Shown here in pieces: positions 1 to 64,000 of a stretch of DNA of 64,000 nt. The stretch covers positions 1 to 64,000 of the forward strand of contig CAITKP010000092.1 of assembly GCA_903892995.1 (NCBI GenBank). The letters are read 5' to 3'. Under the pieces are notes generated by a model. That model made no database searches. It was not told where the DNA came from and saw only the letters and a list, made by a program, of their open reading frames with translations. The DNA comes from an uncultured Campylobacterales bacterium. GTDB taxonomy: Bacteria > Campylobacterota > Campylobacteria > Campylobacterales > Sulfurimonadaceae. The first letter of the stretch is position 1. Each line of letters starts with the position of its first letter. Both the position numbers and the translations under genes were made by a program.

Positions 1-260
1 CCATTTTTTGCGATAAAAATAGTCGTTTGGTCCGAAGAGGTTTCACCATCTTTTACAGAAGAAATGCACTCTTCAAAGATTGAATCATCAAGAAGATAAT
101 TGATAATATTTTTATCAAAAAGTTCATCTTTGTTGTAACCAAGAAGATTTGAAAATGAGTTGTTGGCAAATCGTATATTACCAAGTGAATCCACGATGAT
201 AATAGGGTCAGGAAGGTAGTTTAAAACTTCTTGAACATTGAGTTTTGAAAAAAATTCCAT
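1..260 (-). CDS. PAS-domain signalling protein, N-terminal part (truncated by window edge)
   Basis: Reverse-strand reading from ATG at 260 gives MEFFSKLNVQEVLNYLPDPIIIVDSLGNIRFANNSFSNLLGYNKDELFDKNI..., a typical PAS sequence; open to the window edge. Confidence 0.8.
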   Translation of the reverse strand, partial: MEFFSKLNVQEVLNYLPDPIIIVDSLGNIRFANNSFSNLLGYNKDELFDKNIINYLLDDSIFEECISSVKDGETSSDQTTIFIAKN

Positions 261-367
261 CTACTTTTATCACTTTATTGTCACAATTTTATTACATTAT
301 AGGGAAAATGATACTACAATAATCGTTGTTTAATGCTTATAAGAAAATAAAATAAATATGGATAAAA

Positions 368-850
368 ATGGAATGTTTATGCGGATCGAAAAGAGATTTT
401 GAAGCGTGTTGTGGAGCGATTATAAAGGGAACTAAAGTTGCACAAACCCCAGAAGAGTTGATGCGTTCACGTTATAGTGCGTATGTTTTAGCTGATGGAG
501 ACTATCTTGTAAAAAGTGCTACAAAAGAGAACCGTTATGAGAGTGATATTGCACTGATCGAAGAGTTTTGTAAGAATGTTAAATGGTTGAAGCTTGAACT
601 CTTACATGTAAAGTGCCCTTTGGATGTAAGTGAAAATGGGTCTGATGGGATTGTAGAGTTTAAGGCTTATTATCTAGAAAACAGTGAAATTGTACTTCTT
701 CATGAAAGAAGCAGTTTTGTCAAAATTGATGGAGTTTGGGAGTATGACAAAGGTGTTTTTATCAACTCCAAAATCGAAAGAAATGAACCTTGCCCCTGTG
801 GTTCTGGCATAAAATATAAAAAATGCAAGAAGCACTTAATGGCGTATTAA
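368..850 (+). CDS. ychJ: YchJ family protein with N- and C-terminal SEC-C metal-binding motifs
   Basis: CLCGSKRDFEACCG at the N-terminus, RSRYSAYVLADGDYLVKS, C-terminal EPCPCGSGIKYKKCKKH. Confidence 0.85.
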   Translation: MECLCGSKRDFEACCGAIIKGTKVAQTPEELMRSRYSAYVLADGDYLVKSATKENRYESDIALIEEFCKNVKWLKLELLHVKCPLDVSENGSDGIVEFKAYYLENSEIVLLHERSSFVKIDGVWEYDKGVFINSKIERNEPCPCGSGIKYKKCKKHLMAY

Positions 851-892
851 TGAAGCTTTCGATAGAATCGCGATATTTAAATTGCCAATTTT

Positions 893-2533
893 TTGGCGAT
901 ACCAACAAGAGAGAAGAAGATGCTAAAAACGATTAATCTTACAAAAAGATTTGGGAACAGAATTTTATTTGAGAATATCAATATTAAACTTGACCGCCAT
1001 AAAAGATATGGTCTTATCGGTGCAAATGGTGCTGGAAAGACAACATTTTTAAATATTTTAAGCGGCGAAAACAAAGAGTACGAGGGCGATATCATCATCG
1101 GTTCTGGTTTAAAAGTCGGGATTTTGGGACAAAACCAGTTCGCGTATGAAAACTACACAATTATGGATGCCGTTTTATTTGGAAATAAACGCCTTTACGA
1201 TGCAGTAAAAGAGAAAGAAACGCTTTATGAAACAGGCGATTTTGAAGATGATGCGGTAAACAACCGTTTAGCAGAGTTGGAGATGATCTGTGTAGAAGAG
1301 GATCCAACTTATGAGTATGAGATTAACATTGCAAAAGTGCTTGAAAATGTTGGGATTCCCGCTGAAAACCATTACGAACTTATGTCAAGTTTGAAAAGTT
1401 CTGAAAAATTCAAAGTTTTACTTGCGCAGGTTCTTTTTCCAAAACCAGATATTTTGTTCCTCGATGAGCCTACCAACAACCTTGATATCGAGACTATCTC
1501 TTGGTTGGAAGATGAGTTACAACGCCATACTGGAACTTTAGTGGTGATCTCTCACGATAGACACTTCTTAAATGCAGTTGTTACGCATATTTTGGATGTG
1601 GATTATCAAAAAATCCGTGAGTTCACTGGAAACTATGATGAGTGGTATATCGCAGCAAATGTCATAGCAAAACAGATGGAAGCAGATAATGCAAAAAAAC
1701 TCAAAGAGAAAGAGGATTTAGAGGCTTTCGTTCGCCGTTTTAGCGCAAATGCTTCAAAAGCAAAACAAGCAACTTCACGTCAAAAACAGCTTGAAAAACT
1801 CAATATTGAAGATATCAAACCATCTTCACGCCGTGATCCAAGTATCGTATTTAAATCAAAACGCCAGATGGGAGATGAGGCTTTATTTGTAGATAATATC
1901 TCTCACTCTTATGGAGATTTGGAAGTTTTAAAAAATATGACACTTCGCATCGAACCAGGTGAAAAGATCGCACTTATCGGTGCCAATGGTGCTGGGAAAA
2001 CGACTTTATGTAAAATCATTATGGAAGAGATGAAGCCAACAAGCGGAACTGTTCAGTGGGGTGCAACGATTGAACAGAGCTATTTTCCACAAGATACAAC
2101 CGACCAGATCAAAGGCGATGGAACACTTTATGAGTGGCTTCGTGGATATGATCCAAAACGTGAGATTGCTGAAATACGCAACTGTTTGGGACGTATGCTA
2201 TTTTCTGGAGAGCAGCAAGAAAAATCAGTTGAAAAAATCTCAGGTGGGGAAAAACACCGTATGATGCTTTCAAAAATGATGCTAGAACAAGGAAACTTTT
2301 TAGTTTTAGATGAGCCAAGTAACCACCTTGACCTTGAGGCAATTGTAGCTTTGGGTGAGGGACTTTTCAACTTTGATGGAAACGTTGTCTGTGTCTCTCA
2401 TGACCGCGAGCTTCTTGATGCTTTTGCTAACCGTATTATTGAAATTATGCCTGGTGGTCAGTATATAGACTTCAAAGGTACATACGAAGAGTACGCAGAA
2501 GCAAAACATAATGGAACTTTAGAGTTTGCATAA
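893..2533 (+). CDS. ABC-F family ATP-binding protein (YbiT/EttA-like); real start probably ATG at 920
   Basis: Two Walker A motifs (GANGAGKTT), LSGGE-type signatures, LDEPTNNLD and LDEPSNHLD, no transmembrane segments. Confidence 0.93.
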   Translation: MAIPTREKKMLKTINLTKRFGNRILFENINIKLDRHKRYGLIGANGAGKTTFLNILSGENKEYEGDIIIGSGLKVGILGQNQFAYENYTIMDAVLFGNKRLYDAVKEKETLYETGDFEDDAVNNRLAELEMICVEEDPTYEYEINIAKVLENVGIPAENHYELMSSLKSSEKFKVLLAQVLFPKPDILFLDEPTNNLDIETISWLEDELQRHTGTLVVISHDRHFLNAVVTHILDVDYQKIREFTGNYDEWYIAANVIAKQMEADNAKKLKEKEDLEAFVRRFSANASKAKQATSRQKQLEKLNIEDIKPSSRRDPSIVFKSKRQMGDEALFVDNISHSYGDLEVLKNMTLRIEPGEKIALIGANGAGKTTLCKIIMEEMKPTSGTVQWGATIEQSYFPQDTTDQIKGDGTLYEWLRGYDPKREIAEIRNCLGRMLFSGEQQEKSVEKISGGEKHRMMLSKMMLEQGNFLVLDEPSNHLDLEAIVALGEGLFNFDGNVVCVSHDRELLDAFANRIIEIMPGGQYIDFKGTYEEYAEAKHNGTLEFA

Positions 2534-3357
2534 TGGAAAAAGAGTATAAAAACTTTTTAGGACTTGGGATCGCAGGAAATTTTGCCCTGCATCTCAAACA
2601 AGCTGGAGAACTCGAAGATTTTAAAGATATCATCACAGCTGATGAGGCCGCACCAAAGGGAGTCTTTCCTTTTTATATCCCAAATAATCCCACATTTTTA
2701 GGTACGTATCCACTTTCACATGACACTATTTTACTTCCCAAAGAAGAGGTAAATGTTCAAGCAGAACCCGAAGTCGGGCTTACATGTAAGCTCACTTACA
2801 AAGATGGAAAAATAGACTCAATCACTCCAACGCACTTTGGTGCTTACAACGATACCTCGCTAAGAAAAAATGCTCCTAAGATCAGCATCAAAAAAAATTG
2901 GGGAGAAAACTCAAAAGGGATCAGCTCTGGGCTTATTGAGATAGAGAGTTTTGCAGAGGGTTCAAATATCGACAATTACCGCATCTGCAGCTTTTTGCGT
3001 AGAGGCGGAAATGTATTTCGTTATGGCGAAGATGTCGCACTCACGGGATATAGCTATTTTCATGAAACACTTTTGGATTGGATCAAAAATCAGATCAATA
3101 CGCAAAAAGATTTTGGACCGCTTCAAGATGTTTTAGGGCTTATCAAAGAGGCATCCTATCCGCAGGAGATGCTCATTTCCATCGGTGCAACACGCTATAC
3201 TGAGTATGGAGAGCACACATTTTTACAAAGTGGCGATGAGGTGATCGTGGCTTTGTACGATAACAATCTTTACTGTAAAAACCCAATTTTTTCTAAAATA
3301 GTCGCAGGCGATTATGAGAATGAGGGAATGAGCGTTTTGTCTCAAAAGGTAGTTTAA
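2533..3357 (+). CDS. Conserved hypothetical protein (DUF5718-like)
   Basis: Full ORF overlapping the upstream stop; FYIPNNPTFLGTYPLSHDTILLP segment resembles this family from memory. Confidence 0.6.
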   Translation: MEKEYKNFLGLGIAGNFALHLKQAGELEDFKDIITADEAAPKGVFPFYIPNNPTFLGTYPLSHDTILLPKEEVNVQAEPEVGLTCKLTYKDGKIDSITPTHFGAYNDTSLRKNAPKISIKKNWGENSKGISSGLIEIESFAEGSNIDNYRICSFLRRGGNVFRYGEDVALTGYSYFHETLLDWIKNQINTQKDFGPLQDVLGLIKEASYPQEMLISIGATRYTEYGEHTFLQSGDEVIVALYDNNLYCKNPIFSKIVAGDYENEGMSVLSQKVV

Positions 3358-3359
3358 AA

Positions 3360-3698
3360 GTGTCTCGCGGAACAAAACTTGATCTCTTCATCGGTGCGGA
3401 AATAGAGCAGGGTTGGAGCGAAGTGCTTGAGCGCAGAAGCGAAGTGGCACAAAAGAACAAAGAGCCCTCAAAACATCTTTTAGTCTTTAAAAAAGAGAAA
3501 CGCCGAGGCAAGGTCGTGACCTTGGTGGGAGAGTTTTTCTTAGATAAAGAGTCTGCTTTTTCAACACTAAAAACACTCAAACAAAAACTCGCATGCGGCG
3601 GAGCTTTCAAAGATGGCTGGATGGAGTTCCAAGGCGAGCTCCAAGAGAAACTAAAAACCGCCCTCCAAGAGCTTGGATTTCGGTTTAAGTCGAAGTAG
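3360..3698 (+). CDS. Hypothetical protein
   Basis: ORF in operon spacing after 2533..3357. Confidence 0.5.
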   Translation: MSRGTKLDLFIGAEIEQGWSEVLERRSEVAQKNKEPSKHLLVFKKEKRRGKVVTLVGEFFLDKESAFSTLKTLKQKLACGGAFKDGWMEFQGELQEKLKTALQELGFRFKSK

Positions 3699-3719
3699 GT
3701 ATTATTTACCCAAAAAGAG

Positions 3720-4733
3720 TTATCTCGGCTGTTTAGTACAAGTATAATCTTGTACTAAACTACTTTTTTGATTAGAAAACATATCGTTTGTAATCTGTTC
3801 ACCCATAAGTGTAGATGGATGTACGGAATCTATCCAAAATTTTGCATCTGAATAATTTTCAGTTTTGTCATTAAAAAAGTCTTCAAATCCTCCAAAAATA
3901 CTACATAGCTCTTTTTTTACTCGAGGTATTTGTGCATAAAGTTGAGGATCAGTCTTGATTTTTTGCCAGTGAAGATATGACACAGGGGATAAAGAAATTA
4001 AAAGTTTAATATGATTTTCTTCACAGAGATGCTTTATTTCTTTAAGCATTTCAAGTCTTTGTGCACTGATTGTATAGTTTTTATATTCATGATCCCAGTA
4101 TGAATATAAAAGAGGATATGTCTTTTTTGTTTGAATAGCAGGAAAATTGACACCATCTTGTGAAAAATGTTTTTCAATTTTGCCTTTTATATTGTTATCT
4201 ACAACTATATAAGCATCCCAAAAAGCGTTATATGAATAGTAGTGTGTGGCGAAATAGATGAATGATGAATCTGATTGGGATACGGAGGAATTTTTATTAT
4301 TTACATACTGTTTTAGAGGAGATTTAAATAGTTCAGGTTCAGTTGGCATGTTTTTGTTGAGGGCAAAAAAATCAAGATGGATCCAGATTAATTTTGGTTT
4401 CTGAGTTTGAATTATATAACGAGTCATAGCCAAATAATCTTGAGGATTAGCAGTAAAGACCGAATAATTAAATGTTTTATAGCCAGTATATTTTTGCACA
4501 ATCTTTGGCTGAAGTTGCATACCACGGCTACTACCGAGTATGAATGCTTCATAGATGTTTTTATTGGCTTTAAGATATAAAAATTTATTTGTTCTATTAT
4601 CAAAGACACCTTTAGCTTTTAAATGAAGATAGTTATGAGAAAACTTATCATAAGGATCAATGATATAAAGAATAACACCTAAAATGGATGTTACAAGTAT
4701 TACAGTAAGAAAAAGTTTTGTAAAGTATTTCAT
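3720..4733 (-). CDS. SGNH/AlgX-like membrane-anchored protein, probable partner of the MBOAT acyltransferase
   Basis: N-terminal TM, ILGSSRGMQLQP (GxSR-type SGNH block I), WIDSVHPSTLMGEQI (D..H block); adjacent to AlgI-like gene. Confidence 0.65.
   Translation of the reverse strand: MKYFTKLFLTVILVTSILGVILYIIDPYDKFSHNYLHLKAKGVFDNRTNKFLYLKANKNIYEAFILGSSRGMQLQPKIVQKYTGYKTFNYSVFTANPQDYLAMTRYIIQTQKPKLIWIHLDFFALNKNMPTEPELFKSPLKQYVNNKNSSVSQSDSSFIYFATHYYSYNAFWDAYIVVDNNIKGKIEKHFSQDGVNFPAIQTKKTYPLLYSYWDHEYKNYTISAQRLEMLKEIKHLCEENHIKLLISLSPVSYLHWQKIKTDPQLYAQIPRVKKELCSIFGGFEDFFNDKTENYSDAKFWIDSVHPSTLMGEQITNDMFSNQKSSLVQDYTCTKQPR
3731..3770 (+). terminator. Rho-independent terminator of the 368-3698 gene run
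   Basis: Perfect 12-bp inverted repeat GTTTAGTACAAG-TATAAT-CTTGTACTAAAC followed by TACTTTTTT. Confidence 0.75.
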
Positions 4734-4743
4734 CTATTTTTTC

Positions 4744-6187
4744 CTAAAAGTTAAAATATAAAAATTCTGTATTATTATTGATGAAAAGAAAACTAGCTGT
4801 TAATAGTAAAGCAGTTAAGAGCCAAGATGGTTTTTTTATAGTGTTATTGTATTGAGTAGAATTCTTTTGAGTGAGAATAATGAGTGTAAAAAACATAAAT
4901 GTTAGAGTGTTTTGATTTAGATTTGAATTGACAAAGACATGCCCAAATGTTATTCCAATATTATGGAATAAATTGAAATTTAAACAATCGCACAGTGATA
5001 TTCCATGACCTCCAACCATCCCACCCAAAACCTTCAAAGCATCATCCCACTCTTTAGCCCTAAAAAACACCCAAGTGATGTTGATGAAGTTAAAAGTGAT
5101 AAACCAAGCTAGAAATGAGTTCATTTTAAAACCCATATCTTTCCATATACGGTGAATGACCATCGCCACACCATGCAAGGCTCCCCAAAGTACAAACATC
5201 CAAGAAGCCCCATGCCAAAGCCCGCCGATGAGAAAGACAGAAAAAAGATTAAAGTAGTTTCGATAAAAAGAGACCTGATTGCCTCCAAGTGGAATGTATA
5301 TATAATCTCTTAAAAACTTAGAAAGTGTAATATGCCATCTTCTCCAAAAATCTTGAATATCTTTTGCTTTATAGGGAGAGTTGAAGTTTGCAGGAAGCTT
5401 GATGTTGAGCATTAAACTCACCCCTATTGCCATATCTGTATAACCTGAAAAGTCAAAGTAGAGCTGAAAAGTATAGCTCAGACTCGTTGCCCATGCTTCT
5501 AAAAGATTTAAAGTTGTTGCTACATCAAATCCATTGTTTGCCCAAGTAGCAAAGGTATCTGCGATGACAACTTTTTTAAAAAGCCCGATGGAAAATAAAA
5601 ACAACCCTGCTGCTACATTTCTATAACGAACTGCCATATTCCAGCGTGAAGCAAATTGCGGCATCATATCCGCATGATGGATGATGGGACCTGCAAGTAG
5701 GTGAGGAAAGAAAGTTACAAATAAAGTATAGTTTAAAAAGTCAACTTCTTTGAACTTCCCCCCCCCCTTTATAAATATCCACTAAAAATGCTATCTGCGT
5801 GAAGGTAAAAAAGGAGATACCCAAAGGAAGTAGGAGATGTAAAAGTTCTACATGTAGACCTGTAGAGAGATTGAAGTTTGTTATAAAAAAGTCACTGTAT
5901 TTAAAGTAAGCAAGCAAAGCAACATTGGTAATGATACCAAATACTAAAACAGATTTCTTAGAAAACTTGCTCTCTTTGCTTAAAGCACTTCCCACTAAAA
6001 AGTTAAATAAAATACTCCCCAAAATAAGAGGAAGATAGATGATGTTCCAATAGCTGTAAAAAAAGAGTGAAGCAAAGACTAAAAATCCCTTCGCTGCAAC
6101 AGTGAGTCTTTTTGAATTGAGATAGAAATAGATAAAAAATGTCAGAGGTAAAAAAGCGAAGATAAATTCGTAGGAGTTGAAGAGCAA
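4744..6187 (-). pseudogene. MBOAT family O-acyltransferase (AlgI/DltB-like), split by a +1 frameshift at a G10 tract; probably phase-variable rather than decayed
   Basis: ORFs 5741..6187 (MLFNSYEFIFAFLPLTFFIYF...QIAFLVDIYKGGG) and 4744..5667 (MMPQFASRWN...IQDFWRRWHITLSKFLRDYIYIPLGGN...GLWHGASWMFVLWGALHG) are the two halves of one MBOAT protein. The break lies at poly-C/G 5758-5767. Confidence 0.85.
5758..5767. repeat. Homopolymer tract C10 (G10 on the coding strand), candidate slipped-strand contingency locus
   Basis: Read directly: ...gaactt cccccccccc tttata... Confidence 0.9.
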
Positions 6188-6236
6188 AGAAAACCTTTTT
6201 GAAATATGGAAGTAATTATAGAGAAATCTATATAAG

Positions 6237-6278
6237 AAAAAGATATCTCCTAAAAGGCTTAAAATTTAGGAGATATAG
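6237..6278 (-). terminator. Rho-independent terminator downstream of the MFS gene
   Basis: Perfect 12-bp inverted repeat ATATCTCCTAAA...TTTAGGAGATAT (6243-6254 / 6265-6276); on the minus strand it is followed by CTTTTTC. Confidence 0.75.
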
Positions 6279-6283
6279 AACTC

Positions 6284-7516
6284 TCAAGCTTCAATATAAT
6301 CTAAATCCTTATGAAAGGTGTCGTGGGTTAGTGTGAGGGCTATGAGCGCTAGGGTAAATATGACAACACCGACAACGATTCCCGCATTTAAAATCCCCAT
6401 ACTCCCTTTTAAATAGATAAAAGAGGAAGTGATAGGCACAACAGAACCTCTTACAAAGTTTGGCACTGTTGTTGCGACTGTTGCTCGGATATTGGTTCCA
6501 AACTGCTCTGCGGCCATAGTGATAAAAAGTGCCCAGTACCCACAAAAGACACCAAGAAAAAAGATGGCACTATAAAACTCATTGGCACTTGCTCCTTGTA
6601 AAGTATAGTAATAAACCACACTCAAAAGTGAAGCGAGTATAAAAACAAAAAACGCTTTTTTACGGCTTTGCATCATCTGTGAAAGATAACCGCTTCCAAG
6701 ATCGCCGATGGCAAGTCCAATATAGCAGTACATCAAAGCCTCTCCAGCTGTAACCTTTTCTGAAATCTCTAAAGCTTTGGCAAACTCAGGGGAGAACATC
6801 ACTAAAATGCTCACGACATACCAAAGAGGAACACCAATTGCGATTGCTTTGATATATTTTATAAAGAGCGCTTTGTGAGTAAAGAGAGCAAAAAAATCTC
6901 CTCTTTTGACATCATCGCTCACATGGTGTTTGAACATGCCAGATTCTGAGACTTTGAGTCGAAGCACTAAAAGTGCAAACCCTAAAACCGCTCCAAAAAT
7001 ATAAGCGCTTCTCCATGTAAAGTGTTGTGATACGAGATTTGCAGCGACTACACCCAAAACTCCAAAACTTGCAATCGCCATAATGCCATAACCACGAAGA
7101 TTTTTTGGCAATATCTCAGCGACTAAAGTAACTCCAGCACCCAACTCGCCAGCCAAACCGATACCTGCAATAAAGCGAAGCAGGGCGTATTGTTCGATAT
7201 TTGTTACAAAAGCATTTAAAAGATTTGCAAGCGAATAGAGAATGATCGATGCAAATAAAACAGATAGCCTTCCGCGCTTATCTCCTAAAATACCCCATAA
7301 AATCCCGCCTAAAAGCATCCCGCCCATTTGCATATTTAAAATGATAGAACCCCAAGATGTGATCTCATCTCCGCTGAGTCCAAGTTCTTGAAGGCTTGTG
7401 ACTCTCACGACACCAAAAATGATAAGATCATAGATATCTACAAAATAGCCCATCGCAATGACGATGACGGGCAAGATTAAAACTTGTTTGATAGTAGAAA
7501 GTGAAGAAAGACTCAA
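6284..7516 (-). CDS. MFS transporter (metabolite:H+ symporter type)
   Basis: 12-TM-like hydrophobic pattern; MGGMLLGGILWGILGDKRGRLSVLF (MFS loop 2-3 motif). Confidence 0.85.
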   Translation of the reverse strand: MSLSSLSTIKQVLILPVIVIAMGYFVDIYDLIIFGVVRVTSLQELGLSGDEITSWGSIILNMQMGGMLLGGILWGILGDKRGRLSVLFASIILYSLANLLNAFVTNIEQYALLRFIAGIGLAGELGAGVTLVAEILPKNLRGYGIMAIASFGVLGVVAANLVSQHFTWRSAYIFGAVLGFALLVLRLKVSESGMFKHHVSDDVKRGDFFALFTHKALFIKYIKAIAIGVPLWYVVSILVMFSPEFAKALEISEKVTAGEALMYCYIGLAIGDLGSGYLSQMMQSRKKAFFVFILASLLSVVYYYTLQGASANEFYSAIFFLGVFCGYWALFITMAAEQFGTNIRATVATTVPNFVRGSVVPITSSFIYLKGSMGILNAGIVVGVVIFTLALIALTLTHDTFHKDLDYIEA

Positions 7517-7692
7517 AAAAAATCCTTTGATGATAAAGTGAGTGAAAATAAAAATTTTACGATTATAACCATTTGGAAGTAAAAGTAAAATATTGGCTTA
7601 CATGTAAGGGTGTTTATATCTGTTCTATGGATAGAATGTGTTACTATTGCAGTGATTTACGGGAGTAAATAGTTAGATGAAAGGGTCAAAAA

Positions 7693-9057
7693 ATGAGAGA
7701 TATATTTAGAAAAAAAGATTTGACTAAACAAAATGGAGAGTTTCATAGAAGTTTAGGTCTTTTAGATGTGACATTTATTGGAGTCGGCGCGGTTATTGGT
7801 GCGGGAATCTTTGTTATTACAGGTCAAGCTGCAGCGACAATGGCAGGACCTGCGATTGTACTTTCATTTTTGCTTGGTGCTGTGATGGTGGGTATCACTG
7901 CTCTTATCTATGCAGAACTTAGCTCTGCGTATCCAGTGACTGGAAGTGCATATAGTTTTACATTCGCTTCTTTGGGCGAGATCTTTGCTTGGTTTGTAGG
8001 CTGGAATCTTTTGCTTGAGTATGGGGTCTCAACCGCAGCCGTTGCAACGGGATGGTCTGGGTATTTGAGACGCTTTTTAGAAGAGAGTATTGGTGTTAGC
8101 ATTCCAAAAGCACTCAGCGGTGCTTATGATCCCGTCGCTGGAACCTATATCGATATTAGTGCATTTGGTATTATTTTAGTCATATTTTTTCTTCTTGCTA
8201 TTGGTATCAAGGAGAGTGCACGGGTGAATACTACTATTGTTTTTATAAAACTTGCTGTGCTTATTACATTTGTTGTTTATGGATTGCCGCATATAAATTT
8301 TGACAATCTTTCAAATTTTATGCCTTTTGGTTGGAGCGGTGTTTGGCATGGAGCTTCGTTGATTATATTTGCTTATTTGGGATTTGATGCGATTAGTACA
8401 GTGGCAGAGGAGACAAAAAATCCAACAAAAAATATCCCAATGGGTCTTATCTTGTCTTTGGCACTTAGTGTTGTATTTTTTATATTAGTGAGTTTTACTT
8501 TAACAGCGATCGTACCATATCAAGAGCTCAATGTTCCAGATGCACTCGCTTTTGCGCTGTATAAAGTTAACGAGCCTTTTGCTGCAAATATCATCGCTCT
8601 TGGCGCTGTTATTACTATTACAACTGTAATGCTTGTTATGGGAATTGGGTTTACTCGTATTTTATTTGCTCTTTCAAGAGATGGTTTGCTTCCAAAACAG
8701 TTAAGTACAATCCATCCAAAATATAACACTCCCTTTAAAACAACACTTCTTAGTGGGGCATTGCTTAGCGTTATGGCTGGGCTTGTTCCTTTGAAAGTTC
8801 TTGCAGAACTTGTAAATATTGGAACTCTTTTTGCCTATTTGATGGTTACAATTGCCATAATCGTGTTACGTTCTAAAAGTGATATACAAGCATCATTTCG
8901 TGTTCCTGCATTTAAAATATTTATACCATTAAATATTCTTTTGATTATTTTTATTATTGCAGGATTGCCTTTTGAGACATGGGTACGTTTTATCGGTTGG
9001 TCATTTATTGGTTTTATTGTTTATTGGTATTATGCAAAAGTTTCAAAGAGGGCTTAA
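7693..9057 (+). CDS. APC superfamily amino acid permease
   Basis: VGAVIGAGIFVITGQAAATMAGPAIVLSF near the N-terminus; 12-TM pattern; AYLGFDAISTVAEETKNPTKNIP. Confidence 0.9.
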   Translation: MRDIFRKKDLTKQNGEFHRSLGLLDVTFIGVGAVIGAGIFVITGQAAATMAGPAIVLSFLLGAVMVGITALIYAELSSAYPVTGSAYSFTFASLGEIFAWFVGWNLLLEYGVSTAAVATGWSGYLRRFLEESIGVSIPKALSGAYDPVAGTYIDISAFGIILVIFFLLAIGIKESARVNTTIVFIKLAVLITFVVYGLPHINFDNLSNFMPFGWSGVWHGASLIIFAYLGFDAISTVAEETKNPTKNIPMGLILSLALSVVFFILVSFTLTAIVPYQELNVPDALAFALYKVNEPFAANIIALGAVITITTVMLVMGIGFTRILFALSRDGLLPKQLSTIHPKYNTPFKTTLLSGALLSVMAGLVPLKVLAELVNIGTLFAYLMVTIAIIVLRSKSDIQASFRVPAFKIFIPLNILLIIFIIAGLPFETWVRFIGWSFIGFIVYWYYAKVSKRA

Positions 9058-9434
9058 AGTGAAGTGTTAAACCCTTTTAAACTGTTTTGCAGTTTGACAT
9101 AAAAGGGTTCAAACGCTGGAAGATCAAGCGAAGCAACTCGTAGTTTTTCTCCCCACATTGGGTTTGGAAAGTGGCTGTCGTTTTCATATCTTGCCATTAC
9201 ATGTAAGTGAACACGAGGAAGCATATTCGCAAAAGATGCCATATTTATTTTGTGAGGTTGGAAGTAGTTTATCATCTCAAACTCTACGATATCATAGAGT
9301 TCAAAAAGTTTGAGTCGAAGCGGCTTTGGAAGGTCGCTGAGCTCTTTGTAGGGGTTTTGTGTAAAGATCTTAAGCCAAGGAATCTCACTTTTTTCTATCT
9401 CTATAAAAAAGTGTTCATCCTCGTAGATTTTCAT
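9054..9434 (-). CDS. HIT family protein
   Basis: HLHVMARYENDSHFPNPMW plus upstream histidine-triad-like context. Confidence 0.7.
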   Translation of the reverse strand: MKIYEDEHFFIEIEKSEIPWLKIFTQNPYKELSDLPKPLRLKLFELYDIVEFEMINYFQPHKINMASFANMLPRVHLHVMARYENDSHFPNPMWGEKLRVASLDLPAFEPFYVKLQNSLKGFNTSL

Positions 9435-9437
9435 AGC

Positions 9438-11036
9438 TTATGCTCTTGGTCCACGGTTTCTGTCGTTGTTTGAACGAGCAGGTCTCTCACCACGAGGTGC
9501 TCTATCGTTTGAACGACTTCTATCTCCGCCACCAGCACTGTTTCTATCTCTATCTGAACGGTTTCTATCACCGCTTCCACTTGGACGGCTACTATTTCCT
9601 CTGTAACCACCACGACGATTTCCACCACGATTTCTGTCGCCGCCTCTATCTCCGCCACGGTTGTTGATACGTGCTAAGATGCCCTCAAGTCTATCAGCAG
9701 GGATACCAATATTGTTTGGTCCTTGGATAGATTGCTTTTCAAGCAACATAGAGATCATTTTAAACAACATTGTTTCTTCGTCTATATCTTCTTTGAGTTG
9801 ATCAAGTATCACGTGTGCTTCATCATAGATTTTTTGCTCTTCGATTGATGCAACAAGAGTAGCAATTGTTGATGCTTTCATATCGCTTTTACTTGGAACG
9901 TATGCGTGTTCCATAGTTGTTCCAACTTTTGCTTTAATGCGTTGCAACTCTTTGAACTCTAGTGGAGTTAAAAGTGTAATTGCTTTTCCCTCTTTACCAG
10001 CACGTCCAGTTCTACCAATACGGTGAACATAGCTCTCAGGATCAAAAGGAATATGGTAGTTAAATACGTGAGTAATATCGTTTACATGTATACCACGTGC
10101 AGCAACGTCAGTTGCAACAAGCACTTGAACAGTTCCAGCTTTTACAGCTTTAATAACAGTTTCGCGTTGGCGTTGTTCCATATCGCCATGGAGTCCATTT
10201 GCGATAAATCCTGCAGCTGAAAGAACATTTGCAAGACGATCAACTTCACGTTTTGTACGACAAAATACGATCGCTTTATCCATATCTTCAGATTCCATCA
10301 AACGGATAATAGCCGCATCACGCTCGCTCTCTTCGATGACGTAGTACTCTTGTTTGATATCTTTATTTGTTGTTTCACCTTTTGTGATAGAAACAAATGC
10401 TGGATTTTGTAAAATACGCTCAGCTAGGATTTTGATCGGTGCTGGCATTGTTGCTGAGAAAAGTAGAGTTTGACGATCTGTTGGAAGGTAAGAAAATATC
10501 TCATTGATATCATCTAAAAATCCCATATCTAGCATCTCATCTGCTTCATCTAAAACAACGATTTTAGGAGCGAAGTTATCAAGCATATTGCGTTTTAAAA
10601 GATCAAGCAAACGTCCTGGTGTTGCAACAACAACTTGTGCTCCACGTTTGATAAGGTCAAGTTGACGGTTATAAGAGCTTCCACCATATATAGTAACAGT
10701 GTTAACGCCTAAGTTGCGTCCATATTTGAAAAGTTCATCACTTACTTGAGTTGCAAGTTCGCGTGTTGGAGTGATAACTAAAACTTCCACTCCTGAACGC
10801 ATATCCATTGAGTTTAGAGCTGGTAAACCAAACGCTGCTGTTTTACCTGTTCCTGTATGTGCTTGTCCAACGATATCACGACCTTGCATTACTAAAGGAA
10901 TCGCCTCTGCTTGGATCGGGCTTGGTACTTTAAAGCCAGCATAATCGATAGCTCTAAGTAAATCTTTTTTGAAACCAAAAGCTTCAAAAGTCATTTGTGG
11001 TACTTCAGTTTCCTGAACTTGTGTGTTTTCTTGCAT
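9438..11036 (-). CDS. DEAD-box RNA helicase (DeaD/CsdA-like) with RGG-rich C-terminal tail; ORF extends to 11066 but start is likely ATG at 11036
   Basis: AHTGTGKTAAFGLP, PTRELATQ, VLDEADEMLDMGF, SATMP, HRIGRTGRAG; C-terminal RGGDRGGDRNRGGNRRGGYRG. Confidence 0.95.
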   Translation of the reverse strand: MQENTQVQETEVPQMTFEAFGFKKDLLRAIDYAGFKVPSPIQAEAIPLVMQGRDIVGQAHTGTGKTAAFGLPALNSMDMRSGVEVLVITPTRELATQVSDELFKYGRNLGVNTVTIYGGSSYNRQLDLIKRGAQVVVATPGRLLDLLKRNMLDNFAPKIVVLDEADEMLDMGFLDDINEIFSYLPTDRQTLLFSATMPAPIKILAERILQNPAFVSITKGETTNKDIKQEYYVIEESERDAAIIRLMESEDMDKAIVFCRTKREVDRLANVLSAAGFIANGLHGDMEQRQRETVIKAVKAGTVQVLVATDVAARGIHVNDITHVFNYHIPFDPESYVHRIGRTGRAGKEGKAITLLTPLEFKELQRIKAKVGTTMEHAYVPSKSDMKASTIATLVASIEEQKIYDEAHVILDQLKEDIDEETMLFKMISMLLEKQSIQGPNNIGIPADRLEGILARINNRGGDRGGDRNRGGNRRGGYRGNSSRPSGSGDRNRSDRDRNSAGGGDRSRSNDRAPRGERPARSNNDRNRGPRA

Positions 11037-11248
11037 GTTTATCCATTGCTTAAGGACACGACTCAACTCTACATGTAAGCGTCTTTGCGCTTATAGAGTT
11101 TAGAGGTGTCCTCGTTAAATTTTTTCGCGTTAAGTTTGCGAAATGGAATTATATCTAACCAACCTTATAAGTAGGGCTTAATATATTTATTAGTTTCAAA
11201 TTAAGAAATAAAGCATATAATGTGTGTAAAAATATATAGGAGTTTTGG

Positions 11249-11851
11249 ATGAAAAAGAGTTTGATTAGCCTTGTGAGTGCAGTTTTATTATCAAGCTCAC
11301 TTTTTGGAGCATGTGAATATGAGCAAAAAGGGGATATTATCGTTGGTTTTAAAGCGTTTAAAACACCACTTAAAATCGGAGTTGGCGGAGAGTTTAATAG
11401 TGTTGAATATATTAACAACAGACAAAGCGCTACTGATCTGCAAACACTTTTGAGTGGTTCAAAGGTTGCTATCAATACTTCAAGTGTAGATAGTGCAAAT
11501 CCTGCACGCGATAAAAAATTGGTTGATTTTTTCTTTAACAAGATGATCCAACAAGGGATTAGTGCAAAAATAACTGATCTCAAAACAGATAAGAGTGATG
11601 GAAAATCAAAAGCTGTCACAGGTGTGGTTTTTGTTGAGATCAAGATGAACAATGTGACTCGTCCTGCGGAGCTAAAGTTCAATTATGACAAAGGTGTGTT
11701 TCAAGCAGATGGTTCTATAGATCTTGCAGATTACAAAGCGCTTGGAGCTTTGAATTCAATCAATAAAGCTTGTTATGATCTGCATCAAGGAAAAACATGG
11801 TCAGATGTAGGCATAAGTTTTAACCTGAGCATCAAAGAGGATTGTCAGTAA
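11249..11851 (+). CDS. Periplasmic YceI-like protein
   Basis: Signal peptide MKKSLISLVSAVLLSSSLFGA; VGFKAFKT...SAKITDLKTDKSDGKSKAVTGVVFVEIKMNNVTRPAELKFNYD... Confidence 0.65.
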   Translation: MKKSLISLVSAVLLSSSLFGACEYEQKGDIIVGFKAFKTPLKIGVGGEFNSVEYINNRQSATDLQTLLSGSKVAINTSSVDSANPARDKKLVDFFFNKMIQQGISAKITDLKTDKSDGKSKAVTGVVFVEIKMNNVTRPAELKFNYDKGVFQADGSIDLADYKALGALNSINKACYDLHQGKTWSDVGISFNLSIKEDCQ

Positions 11852-11852
11852 G

Positions 11853-12041
11853 ATGAAAATCCTCACTCAATATAGTTACGAAAAAACTTGGCAGCTAACA
11901 ACAGATGCGGATCTTTTGAGAATGATAAAAGAGGAAGTGGGTGAAGAGGGTGCAGAAGGAACTCTTTCTTATGTAAAAGAGGTCTGCGCAAAGGGCAAGA
12001 GCATTACTGTCGGCTCTTGCAGATTTAAAAAAGGCGATTGA
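11853..12041 (+). CDS. Small hypothetical protein (62 aa)
   Basis: ATG two bases after the preceding stop; operon-like. Confidence 0.5.
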   Translation: MKILTQYSYEKTWQLTTDADLLRMIKEEVGEEGAEGTLSYVKEVCAKGKSITVGSCRFKKGD

Positions 12042-12047
12042 TTATTG

Positions 12048-12602
12048 TTAAGGATGAGGAACTTTGAGAGTAGAGTTCAAACTCCACCCGATGATTGCCA
12101 TTAAAAAAATAACAATGACTGAAGGAAATAGTGCATGAGAAGCAGCTAGATAAACAAGCCAAAGAAGGATCGCGCCAAGGGGCGTTGGTACACCTGTGAA
12201 ATATTTAGAGACCTCTCCGACATCTGCATTGATATTGAATTGGATAAGACGGCGAAGTCCTGAGATGACATAGTAGATACTAATGAGAGCCGCAACAACA
12301 CTAACTGCTCCCTCAGTTTTTGAATATATCGCTTGAAAAATCAAAAATACAGGAACGAGTACGAAAGATAAAAAATCTGCAAAGCTATCAAGTTGGACAC
12401 CAAACTCATTTGAGAGTTTAAATTTTCTTGCAATCTTGCCATCAAAAATATCAAAAGCACCGCCAATCCAAGCCAAAATAATCGCTATAAAAAAGTTATT
12501 TTGAGTAATAAAGTAGGTTGCCATCAAGCCAGCTGTGATATTTACCATAGTAAAAAGATTGGCAAGGTTGAAGTGAGAAGTGCTCTGCCACAAAAATTTC
12601 AT
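12048..12602 (-). CDS. pssA: CDP-alcohol phosphatidyltransferase (PssA-like)
   Basis: GGAFDIFDGKIARKFKLSNEFGVQLDSFADFLSF matches the CDP-alcohol phosphotransferase motif DG(x)2AR(x)8G(x)3D(x)3D. Confidence 0.8.
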   Translation of the reverse strand: MKFLWQSTSHFNLANLFTMVNITAGLMATYFITQNNFFIAIILAWIGGAFDIFDGKIARKFKLSNEFGVQLDSFADFLSFVLVPVFLIFQAIYSKTEGAVSVVAALISIYYVISGLRRLIQFNINADVGEVSKYFTGVPTPLGAILLWLVYLAASHALFPSVIVIFLMAIIGWSLNSTLKVPHP

Positions 12603-12647
12603 TTCTGTCCTTTTTGGGCAATTATAGCATTAGGAAGTTAAAAAACT

Positions 12648-14759
12648 CTAAGAGATTCCAAGAAAAAGTACACTTTTATAAGCGATAAATGCCAAAGTGT
12701 ATGCAACCGTTGTGGTGAGCAAGAAAAGATAAAAAGCGTATTTAATCCCTCCAGCTTCTCTTGTAAATACTGCCGTCGCAGCAAAACATGGCAGATAGGT
12801 CATAATAATCACGATAAATGCGATTGCTGAAGCAAAAGAGATATTGGAATGGAGTCTTTGCATCAGTCCCATATTATGTTCATCCGCATCTGTGGCGACA
12901 GAATATAAAACTCCAAGAGTAGAAACAACAACCTCTTTGGCAGCAAGACCGGTTTGAAGTGCCACCGCCATCTTCCAATCCATACCAATTGGTTCAAACA
13001 CAGGTTCGATAAACTTGCCAATACGACCTAAAAAGCTCTGTTCAAGGAGAGTTTCACTTAAAGAGGTTTGTAGATTTTTTTTCACTTCTTGATTGCTTGT
13101 TTGCTCTATTTTTGCCGTTTGTTCTGCTATCATCTGCGGATTGTGTGGATAGTTGCTTAAAAACCACACAAGCATAGAAGCCCCAGCGATAAAAGTTCCT
13201 GCTTTTTTGATATACATAGTAGTTTTTGTTTTGACAGTGTGCCAAATCAAAGAGAAAGAGGGAAGGCGGTATTTTGGCATCTCCATAACAAAGGGTTCAT
13301 CTTTGCCTTTAAATGCTGTCATTTTGAGTACTTTTGCGGCAATAAGTCCGATGATAGCACCGCTTATATAGATGGCAAAAAGAACATTTCCAGCACTGTT
13401 TTCTCCAAAAAAAGCTCCTGCAAAAAGAACATAAACAGGAAGTCTCGCTCCACAACTCATAAAACCGATAACAAAAAGAGTAAGCAATCTATCTCTGTCA
13501 TTTTTTAAAATGCGTGCACTCATATATGCGGGAATAGAACAGCCAAAACCTGTAACAAGGGGAATGAAAGATTGCCCATGTAAACCAAAGCGGTGGAAAA
13601 AGCCATCCAGTAAAAAAGCGACACGGCTCATGTATCCTGTTGATTCTAAAAGTGCGATCCCAATAAAAAGAATAACAATATTTGGAACAAACATAACCAC
13701 AGCACCGACACCGCTAATGAGCCCATCAACGACAAGAGAACGCAACTCATCATTTACGATAGTTCCTCCAATGAGTGCGCCAAACCATGTAAAAAAGCCA
13801 TCAATCCAATCCATCGGAATAGAACCGAGCTTAAAGGTAAGTTGAAAAAGCCCCCACATAAAAAATAAAAATATAGGGATTCCAAATACTGGATGGATGA
13901 GAATACGATCTATTTTATCTGTTGTGGAGATCTCTTTTAATTTTATATTATCTTGTTTGAGGACTTCGGCAATAATACCTTTGTTAAATGCCATATACTC
14001 TTCTGCGAAGATATCTTGCATATCCTCTGTTTGGTGGTGTAGTGCTAGATGTGCATTGGCTTCATGCAGTATTGGTTGGAGTTCTATCCAGATTGGATCG
14101 TTGTGCATCTTTTGGTAAGTCTTTTCATGGTTTTGTAAAAGATTGATCGCGATGCGTCTTAAAGAGTTGTGGGATTTAAAATGGTGATTGCTTAAGCAGG
14201 TGATAATATTTTCAATCTCCTCTTCTATTGGTTCACTAAAGATGAGTTTGGACTCACTCAGTGCATTTTCAAAACTGTTGACAATAGCATCAAGCAAAGC
14301 GCCGATTCCCTCCTTTGTTGTCGCAGAAACGCTGATAGCTTTGACACCTAAAAGTTGTGAAAAAAGTTCGGCATCAATATGGATTCCCTCTTTTGCTGCT
14401 TCATCGCTCATGTTGAGTGCGATGACGAGCTTTTTATTCATATTTAAAAGTTCTGAGGTAAGTTGAAGATTCCTTTGCAGATTGGTTGAATCAACGACAT
14501 TCACGATGAGGTCATACTCCTCTTCACATAAAAAGTTTGAGGTCACGCGCTCTTCAATAGAATACTCACTCAGCATATAGGTTCCAGGCAGATCGACGAT
14601 GTTGATTTTGTACCCATTGTGGGCAAAAAGGACTTCACTCTTTTCAACTGTTACGCCCGTGAAATTGCCTACATGTAAGTGTGCATTTGAGATAGAGTTA
14701 ATAAGCATACTTTTGCCTACATTTGGTTGTCCGACAAGTGCTATTTTGATCCTTTTCAT
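12648..14759 (-). CDS. feoB: Ferrous iron transport protein B
   Basis: N-terminal G domain (VGQPNVGKS, DLPGTYMLSEYSIEE, NMSD), C-terminal permease with GFGCSIPAYMSAR. Confidence 0.96.
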   Translation of the reverse strand: MKRIKIALVGQPNVGKSMLINSISNAHLHVGNFTGVTVEKSEVLFAHNGYKINIVDLPGTYMLSEYSIEERVTSNFLCEEEYDLIVNVVDSTNLQRNLQLTSELLNMNKKLVIALNMSDEAAKEGIHIDAELFSQLLGVKAISVSATTKEGIGALLDAIVNSFENALSESKLIFSEPIEEEIENIITCLSNHHFKSHNSLRRIAINLLQNHEKTYQKMHNDPIWIELQPILHEANAHLALHHQTEDMQDIFAEEYMAFNKGIIAEVLKQDNIKLKEISTTDKIDRILIHPVFGIPIFLFFMWGLFQLTFKLGSIPMDWIDGFFTWFGALIGGTIVNDELRSLVVDGLISGVGAVVMFVPNIVILFIGIALLESTGYMSRVAFLLDGFFHRFGLHGQSFIPLVTGFGCSIPAYMSARILKNDRDRLLTLFVIGFMSCGARLPVYVLFAGAFFGENSAGNVLFAIYISGAIIGLIAAKVLKMTAFKGKDEPFVMEMPKYRLPSFSLIWHTVKTKTTMYIKKAGTFIAGASMLVWFLSNYPHNPQMIAEQTAKIEQTSNQEVKKNLQTSLSETLLEQSFLGRIGKFIEPVFEPIGMDWKMAVALQTGLAAKEVVVSTLGVLYSVATDADEHNMGLMQRLHSNISFASAIAFIVIIMTYLPCFAATAVFTREAGGIKYAFYLFLLTTTVAYTLAFIAYKSVLFLGIS

Positions 14760-14980
14760 ACTAGTTTTACCTCGATTGCGCTAGCTTCCTCTTTTCGAAG
14801 AGCGATATTCATTTTGCCTACTTTGATTTCAACTGTACTTTTTGTCGGAGAAAAACCAAGAAGACTGATGGTTGCACCTTTTATAACTCCAAAAGATACG
14901 AGCCTTTGTCTCAGCTCGCCTTGAGTATTTAGTTTTATAATCTCTAATTTATCGCTTAATTTACACTCTAAAAGATTCAT
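14756..14980 (-). CDS. feoA: FeoA family protein
   Basis: 74 aa SH3-like: LRQRLVSFGVIKGATISLLGFSP...VEIKVGKMNIALRKEEA; overlaps feoB. Confidence 0.9.
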   Translation of the reverse strand: MNLLECKLSDKLEIIKLNTQGELRQRLVSFGVIKGATISLLGFSPTKSTVEIKVGKMNIALRKEEASAIEVKLV

Positions 14981-16176
14981 TTGTTTTTGCCTTTAAAACT
15001 ATATGTTAAATTTATTTGCGCTCGGTTTGAGTTGTTTTGAACATTTTTTGGATCAATTTTATCACTTTCTTTTACATAGATTGCAGAGAATTGAAAATCA
15101 TTATTGATATTATATTCAAAACCGATGTTTTGCTCAATAATATCTGCTTTTTCTCCAAGGTAATTCTTTTTACCTACAAACTCTCCAAGAGCATAGAAGA
15201 GTTTAAAATTTTTAAAATCGTAGCTTAGAGCTGTACTGAAAGCTTCACTTTGACGTTGTGCACTTATATTGTCTAAAATCATCGTATCCATACTTGTATA
15301 TAAAGTTCCTCCGCCAAAACCGCTAAAACTGCTTTTTCCTTTGTCGCATTTTGCTTTGTTATATGCTAGGTTGATTGATAATCCATAGAGTTCCAATCTG
15401 CTGAGTACTCCATAGATCTGTGCATTTATTGTGCTTTTTGAAAGCTCTTGCTGGCTTATGTATTGTGCCCTTACATGTAAGACGCTATCATCGCTTACAT
15501 GTAAGTGAACTCCTGCATCAGTATAAAAAATATCTGCAAGATCACTAATCTCATAAAGCCAAATACTCGCGTCTATAGATTCACTGCTAAATCCTACTGA
15601 GCCAAGCCAAGCACCACTTTTACCAACTGGCGTAAAACCTTTTTCAAGTCCCGCATCATAGCCTTGCCAGTTTAAAATCTTCCCAGCCACAAGTGTGAAC
15701 TCATCACTTTTATAGGTCGCAATAGTCGCTTCAAATGTATTTTTCACCATCCGAATAGGATCACTATTTGCAAATGGAGTGTCAATAACTTGTCTTCCTG
15801 TACGAAGATTGAGATCTTTATAATTATAGTTAATATAGGCTTCGGCAAGTTCTGTATAGTTACCTTTTGTAGATGAAAGTTCACTGTTTTGTTTTGTGTT
15901 TGAAACCTCTCCTGTTGCAAAATTTATATCTTGTGATATATAAAAAGCGCCAACTGCATTAAACCCTTCAAATGGAGCAGTTTCATATTTGAATTGTCCG
16001 CCTAAAGCAGTCGCATAGTTGTTCTCACTATGGGCGTTATCAAGTTGTTTTTGAATATATGTTGAAGCGATTTCAACGGAGAAAAATCCATTTGTGACAC
16101 TCTCACTCAACTGAGTCTGTGCGAATAGATTAAGAGAAAATAGACTAAATAATAAAACATTTACAAAAGCTTTCAA
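14977..16176 (-). CDS. Opr family outer-membrane porin
   Basis: Signal peptide, YINYNYKDLNLRTGRQVIDTPFANSDPIRMVKNTFEA typical of Campylobacterota OprD-like porins; C-terminal aromatic strand. Confidence 0.8.
   Translation of the reverse strand: MKAFVNVLLFSLFSLNLFAQTQLSESVTNGFFSVEIASTYIQKQLDNAHSENNYATALGGQFKYETAPFEGFNAVGAFYISQDINFATGEVSNTKQNSELSSTKGNYTELAEAYINYNYKDLNLRTGRQVIDTPFANSDPIRMVKNTFEATIATYKSDEFTLVAGKILNWQGYDAGLEKGFTPVGKSGAWLGSVGFSSESIDASIWLYEISDLADIFYTDAGVHLHVSDDSVLHVRAQYISQQELSKSTINAQIYGVLSRLELYGLSINLAYNKAKCDKGKSSFSGFGGGTLYTSMDTMILDNISAQRQSEAFSTALSYDFKNFKLFYALGEFVGKKNYLGEKADIIEQNIGFEYNINNDFQFSAIYVKESDKIDPKNVQNNSNRAQINLTYSFKGKNK
15471..15504. repeat. Two TTACATGTAA palindromes 24 bp apart in the porin gene
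   Basis: TTACATGTAA at 15471-15480 and 15495-15504. Confidence 0.9.
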
Positions 16177-16197
16177 AAATACTCCTTTTGAATTGTG

Positions 16198-16253
16198 TAA
16201 TGATATTCATTATCAACTTAAGATAGTATTAGTTATGATAACTATTATCATAA
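16198..16253. promoter_or_regulatory. Fur-box-like tandem operator between the porin-feoAB operon and the 16308 two-component operon
   Basis: AATGATATTCATTATC followed by a perfect inverted repeat TTATGATAA-CTA-TTATCATAA (16233-16253), similar to Fur consensus GATAATGATAATCATTATC. Confidence 0.65.
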
Positions 16254-16307
16254 CACTAAAATAATGCTATTATCCAAACATTAAGAGAAATGCGTTAAAG
16301 TATCGGT

Positions 16308-16970
16308 ATGAATAAAATATTGATGATAGAAGATGATTTGGAATTAGCAGAGATACTCACTGAATATCTCGAACAGTTTGATTTTAAGATAGTGACAGAG
16401 GATGATCCTTTTAAAGCTGTAAGTATCTTAAAACTAGAACCTTTTGATCTGGTGATCTTAGACCTTACACTTCCTGGGATGGATGGTTTGGAAGTATGCG
16501 AAGCAATCCGTGAGCGTCAAGATATTCCTATTATTATCTCTTCTGCACGAAGCGATGTTACAGACAAAGTCGCGGCTTTGGCGCTGGGTGCTGATGATTA
16601 TCTACCAAAACCCTATGATCCGCGTGAATTAGAAGCACGTATTCATTCGGTACTTCGTAGATATGAAGCAAAAGTATCGCAAAAAGATGAGATGAAGAGT
16701 GATTACAGATGTGATACCTCTTCGATGCAGATTTACTACAAAGGGCGTGCGCTTGATTTGACAAATGCTGAGTATGGGATCTTATCTTATATGGTTTCAA
16801 AACAGGGTAATGTAGTCTCAAGAGAGGATCTCATCCACAATGTTAATGCAATCAATGAAGATTCATCAAACAAAAGTATTGACGTTATGGTTGGACGTAT
16901 CAGAAATAAACTTGGTGATAAGTCATTAATAGAATCTGTGCGAGGCGTGGGGTATAAACTCATCAAATGA
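16308..16970 (+). CDS. OmpR-family response regulator (ArsR/CpxR-like of Campylobacterota)
   Basis: Receiver (MIEDDLELAEIL...VILDLTLPGMDG...ALGADDYLPKPYDPRELEARI) plus winged helix. Confidence 0.92.
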   Translation: MNKILMIEDDLELAEILTEYLEQFDFKIVTEDDPFKAVSILKLEPFDLVILDLTLPGMDGLEVCEAIRERQDIPIIISSARSDVTDKVAALALGADDYLPKPYDPRELEARIHSVLRRYEAKVSQKDEMKSDYRCDTSSMQIYYKGRALDLTNAEYGILSYMVSKQGNVVSREDLIHNVNAINEDSSNKSIDVMVGRIRNKLGDKSLIESVRGVGYKLIK

Positions 16971-18247
16971 GACGCCACGCAGTTCTTCTTACTATCCTTT
17001 TTGCACTTTTTGTGACACTCTCGAGTGTAAGTTATGTATTTTGGCAGTTTTATCAACTCAACTACACGAGATATGTCAACAATATTTTTATAAAGCACTC
17101 TGTTATCACTCAACTCTTTCATGAGTACCAGCAAAATCAGGGTTCATCTGTTATCTTCGATGCAAATCTCGCTATCTACAATATGTCAGCAATCTCAGAT
17201 TCTCAAGCTCGGCATATCCTTGAATATGGAAAAATACTTAAAGAGGAAACAAGAACAAATAGCGTAGATAGTATGGAGGAGAATGCAAATATATCTTACA
17301 TTGCAACTCCCACAACTCGACTAAAAACTATGATGTTGCAGTATCAAAACTCTATCTATTTTTATATCCGTACAAATACGGGTTCTATTATGGTTATGGA
17401 TGCAACGCTCAAACCTTATAAACCGTGGAATCTCCTTTCAAACTATGCGACCATTGTCTCCATTATCATTATCTCTTTTATGCTTATTTTGCAAAGACTT
17501 CGTCCTTTGATACGTTTGTTTCAGCGTATTGCACTCTTTGGAGCAGGAAATTTGAATGTTTCTTTTAAAGCAAAAGGAGCGGATGAGATCGCTGTAATCG
17601 CAAATGAGCTAGAAACAGCAAGGCTCAAAATAAACTCAATGCTTGAAGCAAGAACTCTTTTTTTACGTAATATTATGCATGAGCTAAAAACACCTATTGC
17701 AAAAGGAACTATCGCAACGCAGATGTTAGAGTCTCAAAAACAGCGTGATCGTTTTAGTTCCATTTTTGGACGTTTAGAAGCTTTAGTCAATGACTTTGCA
17801 ATGATAGAAGAGGTCACTTCTCTTACAAATAAAAAAGAGTTTGCCCAGTATAGAATTGTCGATATCATTGATGGTGCTATAGATATGTCTATGGTAGAAA
17901 TTGAGCATATAGAAGTGGATGTGCAGAGCTCTGCAAAGATGCTTGCTTCTTATAGACTTTATACAACAGCGATTAAAAATATGATAGATAATGCGATGAA
18001 ATATTCACCTGATAAACATATACAGATAGTTGCCATTGATGGTGAACTTCGTTTTAAAAGTCGGGGTGAGAGACTCAAATATCCTCTAAGTTTTTATATA
18101 GAACCCTTTACAAAAGAGTCCTCATCTCAAAACAGTTTTGGTCTTGGACTTTATCTTGTGGACTCTATACTCAAAGCGCACAAACAAGTTTTAGCGTATG
18201 AGTACAAAGATGGAATCAACTCTTTTATCTTCGCAAAAGAGCGATAA
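16967..18247 (+). CDS. Sensor histidine kinase (ArsS-like)
   Basis: Two TMs, HAMP-like, LRNIMHELKTPIAKG H-box, IKNMIDNAMKYSP N-box, SFGLGLYLV; overlaps RR stop. Confidence 0.9.
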   Translation: MRRHAVLLTILFALFVTLSSVSYVFWQFYQLNYTRYVNNIFIKHSVITQLFHEYQQNQGSSVIFDANLAIYNMSAISDSQARHILEYGKILKEETRTNSVDSMEENANISYIATPTTRLKTMMLQYQNSIYFYIRTNTGSIMVMDATLKPYKPWNLLSNYATIVSIIIISFMLILQRLRPLIRLFQRIALFGAGNLNVSFKAKGADEIAVIANELETARLKINSMLEARTLFLRNIMHELKTPIAKGTIATQMLESQKQRDRFSSIFGRLEALVNDFAMIEEVTSLTNKKEFAQYRIVDIIDGAIDMSMVEIEHIEVDVQSSAKMLASYRLYTTAIKNMIDNAMKYSPDKHIQIVAIDGELRFKSRGERLKYPLSFYIEPFTKESSSQNSFGLGLYLVDSILKAHKQVLAYEYKDGINSFIFAKER

Positions 18248-18248
18248 T

Positions 18249-18282
18249 AAAACTCAATTAACTATTTTTTATTGAGTTTTTC
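18249..18282. terminator. Bidirectional terminator between convergent kinase and pgi
   Basis: Perfect inverted repeat AAAACTCAAT (18249-18258) / ATTGAGTTTT (18271-18280); T/A runs on both sides; pgi stop codon is in the loop. Confidence 0.7.
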
Positions 18283-19467
18283 TTTGAGAATGATTTTGCC
18301 CATCTCAACACCTGGTTGGTCATAAGCATTGATATCTAGCATACGAGCCACAAGAGCAGTTAAAAGTTCATAATAGTAGATAAGTTCGCCAATGGCATGA
18401 GCATCTGCTTGGGATACTTCGATGACATCAAGGGGAATATGCTCTAGCGAGAGTAGCGATTCAACAATAGAATCCGCTTGCATATTGATAATCTCAGAAA
18501 ACTTATATCCATTGAGAATATCAAGAGACTCAAGATCTTTTAAAGAGTTGTTTGGAATAGTCAAAGAGTTTTCAAAATTTGCTATTTTGATAACAGTAAC
18601 ACTTTTATCGCGCTTTCCATCTACTATGAGTTGTAAAAATGAGTGCTGATCAGTCGGCCCAATAAGTCCAACGGGAGTAAGCCCTACATGTAATTGTGAA
18701 TGGAGCTGTTTTTTTCCTAAACTCTCGCCCCAAAGCTGTACATACCATGCGTTAAACTCCCGAAACACTTCAGAGTAGCTAAAGAGACAGTTGATATTGT
18801 AAGTGTTAGCAGTTTGCGCATAATAGGTCGCTTTTTTAAGTAAAGAAGTATCATATCCCTCTTGGTTAAAAAAGGAGTCATAAATATTTCTAGCACCCTC
18901 TAAAAGAGAAGCTATATCTACACCTATCATCGCTAAAGGGGCTAGTCCAACAGCACTTAAAACAGAAAAGCGTCCACCGACATTGTGGGGAATATGAAAC
19001 ACTTTAATATCATTGTGGATCGCATGGCTTTCTAAAAGCGAACCCTCATCGGTGATAATTGTGCAGTTTTTACTGTGTATATCTACGATAGAAGCGATAT
19101 ATTTATAGACAGAGATTGTTTCAACAGTAGTTCCAGATTTGGAGATGATACAAAAATGCGCATTGGCAAGATCGATTTTTTCCATCTCATCACAAATAAC
19201 AAGTGGATCAGTTGTTTCGATGACATAAAGTTTTTTAGAAAATTGATTAGTGTATTTTAAAAATTTGTAGATAGCAGATGTTCCAAGAGCACTTCCACCG
19301 ATTCCAACGACAACGATATCTTGTGCCGTAATAGTTTTTGCATACTCTTCATACTCGCTGACATCTTGATGGCAGAGTTCATAAAAGCCGATCTCTTCTC
19401 TTTCTGATTTGATCAATTCTAAAATTTTTTCGTTTGGTTTTGTATCAAAGTAGAAGCTATTTTTCAT
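18262..19467 (-). CDS. pgi: Glucose-6-phosphate isomerase (ORF extends to 19509; likely start ATG 19467)
   Basis: VVVGIGGSALGTSAIYKFL, ISKSGTTVETIS, GGRFSVLSAVGL, GPTDQHSFLQLIVDG. Confidence 0.92.
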   Translation of the reverse strand: MKNSFYFDTKPNEKILELIKSEREEIGFYELCHQDVSEYEEYAKTITAQDIVVVGIGGSALGTSAIYKFLKYTNQFSKKLYVIETTDPLVICDEMEKIDLANAHFCIISKSGTTVETISVYKYIASIVDIHSKNCTIITDEGSLLESHAIHNDIKVFHIPHNVGGRFSVLSAVGLAPLAMIGVDIASLLEGARNIYDSFFNQEGYDTSLLKKATYYAQTANTYNINCLFSYSEVFREFNAWYVQLWGESLGKKQLHSQLHVGLTPVGLIGPTDQHSFLQLIVDGKRDKSVTVIKIANFENSLTIPNNSLKDLESLDILNGYKFSEIINMQADSIVESLLSLEHIPLDVIEVSQADAHAIGELIYYYELLTALVARMLDINAYDQPGVEMGKIILKEKLNKK

Positions 19468-19616
19468 AGTTTGGACCTTAAATTCCTTAAATTCTTGACA
19501 TAATAACATAAATGAGGGTAAAATACCGCCACTAAAAGTGTAAACAAAAACTTCAAAATCTACACAAATCTTTCATATTTCGTGACAAATCCAACTTAAA
19601 CAAGGTGAAGCAATTA

Positions 19617-20939
19617 ATGGCTGAACAAACTTCAACACCAAACAAAAAAACTACGAAAAACAGAACTCATACACCTGTAACTGGTCATAAGATCGAGGAA
19701 CTCAGAACAAAAACGACTGCGGAACTTGTAGTCATTGCAAATGAGCTTGCTGTTGAAAATCCAAATGAACTTATCCGTCAAGATATTATTTTTGAAATTC
19801 TTAAAGCACAAGTTGAACAGGGTGGTTTCATCCTTTTTACAGGAATTCTTGAAGTTATGCAAGATGGTTATGGGTTTTTACGTACCATCGATAAAGATTT
19901 TGGTGACAGTGTTCATGATGCGTATGTTTCAAGTACACAGATTAAACGTTTTGCGCTTCGCAGCGGCGACAGTGTTACAGGTCAGGTGCGTCCTCCAAAA
20001 GAGCAGGAGCGCTACTACGCACTTCTAAAAATAGAAGCGATCAACTACCTTCCCCCTGAAGAGAGTAAAAAACGTCCTCTTTTTGAAAACCTTACACCGA
20101 TCTATGCAACAAGCCAAATCAAGTTAGAGTACCAAGCAAACAAACTTACAGGCCGTATGATGGATCTTTTTGCTCCAATTGGTCGTGGACAGCGTGGACT
20201 TGTCGTGGCACCTCCAAGAACTGGGAAAACTGAGCTTTTAAAAGAGATCGCAAACGGGATCACGCATAATCACGCAGATATGGATTTGATGGTTTTACTT
20301 GTAGATGAGCGACCTGAAGAGGTTACTGATATGGAAAGAAGTGTAAGAGGTGAAGTGTATAGCTCGACATTTGATATGCCTGCAAAAAATCACGTTAAAG
20401 TAGCTGAAATGGTTATCGAGCGTGCAAAACGCCGTGTTGAGCTTGGACACCATGTTGTGATCTTGCTTGATTCTATCACTCGTTTAGCACGTGCATATAA
20501 TACTGTCACTCCATCAAGTGGAAAAGTGCTCTCAGGCGGGGTCGATGCTAATGCACTTCACAAACCAAAACGCTTTTTTGGAGCGGCTCGTAATATCGAA
20601 AATGGTGGAAGTTTGACGATTATCGCGACTGCACTTGTGGAAACGGGTTCAAAAATGGATGAGGTCATCTTTGAAGAGTTTAAAGGTACAGGAAACTCGG
20701 AGTTAGTTCTTAGCCGTAAAATTTCAGAACGCCGTATCTATCCAGCTATCGATATCCTTAAATCTGGAACTCGTAAAGAGGAGCTTCTTGTTTCTCCAGA
20801 AATTTTACAAAAAGTTTTTATCCTTCGTTCAATGCTTCATAAACAAGATGACGAAGTCGAAGCGCTTCGTTTCCTTTATACAACAATGATGAAAAACAAA
20901 ACGAATGCCGAGTTCTTAGAAAGTATGAATAATCAATAG
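19617..20939 (+). CDS. rho: Transcription termination factor Rho (ORF opens at 19605; ATG at 19617 also plausible)
   Basis: [77 protein letters not shown]. Confidence 0.97.
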
Positions 20940-20946
20940 TTTGAGA

Positions 20947-21043
20947 ACGTATAAGGAATAAAATCCCTTATACTACGTTAACACTAAGTTTTCCTCAGCG
21001 GAAGGCTCACGCACTAGGTGCTTAGAAAAAACTAGGAGTTTTT
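20947..21043 (+). ncRNA. Structured rho-murI intergenic region (candidate cis-regulatory RNA / terminator plus leader), unassigned
   Basis: Stem GTATAAGG/CCTTATAC, then CTAAG (20984-20988) / CTTAG (21021-21025) enclosing TTCC-tcagc-GGAA and GCAC-tag-GTGC hairpins, then GAAAAAACTAGGAG containing the Shine-Dalgarno. Confidence 0.35.
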
Positions 21044-21787
21044 ATGAAGGTAGGTGTTTTTGATAGCGGGATCGGTGGCTTAACTGTCGTTAAGTCGCTT
21101 TTAGAACACCAGTTTTTTGAAGAGATTATCTATTTTGGTGATACTGCACGCGTTCCTTATGGGGTCAAAGATAAAAATACCATTATCCGTTATGCTATCG
21201 AAGCTGTCGAGTTTTTTAAAAATTTCGAGCTTGATTTAATAGTTGTTGCCTGCAATACAGTGAGTGCGTATGCTTTGCCTGAGATGCGTGAAAGCGCTGA
21301 TTGTCCAGTTGTTGGTGTAATAGAATCAGGTGCGCTTGCAGCACAAAATGCCCTACCATCTAAGGATGCAAATATCCTCATTATCGCCACCAAAGCAACA
21401 GTAAATTCCAAATCGTATGAAAATGAACTCCATTCGCTTGGGTTTAATAATTTACAAGCAAAAGCGACAAGCCTTTTTGTCCCGCTTGTAGAAGAGGAGA
21501 TTTATGAGGGCGAGATATTGGAAGCCGCTTTTAAACTCTATTTTGATGATATGACTCCTCCTGATGCACTCATTCTTGGATGTACGCACTTTCCGCTTAT
21601 CGCACCTGCTTTACAAAACTATTTTGGAGAGAGTTGCCAGCTGATCCACTCAGGAGATGCAATCGCGCAATACTTGGAAAAAGAGTTTGATTTTACAGAG
21701 CGTTTTAGTGAGCCTCAGATGAAGTTTTTTGCATCAGAAAATCCTGAAGCGCTTAGAAAAATAGCCAAAAAATGGCTGAAATTATAA
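21044..21787 (+). CDS. murI: Glutamate racemase
   Basis: GVFDSGIGGLTVVKSL, YFGDTARVPYG, VVACNTVSAYA, LILGCTHFPLI. Confidence 0.96.
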   Translation: MKVGVFDSGIGGLTVVKSLLEHQFFEEIIYFGDTARVPYGVKDKNTIIRYAIEAVEFFKNFELDLIVVACNTVSAYALPEMRESADCPVVGVIESGALAAQNALPSKDANILIIATKATVNSKSYENELHSLGFNNLQAKATSLFVPLVEEEIYEGEILEAAFKLYFDDMTPPDALILGCTHFPLIAPALQNYFGESCQLIHSGDAIAQYLEKEFDFTERFSEPQMKFFASENPEALRKIAKKWLKL

Positions 21788-21805
21788 AATTTTAAAGGGG
21801 TCAAT

Positions 21806-22093
21806 ATGGCAATTACAAAACGTGTGACTTTTATAGCAAAACCAGATGGCATCGCAAAGATGAAAGAGCTTTTAAGTGCAATGGTAGAGCCTTCAAAAGC
21901 AGAAGATGGCTGTATCTTTTATGAGATTTTTCAGTATGAAAACAAGCCACAAAAGTTTATGGCGTATGAGAGCTGGAGAGATGAAGAAGCACTCGATGGG
22001 CACAGAAACTCGGCGCATTATGCAGTGTATAAATCAAGTTATGAGCCTTATTGTCTGGATAAATATACAGATGAGCTTGAAGTCTTAGGCTAA
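21806..22093 (+). CDS. Antibiotic biosynthesis monooxygenase (ABM) domain protein, LsrG/YgiN-like
   Basis: 95 aa; EDGCIFYEIFQYENKPQKFMAYESWRDEEALDGHRNSAHY typical of ABM dimeric barrels. Confidence 0.85.
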   Translation: MAITKRVTFIAKPDGIAKMKELLSAMVEPSKAEDGCIFYEIFQYENKPQKFMAYESWRDEEALDGHRNSAHYAVYKSSYEPYCLDKYTDELEVLG

Positions 22094-22096
22094 GAG

Positions 22097-23272
22097 ATGA
22101 AAAATCTTTGGTCTGATGAGGAAGTAAAAAAATTTGAGACTGATTTGGATCTTCGGGTTTATACCTCAAACCTTTTGGGTCAGAGTGATGAGTTAGTCCT
22201 TCACGGCGGCGGAAACACTTCTGTAAAAGTGGAAGTTGATGATGAGGATATTCTCTATGTCAAGGGCAGTGGCTGGGATTTAGTGAGTATAAAAAAAGAG
22301 GGTTTTGCACCTGTGAAACTCGAAGCACTTTGGGAGATGGCAAAATTGCCGACTCTCAGTGATGCAAATATGGTGATGCTTCAAAAAGCTGCGATGATCG
22401 ATAAAGAGGCTCCAAACCCTTCAGTAGAAGCGATTTTGCACGCTATTATCCCTTTTAAATTTGTCGATCACACTCACGCTGATGCTGTTGTGACACTCTC
22501 AAATTCGATCAATGGGATCGAAACTATTCAAAAACTCTATCCAAATTTTTTGATCATTCCTTATGTGATGCCAGGATTTGTGTTGGCGCAAATGATATAC
22601 AAAAAAACTAAAGAGCTTGACTGGTCAAAGTGTGCGGGGATCATTCTGCACAATCACGGTATTTTTACCTTTGATGATGATGCAAAAAAATCTTACACAA
22701 AAATGATCGACGCAGTCACAAGAGCGGAGCAGTTTTTAAGTGAAAACGCAAAAATAACACTCAAACTCTCAAGTTCAAAAAAAGAGATTGATACCCAAAA
22801 ACTCCAAAAAATAATCTCACAGCATAAAGGCACACCAATATGCTTACATGTAAACAGATCAAATCTAGCCTATACATATGCTTCGCAAAAAGAGCTTTCA
22901 AGCTTTACATGTAGAGGTGTTTTGACTCCTGAACACATTATACGAACAAAGAGAAAACCGCTGGTGCTTCTTGATGATGATTTTGAGGGTGCAATTGAGC
23001 AATATATTGCAGAGTATCAAGAGTATTTTGAAACCTTTGCTCGTGATGAAATATGCCTAAATCCCGCTCCAAACTATGCGGTTGTAAAAGATTATGGGGT
23101 TATCGCTTTTGGCAAAGATGCAAAAGAGGCCTCTATTATCAATGATATCGTAGAACATACAATGCTTGCAGTTTTAAGAGCGGATATGCTTGGCGGATAT
23201 AAAAGTATCAGCCTCACAGAGAGCTTTGCCATGGAATACTGGGAACTTGAACAGGCAAAATTAAGGAAGTAA
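22097..23272 (+). CDS. Class II aldolase/adducin family protein, resembling the aldolase half of bifunctional rhamnulose-1-P aldolase/dehydrogenase
   Basis: LLGQSDELVLHGGGNTSVKVE...LYVKGSGWDLVSIKKEGF...APNPSVEAILHAIIPFKFVDHTHADAVV...HNHGIFTFDDDAKKSY; ends without an SDR domain. Confidence 0.88.
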   Translation: MKNLWSDEEVKKFETDLDLRVYTSNLLGQSDELVLHGGGNTSVKVEVDDEDILYVKGSGWDLVSIKKEGFAPVKLEALWEMAKLPTLSDANMVMLQKAAMIDKEAPNPSVEAILHAIIPFKFVDHTHADAVVTLSNSINGIETIQKLYPNFLIIPYVMPGFVLAQMIYKKTKELDWSKCAGIILHNHGIFTFDDDAKKSYTKMIDAVTRAEQFLSENAKITLKLSSSKKEIDTQKLQKIISQHKGTPICLHVNRSNLAYTYASQKELSSFTCRGVLTPEHIIRTKRKPLVLLDDDFEGAIEQYIAEYQEYFETFARDEICLNPAPNYAVVKDYGVIAFGKDAKEASIINDIVEHTMLAVLRADMLGGYKSISLTESFAMEYWELEQAKLRK

Positions 23273-24410
23273 TCATGTCATATCTCATGGCGATCGATGC
23301 GGGAACGGGCAGTGTAAGAGCGGTAATTTTTGATACTTTGGGCAATCAAATCTCGGTCTCTCAAGCAGAGTGGACACATCTGCAAGAGAGCGGTGTGCCA
23401 AACAGTATGGGTTTTGATACACAAAAAAACTGGAGTCTTACATGTAAGTGTATTCAAGAGGCTCTTTCTCTTGCAAAACTTCAAGGAGAGGATATCATCG
23501 CTCTCTCTGCTACAAGTATGCGTGAGGGAATCGTGCTTTATGATAAGGCGGGCAAAGAGCTTTTTGCAGTCGCAAATGTGGATGCAAGAGCGCACAATGA
23601 AGTGAAATATCTCAAAGAAAATTTTGTCGGTATCGAGGAAGAGTTTTATCAAATCTCAGGACAAACTTTTGCTTTGGGTGCACTTCCTCGTCTTATGTGG
23701 CTCAAAAACAATAAACCTGATCTTTATGAAAAAGTAGCACATATCTCGATGATAGGGGATTGGATACTTTATAAACTCAGCGGAGTACTTGCCACTGATC
23801 CAAGCAATGGCGGAACAACGGGAATATTCTCTTTAAAGCACAGAGATTGGGATGCTTCTATGGCAAAAAAAGTGGGTCTCAAAGACGATATTTTTCCTCC
23901 GTGTTTGGAGGTTGGGACTTTAATGGGATGCTTACATGTAAGAGCTTCACAAGAAACAGGACTCTCTACAAACACAAAAGTTGTGATGGGAGGAGGCGAT
24001 GTTCAGCTTGGAAGTGCTGGGCTTGGCGTGGTCAATATTGGCGATGTAGCAGTGCTTGGCGGTTCATTTTGGCAGCAAGTTGTCAATATTCCAAGCCAGA
24101 TAAAACCTCCAAAAGATATGCGTATCCGTATAAATCCGCATGTGATTGCTGGACAATCTCAAGCTGAGGGGATCACCTTTTTCTCAGGACTTATTATGCG
24201 CTGGTTTCGGGATGCTTTTTGTGAAGCAGAAAAGTTTGAAGCAAAAGAAAGAGGGATCGATACTTATGCTGTTTTAGAGGAAAAAGCTGCAAAAGTTCCC
24301 GCAGGATCTTATGGAATTATCCCGATATTTTCAGATGCGATGAACTACAAAAATTGGATGCACGCCGCTCCTAGTTTTTTAAATTTATCACTTGATCCGC
24401 TTACATGTAA
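22844..24410. repeat. Cluster of TTACATGTAA palindromes in the aldolase-lsrK genes
   Basis: Exact at 22844, 23438, 23932, 24401; one-mismatch TTACATGTAG at 22905. Confidence 0.9.
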
Positions 24411-24837
24411 CCGTTTTTCAATGTTTCGTTCCCTGCAGGAGAATGCCGCGATTGTATCGAGTATCAATCTTGAAAATATCGCCGCATACAGTGGCATTGA
24501 GTTTGATACTATTGTTTTTGCTGGAGGTGCGAGTAAAGGGCATCTATGGCCTCAGATACTCAGTGACGTTACGGGATATAAAGTGAAAATTCCAAAAGTT
24601 ACAGAAGCTACAGCTTTGGGCGCTGCAATGGCGGCAGGTGTGGGCGCTGGGATCTATAAAGATATGATCAGCGCCTCAAAAGAGCTTGTTGCTTGGGATA
24701 GAGTATATGAGCCAAACAGGGAAAATAAAAAGCTTTATGATGCGCTCAAACAAAAGTTTTTAAAGGCATATGGCGCACAGTTGAAACTCGTAGAGGAGGG
24801 TATAACAGACTCTATGTGGAAGGCACCAGGACTCTAA
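23275..24837 (+). CDS. lsrK: FGGY carbohydrate kinase, autoinducer-2 kinase LsrK-like
   Basis: Close to E. coli LsrK as recalled: YLMAIDAGTGSVRAVIFD, NVDARAHNEV, GGGDVQLGSAGLGVV, GGSFWQQVVN, MRWFRDAFCEAEK, SMWKAPGL C-terminus. Confidence 0.85.
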   Translation: MSYLMAIDAGTGSVRAVIFDTLGNQISVSQAEWTHLQESGVPNSMGFDTQKNWSLTCKCIQEALSLAKLQGEDIIALSATSMREGIVLYDKAGKELFAVANVDARAHNEVKYLKENFVGIEEEFYQISGQTFALGALPRLMWLKNNKPDLYEKVAHISMIGDWILYKLSGVLATDPSNGGTTGIFSLKHRDWDASMAKKVGLKDDIFPPCLEVGTLMGCLHVRASQETGLSTNTKVVMGGGDVQLGSAGLGVVNIGDVAVLGGSFWQQVVNIPSQIKPPKDMRIRINPHVIAGQSQAEGITFFSGLIMRWFRDAFCEAEKFEAKERGIDTYAVLEEKAAKVPAGSYGIIPIFSDAMNYKNWMHAAPSFLNLSLDPLTCNRFSMFRSLQENAAIVSSINLENIAAYSGIEFDTIVFAGGASKGHLWPQILSDVTGYKVKIPKVTEATALGAAMAAGVGAGIYKDMISASKELVAWDRVYEPNRENKKLYDALKQKFLKAYGAQLKLVEEGITDSMWKAPGL

Positions 24838-24927
24838 ATTTTACTGTAATCTTTTTTCTAATGATTTTCTCATCTATATTGAATACTATTTCAGAATAAT
24901 ATAGATTAAATCTCATAAAGAGTTCCA

Positions 24928-26118
24928 ATGATTCGTAAAATTTCAATTATCTTTGCCCTGTTGTCTCCTTTGCTGTTGCGTGCACAAACTTTAGACTCTT
25001 TTGTCGATAATGCCTATAACAACTCGGTGAGTAAAATAGAGTTGCAAGAAAAAACAAAAACACTCGAGTATCAAAAAGAGGCCTATCTATCGGTAGAACC
25101 TTTACTTTTTGAGAGTGGTATTCGCAATATCAAAGCGAATGATGCAATCAATAATGGCAATGAATATAGTGTCATGCTAGCTACTTCGATTAAAAATCCA
25201 ATAATCAAAAAATCACGAATACAAGAGTATGCCTCTGAAACTAAAATATTAGATTTTGAATCAAATATTTCTCGAAAATTACTTTTAATTTCGATAAAAA
25301 ATATATATCTGCAAGCGTTACTTGATAAAGAGATTACACAGATATATATGTTAAAAAATGATGCGGCAAAAAAAGCTTTAGAAGCTGCCAAAGCTAAAAA
25401 ATCGATGGGTCGAATCTCACAAATGGAGCTTTCCCGTTTTGAAGTGGACTATAAAGTTGCACTGCAAGAGTCATCAAAAGCCGCTCATGCGTATGAGGAG
25501 AAACAAAATCTATTACGTAACTTGACCTTGAGTGATGAGGATATTGTCTTGGATGATCTGTTTTTTTACTATATACGCGAAAATAATATTGAAAATGCAC
25601 TCAATGATTCTGTTTTTTTTCAATTGTATGACGCAAAGAATGAAAGCCTTTTAAAACAGATGCAAACACTCCATAATTCAAAGATAGAAACAATTAATTT
25701 TGGTGTCGGAATGACGCAAGAAGTGACTCAAAAAAGTATAGACTTTAAGCTCTCATTTCCTTTATCATGGGGTGAAAAAAATGAGAAACAAATAGCAGCA
25801 CTTATGACACAACAAAGCTCTCTTCATCAGCAAAAAGAGCTCTCACGCAAAAAAATTTCCCATTATATCAAGCAGGCATTGAGTCATTTAAGTGAGATTG
25901 AAAATATGATTCATGACTCGCAAGAGATAGAAAAAAGAAATAAAAGTTTATTTGAGATGTCTGCAAAAGGGTATGAAAATGGGGCTGTAGCTCTGTTTGA
26001 ATACCTTGAAACGAGAAGCCGCTTTTATGGCGCATCCATAGAAACAATGAAAACAAAGCAGATGTATGTAGAAGAACTATCAAAACTTGAAGAGGAAACT
26101 GGAAGGATATGGAAATGA
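24928..26118 (+). CDS. TolC/CzcC family outer-membrane efflux protein
   Basis: Signal peptide, coiled-coil-rich 396 aa; directly upstream of RND adaptor and pump. Confidence 0.8.
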   Translation: MIRKISIIFALLSPLLLRAQTLDSFVDNAYNNSVSKIELQEKTKTLEYQKEAYLSVEPLLFESGIRNIKANDAINNGNEYSVMLATSIKNPIIKKSRIQEYASETKILDFESNISRKLLLISIKNIYLQALLDKEITQIYMLKNDAAKKALEAAKAKKSMGRISQMELSRFEVDYKVALQESSKAAHAYEEKQNLLRNLTLSDEDIVLDDLFFYYIRENNIENALNDSVFFQLYDAKNESLLKQMQTLHNSKIETINFGVGMTQEVTQKSIDFKLSFPLSWGEKNEKQIAALMTQQSSLHQQKELSRKKISHYIKQALSHLSEIENMIHDSQEIEKRNKSLFEMSAKGYENGAVALFEYLETRSRFYGASIETMKTKQMYVEELSKLEEETGRIWK

Positions 26119-27167
26119 GATATTGGATATTGGTTTTATTTTTTGCAAATTTAGCACATGCAACAATAAATATGAGTGAAAATCAGATTAAAAAACTTGG
26201 GATAACGGATGTACAGATTCAGATGACACCCACAGATGCTATAGGTCCGTTTATTGGTACATTTGAGTTTTCTGATGAGAACTCTTACAACTACTCTTTA
26301 AATAGTGAGGGAACGGTTATAAATATTTTAAAAAAGCAGGGTGATAGTGTACGCAAAGGAGAGGTGATATGTAAAATTGCTTCATCCGAACTACTTGGAG
26401 CAAGTTATGAGATCAAAGAGCTTTCTGGGCGCTATAAAATTATTAATGGACAAGCAAAGAAAGATGCCAATCTCTATGCTGATGGTATTATCTCTCAACG
26501 GGAAGCACAAAATAGCCAACTTGAAGCTATGAGTCTCAAAGCTAAAATAGCTTCATTGGTGGGACGATTCCAATTTATAGGAGCAGATTTGACTCCAATA
26601 GATGGCATGGCATTTACTATCAGAGCAAAACGCTCAGGTGTTATAACACAAGCACCATCAATGGGCGGAGAGAAGATAAACCCATTTGCTCCTTACATGA
26701 AAATATCTAATACAAACTCTTTAAACGCGATTATTATGGTTTCTCCAAAGCTTGTTGATTCGATACAAAAAGGGGCAATAGTTTTCGATGATGAGGGTAA
26801 GACACTTGGAAAGGTTAATGCAGTAGGAGTCGCAGTAAATCGTACAAATAATTCCGCACAGGTGAATGCCCGTATAACCGCGCATCAAGAAACTTTTCAT
26901 GTTGGAACATCAATGGAGATGTATATTTCTGTAAGTCAGCTCAACAAATGGGTTGTTCTTCCAAAATCCTCTTTGACAAAATATAAAAATAAAGATATCT
27001 GTTTTGTGAAAACGCCCAAGGGCTTTGAACCAAAAAATGTTGAAATATTAAAAAGTTTTAAAAACTCTGTTGCAGTTAAGCCAGATGGATTTACAGTAAA
27101 AACTCATGTTGCAAACAATGGGATCATCAATCTCAAAGGAGCATTAAGCGGAATGGGATTTGAATAA
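26109..27167 (+). CDS. Efflux RND transporter periplasmic adaptor subunit (CzcB-like)
   Basis: SEGTVINILKKQGDSVRKGEVICKIASSEL lipoyl-like hairpin domain; gene order. Confidence 0.85.
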   Translation: MEMRYWILVLFFANLAHATINMSENQIKKLGITDVQIQMTPTDAIGPFIGTFEFSDENSYNYSLNSEGTVINILKKQGDSVRKGEVICKIASSELLGASYEIKELSGRYKIINGQAKKDANLYADGIISQREAQNSQLEAMSLKAKIASLVGRFQFIGADLTPIDGMAFTIRAKRSGVITQAPSMGGEKINPFAPYMKISNTNSLNAIIMVSPKLVDSIQKGAIVFDDEGKTLGKVNAVGVAVNRTNNSAQVNARITAHQETFHVGTSMEMYISVSQLNKWVVLPKSSLTKYKNKDICFVKTPKGFEPKNVEILKSFKNSVAVKPDGFTVKTHVANNGIINLKGALSGMGFE

Positions 27168-30100
27168 TGCTTCATACAATTATTGAATTTTCTCTCAAAC
27201 AGCGCTTGGTTGTTATATTATTATCTCTAGCACTTTTTGCATATGGCGTGTACTCATTTTTAAAGATTCCTATTGATGCATTTCCCGATATTTCATCGAC
27301 TCAAGTAAAAATTATTTTAAAAGCTCCTGGTATGACTCCCGAAGAGGTTGAAAACAGAGTTGTTAAACCTCTAGAAGCTGAACTCCTTGGTTTAGAGAAT
27401 GAAAAACTTTTAAAAAGTACATCTAAATATGCTATTGCTGATATTACGATTGATTTTCTAGATGGGAGCGATATCTATAAAGCTCGTGCGCAAGTAGCAG
27501 AAAAACTCGCAACAACCATGTCTGCTCTTCCTAATGGTGTTTCAGGCGGTATGGCACCTATTACCACTCCACTTGGAGAGGCCTTTATGTTTACTATTGA
27601 GGGAGATATCAGCCAAAAAGAGAAGCGTGATTTACTTGATTTTGTGATACGTCCATCTCTTAGAGGTGCAAAAGGTGTTGCAGATCTCAATGCGCTTGGA
27701 GGTGAATCAAGAGCAATTATTGTAGAGCCAAATGTTTTAGCTATGAAGCATTTAGGTGTTTCTATGAGTGCATTAGAGGAAACGCTTTCTAAAAATCTGA
27801 AAAATGATGGAGCAGGAAGAATTGATGCTAATGAAGAGAGTTTATTGGTAAAAGTGGAAAGCGGCGTAAAAACTCCAGCTGAAATTGCAAATATTACAAT
27901 ACATTCACAAAATGGTCCTCTTCGCATAGGTGATTTTTGTGAAATTCGTGATGATTCACGTACACGTCTTGGCTTTGTGACAAAAAATGGACTTGGAGAA
28001 GCTACAGAGGGTCTTGTTTTGACACTAAAAGGTGCTAATGCTCAAGAAACAGTAAAACAGATAAAAGAGAGACTTGCCACACTAGCTCCACAACTGCCTG
28101 CTGGAGTGAGCATAGTGCCATTTTATGATCGAAGTGAGCTTGTTCAAAAGGCTGTTCACACCGTTTCAAAAGCACTGATAGAAGCGATTGTTTTGGTTAT
28201 CATCTTACTTATTTTATTTTTGGGTGATATCCGCGCTGCTATCGCGGTGAGTATGATCCTACCATTTTCACTTGCTTTGGCGTTTATTATGATGCGTTTT
28301 TTTGGCTTAAGTGCAAATCTTATGAGTTTGGGAGGTTTGGCAATAGCTATTGGTATGCTGGTGGATTCTGCCGTTGTTGTTGTTGAAAATGCTTTCGCAA
28401 AATTAAGCGAAGGGGATTCTTCACTACCAAAATTGCATCAAGTTTATCGTGCGACAAAAGAGGTCAGCGTTGCAGTTTTTAGCGGAATATTGATTATTAC
28501 TGTCGTTTTTCTTCCTTTATTGACCTTGGAAGGATTAGAAGGAAAAATGTTTGCTCCTGTTGCTATGACAATTGTTTTTGCACTTTTTGGATCTTTGATT
28601 TTATCGCTTACTTTGATTCCCGTACTCTCATCGATCCTTTTAAAAAGTTCGCACCATGAAGAGACAAAAATTTCACTATTTTTTAATCGTCTTTACAATC
28701 CACTGCTTGAATTTTCTCTCAAAAAGACAAAAACACTTTTTGTTGGTGCTATTATTTTTTTAATCATGAGTTTTAGCCTTTTCTTTTTATTGGGGAAAAG
28801 TTTTATGCCAACACTGGATGAGGGAGATATCATTTTAGGAATAGAAACGGCTCCATCTATATCATTAGAGCGTTCAAAAGCGCTTAACCTTGCAATTGAG
28901 CAGGCTATAATCGCTCATGTTCCAGAGGTTAAAACGATTGTGGCTCGTACAGGTTCTGATGAACTTGGACTTGATCCAATGGGTTTAAATCAAACCGATA
29001 CTTTTATAACTTTAAAACCATCTAATGAGTGGAAAGTTAGCTCTAAAGAGGAGATCAAAAAAGAGATCAAGGATGCTTTGAAAGAGTTTTCAGGGATAAG
29101 TTTTAGCTTTTCACAACCCATTGAGATGCGTATCTCTGAAATGTTGACAGGAACACGTGGCGACTTAGCTATTAAAATATATGGAACTGATATTACAACG
29201 CTAAATGATTTGAGTCAAAAGATTGCCGATATCCTTGAAAAAATCCAAGGATCATCTGAAGTGTTTACAACACTAAATGAGGGTGTGAACTATTTGAGTG
29301 TCAAACCAAATCGTATAGAAACTGCAAAAACTGGTGTTGATTCAGCTGAGTTGGGTCTATTTTTGAAAGTTGCCCTAGAGGGAGTGACTATTGATGAACT
29401 TCCCCTAGGCAACAAGAGAATACCAGTCATGATGAGATTAGCAAATGAGTATAGTACAGATATGGAGGATTTTAAATCTTTAGAGATGCCATTATCTGAT
29501 GGATATGCAATTGGGATCTCTAGTGTTGCAGATATACGTAGCGTTGAGGGTGCATTAAAAGTTGATCGTGAAAATGGAGAGCGACTTAGCAGTGTGAGAT
29601 CGAATGTTGTAGATAGAGACTTAGTCGGATTTGTTGAAGAGGCAAAACAAAAGATTGCAACAGAGATTAAATTGCCACAAGGGTATCGTATTGTTTATGG
29701 CGGTCAATTTGAAAATCAACAAAGAGCTGCTGCAAAATTGATGACAGTTGTGCCATTGTCTATTGGAGTTATTTTTCTGATTCTCTTTTTCACATTTAAA
29801 TCTGTCAGTAAAACTTTGTTGATCCTGCTCAATATTCCATTTGCCGTTACAGGAGGGATTATATCTTTGTATCTTTCTGGTGAATACTTGTCAGTTCCTG
29901 CATCGGTAGGATTTATAGCACTTTTTGGAATAGCGGTTTTAAATGGTGTTGTAATGGTGAGTTATTTTAATATATTGCTTAAAAATGGATGCAATATAGA
30001 TGATGTTGTTCGTACTGGAGCACAAAGACGTTTACGTCCAGTTCTTATGACTGCATTTATTGCAGCACTTGGATTGCTTCCTTTACTCTTTTCAACTGGT

Positions 30101-30241
30101 GTGGGAAGTGAGATTCAAAAGCCATTGGCGATTGTTGTTTTAGGCGGTTTAGTTACTTCGACCATATTAACACTTTTGATATTGCCGCCTGCATTTAAAA
30201 TACTCTATAAAAAGGAAGCAAAAAATGTTGAAAATGCTTGA
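27167..30241 (+). CDS. CusA/CzcA family heavy-metal efflux RND pump
   Basis: 1024 aa; IPIDAFPDISSTQVKI, GIAVLNGVVMVSYFN, GMLVDSAVVVVENAF, RRLRPVLMTAFIAALGLLPLL. Confidence 0.93.
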   Translation: MLHTIIEFSLKQRLVVILLSLALFAYGVYSFLKIPIDAFPDISSTQVKIILKAPGMTPEEVENRVVKPLEAELLGLENEKLLKSTSKYAIADITIDFLDGSDIYKARAQVAEKLATTMSALPNGVSGGMAPITTPLGEAFMFTIEGDISQKEKRDLLDFVIRPSLRGAKGVADLNALGGESRAIIVEPNVLAMKHLGVSMSALEETLSKNLKNDGAGRIDANEESLLVKVESGVKTPAEIANITIHSQNGPLRIGDFCEIRDDSRTRLGFVTKNGLGEATEGLVLTLKGANAQETVKQIKERLATLAPQLPAGVSIVPFYDRSELVQKAVHTVSKALIEAIVLVIILLILFLGDIRAAIAVSMILPFSLALAFIMMRFFGLSANLMSLGGLAIAIGMLVDSAVVVVENAFAKLSEGDSSLPKLHQVYRATKEVSVAVFSGILIITVVFLPLLTLEGLEGKMFAPVAMTIVFALFGSLILSLTLIPVLSSILLKSSHHEETKISLFFNRLYNPLLEFSLKKTKTLFVGAIIFLIMSFSLFFLLGKSFMPTLDEGDIILGIETAPSISLERSKALNLAIEQAIIAHVPEVKTIVARTGSDELGLDPMGLNQTDTFITLKPSNEWKVSSKEEIKKEIKDALKEFSGISFSFSQPIEMRISEMLTGTRGDLAIKIYGTDITTLNDLSQKIADILEKIQGSSEVFTTLNEGVNYLSVKPNRIETAKTGVDSAELGLFLKVALEGVTIDELPLGNKRIPVMMRLANEYSTDMEDFKSLEMPLSDGYAIGISSVADIRSVEGALKVDRENGERLSSVRSNVVDRDLVGFVEEAKQKIATEIKLPQGYRIVYGGQFENQQRAAAKLMTVVPLSIGVIFLILFFTFKSVSKTLLILLNIPFAVTGGIISLYLSGEYLSVPASVGFIALFGIAVLNGVVMVSYFNILLKNGCNIDDVVRTGAQRRLRPVLMTAFIAALGLLPLLFSTGVGSEIQKPLAIVVLGGLVTSTILTLLILPPAFKILYKKEAKNVENA

Positions 30242-30509
30242 TATCTATTTTACAATGGAGAATAAAGATCTGCTGGTAGATTTTTTATTAGAAAAAGGGT
30301 ATGATGATTTTTATTTCTTTACATGTAGCAGATATTCTGCAGAATCTTTTCTCATAAGTGCGCAGGAACAAGTGAGTGCACGTCGGGCTTTTGGCCTTTT
30401 TAGAATCTTTATTTTGCCTAATGATGTAGAGTCTCTTGCGCAGAGTATTAGAGAGAGTATTCGTGATAAAAATATTAAAATCTATATGCATGATGTAAGA
30501 GAGTTGTAA
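30225..30509 (+). CDS. DUF3240 family protein
   Basis: 94 aa, YFTMENKDLLVDFLLEKGYDDFYFF...SAQEQVSARRAFGLFRIFI; characteristic position after CzcA-type pumps. Confidence 0.7.
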   Translation: MLKMLDIYFTMENKDLLVDFLLEKGYDDFYFFTCSRYSAESFLISAQEQVSARRAFGLFRIFILPNDVESLAQSIRESIRDKNIKIYMHDVREL

Positions 30510-31166
30510 TTGAGAATCTTGATTGTAGATGATGAAAAAGAGCTTTTGCAACTGCTGCAGATCTCTTTATCGAATGAATTGATTGTAGATATAAGTGATA
30601 CTCCAGAGGAAGCTAAAAACTATCTCGATGCTTACTCTTATGGTGTTGTGATTTTTGATCGAACATTTTATGGCATTGATAGAGTAAAAGAGCTTATAGA
30701 ATACACTAAGAAAAAAAATCCGCAAACGGCTGTTCTTGTTTTAAGTGCATTGAGCAATGTCGAAGATAAAGTTGAAGGGTTTGAATATGGTGGCGATGAT
30801 TATTTAGAAAAGCCATTTGATATCAAAGAACTTCGTGCGAGAATTAACGCACTCTCTCGACGTTTTATGCCAAAAAAAATCAATTTAGAGTCCCATATTA
30901 TAGACATTGAAAATAAGACAATTGAATATAATGGCTCTATTTTAAAATTGAGTAAAAATGAGCACAACCTCTTTTTTTATCTTCTTAAAAGATCACCCAA
31001 TATTGTCTCAAGAGAGGAGATTATTGATGCAATTTATGACCATCCAGAATCTTTAAGTTCAAATGTTATCGATGAACTTGTCGCTAGATTGCGAAAAAAA
31101 ATTGATACAAATATCATTAAAACTATTAAAACAAGAGGATATGTGATTGAACTTCCATCTGCTTAA
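30510..31166 (+). CDS. OmpR-family response regulator (TTG start)
   Basis: LRILIVDDEKELLQLL receiver, EYGGDDYLEKPFDIKELRARI, winged helix C-terminus. Confidence 0.9.
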   Translation: MRILIVDDEKELLQLLQISLSNELIVDISDTPEEAKNYLDAYSYGVVIFDRTFYGIDRVKELIEYTKKKNPQTAVLVLSALSNVEDKVEGFEYGGDDYLEKPFDIKELRARINALSRRFMPKKINLESHIIDIENKTIEYNGSILKLSKNEHNLFFYLLKRSPNIVSREEIIDAIYDHPESLSSNVIDELVARLRKKIDTNIIKTIKTRGYVIELPSA

Positions 31167-32370
31167 ATCCCTAAAAGTTAAAATCCTAGTTTTAACCTCT
31201 TTATTTATTGCTGTCACATTTGCAATCAACTGGAATTTAGCGGTGAATACTATTGAAAAAGAGAAAAAAGAGGATTTAAAAAATATTCTTGCTCATGTTT
31301 TGGTAGAGAGTGTGGATGAGTATATGGTTTCTAATCTTACCCTTTCTTCGGATGTAACATATTTACAAACGATTCCTCATAATGTGATGATATTGAAAAA
31401 CTCAGAAGTGCATAATCTTCATTTTACTCTCACGCAAACTCCTGCACAATTTTCAGATGATGTGATAGGAGTTTCCACTAGAACTCACGATTACTATCTT
31501 AATATCAGCAGTGATACAAAAAAAATAGATCAAGCAGTGAGCAAATATGCCAATCAGCTTTTTGAACAATACTTTATAACTTTACTGATCTTTTTGGGGA
31601 CGAGTTGGTTTTTTTTACAACGCTATCTTACACCGCTTTCAAAGCTTGCAAATCAGATATCGGCATGGAAAGATGATGATCCTTTTGCATTTAGCGTTAA
31701 AAATGTTGGTTCAGAGATTCAGGAACTCTCCTTTGCTTTTTCAAATCTTATTAAGCGTTTGGATGGATTCAGAAAAAAGGAAAAAGAGCTTTTCAAAGAG
31801 ATGGCACATGAGCTTAAAACTCCTCTTGCTATTATGAAAGCTAGAATAGATGTGTATGAAAATGATGATACAGCTGATAAAAAAAAGTTTATCAGTGACT
31901 TCAACAATGATATCGCAAGATTGACATCGGAGTTAAAAAGCATACTTTTTTTCGAAAGTAGTGATTTTGATCAAAAAACAAAATTTTATGTAGATGAAAT
32001 TTTGACACAAGTAATTGCAAAGACAGAGATTTTAGCACATAGCAGGGGATTGCATCTTTTTGTATGTGCAGATAATTTTGAAGTTTTTATATCAAAAAAA
32101 CTCTTTAAAAAAGTTCTCATAGTACTTATAGAAAATGCTCTAACCTATGCGAAAGAAAATAGTGAAATAAAGATTGATGTAGGGGCGAATGAAAAGCGAG
32201 TGAGTATCACGAATGTGAAAAATAAAGAAAAATTTCTTTTTAGCTCAAAGATAGGGCATAAAATATTAAATAGAATCACGCAAGAGATCAATATTAAATT
32301 TGAAATTTTTGAAAATGATGAGATATATTGTGTTAATATTTTTCTTGACAAACAACAAGGGAAAAGTTAA
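31147..32370 (+). CDS. Sensor histidine kinase
   Basis: EMAHELKTPLAIMKARID H-box, VLIENALTYAKEN N-box; overlaps RR. Confidence 0.88.
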   Translation: MNFHLLKSLKVKILVLTSLFIAVTFAINWNLAVNTIEKEKKEDLKNILAHVLVESVDEYMVSNLTLSSDVTYLQTIPHNVMILKNSEVHNLHFTLTQTPAQFSDDVIGVSTRTHDYYLNISSDTKKIDQAVSKYANQLFEQYFITLLIFLGTSWFFLQRYLTPLSKLANQISAWKDDDPFAFSVKNVGSEIQELSFAFSNLIKRLDGFRKKEKELFKEMAHELKTPLAIMKARIDVYENDDTADKKKFISDFNNDIARLTSELKSILFFESSDFDQKTKFYVDEILTQVIAKTEILAHSRGLHLFVCADNFEVFISKKLFKKVLIVLIENALTYAKENSEIKIDVGANEKRVSITNVKNKEKFLFSSKIGHKILNRITQEINIKFEIFENDEIYCVNIFLDKQQGKS

Positions 32371-33390
32371 ATGCTCATAAAATTCTGTATAAAAAATATC
32401 CTTCTTTTTGGTGTATTGATATTTACTGGATGCACTGCGCCAGCTATAAGTTCCCAAACAAATAAACAGATGCAACAGATCTCTTTAGAAGAGTTTCACA
32501 AAAAAATGAAGAATCAAGAAAAGTTTTCAGCACCTGTCATATTTGAAAAAACAGAACATGGATTTAGCATAAATGGTAAAGCGTATAAAGATGAAGATGG
32601 TGATATCGAAGATGTTGGCTTTAATAAAGCTACGGGATTTGTGAGTTATCTAATCCATATTAAAGATGATGAATATGCAATAAAGAGTTTACAAGTTTTA
32701 TCTAATGAAAAAGCCTTTACAGTTGCACAAGTGAAACAGATGAATAATATTTGGTACATCACGAGTTGCATGAATGAAACCTTGCATGGTAAAAGATTGA
32801 TTTTAGGTTCGAAAGGTTTTGTGCTTGTTCAAGAAAATGAAGATGTTCTCCTCTATGATTACCTCAGCGAAATAAAAACCATCCATATTCAAGCTGGATA
32901 TCAAATATCAAGCTATCAAAATGGTGATATTTCTGATAGCAAGATCATTCTCACACAAAGTTCAAAAATATTATCAGGTTTTAATATCTGTGATTACTTT
33001 AAAAGTACAGCAGATCTTAACTATCATCTAACAAATCTTGATACAAATCGCAGTTTTGATATGAATATTTCTCATGATGGATCACCATCAAAAATATGTA
33101 CAAAATATATGGGAAGATGGAATAATCCAAAATGTGTGCAATACAAAGAGCGAAGAACACCTCTCTCTACGAGTATAGAATGGATATACTCTCCATCTGG
33201 AGTCATTGCCATTACTCTTGAAAACAGTATGCAACAGATCTACATGACAAACCTAACAACTAATAAAAAAACCCTGCTAGATAGTTGTCCATCAAAATTT
33301 AAAGGGTTTAAAATTGATGCAGATAATGAAAAAAAATTTACTATTATGGCTACATGTAAAGATACCAATAAAATAGTTTTAAAGTTTTGA
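32371..33390 (+). CDS. Putative lipoprotein of unknown function
   Basis: Signal sequence with lipobox LIFTGC; no recognised domain. Confidence 0.55.
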   Translation: MLIKFCIKNILLFGVLIFTGCTAPAISSQTNKQMQQISLEEFHKKMKNQEKFSAPVIFEKTEHGFSINGKAYKDEDGDIEDVGFNKATGFVSYLIHIKDDEYAIKSLQVLSNEKAFTVAQVKQMNNIWYITSCMNETLHGKRLILGSKGFVLVQENEDVLLYDYLSEIKTIHIQAGYQISSYQNGDISDSKIILTQSSKILSGFNICDYFKSTADLNYHLTNLDTNRSFDMNISHDGSPSKICTKYMGRWNNPKCVQYKERRTPLSTSIEWIYSPSGVIAITLENSMQQIYMTNLTTNKKTLLDSCPSKFKGFKIDADNEKKFTIMATCKDTNKIVLKF

Positions 33391-33488
33391 ACTATATTTC
33401 AACCTCATTCTTCTAGTGTTATCTTCATATAATCTTCATTTTTATTCATTATAGTTCTGATATCAAATATTTATTGGAGAAAATAATA

Positions 33489-34832
33489 ATGAAAAAATCT
33501 GCTTTTTCGACAGCTGCTATAATGACATTTTTACTGACACTAATCGCAGTTGATAACGCTTATGCTGTACCAAGTTTTGCACGACAAACAGGACTTGATT
33601 GTATGGCGTGTCATACAGCTTTTCCTGAATTGACACAAATGGGACGCGATTTTAAACTACGCGGATATACGATGGGTGGAGGGGAGACTAAAATGCCTCT
33701 TCCTTTAGCCGCAATGGTTATGGCTGATGCGACAAATATTGCAAAAAGTAAAAATGCTAACGGTGACTATATGGCCGCTAATGGCAATGGACAAGATAGA
33801 AATAATGAACTTGTCGTACCGCAGGTTAGTCTTTTTTATGGTGGAAAGATCTATGGAAATCTTGGTATGTTTATGCAAGTGACTTATGATGGCACAAATT
33901 TGCCTCAAGATAAGGGTGTTGCGACAAACACGGCTATGGATAACACTGATATTAGATATGCAGATTCTAAGATGATTGCAGACAAAGAACTTATATATGG
34001 TGTCACACTCAATAATAATCCATCTGTGCAAGATATCTGGAACTCAACATCAGCTTGGGGCTTTCCTTATGCTTCTTCTGCAGTAGCACCAGCGCCAAGT
34101 GCGTCAACTCTTTTAGATGGTGGTTTAAGTCAAATGGTCGCAGGTTTGAGTGCTTATGCAATGTGGAATGATATGATCTATGTAGAAGCAGGCGCATATC
34201 AAACAGCACCAAAAAATGGGGTTTTAAGTTTCCTTGGATGGAATAACGGCGGAGCTAATCCTGTAGTTCATGGAAATGCACCGTATGGACGTATCGCTTT
34301 GCAACATGATTTTGGAGATCATTATCTGATGGTTGGTTCATCTATGATGACTACAAGTGTGAAACAAGATGGTACAGATAAACTTGATACACATCATGAT
34401 TGGTCTGTGGATGCAGAGTACCAATACAATTATGATAAGCATTATGTCACAGCGACAGCTTCAAAAATATGGGAAAAAGCGAATCTTGATGCAAGCCAAT
34501 TTTTAGGGAATGCAGATAATAGTTCTGATTCTATAACTACAACAAAAGTCAAAGCAAGCTACTATTATGATCATAAATACGGAGCTTCACTTGGGTATGT
34601 TACAACATCTGGAAATGTAGATGTAAAAAAATATACCGATAGCGCAAATGGTTCACCTGATAGCAGTTATAGTATCGCCGAGTTTGATTATCTACCGATT
34701 AGTCAAGTTAAATTTTCTTTATCATATACCATGTATGACAAATTTAACGGAGTAAAAACAAACTATGATAACGCAGGGCGCAATGCATCAGATAACAACA
34801 CACTTTATCTTGTGGGGTGGTTTATGTTTTAG
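33489..34832 (+). CDS. Single-heme c-type cytochrome / outer-membrane barrel-like protein
   Basis: Signal peptide, LDCMACHTAFPELTQMGRDFKLRGYTMGG (CxxCH), then a long beta-rich region ending LYLVGWFMF. Confidence 0.7.
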   Translation: MKKSAFSTAAIMTFLLTLIAVDNAYAVPSFARQTGLDCMACHTAFPELTQMGRDFKLRGYTMGGGETKMPLPLAAMVMADATNIAKSKNANGDYMAANGNGQDRNNELVVPQVSLFYGGKIYGNLGMFMQVTYDGTNLPQDKGVATNTAMDNTDIRYADSKMIADKELIYGVTLNNNPSVQDIWNSTSAWGFPYASSAVAPAPSASTLLDGGLSQMVAGLSAYAMWNDMIYVEAGAYQTAPKNGVLSFLGWNNGGANPVVHGNAPYGRIALQHDFGDHYLMVGSSMMTTSVKQDGTDKLDTHHDWSVDAEYQYNYDKHYVTATASKIWEKANLDASQFLGNADNSSDSITTTKVKASYYYDHKYGASLGYVTTSGNVDVKKYTDSANGSPDSSYSIAEFDYLPISQVKFSLSYTMYDKFNGVKTNYDNAGRNASDNNTLYLVGWFMF

Positions 34833-34901
34833 AGGAACACAAAACATTTAATCAGTAAAGTGCATTTTTAGAAGAAACAAATAAAATCATAGGAGAGACT
34901 C

Positions 34902-35240
34902 ATGACAGTCAATTCAAATACGCCAGTTGCTATAAACACTTTGGCGAATATTCAAAATATCCAACAACCCACTGTTTCAGCACAAGCTACGCGTTCAATG
35001 GATAGAGCTGAGTTTAGTGAAACTGCCAAACAATTATCGCAGGAGGATATGCAAGCTCATAGTAAAAGTGGTGCGAGTGGTACTTGGTCACAACCTTCCT
35101 CACCATCTACACCAACAAACCTCAATACTCCGACTGCAAGTTCTACAAATGATCTTCAGTCTTTATTGATGAAAACAATTTTATCAGCATATGGTTCGAC
35201 GTCTCAGAATGGTTCAAGCAATATGAGTTTAACGGCATAA
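34902..35240 (+). CDS. Small Ser/Thr/Gln-rich hypothetical protein
   Basis: 112 aa ORF with upstream AGGAGA RBS; no signal peptide; contains SKSGASGTWS. Confidence 0.5.
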   Translation: MTVNSNTPVAINTLANIQNIQQPTVSAQATRSMDRAEFSETAKQLSQEDMQAHSKSGASGTWSQPSSPSTPTNLNTPTASSTNDLQSLLMKTILSAYGSTSQNGSSNMSLTA

Positions 35241-35241
35241 T

Positions 35242-36063
35242 TTGTATCTATTTGAGTTTGAGGCTTTTACTACTTTTTGCGAGGTTCAGATCGATTCGTC
35301 CGATGAAGATCTGGCAAAAAAACTCGCGAATGATATTTGGTGCAATGCAAAAAGACTAGAATCTCAATACAGTTATTTTAAAGAAGACTCACAGCTTTAC
35401 AAAGTTAATCACAGAGAGTCTAAAAGCTTACATGTAAGCGATGAATTTGCAGGACTTTTATCATTAGCTCTTTTTTATAGTCAAAAGACAGATGGGGCTT
35501 TTGATGTTGCAATGGCTGGAACTTTAAAAGATAACAGAGACAATATTGAAACAGTCTATGATTTTGCCTCTGCAACATGTATTGCTCTTGAATCCAATAC
35601 ACTTACTTTTAGTAATGATATTACTAAAATAGATTTTGGTGGGCTCGTGAAAGAGTATGCCGTAGATCAATCTATTTTGATTTTAAAACTAGCAGGTATT
35701 AAATCGGCTTTGGTCAATTTTGGAGGTGATATTGCAGCTATTGGAAACCATCATGGTGAGATTTGGAATATCGGTATAGAGGATCCTAATGATGAGAATC
35801 TCAACATCGCATTTATTGAACTTGATGCATGCTCTTTGTGTACTTCAGGAGACTCAAAAAGATATAAAGAGGTCGATGGAAAAAAGCTCTCACATATTGT
35901 TTCTTTGCAACAAAATGATTATAAACAGATAAGTGTTATCGCTCCAACAACAGTAGATGCCGGTGTTTGGAGTACGGCTTTACTTGTAAATTCACAATTG
36001 AAACCACCTGCGCATATAAAAGTTGTAAGCAAAATTTTTAAAGACAATAGCTTATTAGGATAG
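35242..36063 (+). CDS. FAD:protein FMN transferase (ApbE family), TTG start, no signal peptide
   Basis: KIDFGGLVKEYAVDQSILILKLAGIKSALVNFGGDIAAIG and TTVDAGVWSTALLV match ApbE motifs. Confidence 0.82.
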   Translation: MYLFEFEAFTTFCEVQIDSSDEDLAKKLANDIWCNAKRLESQYSYFKEDSQLYKVNHRESKSLHVSDEFAGLLSLALFYSQKTDGAFDVAMAGTLKDNRDNIETVYDFASATCIALESNTLTFSNDITKIDFGGLVKEYAVDQSILILKLAGIKSALVNFGGDIAAIGNHHGEIWNIGIEDPNDENLNIAFIELDACSLCTSGDSKRYKEVDGKKLSHIVSLQQNDYKQISVIAPTTVDAGVWSTALLVNSQLKPPAHIKVVSKIFKDNSLLG

Positions 36064-36072
36064 AATATTAGA

Positions 36073-36735
36073 ATGAATGTATTAGTTGTAGAAGATGATT
36101 TTTTAAATGCTGATCTTATCGAAAAGTTGCTCTCTAAAGAGGGGTTTGAAGTAGATATTGCCAGATCGTTTGTTGAGGCAATATCATGTATCGATAAAAG
36201 TATATATCATCTTATTATTCTAGATTGGAACTTGCCAGATAAGAGTGGGTATGAGTTTTTAAAAGAGCTTCGGACTCTTTTAATCGATGTACAAGTATTG
36301 ATGCTTTCTGCAAATGATGGAGTAGAATATAGAGTGAAAGCATTAAATGGCGGTGCGGATGATTATCTTTGTAAACCATACTCGCACATAGAGCTTTTAG
36401 CGCGTGTCAATTCACTGCTTCGACGTACAAATTCAAACAAAAACAGTACTATACAAATAGGTGCTATAAATATTTATAAAAATTCAAAAGAGGTTAAACT
36501 TGATGATGAACTTATAAATCTAACACCTGCTGAGTATGATATTTTAGAAATTTTAGCTTCAAATCCAAAAAAAACTTTTACTAAATATGAACTTTTAACA
36601 CTTATTCAAAACGATTTTGCGTCATTTTCAATGAGTAATATTATTGAGGTTCACATTAAAAACATAAGAAAAAAACTTCAAGATAAAGAGATTATTAAAA
36701 CTGTACGAAGTATAGGCTATAAGATCGCTTCATAA
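36073..36735 (+). CDS. OmpR-family response regulator
   Basis: MNVLVVEDDFLNADLIEKLL...LDWNLPDKSGYEF...GGADDYLCKPYSHIELLAR. Confidence 0.9.
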   Translation: MNVLVVEDDFLNADLIEKLLSKEGFEVDIARSFVEAISCIDKSIYHLIILDWNLPDKSGYEFLKELRTLLIDVQVLMLSANDGVEYRVKALNGGADDYLCKPYSHIELLARVNSLLRRTNSNKNSTIQIGAINIYKNSKEVKLDDELINLTPAEYDILEILASNPKKTFTKYELLTLIQNDFASFSMSNIIEVHIKNIRKKLQDKEIIKTVRSIGYKIAS

Positions 36736-36745
36736 AGGTTCATGT

Positions 36746-37726
36746 ATGCGTAGATTTTTAGGGATATTTATAATATTTTTTGCCTTGCATGCTCATGCCG
36801 AATATGAACTTGGTAATGGAATACAAGTGGGGAGTTTGCCTTTATACCTTGGTGGATATTTTTCACTTAATTATGAAAATAGGGCAGATGTAAAAAAATA
36901 TAGTATAGATGATCTTTCAATGCTTGGATATGGAACATATGAGAAGTTCTCATACATGGCGGAGTTTGAGTTTCATGATCTTTATTCAGAAACATCAGTA
37001 GGGGACATTTCAACAATTAAAAGAGATACACAGCTTCATACTGAAAGAGTTTACTTTGATTATAGTTATAATGAAAATTATACACTTAGAGTCGGACGGT
37101 ATAACTCTTCTATTGGTATTTGGAACCTTTTACCGATCAATGTGCTCAGACAGACCACATCAAATCCAAAGACACAAAATCTTTTTCCAAATTTCACGAC
37201 AGGGGCTGATCTGACGTATGCATCTTTTGATGACAATGAGCTGAAAATCAACCTTATGTTAGAGAACAACAAAGATATTGATCCGACTTATGATAATTAC
37301 AATATAGATAAACTTTATGGATTAGGAGTTTCTTATGAGAAGGATGAATATTCACTAAAAGTTAATACAGGTTACTTCCATACAACAAATAGTTTTGATT
37401 CTAATTTATACTATTTTTTAATCTCTGGAAAATATGATACTGAAATGTATGAGTTTTCAAGTGAAATAGGCAGACAGGAATCAAAAAACAAAACGACAAT
37501 TCCATATACAGCGTATATTCAAGGTTTATACCGTTTTACTCCAAAACATACAGCTATTTTACGTTTAGAAACATATGATGATAAACTCAAAGATAAAACA
37601 GATAGTTTTTCAGTTATAGGATATAGCTATAGACCCTCTTATCCAATTGCCCTGAAGTCAGAATATCAGTTTCATACTCTTAATAAAGATAATCAATTTC
37701 TCTTTTCTATCTCGGTACTTTTTTAA
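36746..37726 (+). CDS. Outer-membrane beta-barrel (porin-like) protein
   Basis: Signal peptide; alternating aromatic strands (TERVYFDYSYNENYTLRVGRYNSSIGIWN); terminal FLFSISVLF. Confidence 0.65.
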   Translation: MRRFLGIFIIFFALHAHAEYELGNGIQVGSLPLYLGGYFSLNYENRADVKKYSIDDLSMLGYGTYEKFSYMAEFEFHDLYSETSVGDISTIKRDTQLHTERVYFDYSYNENYTLRVGRYNSSIGIWNLLPINVLRQTTSNPKTQNLFPNFTTGADLTYASFDDNELKINLMLENNKDIDPTYDNYNIDKLYGLGVSYEKDEYSLKVNTGYFHTTNSFDSNLYYFLISGKYDTEMYEFSSEIGRQESKNKTTIPYTAYIQGLYRFTPKHTAILRLETYDDKLKDKTDSFSVIGYSYRPSYPIALKSEYQFHTLNKDNQFLFSISVLF

Positions 37727-38127
37727 TGAAACTGATTTTTATCATTCTTCTTTTATCGCAATTTGCTTTTGGTCATGAATATGTAGTTGTTGCTAACAAA
37801 CATATGGAGGATCTTTCACCCTCGCAAATCAGAGCAATTTTTTTAAAAAGACTGCTATTTATAGGTGATATGAAAGCGGTTCCTTTAAATCTTGATGCAA
37901 GAGATCCTCTTCGTGAAAAATTTGAGCAACACATACTAGAAATAAGTTTTGATCGCTTGCAATCCTACTGGACAAAAGAGCATTATCTCGGACACCGGCC
38001 GCCTATTAGTTTGAAATCTCAAGAGAGTGTGAAGGCCTTTGTAAAAAAAGTAGATGGTTCTATTGGTTATATTAATATAGATAGTATGGATGATAGTTTA
38101 AAAATATTGTATAGATGGAGTGAATGA
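37726..38127 (+). CDS. Periplasmic phosphate/ligand-binding (PstS-like) small protein
   Basis: Signal peptide; EYVVVANKHMEDLSPSQIRAIFLKRLLFIGDMKAVPLNL...GSIGYI pattern of short PBP-like proteins. Confidence 0.65.
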   Translation: MKLIFIILLLSQFAFGHEYVVVANKHMEDLSPSQIRAIFLKRLLFIGDMKAVPLNLDARDPLREKFEQHILEISFDRLQSYWTKEHYLGHRPPISLKSQESVKAFVKKVDGSIGYINIDSMDDSLKILYRWSE

Positions 38128-38504
38128 TGGTAACGATTCTATTATGTGATGATGACTTGATGAATAGAAAAGTTGCTTCGAAAATATTAGTGAAAGAGGG
38201 CTTTTATATCCTAGAAGCACAAAATGGACAAGAAGCTCTTGATATTTTAAAAAAAAATAGGGTAGATTTGATTCTTATGGATCTTATGATGCCTGTCATG
38301 GATGGTTTTGAAGCGACAAAACGTATAAAAAATGATGATGAACTTAGAGCTATTCCACTGATTATTATCTCTGCACTTTGTGATCAAGAAGCTGTTATAA
38401 AAGGCTTAGAAATAGGTGCTGATGAGTATCTTGCAAAACCTTTTGATCTTATGGATTTTAGACTAAAAATAAAAAATACACTTCTAAGGTTTTATGGTGT
38501 TTAA
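38124..38504 (+). CDS. Stand-alone receiver-domain response regulator
   Basis: ILLCDDDLMNRKVASKIL...VDLILMDLMMPVMDGFEATKRI...GADEYLAKPFD. Confidence 0.9.
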   Translation: MMVTILLCDDDLMNRKVASKILVKEGFYILEAQNGQEALDILKKNRVDLILMDLMMPVMDGFEATKRIKNDDELRAIPLIIISALCDQEAVIKGLEIGADEYLAKPFDLMDFRLKIKNTLLRFYGV

Positions 38505-40539
38505 TTTCTTTCAAGGCTCTTTGAGAAATAAACTTCTTGTTATCTTGATGGCAGTGGGATTTTTGCCATTTATAACTCTTCTTATTTATATGCTTTTCTT
38601 AAGTGAGACAAAAATAGTTAATAAGATCATTGTCGAGCAGTTTGATCGTGCTCAAGTAGTTATGAAACTCATAAATAATAATCTGCTTTCTTTAAATAAT
38701 GAAGTAAATTTTATTAGTTCTTTAGATTTGATGGATGATATATTAGCCGATGATATTGATAAAAGGATCGCGCATCTCTTAACACGAAAATCACGTGATT
38801 TAGGGAATAATAATCTGCTGTTTGTCACTGACATTGAGGGAAATATTATCTCATCTTCTAGTAAAAATAGTAGTGAAAATAAAAAAATTGATATCCGATC
38901 TCTTTTGAGCAAAAGCAACGGAGAGTTTATCAAAGAAAATAGTCTCTATATATATTCAAAAATAGATTCCTCCTTTGATAAAAAAAGGAGAATTGGCTTT
39001 TTGATTTTAAAGTATGACTTAAATAATTTAGATATCTATTTAACCCATCAAAATAGTATTCATTCCTATATTATTAACCCTCAAAACAATTCACATATGG
39101 GAGAAGAGTTATTACTTCCTTTTGATTTTAAACAAACAAGTGGGAGTATCATCAATCAGAAATATGTCGTTGTGTATCAAAAAATACCATCTATTATGAA
39201 GGGTTGGTATATTGTTTATGCTGTTGATAAAAATGTTGCATTGGCATTTTTATATGACTTTATTCGATTTATGCTTTATATCTCTGTTCCAATATTTTTT
39301 GTGATACTTTATCTCTCATTTAAAGTATCAAAGGGGATAGTCAAACCTATAGAAGAGCTTACTTTGATCACCGATAATATTATCTATACTCGCAACTATA
39401 CAACCCAACTTGAAATACAAACCCAAGATGAGATCGCAATTTTGAGTCACTCCTTTAACAATATGCTCAAAACAACCTCTTTGGCATTAAATAAACTTGA
39501 AGAAGAGAGCCGAGCAAGGTTACAAAGGTTTATACAGCTTATAGAGACATTTAATCTAATCATTCAAACAAAGACTGAAGAAGATTGTATAGAAACTTCT
39601 ATAGAACAGATTAAACTTTTGACCCATAAAGTTGATCTTCATTTTCAAAAAGAGAGTTTAAAGCGAACAGAAAATGAGCATATATTTTTACATGTAAGCA
39701 ATTTTGAAAATAATTCTATACTTTACTTTGGTGCTATTGATCTTGGCTTTGAAAACTATGCTGATGAAAATGAGAAAAAGTTTTATAATTCAATTGCAAA
39801 TATGATCACTCTTCAACTAGATAGAATTGGTCTTATCAATAGAACGATGTCCGCATCTCGTGCAAAATCTGCATTTATATCAAATATGTCGCATGAACTT
39901 CGAACGCCGCTCAATGCGATTATAGGTTTTTCTCAATATATGATCACTTATGAAGAGCTTCAAGATGACCAAAAAGAGGTTATGCTCAATATAGAATCAT
40001 CCGCACACTATCTTCTTGAGATGATAAATGAGATCCTTGATATTGCTAAAATAGAAGCTGGAAAAATGGAAGCACATCCCCAAATGACAGATATCGTAGA
40101 ATTGGTGGAGAGTTGTTATAAGATGCTTCAGCCTTTAGCTGAAGATAAAGAATTGGCTTTTACCCTCAATATTGATAAATTTAAGAAACAATTATATATG
40201 ACTGATCCAAAAATGTTTAAACAAGTCCTTTTAAATCTTATCTCTAATGCTATTAAATTTACGCAAGAGGGCTATGTAAATATAGAGCTTTTAAGTGATG
40301 CGAAGAATATTATTGTTATTGTCACAGATAGTGGAATCGGTATATCTGCGGAAAATATGGATTGGCTCTTCAATGATTTTACTCAAGTTGAAAATGTGAT
40401 GCAAAAGCAGCATAAAGGAACGGGTCTTGGATTGTCACTTAGTAAAAAATTATCTCAAATATTAGGCGGAGATGTCACCTTGATAAGTGAAGGAATTGGA
40501 CATGGCACAAGCTCGAAGTTTTGTATTGCAATGGCTTGA
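38494..40539 (+). CDS. Membrane sensor histidine kinase (HAMP plus HisKA/HATPase)
   Basis: Two TMs, ISNMSHELRTPLNAIIGFSQ H-box, NLISNAIKFTQEG, GTGLGLSLSKKL. Confidence 0.9.
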   Translation: MVFNFFQGSLRNKLLVILMAVGFLPFITLLIYMLFLSETKIVNKIIVEQFDRAQVVMKLINNNLLSLNNEVNFISSLDLMDDILADDIDKRIAHLLTRKSRDLGNNNLLFVTDIEGNIISSSSKNSSENKKIDIRSLLSKSNGEFIKENSLYIYSKIDSSFDKKRRIGFLILKYDLNNLDIYLTHQNSIHSYIINPQNNSHMGEELLLPFDFKQTSGSIINQKYVVVYQKIPSIMKGWYIVYAVDKNVALAFLYDFIRFMLYISVPIFFVILYLSFKVSKGIVKPIEELTLITDNIIYTRNYTTQLEIQTQDEIAILSHSFNNMLKTTSLALNKLEEESRARLQRFIQLIETFNLIIQTKTEEDCIETSIEQIKLLTHKVDLHFQKESLKRTENEHIFLHVSNFENNSILYFGAIDLGFENYADENEKKFYNSIANMITLQLDRIGLINRTMSASRAKSAFISNMSHELRTPLNAIIGFSQYMITYEELQDDQKEVMLNIESSAHYLLEMINEILDIAKIEAGKMEAHPQMTDIVELVESCYKMLQPLAEDKELAFTLNIDKFKKQLYMTDPKMFKQVLLNLISNAIKFTQEGYVNIELLSDAKNIIVIVTDSGIGISAENMDWLFNDFTQVENVMQKQHKGTGLGLSLSKKLSQILGGDVTLISEGIGHGTSSKFCIAMA

Positions 40540-40574
40540 AAAATTATATTTTTAAGACCAAGCATTACGCTTGA

Positions 40575-40814
40575 TCAATCTATATAGTTCTTTTTATGAG
40601 AAAATTTTTGCATTGCAGGATATTCATCATCAAAATCATCGTCATCATCTTCATAGTCTAGCGCAAAAAGTGGTTCGTAACCTCTTTTTTGAAGCTCTTC
40701 ATCAACTGCTTGTGTATCGTAAGCTTTTGGTTTACAAATCTCTAAGATTTCAGTTATATCCTCAAAATCAACGCCGTTTAGTTCCATTTCTAATCTAATA
40801 TCAGAAACTTTCAT
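40575..40814 (-). CDS. Small acidic hypothetical protein
   Basis: 79 aa ORF with DYEDDDDDFDDEYPAM; sits alone between convergent/divergent genes. Confidence 0.5.
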   Translation of the reverse strand: MKVSDIRLEMELNGVDFEDITEILEICKPKAYDTQAVDEELQKRGYEPLFALDYEDDDDDFDDEYPAMQKFSHKKNYID

Positions 40815-40927
40815 CTATTCCTCTTTTTCCAATTTTTGCGCGAAAATTATACAATATTTATGAAGAGTTTATAGTAGCTCTTAATTTTTTAAATGTTAAA
40901 ATCCCCTAAAATAAATGGGAGAATCAA

Positions 40928-42694
40928 GTGAAAGAAAACTCAGAAGTCTTAGCATTAAAATACCGTCCAAATAGTTTTGAAGAGCTTATAGGACAGGATG
41001 CGATTTCTCAGACTCTTTCACTTGCGCTTGATTCAAACCGACTCTCTCATGCATATCTCTTTTCGGGTCTTAGAGGAAGTGGAAAGACTTCTACTGCGCG
41101 TATTTTTGCAAAAGCGCTCATCTGTGATAATGGCCCAACTTCCCATCCTTGTGGCGTGTGTACCCACTGTGTTATGGCAGCTCAAAACCGCCATATGGAT
41201 ATTATCGAGATGGATGCTGCTTCCAATCGCGGGATCGATGATATTCGCGATCTTGTCGAGCAGACAAAGTATAAACCAGCGTCTGCAGCTTTTAAGATCT
41301 TTATCATCGATGAGGTTCATATGCTCACTCCTCAAGCTTTTAATGCTCTGCTTAAAACACTTGAAGAACCGCCTGCTTTTGTAAAGTTTATTTTAGCTAC
41401 AACCGATCCGCTCAAACTTCCAGCAACTATCCTCTCAAGAACTCAGCATTTTCGTTTTAAACGTATCTCAGGAGTAAAAGTTGTCAATCATCTCTCCCAT
41501 ATTTTGCATCTTGAAAACATCGAGTATGAACCTCTGGCTTTGGATATCTTGGCTAGAAGTGGCAATGGAAGCTTGCGTGATACGCTCACACTCTTAGATC
41601 AAGCGATTATCTATTCTAAAAAATATGTAGATGTAAAAACGGTTACAGATATGCTCGGTCTTGTTGATCCAAACTTTATAGCAAATATTTTCAAAGCGGT
41701 TTTTGCAAAAGATTACACAAGCTTAGTGCGTATCACAAAACAGCTAGAAGAGTATGAAGCGGAGATGGTAGTTGATGAGCTTATCATCTACCTAAAAGAG
41801 AGGATGTTTGAACAAGACGCTCTTTTTTCTACATTGATTTTAGAGCGTTTTTTTAGGATTTTGAGTGATTCAAAAACGCTTTTTTATATGAACGCCGATG
41901 GCAGTTTTGTCCTCTCTTTGGTACTTTTTAAAATGGTCGAAGCGCTTCGTGTTAAAGAGATAGATCAGATGATTGAGTCTTTACAAAAAGAGGTAAAACG
42001 CCCTGATATCGTCAATGTAGCGATCCAAGAACCTCAGGTAAAAGTGCAAGAGGAACCAAAAGAACCTCTACTTCCGATGGATACTTTAGATGTAAATGAT
42101 TCTTTACATGTAGAAGCATTGAAAGAGGAAGAATCCTTAGAAGATGAAACGCAAGAAGAGGAGTATTTTGAAGAGGAAGATGCGCTTTGGCAAGATACAA
42201 GCCCTGTAGCAGTTGATCCAGCTCTTGAACTCTATGAAACTCTTGTTGGAGCTATTATGGATAGAAATATGGAGCTAGGTGAGTGCTTTACAGCGCATAT
42301 CCGTTTCGTTTCTTTTGCTGATGGTGTTTTGACGTGGGAAAGTTGTGTGGATGAAGAGTGCAGAAAAGCGCTTATTCATGGATTTAGCGTTATTAAACAG
42401 CTTGTGCGTGAGATATTTGGTTTTGATACGGTGATGAAAAATCTTCCTTGTGCAAAAGTGGAGGAGCCAAGCCTCCCAAAGTATGAAGAGCCTGAGAAAT
42501 TTGAAAAGATTTCTGAGGCTTCTTCAATGGTTGAAGAGAGTGAAGTAGGAACTGGAAGCTGTGTGAGCAATTGCAGTGAGGGAGATAGCTCAGTAAAAGA
42601 GTTTGATGGTGCTTCTATTTTGGAAGAGCCGATGATTCAAAAGGCGATGGAGCTTTTTGAAGCAACAAAGATCACAGTACAGTCTAAGATTTGA
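40928..42694 (+). CDS. dnaX: DNA polymerase III subunits gamma/tau
   Basis: LALKYRPNSFEELIGQDAISQTL, GSGKTSTARIFAKAL, zinc module CGVCTHC, IDEVHMLTPQAFNALLKTLEEPP. Confidence 0.95.
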   Translation: MKENSEVLALKYRPNSFEELIGQDAISQTLSLALDSNRLSHAYLFSGLRGSGKTSTARIFAKALICDNGPTSHPCGVCTHCVMAAQNRHMDIIEMDAASNRGIDDIRDLVEQTKYKPASAAFKIFIIDEVHMLTPQAFNALLKTLEEPPAFVKFILATTDPLKLPATILSRTQHFRFKRISGVKVVNHLSHILHLENIEYEPLALDILARSGNGSLRDTLTLLDQAIIYSKKYVDVKTVTDMLGLVDPNFIANIFKAVFAKDYTSLVRITKQLEEYEAEMVVDELIIYLKERMFEQDALFSTLILERFFRILSDSKTLFYMNADGSFVLSLVLFKMVEALRVKEIDQMIESLQKEVKRPDIVNVAIQEPQVKVQEEPKEPLLPMDTLDVNDSLHVEALKEEESLEDETQEEEYFEEEDALWQDTSPVAVDPALELYETLVGAIMDRNMELGECFTAHIRFVSFADGVLTWESCVDEECRKALIHGFSVIKQLVREIFGFDTVMKNLPCAKVEEPSLPKYEEPEKFEKISEASSMVEESEVGTGSCVSNCSEGDSSVKEFDGASILEEPMIQKAMELFEATKITVQSKI

Positions 42695-43890
42695 GATCAC
42701 TTTTTTCTGCAAAAACAAAGTACGCCATTCACGGTTTTTTTATCTCCATCGCCACTACAATCGCCGAACCATCGACGATTTTACCGCTTATGGTGAGCTT
42801 TTTTGGAGGCTCACATCTACTCATAGGCTTTTTTACTTCGCTGATTAAAGGCGGTTCTATTTTAGTACAGCTTATTGGCGCTTTTTATGCGCAAAGCTAC
42901 CCTCGGATGATGCCCTATTTACATCGTGTTTTTGCCGCTCGCTTTTTATCATGGTTTGGAATCGGTTTTGTCATCTTTTTTTTTGGTGAGAATCATCCAA
43001 ATGTCGCACTTGCAAGTATAGGAATCGGACTTTTTATCTTCTCTTTTTCCGCTGGATTTGGCACGGTCTATTTTAATGAAGTCGTTGCTAAAGTGTTTGC
43101 ACATAAAGAGCGCGGCCGTGTGATCGCCAATAGGCAATTTTTTATGGGGCTTGGTTCTATCATCAGCGGAGGAATCGCTGGATATGTGATCTCAATCGTC
43201 GATGCACCCGATTCTTTTGGGATTTTATATATGCTTAGCGCACTGCTGATGCTCTTTGGTATCTATGCATTTGCGACTATCAAAGAGCCTATCAAAAATG
43301 AACTCTCTCAAAAAGAGGAGAAGTTTCGTCATTTTTTAAAAAATAGTTTGCATACACTCAAAGCAGATAAAGCACTCCAACGTCAAATAATCGTTTATCT
43401 GATTTCATACACCTATCTTCTCTCTTTGCCTTTTATCATCCTCGATGCAAAAGAGCATATAAAGCTCAGTGGTTTTGTGATTGGCGGACTCATTAGCGCA
43501 CAGATGGCGGGTGGGATGCTTAGCAATATTTTGTGGGGCGTGATCTCCTCAAATCGAGTCATTGTCTGGAGTGGATTTGGCTTACATGTAAGCGCAATCT
43601 TACTGCTACTTTATAGCAAAGATCCTTGGATCTATTTTGTGGTATTTTTTCTTATTGGAGGCGCAATTGATGGGCTTCGTCTGGCTTTTTCAAATATGAT
43701 TTTGATCCTAGCTCCTCAACATAAACGCCCCGTTTACATAGCTTTGCAATCAAATCTCACATCTATTGGACTTTTTTTCCCTATACTGGGCGCTTTAATT
43801 GTAGATGGTTTTGGATATGAGACTCTTTATGGAGTGACGATTTTTACTCTGTGCGTGGGATTTTTGTTCTCTTTAAAGATGGAGAACTAG
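42691..43890 (+). CDS. MFS transporter
   Basis: 12-TM hydrophobic pattern, HKERGRVIANRQFFMGLGSIISGGIAGYV. Confidence 0.8.
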   Translation: MRSLFSAKTKYAIHGFFISIATTIAEPSTILPLMVSFFGGSHLLIGFFTSLIKGGSILVQLIGAFYAQSYPRMMPYLHRVFAARFLSWFGIGFVIFFFGENHPNVALASIGIGLFIFSFSAGFGTVYFNEVVAKVFAHKERGRVIANRQFFMGLGSIISGGIAGYVISIVDAPDSFGILYMLSALLMLFGIYAFATIKEPIKNELSQKEEKFRHFLKNSLHTLKADKALQRQIIVYLISYTYLLSLPFIILDAKEHIKLSGFVIGGLISAQMAGGMLSNILWGVISSNRVIVWSGFGLHVSAILLLLYSKDPWIYFVVFFLIGGAIDGLRLAFSNMILILAPQHKRPVYIALQSNLTSIGLFFPILGALIVDGFGYETLYGVTIFTLCVGFLFSLKMEN

Positions 43891-43937
43891 GGGAAAAACT
43901 TGTTTGCTTCTTGGCGATAATATAGTAAAATCACGCC

Positions 43938-44711
43938 ATGAAAAAATTAAAAATATTGATTACAAATGATGATGGGTATGAGGCAAAAGGGTTGCGCGCT
44001 TTGATAGATGCGCTTTTCGATATCGCAGAGTTGACAATAGTCGCTCCTGCGACTGAAAAATCAGCATGTGCGCACTCACTCACGCTTACTCGTCCTTTGC
44101 GTTTTATAGGTGTTGATGATGGCTTTTATAAGCTCGATGATGGAACGCCAGCGGATTGTATCTACTTGGCTTTGAACTCTTTGTTTGAGGGAAACAAACC
44201 CGATCTTGTGATAAGTGGCATCAACCGTGGATCAAATATGGGCGAGGATATCACATACTCTGGAACATGCGCAGGAGCTATGGAAGCGGTGTTGCACGAT
44301 GTTCCAGCCATTGCTATCTCTCAAGTTGTGGATTTTGCAGTTTCAAACAACGACTATACCCTTGCGGCAAAAACGATCCGCTCCCTTGTTTTAAAGATCA
44401 CGAATGGAGATTTTCCACTTCCGCATAGAGAGTTTTTAAATGTCAATATTCCATCAGGCGTGCTTGAAGCAAAGATGGTTGTGACCTATGCTGGATATAG
44501 ATTTTATGCAAATGACGCCCATTTGCATCGCAATCCAAGAGGTGAAGAGTATTTTTGGCTTGGGTTGCATCCGCTTGCTTTTAAGCCTCGCGCAGAGAAA
44601 GAGGGCTTGTGTGATTATGATGCCATAGAGTTGGGACATATTTCGCTTACTCCCATCCATCTTGACCTCAGTGCTTATCATTCTATGAAAAGAGTCCAAG
44701 AATGGCTTTGA
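43938..44711 (+). CDS. surE: 5'/3'-nucleotidase SurE
   Basis: ILITNDDGYEAKGLRAL, SGINRGSNMGEDITYSGTCAGAMEA. Confidence 0.97.
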   Translation: MKKLKILITNDDGYEAKGLRALIDALFDIAELTIVAPATEKSACAHSLTLTRPLRFIGVDDGFYKLDDGTPADCIYLALNSLFEGNKPDLVISGINRGSNMGEDITYSGTCAGAMEAVLHDVPAIAISQVVDFAVSNNDYTLAAKTIRSLVLKITNGDFPLPHREFLNVNIPSGVLEAKMVVTYAGYRFYANDAHLHRNPRGEEYFWLGLHPLAFKPRAEKEGLCDYDAIELGHISLTPIHLDLSAYHSMKRVQEWL

Positions 44712-45349
44712 AATTTCAAAGAAGCGAACTACTTTTTGGCGAGAGTTTCAAGAAACTTCAAGATGCAAAGATCCTGCTTTTAGGCGTTGGCGGGGTTGGA
44801 AGTGTGTGTTTGGATTGTTTAGTGCGCACGGGCATTACTGATATTACAATAGTTGATTGCGACACCTATGATGAGACAAATCAAAACCGTCAGATGTGGT
44901 CAGAACTCCATCTTAGTGAGTCAAAAGTAGAAGCCCTCAAACAGCATTATCCAAGCGTAAAAGCCCTACATGTAAGGGTTGATAAAGAGTGGATTGACAG
45001 TGTGGATTTTGATGCGTATGATCTGGTTTTGGATGCCATTGATGATATCCACGCCAAGCTCTATTTGGCACAAAAAACATATAAAAAGCTCATCTCTGCT
45101 GTGGGAAGTGCAAAGAGACTTGATCCAACAAAAATAGAAGTGGCGACCATCTGGAAAACACACGGAGATAGATTTGGCGCAAAGATACGGTATGAACTTA
45201 AAAAAAGAAAGTTCGATAAAAACTATACTGTTATCTTCTCAAGCGAGCCAGCTCTTATCAAAGAGAAGGGGAGTTTTATGGGTGTAACAGGCGCATTTGG
45301 CTTTGCGATGTGTTCTCAAGCTGTCCTTAAACTCACAGGAAAAAAATAG
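44702..45349 (+). CDS. ThiF/MoeB/HesA-family E1-like protein (TcdA-like)
   Basis: ILLLGVGGVGSVCLDCLVRTGITDITIVDCDTYDETNQNRQ. Confidence 0.85.
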   Translation: MALKFQRSELLFGESFKKLQDAKILLLGVGGVGSVCLDCLVRTGITDITIVDCDTYDETNQNRQMWSELHLSESKVEALKQHYPSVKALHVRVDKEWIDSVDFDAYDLVLDAIDDIHAKLYLAQKTYKKLISAVGSAKRLDPTKIEVATIWKTHGDRFGAKIRYELKKRKFDKNYTVIFSSEPALIKEKGSFMGVTGAFGFAMCSQAVLKLTGKK

Positions 45350-45606
45350 TGGATTTTAAAGAATTAGAGCCTTTTGGTGCCACAAGCTGGTGCGAGGGTA
45401 TCATTGGTGATGGTTGTGGCGGAGGCAGAATTTTCTTTACATGTAAGGATGCGCTAAAAACTTATGATCCACTTACAAAAGAGGTGATGACACTTGAGGC
45501 CAATCTCCAAGAGCCACAAAATATCTCAAAAAAAGGGTGCCATCTTTTCTTTACATGTAAGCTTCAAGAGATGGTCTTTGATCTCTCAAAGATGGAACGA
45601 GTATAG
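45349..45606 (+). CDS. Small hypothetical protein carrying two copies of the TTACATGTAA palindrome
   Basis: 85 aa ORF; IFFTCKDALKTY and LFFTCKLQEMV both encoded by the palindrome. Confidence 0.5.
   Translation: MDFKELEPFGATSWCEGIIGDGCGGGRIFFTCKDALKTYDPLTKEVMTLEANLQEPQNISKKGCHLFFTCKLQEMVFDLSKMERV
45437..45560. repeat. Two TTACATGTAA palindromes in one 85-aa ORF
   Basis: Exact at 45437-45446 and 45551-45560. Confidence 0.9.
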
Positions 45607-45657
45607 GATTTTTTGCTATAATCCTAAGATAATAAAATAAATAATAAAAGAGAAAAG

Positions 45658-46155
45658 ATGCAAGTTCAAGAACCGATGACAAAATATGGATATGAAAAAC
45701 TCCAAGCTGAGATGACTTATCTCAAGATGGTTGAACGTCCACAAACAGTAAAAGATATAGAAGAGGCACTAGAACATGGTGACCTCAAAGAAAATGCAGA
45801 ATACCATGCAGCAAAAGAGAAACAAAGACTCATCGATGGCAGAATGATCGAGCTTTCTGACCTTATCTCAAATGCACAGATCGTTGATCCAAGCGCACTA
45901 GAGCACGCAAAAGTAAGCTTTGGCTCAACAGTTGTTTTAAGTGATATGGAGAGTGGAGAAGAGAAAACATACACAATCGTTGGTGGATGTGAGAGCAATC
46001 CAGATATCGGTCTTATCTCTTTTAACTCTCCACTTGCAAAACAGCTTTTAGGACGCCAAGAGGGTGATGAAGTGAAAGTCAGACTGCCTAATGGAGAAAA
46101 AGAGTTTGAGATTGAGAGTATCACATATCAGGAGATTGTCTTTGAATGTCACTAA
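45658..46155 (+). CDS. greA: Transcription elongation factor GreA
   Basis: MTKYGYEKLQAEMTYLKMVERP...EHGDLKENAEYHAAKEKQRLIDGR; C-terminal SFNSPLAKQLLGRQEGDEV. Confidence 0.96.
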   Translation: MQVQEPMTKYGYEKLQAEMTYLKMVERPQTVKDIEEALEHGDLKENAEYHAAKEKQRLIDGRMIELSDLISNAQIVDPSALEHAKVSFGSTVVLSDMESGEEKTYTIVGGCESNPDIGLISFNSPLAKQLLGRQEGDEVKVRLPNGEKEFEIESITYQEIVFECH

Positions 46156-47146
46156 TGTTGCGATTATTGGAGCGAGCGGATATACAGGTTTAGAACTTTT
46201 AAAAATCCTTATTTCTCATCCAAATTTTAATATTACTTATGTTGCAAATAGCGAAGGAAGTATGCGTTTAAAAGATCTGCATCCTTGTCTTGATGGCGTG
46301 TATGAGTGTGATGTACAAAAAGCAGATATTGATGAAATAGCAAAAAACAGTGAACTGGTATTTTTAGCACTTCCTCATAAAACAGCGATGGCTTATGTCA
46401 AACCTTTACTACAAAAGGGGCTTAAAGTGGTTGATCTCTCAGCAGATTATAGACTCAAGCTCGATGTGTATGAAGAGCATTATTGTGAACATACAGATAA
46501 AGAGAATTTAACGCACGCTGTATATGGTTTACCTGAACTTTTTCGCCAGAAGATAAAATCTGCAAAACTTATCGCAAATCCAGGATGTTATCCCACAACT
46601 GCTATTTTAGGCGCATTGCCTTTTATGAAGTATAAAAAAGAGGATTCTGCTTTTATTGTTGATGCAAAAAGCGGAGTGAGCGGAGCTGGAAAAAAACTCA
46701 GCGATGTGACACATTTTGTCAATGTAAATGATAACTTTTTTGCCTACAATCCTTTAGGTCATCGTCACGCTCCCGAGATTGCAGAAAAGTTGGGCATTGA
46801 TTTTGAAAATGTAAGCTTTGTTCCTCATTTAGTTTCAGCAACACGAGGGATGGTTTCATCTATTTATATGCAAGTGAACGGGGATTTTGATCCTTTGGCT
46901 GTTTTAAAAGAGTATTATAAAGATGAAAAGTTTGTACGTATTAGAGAAAATCCTGTTGATATGAAAAACGTTGCAGGAACCCATTTTTGCGATATCTTTG
47001 CTAAAAGAAAAGGGGATACACTTTTTATCTCGTGTGCAATCGATAACCTTTTAAAAGGTGCGTCTTCAGCCGCTGTTGCCAATGCGAATTTGATGATGGG
47101 ATATGATGAGCACACTGCATTGCCAATAATTGCGTATGTCCCATAG
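46143..47146 (+). CDS. argC: N-acetyl-gamma-glutamyl-phosphate reductase (ORF opens 46091; probable TTG start near 46143)
   Basis: NVAIIGASGYTGLELLKIL, VFLALPHKTAM, ANPGCYPTTAILG, VSGAGKK. Confidence 0.95.
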
Positions 47147-47882
47147 TTTTGAGATAAAAGAGGGCGCATTTATCCTTAGTGATGCGCATTATTCCCCACA
47201 CCGCCCAGAGTTAAGGACTCTTTTACAAGAGATCGATTTAGGGCACCTTCACCCTTCTCAGCTTATTTTGATGGGTGATATTTTTGATACACTTTTTGCT
47301 CCTATTGCTTATACTTTAGATGCTAATGCATCGATGATTGAACTCATAAACTCTATTGCGCAAAAAATGGAAGTGATCTATCTTGAGGGGAATCATGATT
47401 TTTGTTTAGAGGGTGTTTTTGAGAATGTCAAAACTATTCCTCTCTCATCTCAACCGCTTACATGTAAATATCAAAATAAAAAAGTGTTGCTTGCTCATGG
47501 AGATTTTAGTGAGGGTCTGGGATATAAGATATACACCTCGCTTATACGAAGTAAAACTCTATTGACACTGCTTGGATTTATCGACACTCTTGGAAACCAT
47601 TTTATTTTAAAAAAACTAGATAGATATCTACAAAAAAAAGAGGATTGTAACCATTTTGAAAATTTTGAGAGATATATTATCGCTCGATTAGAGCAGAGAT
47701 TTTCGCACAGTTGCGATATTTTTATAGAGGGACATTTTCATCAAAACAGAAGTTTTTTAGTGGGTGATTTTACTTACATCAACCTTGCTGCTTTTGCTTG
47801 TAATCAAAGATACTTTATTGTACAATCTTCACAAGAAGAACAATTATTAGAGGTTAAAACCTCTGCGGAGTCAGGTGAATGA
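47136..47882 (+). CDS. UDP-2,3-diacylglucosamine diphosphatase-like metallophosphoesterase
   Basis: FILSDAHYSPHRPE, LMGDIFDTLFA, YLEGNHDFCLE, LLAHGDF, EGHFHQNR. Confidence 0.8.
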   Translation: MSHSFEIKEGAFILSDAHYSPHRPELRTLLQEIDLGHLHPSQLILMGDIFDTLFAPIAYTLDANASMIELINSIAQKMEVIYLEGNHDFCLEGVFENVKTIPLSSQPLTCKYQNKKVLLAHGDFSEGLGYKIYTSLIRSKTLLTLLGFIDTLGNHFILKKLDRYLQKKEDCNHFENFERYIIARLEQRFSHSCDIFIEGHFHQNRSFLVGDFTYINLAAFACNQRYFIVQSSQEEQLLEVKTSAESGE

Positions 47883-48820
47883 AAGAAGATTCAACATTAA
47901 AAGTTGGCAGTAATGAAATGGAACTTGTTGATTTTCGCATCTTCAAACAAGAAGATGAGGAGATTTATGAGGGCATTTATGGTGTCAATGTCGCAAAAGT
48001 CAGAGAGATAATTCGTGTCCCATCTTTAACAGAACTTCCAGGTGTCCCTGAGTTCATTGAAGGGATTTTCGATCTTCGGGGTGTTGTAATCCCTGTTGTG
48101 AATTTAGCGAATTGGATGGGCGTAAAAGTTCCTGAAGGCTCAGAACAAAATGCACGCGTTATCATCGCTGAATTTAACAATGTTCTTATAGGATTTATTG
48201 TTCATGAAGCAAGACGTATTCGCCGTATCAATTGGAAAGATATTGAACCAGCCTCTTTTGTCGCAAATGCAGATGGTTTTGATGGCAGTAAAATAACAGG
48301 TGTGACACGTATTGAGGGTGATGCAGTTCTTTTAATCCTTGACTTAGAGGCAGTTGTACAAGATTTAGGTCTTTATAGACCAAATACTGGTGAAATTCCT
48401 CAAGATCTTGATATGTTTGAGGGTCTTGTTTTGCTTTTAGATGATAGTGCTACAGCTAGAAAAATTGTCAAAGATGCGATTGAAAAAATGGGATTTCATG
48501 TTGTAGAAGCAACTGATGGCAAAGATGGTCTTGAAAAACTTGATGATCTTTATGCTATGTATGAAGATGGGATTGCTAATCGTTTAAAATTGATTATATC
48601 CGATGTTGAGATGCCTTTAATGGATGGTTTTCATTTTGCTGCGAATGTTAAAGAGGATGGAAGATTTAAAGATATTCCTATTGTATTTAACTCATCAATC
48701 AGTGACCATTTTAGTGAAATACGTGGAAAAGATGCTGGCGCGGAAGCCTATTTGGTCAAGTTTGATGCTAATTTGTTTTATGCAGAAGTCGCACGTGTTG
48801 TTCGTGCACATATGAAGTAG
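47879..48820 (+). CDS. cheV: Chemotaxis coupling protein CheV (CheW + receiver)
   Basis: CheW-like IYGVNVAKVREIIRVPSLTELPGVPEFIEGIFDLRGVVIPVVNLA plus C-terminal receiver LIISDVEMPLMDGFHFA. Confidence 0.93.
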   Translation: MKEDSTLKVGSNEMELVDFRIFKQEDEEIYEGIYGVNVAKVREIIRVPSLTELPGVPEFIEGIFDLRGVVIPVVNLANWMGVKVPEGSEQNARVIIAEFNNVLIGFIVHEARRIRRINWKDIEPASFVANADGFDGSKITGVTRIEGDAVLLILDLEAVVQDLGLYRPNTGEIPQDLDMFEGLVLLLDDSATARKIVKDAIEKMGFHVVEATDGKDGLEKLDDLYAMYEDGIANRLKLIISDVEMPLMDGFHFAANVKEDGRFKDIPIVFNSSISDHFSEIRGKDAGAEAYLVKFDANLFYAEVARVVRAHMK

Positions 48821-48831
48821 GAGAGTAGTTT

Positions 48832-51240
48832 ATGGATGAATTTCAAGAGATATTACAAGATTTTTTAATTGAATCTTTCGAGCTTTTAGAGCAACTAGAT
48901 CAAGACCTTGTGGAGTTAGAAACAAACCCACAGGATTTGGAACTTTTAAATCGTATTTTTCGCGTTGCGCATACAGTAAAGGGTGCATCATCATTTCTAA
49001 ATTTTGATGTTTTAACACATCTTACTCACCATATGGAAGATATTTTAAATAAAGCCAGACATGGAGATCTAGTCCTTACGCCAGATGTTATGGATGTCGT
49101 TTTAGAATCTATCGACTTAATGAAAGAACTTCTAAATACGATCCGAGATACTGGAGTAGATGCTGGTGTTGATGTTTCTGCATGTGTTATGAAACTTGAT
49201 GCAAAATCAAATGGCACGGCTATGCCTACTGACGTGAGCATGAACGAGGTAGAAGTGGAGCCAGAAATGGTTGAGGAAGATGAAGAGGAAGAAGAGATTG
49301 CTGCTTCTTCATCTGATGAACCAAATTATGAAAGTATGAGTGATGCTGAAGTTGAAGCAGAGATAGAGAGACTTCTTGCACAAAGACAAGAAGAGGATCA
49401 AAGAAAGAGAAAAGCAAAACAAGCAGCAGGTGAAGTTGTGCCACATATACCTGATGTACAAGAGGAAGAGGTGCCAAAAGCAGCTCCTGTATCGAGTGCA
49501 AATGTTGTAGTTGCTAAGCAACCCCAACCAATGCCAAAAAAATCTTTTGATGAGCCTTCTGAAGATGCAAAAGCAGCAGCTCCTGCAAAAGCAAATGCTA
49601 CAGCAGTTGAACAGACTATTCGTGTTGATGTAAAAAGACTTGACCACCTTATGAATCTTATCGGAGAGCTTGTTCTTGCGAAAAATAGACTTATTAAGAT
49701 AAATGTGGATGTTGAAGAGCGCTATGAGGGAGAAGAGTTTCTCGAAGAGCTTAATCAAGTCGTTTCTATAGTTTCACTTGTAACGACAGATTTACAGATC
49801 GCAGTTATGAAAACAAGGATGCTTCCTATTGGAAAAGTATTCAATAAATTCCCTCGTATGATTCGTGATCTTTCTCGTGAATTAAACAAAAAGATAGATT
49901 TAGAGATCTATGGCGAAGAAACAGAGCTTGATAAATCAATCGTTGAAGAGATAGGTGATCCGCTTGTTCACATTATCCGTAACTCTTGTGATCATGGTAT
50001 TGAAGCGATTGCAGATCGTATAGCTCAAGGAAAATCTGAAACAGGAAGAATCGTATTAAAAGCATACAATGAAGGAAACCATATTGTCGTGCAGATCGAT
50101 GATGATGGAAAAGGTCTTGATCCTGTAATGCTTAAAAATAAATCTCTTGAAAAAGGGGTCATTACAGAAAAAGAAGCTGATTCTATGACAGATAAAGAAG
50201 CGTATGCTCTTATCTTTAGACCAGGTTTTTCAACTGCAGCACAAGTGACAAGCGTTTCTGGACGTGGTGTTGGGATGGATGTTGTTAAAACAAATATCGA
50301 AAAGCTCAACGGTATTATCGATATTGACAGTGAAGTGGGTCGTGGAACTTCGATTAAATTGAAAATTCCATTGACTTTAGCGATTATTCAAGCGCTTCTT
50401 GTTGGTGTACAAGAGGAGTATTACGCGATACCACTAGCATCTGTATTAGAAACAGTTCGTATCTCAAAAGATGAGATTTATACTGTTGATAACCGTTCGG
50501 TTATGAGATTGAGAAATGATGTTCTTTCTCTTGTTCATATTGGCGATATCTTTGAAGTTGAACGTATTATTGATGCAGCAGAACATGCTTATGTTGTTGT
50601 TCTTGGACTCGCTGAGAGTAAACTTGGTCTTATTGTAGATTCTCTAGTTGGACAAGAAGAGATCGTTATTAAGTCACTTGGAGAGTATCTCAAAGGGATG
50701 GAAGGGATCGCTGGAGCGACTATTCGCGGTGATGGTGGTGTAACTCTTATCGTTGATGTTGCCGCACTTATGCAGATGGCAAAAGGTGTAAAAGCAAAAC
50801 CTATGATCGAATCAAAAGCAACAAGTGGAGTGAAAGAGAAAAACAAAGCGAGTGATTATCATGTTATGATCGTTGATGATTCAAAAACAGATAGGATCAT
50901 TATGAGAAAATCTTTAGAGGGCTTAGGTATAACCCTCACAGAAGCAGCTGATGGACAAGAAGCATTAAATATTCTCAAACAGGGTGATGCAACTTTTGAT
51001 GCGATGCTTATCGATATCGAAATGCCAAGAATGGATGGCTATACACTCGCAAATGAGATCAAAAAATATAACAAATATAAAAACCTTCCTCTTATAGCGG
51101 TGACATCACGTTCAAGTAAATCTGACCGTATGCGTGGCGTTGAATCTGGAATGGTTGAATATATCACAAAACCATACTCTTCTGATTATTTAGCAAGTGT
51201 GGTTCAAAGAAATATCAAGTTTAAAGCGGAGTTGGCATAA
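48832..51240 (+). CDS. cheA: Chemotaxis histidine kinase CheA with C-terminal receiver (CheAY)
   Basis: HPt RVAHTVKGASSFLNF, IIRNSCDHGIE, GRGVGMDVVKTNIEKLNG, terminal receiver DAMLIDIEMPRMDGYTLA. Confidence 0.96.
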   Translation: MDEFQEILQDFLIESFELLEQLDQDLVELETNPQDLELLNRIFRVAHTVKGASSFLNFDVLTHLTHHMEDILNKARHGDLVLTPDVMDVVLESIDLMKELLNTIRDTGVDAGVDVSACVMKLDAKSNGTAMPTDVSMNEVEVEPEMVEEDEEEEEIAASSSDEPNYESMSDAEVEAEIERLLAQRQEEDQRKRKAKQAAGEVVPHIPDVQEEEVPKAAPVSSANVVVAKQPQPMPKKSFDEPSEDAKAAAPAKANATAVEQTIRVDVKRLDHLMNLIGELVLAKNRLIKINVDVEERYEGEEFLEELNQVVSIVSLVTTDLQIAVMKTRMLPIGKVFNKFPRMIRDLSRELNKKIDLEIYGEETELDKSIVEEIGDPLVHIIRNSCDHGIEAIADRIAQGKSETGRIVLKAYNEGNHIVVQIDDDGKGLDPVMLKNKSLEKGVITEKEADSMTDKEAYALIFRPGFSTAAQVTSVSGRGVGMDVVKTNIEKLNGIIDIDSEVGRGTSIKLKIPLTLAIIQALLVGVQEEYYAIPLASVLETVRISKDEIYTVDNRSVMRLRNDVLSLVHIGDIFEVERIIDAAEHAYVVVLGLAESKLGLIVDSLVGQEEIVIKSLGEYLKGMEGIAGATIRGDGGVTLIVDVAALMQMAKGVKAKPMIESKATSGVKEKNKASDYHVMIVDDSKTDRIIMRKSLEGLGITLTEAADGQEALNILKQGDATFDAMLIDIEMPRMDGYTLANEIKKYNKYKNLPLIAVTSRSSKSDRMRGVESGMVEYITKPYSSDYLASVVQRNIKFKAELA

Positions 51241-51737
51241 TGAGTGATAAACTAAAAAGCATAATTAGTAAACAAAATGAGCAGCAAAATCGTGGAGTAG
51301 TGAGTCAGCTTGAAGATGCTGTACAATTAGTTGGATTTATTATAGGTGATGAAGAGTACAGTGTGCCTATTTTAAATATTCAAGAGATTATAAAACCTAT
51401 CTCTTGGACGAGAGTTCCTCAGACTCCTCCATATGTTTTGGGTGTTTTCAATCTTCGTGGTTCAGTTATTCCACTTATTGATTTGAGACTTAAATTTGGT
51501 CTTCAATCAAAAAAACATACAGATGAAACACGTTTTATCGTTATGAAAGATGGAAATGAAGTTGCAGGATTTGTGATCGATCGTTTAACAGAAGCGCTTC
51601 GTATCAGAAAATCAGATATTGGTCCAGCACCTGATACGATGCAAGAGGATGAATCTATGATCGATGGTGTTGGAAAACAATCAGATAGAATCATTACAAT
51701 CCTAAAAGTCAATAAACTTCTTGAGAGAGATTTCTAG
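51240..51737 (+). CDS. cheW: Chemotaxis protein CheW
   Basis: VGFIIGDEEYSVPILNIQEIIKPISWTRVPQTPPYVLGVFNLRGSVIPLIDLRLKFG. Confidence 0.95.
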   Translation: MSDKLKSIISKQNEQQNRGVVSQLEDAVQLVGFIIGDEEYSVPILNIQEIIKPISWTRVPQTPPYVLGVFNLRGSVIPLIDLRLKFGLQSKKHTDETRFIVMKDGNEVAGFVIDRLTEALRIRKSDIGPAPDTMQEDESMIDGVGKQSDRIITILKVNKLLERDF

Positions 51738-52866
51738 AAACTTTTTTATGTCTAAAGAGCTATCTTGTCAATCCTCTTTTTCTTCAAATCAGCTAGAGCT
51801 CTCTCTTGCTGGTACCCTTAATCTTTACACTCTTGTAACTTTCCAAAATGAGATTGAAAAATATCTAGTAAATCTTACAACACTTCATCTCAACTTGGAT
51901 GGACTGCTATCTTTGGATACTGCCTCAGCCATTTATATCAATAGTCTCAAACAATTATGTGATGATAAAAAGATCGATTTTTTGCTTACATGTAAGGATG
52001 AAAAGCTCTTAAAAACTTTAGATACCGTACATGTAATGCATCTTGATTTAGAAATGTTAGTTTATAAAGAACCATCTTTCTTATATAAATTGGGTGAAAA
52101 TTTTGTACTTCGAATGAAAAAATTTAGTGAATTCCTACATTTTTTTGGTCAGATATCTTATGGTTTTTTCTATCTTTTAAAGCATCTAAAATCATTTCGT
52201 TACAAAGAGGTTTTTTTCGAAATAAATGAAAATGCTATCAAAGCTTTTGCCATTGTTGCGGTTACAAGCTTTTTGGTAGGAGTTGTAACAGCATATCAAT
52301 CCTCCGTACAGCTAAAAATCTATGGTGCAAATATTTTTATTGTCGATATGCTTGGAATCTCCATTTTTCGTGAACTCGCTCCCCTATTAACAGCTATCGT
52401 CATAGCAGGGCGCAGCGGTTCCTCATTTACGGCACAGATTGGTGCTATGAAAATCACCGAAGAGCTTGATGCCATGCATACAATGGGTTTTGATCCGATG
52501 CGCTTTTTGGTGCTTCCACGCATTATCGCGTTGATGTTGATGATGCCTTTGCTTATTTTTGTCTCAGATATTGCAGGTGTGCTTGGCGGTATGCTCGTTG
52601 CAAAGCTTGATCTAGGGATTTCCGTATCGCTCTTTTTAGATCGCCTCAATGAAGTTGTCGCTGCAAAACATTTTTTTGTGGGCATCGCAAAGGGGCCATT
52701 TTTTGCATTTTTAATCGCTTCTATTGGGATTTTTAGAGGTTTGATGGTAAGAGATGACACACAAAGTATCGGTACAAATACGACAAAAAGTGTGGTTGAA
52801 TCTATTTTTTCTGTAATCGTTTGCGATGCAGTATTTTCCATTATTTTTACAAATTTGGGCATTTAG
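51721..52866 (+). CDS. mlaE: STAS-domain MlaE-type ABC transporter permease
   Basis: N-terminal STAS-like region; FRELAPLLTAIVIAGRSGSSFTAQIGAMKITEELDAMHTMGFDPM. Confidence 0.9.
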   Translation: MREISRNFFMSKELSCQSSFSSNQLELSLAGTLNLYTLVTFQNEIEKYLVNLTTLHLNLDGLLSLDTASAIYINSLKQLCDDKKIDFLLTCKDEKLLKTLDTVHVMHLDLEMLVYKEPSFLYKLGENFVLRMKKFSEFLHFFGQISYGFFYLLKHLKSFRYKEVFFEINENAIKAFAIVAVTSFLVGVVTAYQSSVQLKIYGANIFIVDMLGISIFRELAPLLTAIVIAGRSGSSFTAQIGAMKITEELDAMHTMGFDPMRFLVLPRIIALMLMMPLLIFVSDIAGVLGGMLVAKLDLGISVSLFLDRLNEVVAAKHFFVGIAKGPFFAFLIASIGIFRGLMVRDDTQSIGTNTTKSVVESIFSVIVCDAVFSIIFTNLGI

Positions 52867-53604
52867 ATGAAAAAAATTATAGAAGTAAAAGATCTTTATA
52901 CCCAGTTTGACAATAAAATTGTCCACGCAGGACTTAATTTTCATATCAACGAGGGTGAGATATATGGGATTTTAGGCCCAAGTGGATGCGGAAAAAGCAC
53001 AGTTTTAAGAGAGATGGTAATGCTTCAAGAGTTCAAACAAGGCTCGATTAATATTTTAGGGCATGATATCTCAGATATCTCTTATGATGAAGCGCAAGAG
53101 CTTCGAAAAAATTGGGGTGTGCTTTTTCAAGGCGGAGCACTTTTTTCCTCTTTGACACTCTATGAAAATATTGCACTTCCCTTGCTCGAATACACAAAAT
53201 TGGATAAAAATCTCATCTCCGAGATAGTTGCATATAAGATAGATATTGTAGGTTTAAAAGCTCAAGACGCTTATCTCTATCCTTCACAAATCAGTGGAGG
53301 GATGAAGAAAAAAGCAGCTTTAGCACGCGCTCTAGCACTTGATCCAAAACTGCTCTTTTTAGATGAACCCACCTCTGGGCTCGATCCGATTTCAGCTAGA
53401 GAGTTTGATCGGCTTATTTTAAAGCTTAGAGAGCTTTTGAACCTCAGTGTTGTGATGGTTTCACATGATCTAAAATCGATTTATGATACACTTGATCGAG
53501 CAGCTGTTATTGACAATAAAATCATCACAGCAGAGGGTAAAATCGAAGAGATTATTGTGATGGAAAATCCTTTTATACAAACATTTTTTAAGGCAGAGAT
53601 ATGA
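52867..53604 (+). CDS. mlaF: MlaF-type ABC transporter ATP-binding protein
   Basis: ILGPSGCGKSTVLREM, QISGGMKKKAALARALALDPKLLFLDEPTSGLDP. Confidence 0.92.
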   Translation: MKKIIEVKDLYTQFDNKIVHAGLNFHINEGEIYGILGPSGCGKSTVLREMVMLQEFKQGSINILGHDISDISYDEAQELRKNWGVLFQGGALFSSLTLYENIALPLLEYTKLDKNLISEIVAYKIDIVGLKAQDAYLYPSQISGGMKKKAALARALALDPKLLFLDEPTSGLDPISAREFDRLILKLRELLNLSVVMVSHDLKSIYDTLDRAAVIDNKIITAEGKIEEIIVMENPFIQTFFKAEI

Positions 53605-54566
53605 ATAACAAAGTCAATTACACTTTTGTAGGTTCCATAGTTTTAGCTATTTTAGTGGCGATGATTTTTGCTATTTACTGGTTGATGAAACCCTCCGATG
53701 AGAGTAAGCAAAAAAACTATCTTATCTATTTCAATGAGTCAGTTTCAGGGCTTAATATTAACTCCCCTGTAAAATATAGAGGTGTCAATGTCGGAAAAGT
53801 TGAAGAGATCCATATCAGCAGTAAAAACACTCAAGAGATTGAAGTTTTAGTCTCTATCATTGCAACGACACCTATTAAAGAGTCCACAGTTGCAACTCTC
53901 AACGCTCAGGGAATTACAGGGCTTGTTTTTATTGATCTTTCACTTGGAGATCAAAACTCGGCTGATCTTGTGCAAGGTGCAAATGATAAATATCCAGTGA
54001 TTCACTCAAAACCCTCACTCTTTCAAAGGTTTGAAAACTCTGTTGGAAGTATGACGGAAAAGCTCTCAGGTACGCTTGATGGAACAAATGCACTTTTAAA
54101 AGAGCAAAATCAAAAAAGTATTACGATGACTTTGCAAGAATCACAAGAGTTTATGCGTAAAATGAATCTTTTGTTGGATGAAAAAAGCATTGCACATCTG
54201 CATAGTACAATGGAACATCTCGATAATATCACAACAAAGATGGATACACAGATGATGCCAAAAATGGATCAATTGATGGATAAAAGTGGGCATTTTGCAG
54301 ATACTGTATCTGTTTCTATGGCTTCAGTCGCAAGCAGTTATCAGGTGATTCAAGGCTCTATGGCTGAGTTTCGCAGGGCTATAAAAGATGGAGAGTTCAA
54401 TGTCAAAGATATCTCAAAAGGCACCGTGAGCAATCTCAACACCTCTCTTGGTGCTTTGCAAGATGTGATGCTGCAACTTGAGGGTATCCTCAAAAAATAT
54501 GAGGATAGTCCAAACGATATGCTCTTTAAAAAGCAGGAGATTAAAAAAGGTCCAGGAGAAAAATGA
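53601..54566 (+). CDS. mlaD: MlaD/MCE-family protein
   Basis: FNESVSGLNINSPVKYRGVNVGKVEEIHI MCE domain after an N-terminal TM. Confidence 0.9.
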   Translation: MNNKVNYTFVGSIVLAILVAMIFAIYWLMKPSDESKQKNYLIYFNESVSGLNINSPVKYRGVNVGKVEEIHISSKNTQEIEVLVSIIATTPIKESTVATLNAQGITGLVFIDLSLGDQNSADLVQGANDKYPVIHSKPSLFQRFENSVGSMTEKLSGTLDGTNALLKEQNQKSITMTLQESQEFMRKMNLLLDEKSIAHLHSTMEHLDNITTKMDTQMMPKMDQLMDKSGHFADTVSVSMASVASSYQVIQGSMAEFRRAIKDGEFNVKDISKGTVSNLNTSLGALQDVMLQLEGILKKYEDSPNDMLFKKQEIKKGPGEK

Positions 54567-55180
54567 TGAAAAAGATACTATTTTATACTTTGATTTTACT
54601 ATTTGTGTCTGGGTGTTCACTTCAAACAAAAGTAGCAGCTCATACGCAATATAGGCTTCAAACCACAAAACAAACACAAATTTTTGCGGCGAATACTTGC
54701 AAGGAAGATCTCCTCGGACTTAAAAATATCATCAGCTATGATCCAATCGCGACACGATCCATCTACTATCAAGTCGGGGAAAATGAGCTCGCTTCATATT
54801 CTGAATCAAACTGGGAATCTCCACTTTTTAAAACAGTAGAATCATCACTCATTAGCAATCTCAGAGATGCAAATATTTTTAAAGATGTTGTTGTTTCACG
54901 CTCATTTGCAAAGCCAGATTATATTTTAGAGTATAGCGTTGGTGAGTTTATCCAACATTTTAGCGAGGATATGAAAAGCTCTTATGTCTTGGTTAATATT
55001 CACTTTACTCTGCTTGATAACAAAACCTCAAAACTTCTTTACACAACAACTATAGAGAAGAAAATTCCTGCAAAAACACTTGATGCAAAAGGCGGCGTCA
55101 TCGCACTGCAAGAAGCGCTAGGCGAAGTAATGAAGGATACAAATATTTGGCTCAATACCCAATGTGAAAAAGGGCTTTAA
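54563..55180 (+). CDS. ABC-type transport auxiliary lipoprotein (PqiC-like)
   Basis: Lipobox FVSGC; beta-alpha pattern; operon with mlaEFD. Confidence 0.75.
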   Translation: MMKKILFYTLILLFVSGCSLQTKVAAHTQYRLQTTKQTQIFAANTCKEDLLGLKNIISYDPIATRSIYYQVGENELASYSESNWESPLFKTVESSLISNLRDANIFKDVVVSRSFAKPDYILEYSVGEFIQHFSEDMKSSYVLVNIHFTLLDNKTSKLLYTTTIEKKIPAKTLDAKGGVIALQEALGEVMKDTNIWLNTQCEKGL

Positions 55181-55182
55181 AG

Positions 55183-56484
55183 ATGGATGAACAGCTCTAT
55201 AAATCTCGCAGAACTACATATCTAGCAAGGATGAAAAAGAGGAGCATTGCGCTCTTTTTTAGTGCGCCATTAAAGACAAGATCCAATGATACAGAGTATC
55301 CATACAGACAAGACAGTGACTTTTATTATCTTACTGGTTTTAAAGAGGATAACTCTGTATTACTCTTAATAAAAGAGAAAAATTCTACTCAAGAGATTTT
55401 ATTTGTTCAAAAAAAGGATCCTACTTTAGAGCTTTGGACTGGCAAACGTCTTGGAGAAAAAGAGGCAAAAAAGAGATTTCTGGTAGATAAAGTTTATACG
55501 ACAGAGGAGTTACATGTAAGGGTAAATAACTCTCTTTTGGGTAAGAAAAAGTTCTATCTTGATCTCGTTTGTGAAGAGAAAAATCTTTTACATGTAAGGA
55601 AATTGATAAAAAAAAGAGTAAAAAAATCTTTATACAAAAAGAGCACGTTACATGTAAGAGATATTTCACAAAAGATGAGAGCTATAAAAACCTCACATGA
55701 GATTGAACTTATCAAAAAAGCACTTATGATTACAAAAGATGCCCACCATAAAGTGATGGCGATGCCAAAGATAGGGAGATTTGAGTATGAACTCCAAGCT
55801 GAATTTGAGTATGAGTTTAAGAAAAATGGAGCGTATAGTGATGCTTATACAACAATCATCGCAGGTGGAGATAATGGCAATACTCTGCACTATATCAACA
55901 ACTCACAAAAGCTCATTGACACAGAGCTGATTTTAATCGATGCAGGATGCGAATATGAGATGTACGCAAGCGATATCACACGGACAATTCCTGTAAATGG
56001 CAAGTTTAGTGAAGCACAAAAAGAGGTTTATGAACTTGTGCTTGCTACTGAGATGAAAGTAATAGAAACGATTCAAGAGGGTGTTTTAAGAAGTGATTTA
56101 CAGCTGATGGCAAGAGAGCTTTTGTGCGAGGGCATGGTTGCACTTGGCATTTTAGAGGGTGATGTCGCAGAGCTAATCAAAGAGGAAAAAGATAGAAAAT
56201 ATTTTCCTCATGGAATAGGGCATTGGATGGGACTTGACGTTCACGATCCCTGTCCATATAAAGATAAAAAAGGCAGAGAGATTCCCCTTGCTGATGGGAT
56301 GGTGATGACAATAGAACCAGGGCTTTATCTGCCTTTGGATGATGCAAATTTGCCAGAGAAATATAGAGGGATTGCGGTGAGAATCGAGGATAATATCTTA
56401 GTGACAAAAGAGGGTTATGAAAACCTCTCTTTTGGTATTGCTAAAACTGTAGAGGAGATTGAAGCGCTCTATTCGCGCACATAA
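55183..56484 (+). CDS. pepP: Aminopeptidase P family / Xaa-Pro peptidase
   Basis: PYRQDSDFYYLTGF, LIDAGCEYEMYASDITRTIPVNGKF, FPHGIGHWMGLDVHD, MTIEPGLYLP. Confidence 0.93.
   Translation: MDEQLYKSRRTTYLARMKKRSIALFFSAPLKTRSNDTEYPYRQDSDFYYLTGFKEDNSVLLLIKEKNSTQEILFVQKKDPTLELWTGKRLGEKEAKKRFLVDKVYTTEELHVRVNNSLLGKKKFYLDLVCEEKNLLHVRKLIKKRVKKSLYKKSTLHVRDISQKMRAIKTSHEIELIKKALMITKDAHHKVMAMPKIGRFEYELQAEFEYEFKKNGAYSDAYTTIIAGGDNGNTLHYINNSQKLIDTELILIDAGCEYEMYASDITRTIPVNGKFSEAQKEVYELVLATEMKVIETIQEGVLRSDLQLMARELLCEGMVALGILEGDVAELIKEEKDRKYFPHGIGHWMGLDVHDPCPYKDKKGREIPLADGMVMTIEPGLYLPLDDANLPEKYRGIAVRIEDNILVTKEGYENLSFGIAKTVEEIEALYSRT
55510..55657. repeat. Three TTACATGTAA palindromes within 148 bp of pepP
   Basis: Exact at 55510, 55588, 55648, each encoding LHVR. 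Confidence 0.92.
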
Positions 56485-56900
56485 CTCCAGCCAGTTAAAG
56501 ACTCTTTAGTTACCTCTTCAAAAGCATCAGAAGCAGCTAAAAAATCGATTACATGTAAAGCAATATAGGGAATAGAATTTTGATCCGCAGCTTTTACTAA
56601 AAGCATCGGCATTGGCGTGTCGTGGGTTGTATTTGCAAAACCTACAGGCATGATTTGGCTCATCACTTCAGCAGATGTACTGATTTTATAATCTTGACAA
56701 AATTTATCAAAAATCATCTCTTTTATCTCTTGTGAAAAATGCTCTTGCGTATTTAAAAATATGCTTACATGTACAGGTGTTTTGGCAAAATGCTCAGGTG
56801 CGGGAGTTGCCATGATAATATATTCAACTCCCTCAAGAAGTGCCTCAATCTCGTTGATTTCTAAATAATGATTTGTTTTAATAGCGTGATGTTGTTGCAT
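56469..56900 (-). CDS. Conserved hypothetical protein
   Basis: 143 aa ORF, no recognised domain. Confidence 0.5.
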   Translation of the reverse strand: MQQHHAIKTNHYLEINEIEALLEGVEYIIMATPAPEHFAKTPVHVSIFLNTQEHFSQEIKEMIFDKFCQDYKISTSAEVMSQIMPVGFANTTHDTPMPMLLVKAADQNSIPYIALHVIDFLAASDAFEEVTKESLTGWSYVRE

Positions 56901-56911
56901 AATAGACTCCT

Positions 56912-57421
56912 TTATAAAAGCGATTTTACAACATTTTTAACGCCTTGATGCACGTTATAGTTTGCAATTGGAAAATCTAAATCCTCATTTTGCATATTGA
57001 CATTGTATTTTGCAAGGTAAGTCGCTAAAAGAGTAACATCTATTGTTTTATATGCCTCACACTGCTCTTTGGTTAATGAAGTGCGCATAAGAGCGGCGTT
57101 TTCATTTGATTTTTGGATTGTAAAGGCGAGCATTTTTAGACTTACAAAATCCATCCACTCTAAAAAAAGTTCAGGAGTAAGAGAATCTTTAAATTTTCCT
57201 TGTGGATCAAAAAGCAGATTTTGATCGCGCAGAGGCACTAAAATGGAGAGAGTGGCTTGTGAAAAAGGGATCACCTTGTCAAGCCAAAAAGGTGATTCGT
57301 TTCTACCTTGAAGAGTAATATCAAGAGCGGTTGCAATATCATCAGCCGATTTTGTACTAAAAAGTTCCAATGTTGCTTGATTCATAGGGTATTGCCTTAT
57401 TTTTTTGCGCAAATATAGCAT
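56912..57421 (-). CDS. Conserved hypothetical protein
   Basis: 169 aa ORF in operon spacing with 56469..56900; likely starts at the ATG giving MNQATLELFSTKSADD. Confidence 0.5.
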   Translation of the reverse strand: MLYLRKKIRQYPMNQATLELFSTKSADDIATALDITLQGRNESPFWLDKVIPFSQATLSILVPLRDQNLLFDPQGKFKDSLTPELFLEWMDFVSLKMLAFTIQKSNENAALMRTSLTKEQCEAYKTIDVTLLATYLAKYNVNMQNEDLDFPIANYNVHQGVKNVVKSLL

Positions 57422-57430
57422 ATTGTTTAA

Positions 57431-57844
<414 letters not shown>

Positions 57845-57846
57845 AT

Positions 57847-59025
57847 ATGGCAGCTATGGATTTTAAATATATAATAGATACTTTTTTTATGCTTTTTTCC
57901 ATGGTGCTTATTATTTTTATGGTGCCAGGTTTTGCGATGCTTGAAGCAGGGCTTGTCCGTACTAAAAATGTCACAGCAGTCTTAACGACAAATGTAATGA
58001 TTTATGCGGTTGCATCAACCGCTTTTTTACTTGTCGGATATGAGCTTGCATTTGGAACATGGGTAAAAGTAGAGTACAGTATGTGGGCGGCATTTTTGTT
58101 TCAGATGGCCTTTGTTGGTAAGACGATCAACATCATGAGCGGCGGTGTGAGCGAGCGTGTTCGTATGATCCCACTTGCTATTTTTGCTGTGGTAATGGGT
58201 GGCGTGATTTATCCCTTAGCGGTCAATATTAGCTGGGGTGCGGATTTTCTAAAAGGCACAGCTTTAGATATCCATGCAATGCACGATCTTGCAGGGTCGA
58301 GTGTTATTCACTCAACAGGTGGCTGGGCGCTTTTAGCTGCAATCTTAATTATTGGTTCTCGTAAGGGCAGATATAAAAACGATCTCATTAAAGTTATCCC
58401 TGCATCAAATATCCCTTTAGTTGTTCTTGGCGGGCTTCTTTTATGGATTGGTTGGTTTGGATTTAATGGCGGTTCGGTAGGCTCTATTTCAAGTAAAGAG
58501 ATGGCTGACAGCGTTGCTTTGACTATCCTCAATACAAACACAGCAGGTCTTGCTGGTGCGATTGTAGCGGGTGTCATTATGTATGTGAGATACCGACTTT
58601 TTGATATTACGATGATTTTAAATGGTGCACTTGGTGGACTTGTAGCTATCACCGCGGGTGCTGATCTTTTTGATATCTATACTCCTATCTTAATCGGTAC
58701 GATTGGGGGAGCATTAGTCGTTTTTGCGATTCCTCTTTTTGATAAATTCAGATTAGATGATCCTGTTGGTGCGCTTTCTGTACACCTTGTCAATGGGATT
58801 TGGGGAACGGTTGCTGTTGGGATTTTTGTAGATAAAATCTCTCTGCTAGATCAACTCAAAGGTGTGGCAGTTATAGCAGTTTTTACTTTTAGTGTTTCTT
58901 ATATGGTGCTTTATAGTATCAACAAACTTGTACCATTCCGTGCTGAAGATGATATGCAACTTCAAGGTATGGATGTCGTTGAGTGCGGTGTGGAAGCCTA
59001 TCCAGAATTTAAACGTGCTATTTAG
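57847..59025 (+). CDS. amtB: Ammonium transporter
   Basis: FFMLFSMVLIIFMVPGFAMLEAGLVRTKN, DLAGSSVIHSTGGWALLAA, GWFGFNGGS. Confidence 0.96.
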   Translation: MAAMDFKYIIDTFFMLFSMVLIIFMVPGFAMLEAGLVRTKNVTAVLTTNVMIYAVASTAFLLVGYELAFGTWVKVEYSMWAAFLFQMAFVGKTINIMSGGVSERVRMIPLAIFAVVMGGVIYPLAVNISWGADFLKGTALDIHAMHDLAGSSVIHSTGGWALLAAILIIGSRKGRYKNDLIKVIPASNIPLVVLGGLLLWIGWFGFNGGSVGSISSKEMADSVALTILNTNTAGLAGAIVAGVIMYVRYRLFDITMILNGALGGLVAITAGADLFDIYTPILIGTIGGALVVFAIPLFDKFRLDDPVGALSVHLVNGIWGTVAVGIFVDKISLLDQLKGVAVIAVFTFSVSYMVLYSINKLVPFRAEDDMQLQGMDVVECGVEAYPEFKRAI

Positions 59026-59079
59026 CATAACTTAACAAATGTGTAACAATTGCTACGGTATCATTGCAAAATGAACCGT

Positions 59080-59781
59080 CGCAACTCTTTTCTTATATCT
59101 TTTTTTATTCATCTACTTCTTTTAATACTTGTTTTCGTTGTATATAAGTCAATAACCCCCTCAAAAAAAGAGCAGATAAGAGTTCCTATCAAACTCTCAC
59201 AATGTATGGTTTCAAACTCTACATGTAAGGCAAAAGAGAGCCTCAAAGAGGAGCCAAAAAAAGTAGAAAAAGAGTTCAAATCTCAACCGATACAAAAGAG
59301 TATAAAAGAGCAGCCAAAACTTCCACAAGAGCAAAAAAGCTCTCCTGTACAAAACAGCTCTGTCCCTCCAATGATAGAAGAAAAAACGCTCAAAGATGTT
59401 CCAAAAGAGCAAGTTGTAGTTACTCAAAAAACGCTACAAAAACCTCCTCAATCAGAGATAAAAAATACCACTCCAAAAGAGCAAGCTCCAAAGTCAACCG
59501 GACAAGAGTATATGAAAACAAATATTTCTGCGATTATTGCGATGCTTCATGAGAATTTTTACTATCCTTCAAATGCGAGGAAGAGAGGTATTCAAGGGGA
59601 AGTTGTGGTAAAATTTACGCTTTGTAAAAATAGGGAGATCAAAGATATCAAAGTATCTAAAGATGCACCAGAGATTTTAAGTAAAGCTGCTATAAACACC
59701 ATAGAAAGTTTAAACCAAAAACTCCCAGCGCCAGCAGAAGAGTTGGTTTTGGAGCTTCCTATCGATTATAAATTACACTAA
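59080..59781 (+). CDS. TonB family protein (ORF opens 59050; likely start near 59071-59080)
   Basis: N-terminal TM, K/P/E/Q-rich linker, C-terminal YPSNARKRGIQGEVVVKFTLCKNREIKDIKVSKDAPEILSKAAINTI. Confidence 0.88.
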   Translation, partial: RNSFLISFFIHLLLLILVFVVYKSITPSKKEQIRVPIKLSQCMVSNSTCKAKESLKEEPKKVEKEFKSQPIQKSIKEQPKLPQEQKSSPVQNSSVPPMIEEKTLKDVPKEQVVVTQKTLQKPPQSEIKNTTPKEQAPKSTGQEYMKTNISAIIAMLHENFYYPSNARKRGIQGEVVVKFTLCKNREIKDIKVSKDAPEILSKAAINTIESLNQKLPAPAEELVLELPIDYKLH

Positions 59782-59789
59782 GGATTCGT

Positions 59790-60209
59790 ATGAAAAAAAT
59801 AGTATTAATGCTCTTTTTGGCTCTCTCATTGTGGGCAAATGAAGCAAGTAAAGCGGCAATGGAATTGGGCTATATTAACTCGTATGCAGAGGGAATAGCA
59901 AAAGCAAAAAAAGAGCATAAAATGATGATGCTTGTGCTTGTAAGAGATGGATGCCATTGGTGCAAAAAATTTGAAGCCCAGACACTCAAAGATAACAATA
60001 TCAAAAGTGCTTTAGATGGTTTTGTAAAAGTTTTAATGGATAGAAGTGAAGCTATGCCTGAGCGATTTCATACAAACTTTATTCCAACGACCTACTTTAT
60101 AGATCCAAAAACAGAAAAAAGTGTTTGGGAGCTCGCAGGATTTAAAGAGCCAAAAGAGTTTGGCGAGGATATCAACGCAGCGCGCACAGAGTATAAAACT
60201 AAAAAATAG
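59790..60209 (+). CDS. Thioredoxin-fold periplasmic protein
   Basis: Signal peptide; LVRDGCHWCKKFEAQTL (CHWC); FIPTTYFIDP. Confidence 0.85.
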   Translation: MKKIVLMLFLALSLWANEASKAAMELGYINSYAEGIAKAKKEHKMMMLVLVRDGCHWCKKFEAQTLKDNNIKSALDGFVKVLMDRSEAMPERFHTNFIPTTYFIDPKTEKSVWELAGFKEPKEFGEDINAARTEYKTKK

Positions 60210-60211
60210 TT

Positions 60212-61600
60212 TTATGTAAGAGGGATTTGCACTCTAAAGGTCGCTCCCTCGTACTGATTGAGAAAGTCAATCTTCCCTCCGATATGGCTCTCTATGATCA
60301 TTTTACTCATATATAAACCGATGCCCGTTCCATTTTTCCCTTTTGTGCTAAAGTAGGGTTCAAAAATTTTCTCTTTGATCTCCTCGTCAACACCTCCTGC
60401 ATAATCTTTTACGATAATTAGAAGATACTTATCATCCTTATAATATTCTACTTCAATCTCTATAAGGGCATTTTTGGCTTGAGTGATTATGTTTGCATCT
60501 ATGGCATTGTTGATGAGATTTATAAGTACTTGTACAAGTTCATTGGCATGCGTATTGATAACAATATCATCGCTACATGTAAGGCTAATCTCTATGTGAT
60601 ATGCCTGCGCTTTTGGCATGCTAAAGCTTAACGCTCTTTTGATGATCTTATCAACTTCAATACTCTCTTTCTTTTTATTTGGCTCAAAGAAGCTTTGAAA
60701 ATCATCGATAGTTTCAGAAAGATAGAGAATCGTGTCTGAGATAGTTTCTAATTTTTTCAAAACCTCACTTGGCTCTATCTCTCTTAACATTGAATTGATC
60801 TTAAGATTGGAGATGCCTAGCGTGATATTTGAAAGTGGCTGTCTCCATTGGTGGGCGATCATACTGATCATTTCGCCCATCGCTGCATGGCGTGACTGCG
60901 AGAGAATGATTCTGTCTTTTTTTAAAAGTTCATTTACCTTTTGTTCAACCTGAATCTCAAGATTTTGGTTCATCACTAAAAGCTCTCTTGTCTTTTGATC
61001 TACCTCTGCTTGAAGCAGGTTTGAAAAGTTTTCAAGTTCATTATTTTGAATTCGGATGGTTTCTTCATACTCATCGATCTTATTGCGATAAAGTTGGATG
61101 ATGATGGAGATAATGATGAGATCAAGTGAAAGATAAGAGATCTGAAACAAACTGTAATAAGTGGGGATAAAAGGCTGAAAATTAACTATAAACATCGTTG
61201 CTAAAAATGCACTTATCCAATAAAATCCATGCTTATCTGTAAAGTACAATAAAACTATCGGATAGGTAAATATCCAGATATGTTTGAGTTCACTTGGTAC
61301 ATGAAAAAGGATGAGAAGATTGAAAAAAATGAGATATTCAAGACATAAAACAGTTGTAATGGTCTCAAAATATTTTCTATCTATTCGAAGGATAAAGGTT
61401 GAAAATATATTAAATAGGACAATCCCCAGTTCAGCATAAGCAAGAGCAACATCATTTGAGATTAGGTTGTGAAAAGCAGCATAAAGGAGTGCAAAGGAAG
61501 AGAGTACAAAAGAGATATTGACCATACTGTAACGGCTTTGTATCTTATGCTCACCTTCATCAAAAACAAGGCCGCTTGTTAAAAAATTATTTAGCTTCAT
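60212..61600 (-). CDS. Multi-TM membrane sensor histidine kinase
   Basis: HAAMGEMISMIAHQWRQPLSNI H-box, LINLINNAIDAN, KNGTGIGLYMSKMIIE. Confidence 0.9.
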   Translation of the reverse strand: MKLNNFLTSGLVFDEGEHKIQSRYSMVNISFVLSSFALLYAAFHNLISNDVALAYAELGIVLFNIFSTFILRIDRKYFETITTVLCLEYLIFFNLLILFHVPSELKHIWIFTYPIVLLYFTDKHGFYWISAFLATMFIVNFQPFIPTYYSLFQISYLSLDLIIISIIIQLYRNKIDEYEETIRIQNNELENFSNLLQAEVDQKTRELLVMNQNLEIQVEQKVNELLKKDRIILSQSRHAAMGEMISMIAHQWRQPLSNITLGISNLKINSMLREIEPSEVLKKLETISDTILYLSETIDDFQSFFEPNKKKESIEVDKIIKRALSFSMPKAQAYHIEISLTCSDDIVINTHANELVQVLINLINNAIDANIITQAKNALIEIEVEYYKDDKYLLIIVKDYAGGVDEEIKEKIFEPYFSTKGKNGTGIGLYMSKMIIESHIGGKIDFLNQYEGATFRVQIPLT

Positions 61601-61619
61601 CTGATTTCTATCTCCTTAC

Positions 61620-62555
61620 TTAAGGTATGTAAATTTTATCTAAAAGCTCATTGTACTCATCACGCGCATCACTGTCAAGCGTGATACCGCCACCGCTTTT
61701 ATAAACAATCGTGCCATTTTGATTTTCCATAAAACGGATCATCACCGCACTTTGAAAAGAACTTCCATCAAACACGCCAAAAACACCGCTAAAATAGCCT
61801 CGCTCATAATTTTCTATCTCTTGGATAAGTTCAACTGTTTTTCGTTTTGGTGTTCCGCTTATACTTCCAGCAGGAAGAAGCTTTTTTAGGATGTATGAAA
61901 GATTTTCTCTCCAATCATCTGAAAGTTTTGCGACTATTTTTGAGCTTACATGTAAGAGTTTTTTCTCTCCCGCATTGATGAGTTGCGTATAGCGAAATTT
62001 CTCTACCTGTACATCATTTGCGACTATGCCTAGATCATTTCTCAAAAGATCCACGATCATCACATGCTCTGCCATCTCTTTTTCATTTTCTAAAATAATC
62101 TCTTTAGCATTGTTGATAGAAGCGTCGATAGTGCCTTTCATTGGATAGGTTTCAATGATATTGTCTTTGATTGTGATAAATCGCTCGGGAGAAAAACAGA
62201 GAAACTCCTCTTTGTAACGCAACTTAAATGGTGCGTTTGCATAGGTGAAAATCTCTTTAAAACTATGCTTACATGTAAGCTTTGTAGGTGCTGTGAGATT
62301 GAAAAGATAGCTGTTTCCGCTTTTGATATTTTCTATCACTTTATCAAATTTTTTTTTATACTCTTCAAATGAGAGAGGAAATTTTAAAAGCGAAAGATTG
62401 TGTTTTTTATAAGTAAAATTTTCATCGAAACTAAATTCTATATCATGTTCTGCAAGAGAGTTTAGTTCAAAAACATGAAAGTGGGAAGCTTTAAAATCGG
62501 TAAAAAAGAGAAAGGGTTCTCCAGCAGATGCCAGAGAATCAAGTTTATCAAGCAT
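61620..62555 (-). CDS. pabB: Aminodeoxychorismate synthase component I
   Basis: [89 protein letters not shown]. Confidence 0.92.
61946..62278. repeat. Two CTTACATGTAAG palindromes in pabB
   Basis: Exact TTACATGTAA at 61946 and 62269. Confidence 0.9.
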
Positions 62556-63432
62556 TATGTATCAGTTTTTTCAGCACGGCCATACGGATATTGACCCCAT
62601 TTGCAACCTGTTGGAGCACTTTACATCGCTCATCAGCTAAAAGTGCATCATCAATATCGATGTTTCTGTGTACAGGGCCAGGGTGCAGAACGATAATATT
62701 TTTCTCTCCTAAAAGCTCTTTTGTAATACAAAAATCGCTTGCATAATCTTTGAGTGAAGCATAGTTTTGAGAAGAATGGCGCTCTGTTTGTGTGCGAAGA
62801 GACATAATCGCATCCACATTTTCTATCGCTTCTTTAAGATTGTGCGTTGTATGCAGAGATGTTTTTGGCAAAAATTGCGGCGGAGCGACTAAAATCACTT
62901 CCATACCAAAACGAGTGAGGAGTTCGATATTTGAGTTTGCTACGCGTGAGTTTTTGATATCTCCGACAATCGCGATACGTTTGCCTCTCACATCACCAAA
63001 ATGCTCTTTTAAAGTGTAAAGATCTAAAAGTGCCTGCGTTGGGTGCGCATGAGCGCCATCGCCTGCGTTGATGATAGAGGCTTTTGTATGGTTTGAGAGA
63101 ATCTTTGGAACTCCCGCATTTTCATGGCGTACGATGATGGCATGAGGGCCCATCGCATCGAGGTTCATCGCCGTATCTACAAGCGTTTCGCCTTTTTTTG
63201 TCGAGCTTTTTGAAACATCAAGATGCACCATCTCAGCGCCAAGACGTTTTGCAGCGATCTCAAAAGAGCTGCGTGTTCGCGTGGAGTTCTCAAAAAAGAG
63301 AGTGATAATGATTTTATCTTGGAGTATTCTATCAAATCTACCATCGCTAAAGCGTTTTGCATCTGCTAAAATAGCCTCTACTTCTTGTGTAGAAAAGTCA
63401 TCAGTACGGATTAAATGTTGCATTATTGTCTT
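62548..63432 (-). CDS. pyrB: Aspartate carbamoyltransferase catalytic subunit (ORF to 63486; probable start [11 protein letters not shown] near 63423)
   Basis: [53 protein letters not shown]. Confidence 0.95.
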
Positions 63433-63463
63433 CTTTATATCTATTTTATTTTCGAGATTTACA

Positions 63464-64000
63464 TTAAAGATTATACAAGAGTTCACATATCAAATCAATA
63501 TCATCATCCACTTTTAGCACTTGTTGTTTTGTGTGCTCAAAATAGGGCAGAGAAACAGTAGAAAAATTTTCATCATTTTCACGGCAGTTAAAGGCTACTA
63601 AATGCTCTACATGTAAGCCCTCAAGCGCTTTTTTGCTGAGTAAAGTATCGTTGATGCAGCCAAGTGAGCAGTGCGTAACCAAGAGCACTTTTGCATCTAG
63701 CATCTTTATGAGATCGATCATCATCGTATTTGCATCGATGGGGACATATAAACCTCCAGCGCCTTCGATAAGTACGATATCACAAGAAGCTTCCATCGCT
63801 TCAATCGCACGCAAAACAGATTTGAGATCAAAAGCGGTGTTTGAAGAAGCGACAAAAGGAGCCGCAGGGAGCTCATAGGTAATGGGCACGATATCTTCCA
63901 CTTCAAGCGACCAAAGTTTTGGATTGAGAGCCTTAGCACACTCTAGGAGCTCTTCGCCATCTGGTGCATAGCCATCGCTTACTCCAGTTTCAATGGGTTT
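63464..64000 (-). CDS. bioD: Dethiobiotin synthetase, C-terminal part (truncated by window edge)
   Basis: Reverse reading from the edge: [52 protein letters not shown]..., then [16 protein letters not shown]. Confidence 0.88.

What the first reader, a model, noticed from the sequence alone, without database searches (positions are those of the whole stretch)
602..63616. Massively over-represented 10-12 bp palindrome TTACATGTAA / CTTACATGTAAG scattered through coding sequence: candidate undescribed genome-wide DNA site
Seen directly: 23 exact TTACATGTAA, starting at 602, 2780, 7598, 9197, 15471, 15495, 22844, 23438, 23932, 24401, 35428, 39688, 43582, 45437, 45551, 47458, 51986, 55510, 55588, 55648, 56549, 61946, 62269. 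Eleven extend to CTTACATGTAAG, four of them to GCTTACATGTAAGC. One-mismatch CTACATGTAA/TTACATGTAG lie at 11069, 14669, 18684, 22905, 30319, 33350, 42104, 44966, 59219, 60573, 63607. CTACATGTAG is at 5848; other variants are at 10082, 52027, 56765. With about 64% AT assumed, my rough expectation for the exact 10-mer is well under one per 64 kb. Nearly all copies are inside unrelated genes on both strands, so they are not promoter operators. Known analogues are DNA uptake sequences (Neisseria, Pasteurellaceae), host-specific methylation sites, and nucleoid or segregation sites. Inference: this is a new uptake-type, epigenetic or chromosome-organising signal in this lineage.
Basis: partly seen in the sequence, partly recalled or inferred. 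Interest (0 to 1): 0.92.

Follow-up and report, generated by a model that had tools for sequence, protein, structure and literature searches.

The report
Iterated TACATGTA palindrome with lineage dialects
A 10-12 letter mirror-symmetric DNA word occurs hundreds to over a thousand times, mostly inside genes, in the genomes of a group of Campylobacterota (Sulfurospirillum and relatives of Sulfurimonas), with a slightly different version in each lineage; it most resembles the 'self' tags some bacteria use to choose which free DNA to take up, and none has been described in this phylum as far as could be checked.

Summary
All 23 exact TTACATGTAA copies are present (chance 0.11; codon-shuffled expectation about 1 for the 20 in genes). 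The whole genome holds 756 (reversed control 1). The excess is restricted to one family, taken as Sulfurospirillaceae (up to 1,496 copies), and some genera of the window's own family, taken as Sulfurimonadaceae; 21 other Campylobacterales families sit at background. The core TACATGTA is invariant, but flanks form lineage dialects: CTTACATGTAAG (window), CTTTACATGTAAAG (Sulfurospirillum), GCTACATGTAGC (one Sulfurimonas-genus species), others. Sites are kept 2-6 times more often than background in relatives that use the motif and in none of 13 aligned sites in two that lost it. They force extra Leu-His-Val and Thr-Cys-Lys peptides, are commonest in convergent intergenic gaps, pair there as hairpins just after stop codons, are sparse in a horizontally acquired organohalide-respiration island, and are randomly spaced with no chromosome-wide gradient. 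No DNA methyltransferase family tested is shared by all carriers. Three relatives carry another iterated word, CCTCACGCA. Best explanation: a palindromic DNA-uptake-type 'self' signal, which would be the first in this phylum (confidence 0.57; receptor and uptake bias not shown). Main rival: a HIP1-like intracellular site.

The parts
602..611 (.). exact site, in ORF 368-850 (YchJ/SEC-C protein)
2780..2789 (.). exact site, GCTTACATGTAAGC form, in ORF 2533-3357
7598..7607 (.). exact site, intergenic between divergent ORFs 6284-7516(-) and 7693-9057(+)
9197..9206 (.). exact site, in ORF 9054-9434(-)
15471..15480 (.). exact site, first of a pair 24 bp apart, in ORF 14977-16176(-)
15495..15504 (.). 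exact site, second of the pair, CTTACATGTAAG form
22844..22853 (.). exact site, in ORF 22097-23272
23438..23447 (.). exact site, CTTACATGTAAG form, in ORF 23275-24837
23932..23941 (.). exact site, CTTACATGTAAG form, in ORF 23275-24837
24401..24410 (.). exact site, in ORF 23275-24837; followed by an 11-kb site-free stretch
35428..35437 (.). exact site, GCTTACATGTAAGC form, in ORF 35242-36063
39688..39697 (.). exact site, in histidine-kinase ORF 38494-40539
43582..43591 (.). exact site, GCTTACATGTAAGC form, in ORF 42691-43890
45437..45446 (.). exact site, intergenic 45350-45657; intact in G001, G007, G002
45551..45560 (.). exact site, intergenic 45350-45657; intact in G001, G002, G006
47458..47467 (.). 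exact site, in ORF 47130-47882
51986..51995 (.). exact site, CTTACATGTAAG form, in ORF 51721-52866; intact in G001, G007, G002
55510..55519 (.). exact site, in Xaa-Pro aminopeptidase ORF 55183-56484
55588..55597 (.). exact site, in ORF 55183-56484
55648..55657 (.). exact site, in ORF 55183-56484; intact in G001 and G006
56549..56558 (.). exact site, in ORF 56469-56900(-); intact in G001 and G007
61946..61955 (.). exact site, CTTACATGTAAG form, in ORF 61620-62555(-); intact in G001, G007, G006
62269..62278 (.). exact site, GCTTACATGTAAGC form, in ORF 61620-62555(-)
44966..44975 (.). tolerated one-mismatch variant CTACATGTAA (one of 11 in the window; others start at 11069, 14669, 18684, 22905, 30319, 33350, 42104, 59219, 60573, 63607 in the finding's list)
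   Evidence: 11 copies against 0.1 expected; T to C at position 1 is the main enriched mismatch
24411..35427 (.). longest site-free stretch of the window; holds a CusA/CzcA-type metal-efflux RND operon, a plausible imported segment
   Evidence: import is inference

Best explanation
It is a genome-wide DNA-uptake-type 'self' signal. Shown: a palindrome with invariant core TACATGTA and lineage-specific flanks is present in hundreds to over a thousand copies, is conserved at orthologous places only in lineages that use it, reshapes protein sequence, forms doublet hairpins just downstream of genes, and is sparse in an island reported as horizontally acquired. Inferred: a surface DNA receptor of the competence machinery, perhaps a minor pilin acting as a dimer or reading each CATGTAA half-site, binds it; free DNA carrying it is taken up and recombined more often; and that biased exchange spreads and repairs copies wherever proteins tolerate them. 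Dialects arise as receptor and flanks co-evolve. When receptor or competence is lost, copies decay (as in G003 and G171).
For: 756 copies, reversed control 1. On/off distribution: high in f20 and in f1 genera g1, g3, g5, g6, at most 11 in the sampled genomes of the other families. Dialects around a fixed core. Sites intact 6/10, 4/10, 3/10, 4/10 in g1 relatives against 12, 12, 7 and 6% background, 0/7 in low-count G003; 5/6, 4/6, 6/6 in Sulfurospirillum against 41, 21, 21%, 0/6 in G171. Coding count 139 v 7.4 codon-shuffled in G278; LHV 102 v 31, TCK 51 v 11, none of this in the motif-negative G008. Inverted doublets with complementary flanks, 14 times denser per bp in convergent than divergent gaps (p = 5e-9), typically 3-50 bp after a stop codon, the niche of paired DUS in terminators (Ambur 2007, listed in PMC12616744). 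Island with reductive-dehalogenase-type genes: 15 sites in 60 kb v 35 expected, p = 1e-4; such regions in Sulfurospirillum are reported as horizontally acquired (PMC8865925). Different non-palindromic iterated word CCTCACGCA in three g2 genomes. ComEC in 74 of 75 genomes.
Against: No uptake experiment exists. Known uptake sequences are not palindromes (PMC1939737). ComEC is universal, so competence genes do not discriminate. The pilin pair near comEC does not track dialect: G278 and G257 share a dialect, yet their pilins differ while PriA is 95% and ComEC 93% identical, and four genomes lack the pair at that locus. Conservation tests rest on 10 and 6-7 sites; the samples are small. A chromosomal binding protein could produce many of the same patterns.
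Confidence: 0.57

Rival explanations
1. A HIP1-like intracellular site: a dimeric DNA-binding, repair or nucleoid protein recognises the palindrome and selection or biased repair inside the cell maintains it; uptake plays no part.
For: Palindromic and highly iterated, like HIP1 (PMC4390886); one-base deviations concentrate at the outermost base, as reported for HIP1; the two half-sites tolerate change about independently, as expected of a dimer.
Against: Randomly spaced and evenly distributed; absent from close relatives in the same genus; dialects and a non-palindromic replacement word in a sister clade; doublets specifically at gene ends.
Confidence: 0.22
2. A methylation (epigenetic or restriction-modification) site kept by a cognate DNA methyltransferase.
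For: A palindrome is the usual form of type II and orphan methylation sites; alternate HIPs in cyanobacteria coincide with cognate methyltransferases (PMC4390886).
Against: PF01555 is absent from motif-rich G006, G055, G012 and G278; PF02086 absent from G055; PF00145 absent from G006, G055 and G079; PF02384 only marginal in G006. Restriction sites are more often avoided than enriched (PMC4687349).
Confidence: 0.09
3. A Chi-like recombination signal read by AddAB/RecBCD, palindromic and so active in both directions.
For: Chi sites are short, species-specific, mostly intragenic and over-represented (own knowledge); the sister word CCTCACGCA shows a slight, non-significant strand bias, 27 v 44.
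Against: Enrichment is 20-fold or more even against the codon-aware background and over 100-fold against composition, well above that of known Chi sites (own knowledge); hairpin doublets at gene ends; the forced amino acids.
Confidence: 0.05
4. A chromosome segregation or domain signal (matS, KOPS or Noc type).
For: Palindromes of similar length are used by MatP and Noc (own knowledge).
Against: 20 evenly spaced 20-kb samples of G278 give variance/mean 0.93, no gradient; gap s.d. about equal to the mean; absent in sister species.
Confidence: 0.03
5. A side effect: transcription terminators or a mobile repeat family spread the word.
For: Doublets sit just after genes.
Against: Most copies are single, inside coding sequence on both strands, with flanks that do not extend beyond about 14 bp.
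Confidence: 0.02

Closest known systems
DNA uptake sequences of Neisseriaceae (DUS, ComP receptor) and Pasteurellaceae (USS)
   Same: Hundreds to thousands of copies, largely intragenic, dialects among relatives (PMC3630211), inverted pairs in terminator positions, fewer in imported DNA.
   Different: Different phylum; unrelated sequence; palindromic rather than asymmetric; receptor and uptake bias not shown.
Highly iterated palindromes (HIP1, GCGATCGC) of cyanobacteria
   Same: Short palindrome at extreme frequency, extendable on both sides, outermost bases most variable, lost or replaced in some lineages (PMC4390886).
   Different: AT-rich; different phylum; no methyltransferase family common to carriers; hairpin doublets at gene ends.
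Methylation-dependent DNA discrimination in Campylobacter jejuni (CtsM, RAATTY; own knowledge)
   Same: Same phylum; a short DNA word decides which DNA transforms.
   Different: There the mark is methylation of a common, not over-represented, site; here the word itself is strongly enriched.

Membership tests
DNA uptake sequence (DUS/USS type) | Hundreds to thousands of copies, far above chance, mostly intragenic on both strands | tested here: met
   756 in G000, up to 1,496 in f20, controls of about 10 or fewer; 20 of 23 intragenic in the window
DNA uptake sequence (DUS/USS type) | Dialects among related species around a conserved core | tested here: met
DNA uptake sequence (DUS/USS type) | Some copies paired as inverted repeats in terminator positions | tested here: met
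   many doublets lack a clear T-run
DNA uptake sequence (DUS/USS type) | Competence machinery present in carriers | tested here: met
   ComEC in 74 of 75 genomes, but equally in non-carriers
DNA uptake sequence (DUS/USS type) | Fewer copies in recently imported DNA | tested here: met
   one island tested: 15 v 35 expected
DNA uptake sequence (DUS/USS type) | Cognate receptor (minor pilin) tracking the dialect | tested here: inconclusive
   pilins beside comEC found but do not track dialect; other pilins not compared
DNA uptake sequence (DUS/USS type) | Site increases DNA uptake or transformation | not testable with these tools
   needs a wet-lab test
Neisserial DUS or pasteurellacean USS sequence families proper | Their sequence (GCCGTCTGAA-like, AAGTGCGGT-like) | tested here: not met
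   the sequence is TTACATGTAA, unrelated (consensus of the known families from own knowledge)
Highly iterated palindrome (HIP) | Short palindrome at extreme genome-wide frequency | tested here: met
Highly iterated palindrome (HIP) | GC-rich palindrome | tested here: not met
   core TACATGTA is AT-rich
Highly iterated palindrome (HIP) | Cognate methyltransferase in the carriers | tested here: not met
   no one of PF01555, PF02086, PF02384, PF00145 is soundly present in all carriers; type IIG not searched
Type II restriction-modification site | Site usually avoided in the host genome | tested here: not met
   strongly over-represented
Segregation or domain signals (matS, KOPS, Noc) | Position gradient or strand polarity along the replichores | tested here: not met
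   even along the chromosome; polarity not definable for a palindrome

The most novel reading that the evidence does not exclude
Campylobacterales hold a changing set of genome-wide DNA 'self' words: a palindromic family with at least four dialects, and in a sister clade an unrelated non-palindromic word. They would be read by uptake receptors unlike ComP, so uptake-sequence specificity has arisen again, in palindromic form, in a third bacterial group and switches between words within one genus.
Probability: 0.45. Interest if true: 0.9.

Novelty: new variant of a known kind. Interest (0 to 1): 0.8.

Why it matters
Self-specific DNA uptake signals are known only from Neisseriaceae and Pasteurellaceae (own knowledge; consistent with the papers found), and why cyanobacteria keep HIP1 is unsolved. 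A palindromic word with dialects, gain, decay and replacement in a cultivable genus (Sulfurospirillum), across tens of sequenced species, makes it directly testable how such signals start, drift and die. It also offers a practical tag for transforming organohalide-respiring and sulfur-cycling environmental bacteria that are hard to modify.

Tried and rejected
Bacteroidales hits (G111, G112) are clustered tandem-like arrays of about 20-21-bp period with 35 and 23 copies, not genome-wide. Hits in other phyla are 2-5 copies, near chance. Viral contigs with several copies (L145, L156) look like phage operators TATCTTACATGTAAGATA. ComEC presence does not separate carriers from non-carriers. The comEC-linked pilins do not track dialect. 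Four methyltransferase families share no common member. No other dialect word was found in G171 or G095. A literature search for the word and for iterated motifs in these genera found nothing. A peak of close pairs at 21-22 bp first looked like helical phasing for cooperative binding; it proved to be mostly intergenic hairpins.
Full report
OBSERVATION. TTACATGTAA occurs 23 times in the window, at every coordinate listed; 100 dinucleotide shuffles average 0.11 with a maximum of 1. There are 38 TACATGTA cores; 11 copies extend to CTTACATGTAAG and four to GCTTACATGTAAGC, and CTTACATGTAAG tops the 12-mers against an order-3 Markov model. Shuffling synonymous codons leaves about 1 of the 20 copies that lie in ORFs. 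The genome (2.43 Mb, 107 contigs) has 756 copies against 1 for the reversed word. In 431 kb of it, TACATGTA words dominate all k-mers; once they are masked, the only comparably strong word is a homopolymer run.

WHO HAS IT. Among 100 relatives and then 399 genomes of the order, the excess is confined to family f20 (6 to 1,496 copies) and, in the window's own family f1, to genera g1 (48-756), g3, g5 and g6 and a few species of g2 (G055 340, G266 96, G414 77); the sampled genomes of the other families have 11 or fewer. Named carriers include S. diekertiae (1,211), Sulfurospirillum sp. SCADC (1,309) and S. cavolei (411); the outliers in other phyla proved to be tandem-like clusters or chance.

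ANATOMY. The core TACATGTA is nearly intolerant of change. At the outermost base of the 10-mer, T to C is the main enriched mismatch (11 in the window against 0.1 expected; 45 in 431 kb), whereas position 2 is never changed in the 431-kb sample. Single and double outer changes occur about as independent half-sites predict, which suits a dimeric reader (inference). Flanks form dialects: G at the second base after the core in g1, g3 and Kmv14; A then G in Sulfurospirillum; G then A in S. cavolei (few sites); T at the third base in g5; and G at the first base in G414, giving CTACATGTAG. Several dialect samples are small (10-60 half-sites).

WHERE IT SITS. In G278 (400 kb, 235 copies) density per kb is 0.40 in coding DNA, 1.79 in divergent, 2.34 in co-oriented and 4.04 in convergent gaps; in the window's genome 0.30, 0.90, 0.23 and 1.92. 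Close pairs are mostly intergenic inverted doublets with complementary flanks, such as TTACATGTAAggatttttccTTACATGTAA, often a few bases after a stop codon, and 14 times denser per bp in convergent than in divergent gaps. In coding DNA the word reads LHV(K/N/S/R) or (F/L)TC(K/N), and these tripeptides are 3-5 times over-represented in carriers; almost all LHV use exactly TTACATGTA. Gap lengths look exponential (s.d. about equal to the mean) and 20 samples round the G278 chromosome give variance/mean 0.93.

HISTORY. In 20 kb aligned to g1 relatives, exact sites are intact in 6/10, 4/10, 3/10 and 4/10 cases against 12, 12, 7 and 6% for any 10-mer, but in 0/7 in G003, whose genome count has fallen to 48. 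Around comEC in Sulfurospirillum the figures are 5/6, 4/6 and 6/6 against 41, 21 and 21%, and 0/6 in G171 at 81% identity. These are small numbers. In G278 a region with reductive-dehalogenase-type, two-component and CobD/CbiB genes at low GC has 15 sites in 60 kb where 35 are expected; published work treats the ~50-kb organohalide-respiration region of Sulfurospirillum as horizontally acquired (PMC8865925), although another paper finds no sign of very recent transfer (PMC7755780).

A SECOND WORD. Three g2 genomes (G008, G036, G043) without TTACATGTAA enrichment carry CCTCACGCA: 327, 169 and 266 copies, reversed control 5 or fewer, and about background elsewhere. Strand preference is slight: 27 v 44. 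So related lineages hold different iterated words, not only flank variants.

MECHANISM. Methylation: four methyltransferase families were searched in carriers and non-carriers and none is soundly present in all carriers; G055 has only PF02384 types, G006 only PF02086 types plus a marginal hit. Type IIG enzymes were not searched. Segregation: disfavoured by the even distribution. Uptake: dialects, end-of-gene doublets, scarcity in imported DNA, decay in some lineages and replacement by an unrelated word are the known habits of uptake sequences. ComEC is present in carriers and non-carriers alike. A variable pilin pair or triple lies upstream of priA, ispG and comEC but does not track dialect, so the receptor remains unknown. 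Steps shown: abundance, dialects, conservation, location, decay. Steps inferred: receptor, biased uptake, spread by recombination.

VERDICT. Real, genome-wide, lineage-restricted and apparently undescribed. It works most like a DNA uptake sequence (0.57), with a HIP1-like intracellular site as the main rival (0.22). It is not filed as a member of the neisserial or pasteurellacean families, whose sequence it does not share, nor of HIP1, whose methyltransferase link and GC-rich form it does not show.

Noticed in passing
G008, G036, G043 (genus g2); L176, L177, L183-L188: A different, non-palindromic iterated word, CCTCACGCA (169-327 copies per genome), found only in these three of the 28 g2 genomes tested.
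   Followed up: partly
L341-L354, L359, L360 (upstream of comEC): Two or three pilin-like genes upstream of priA, ispG and comEC; their C-terminal parts differ sharply between close relatives while the neighbouring PriA and ComEC are 93-95% identical. The pair is missing at this locus in G396, G266, G043 and G347.
   Followed up: partly
L145, L156 (viral contigs): Phage contigs (L145 carries terminase genes) with 5-7 copies of an operator-like palindrome around TATCTTACATGTAAGATA.
   Followed up: partly
G111 and G112 (Bacteroidales MAGs; L002, L106, L054): Tandem-like arrays of about 20-21-bp period containing TTACATGTAA, 35 and 23 copies.
   Followed up: no
window 24411-35427: 11-kb site-free stretch holding a CusA/CzcA-type metal-efflux operon, possibly imported.
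   Followed up: no
G033 (L308-L310): Strong repeat of the type TTAAGAGTTAAGAGTTAA (k-mers TAAGAGTTAAGA), probably a local tandem array.
   Followed up: no
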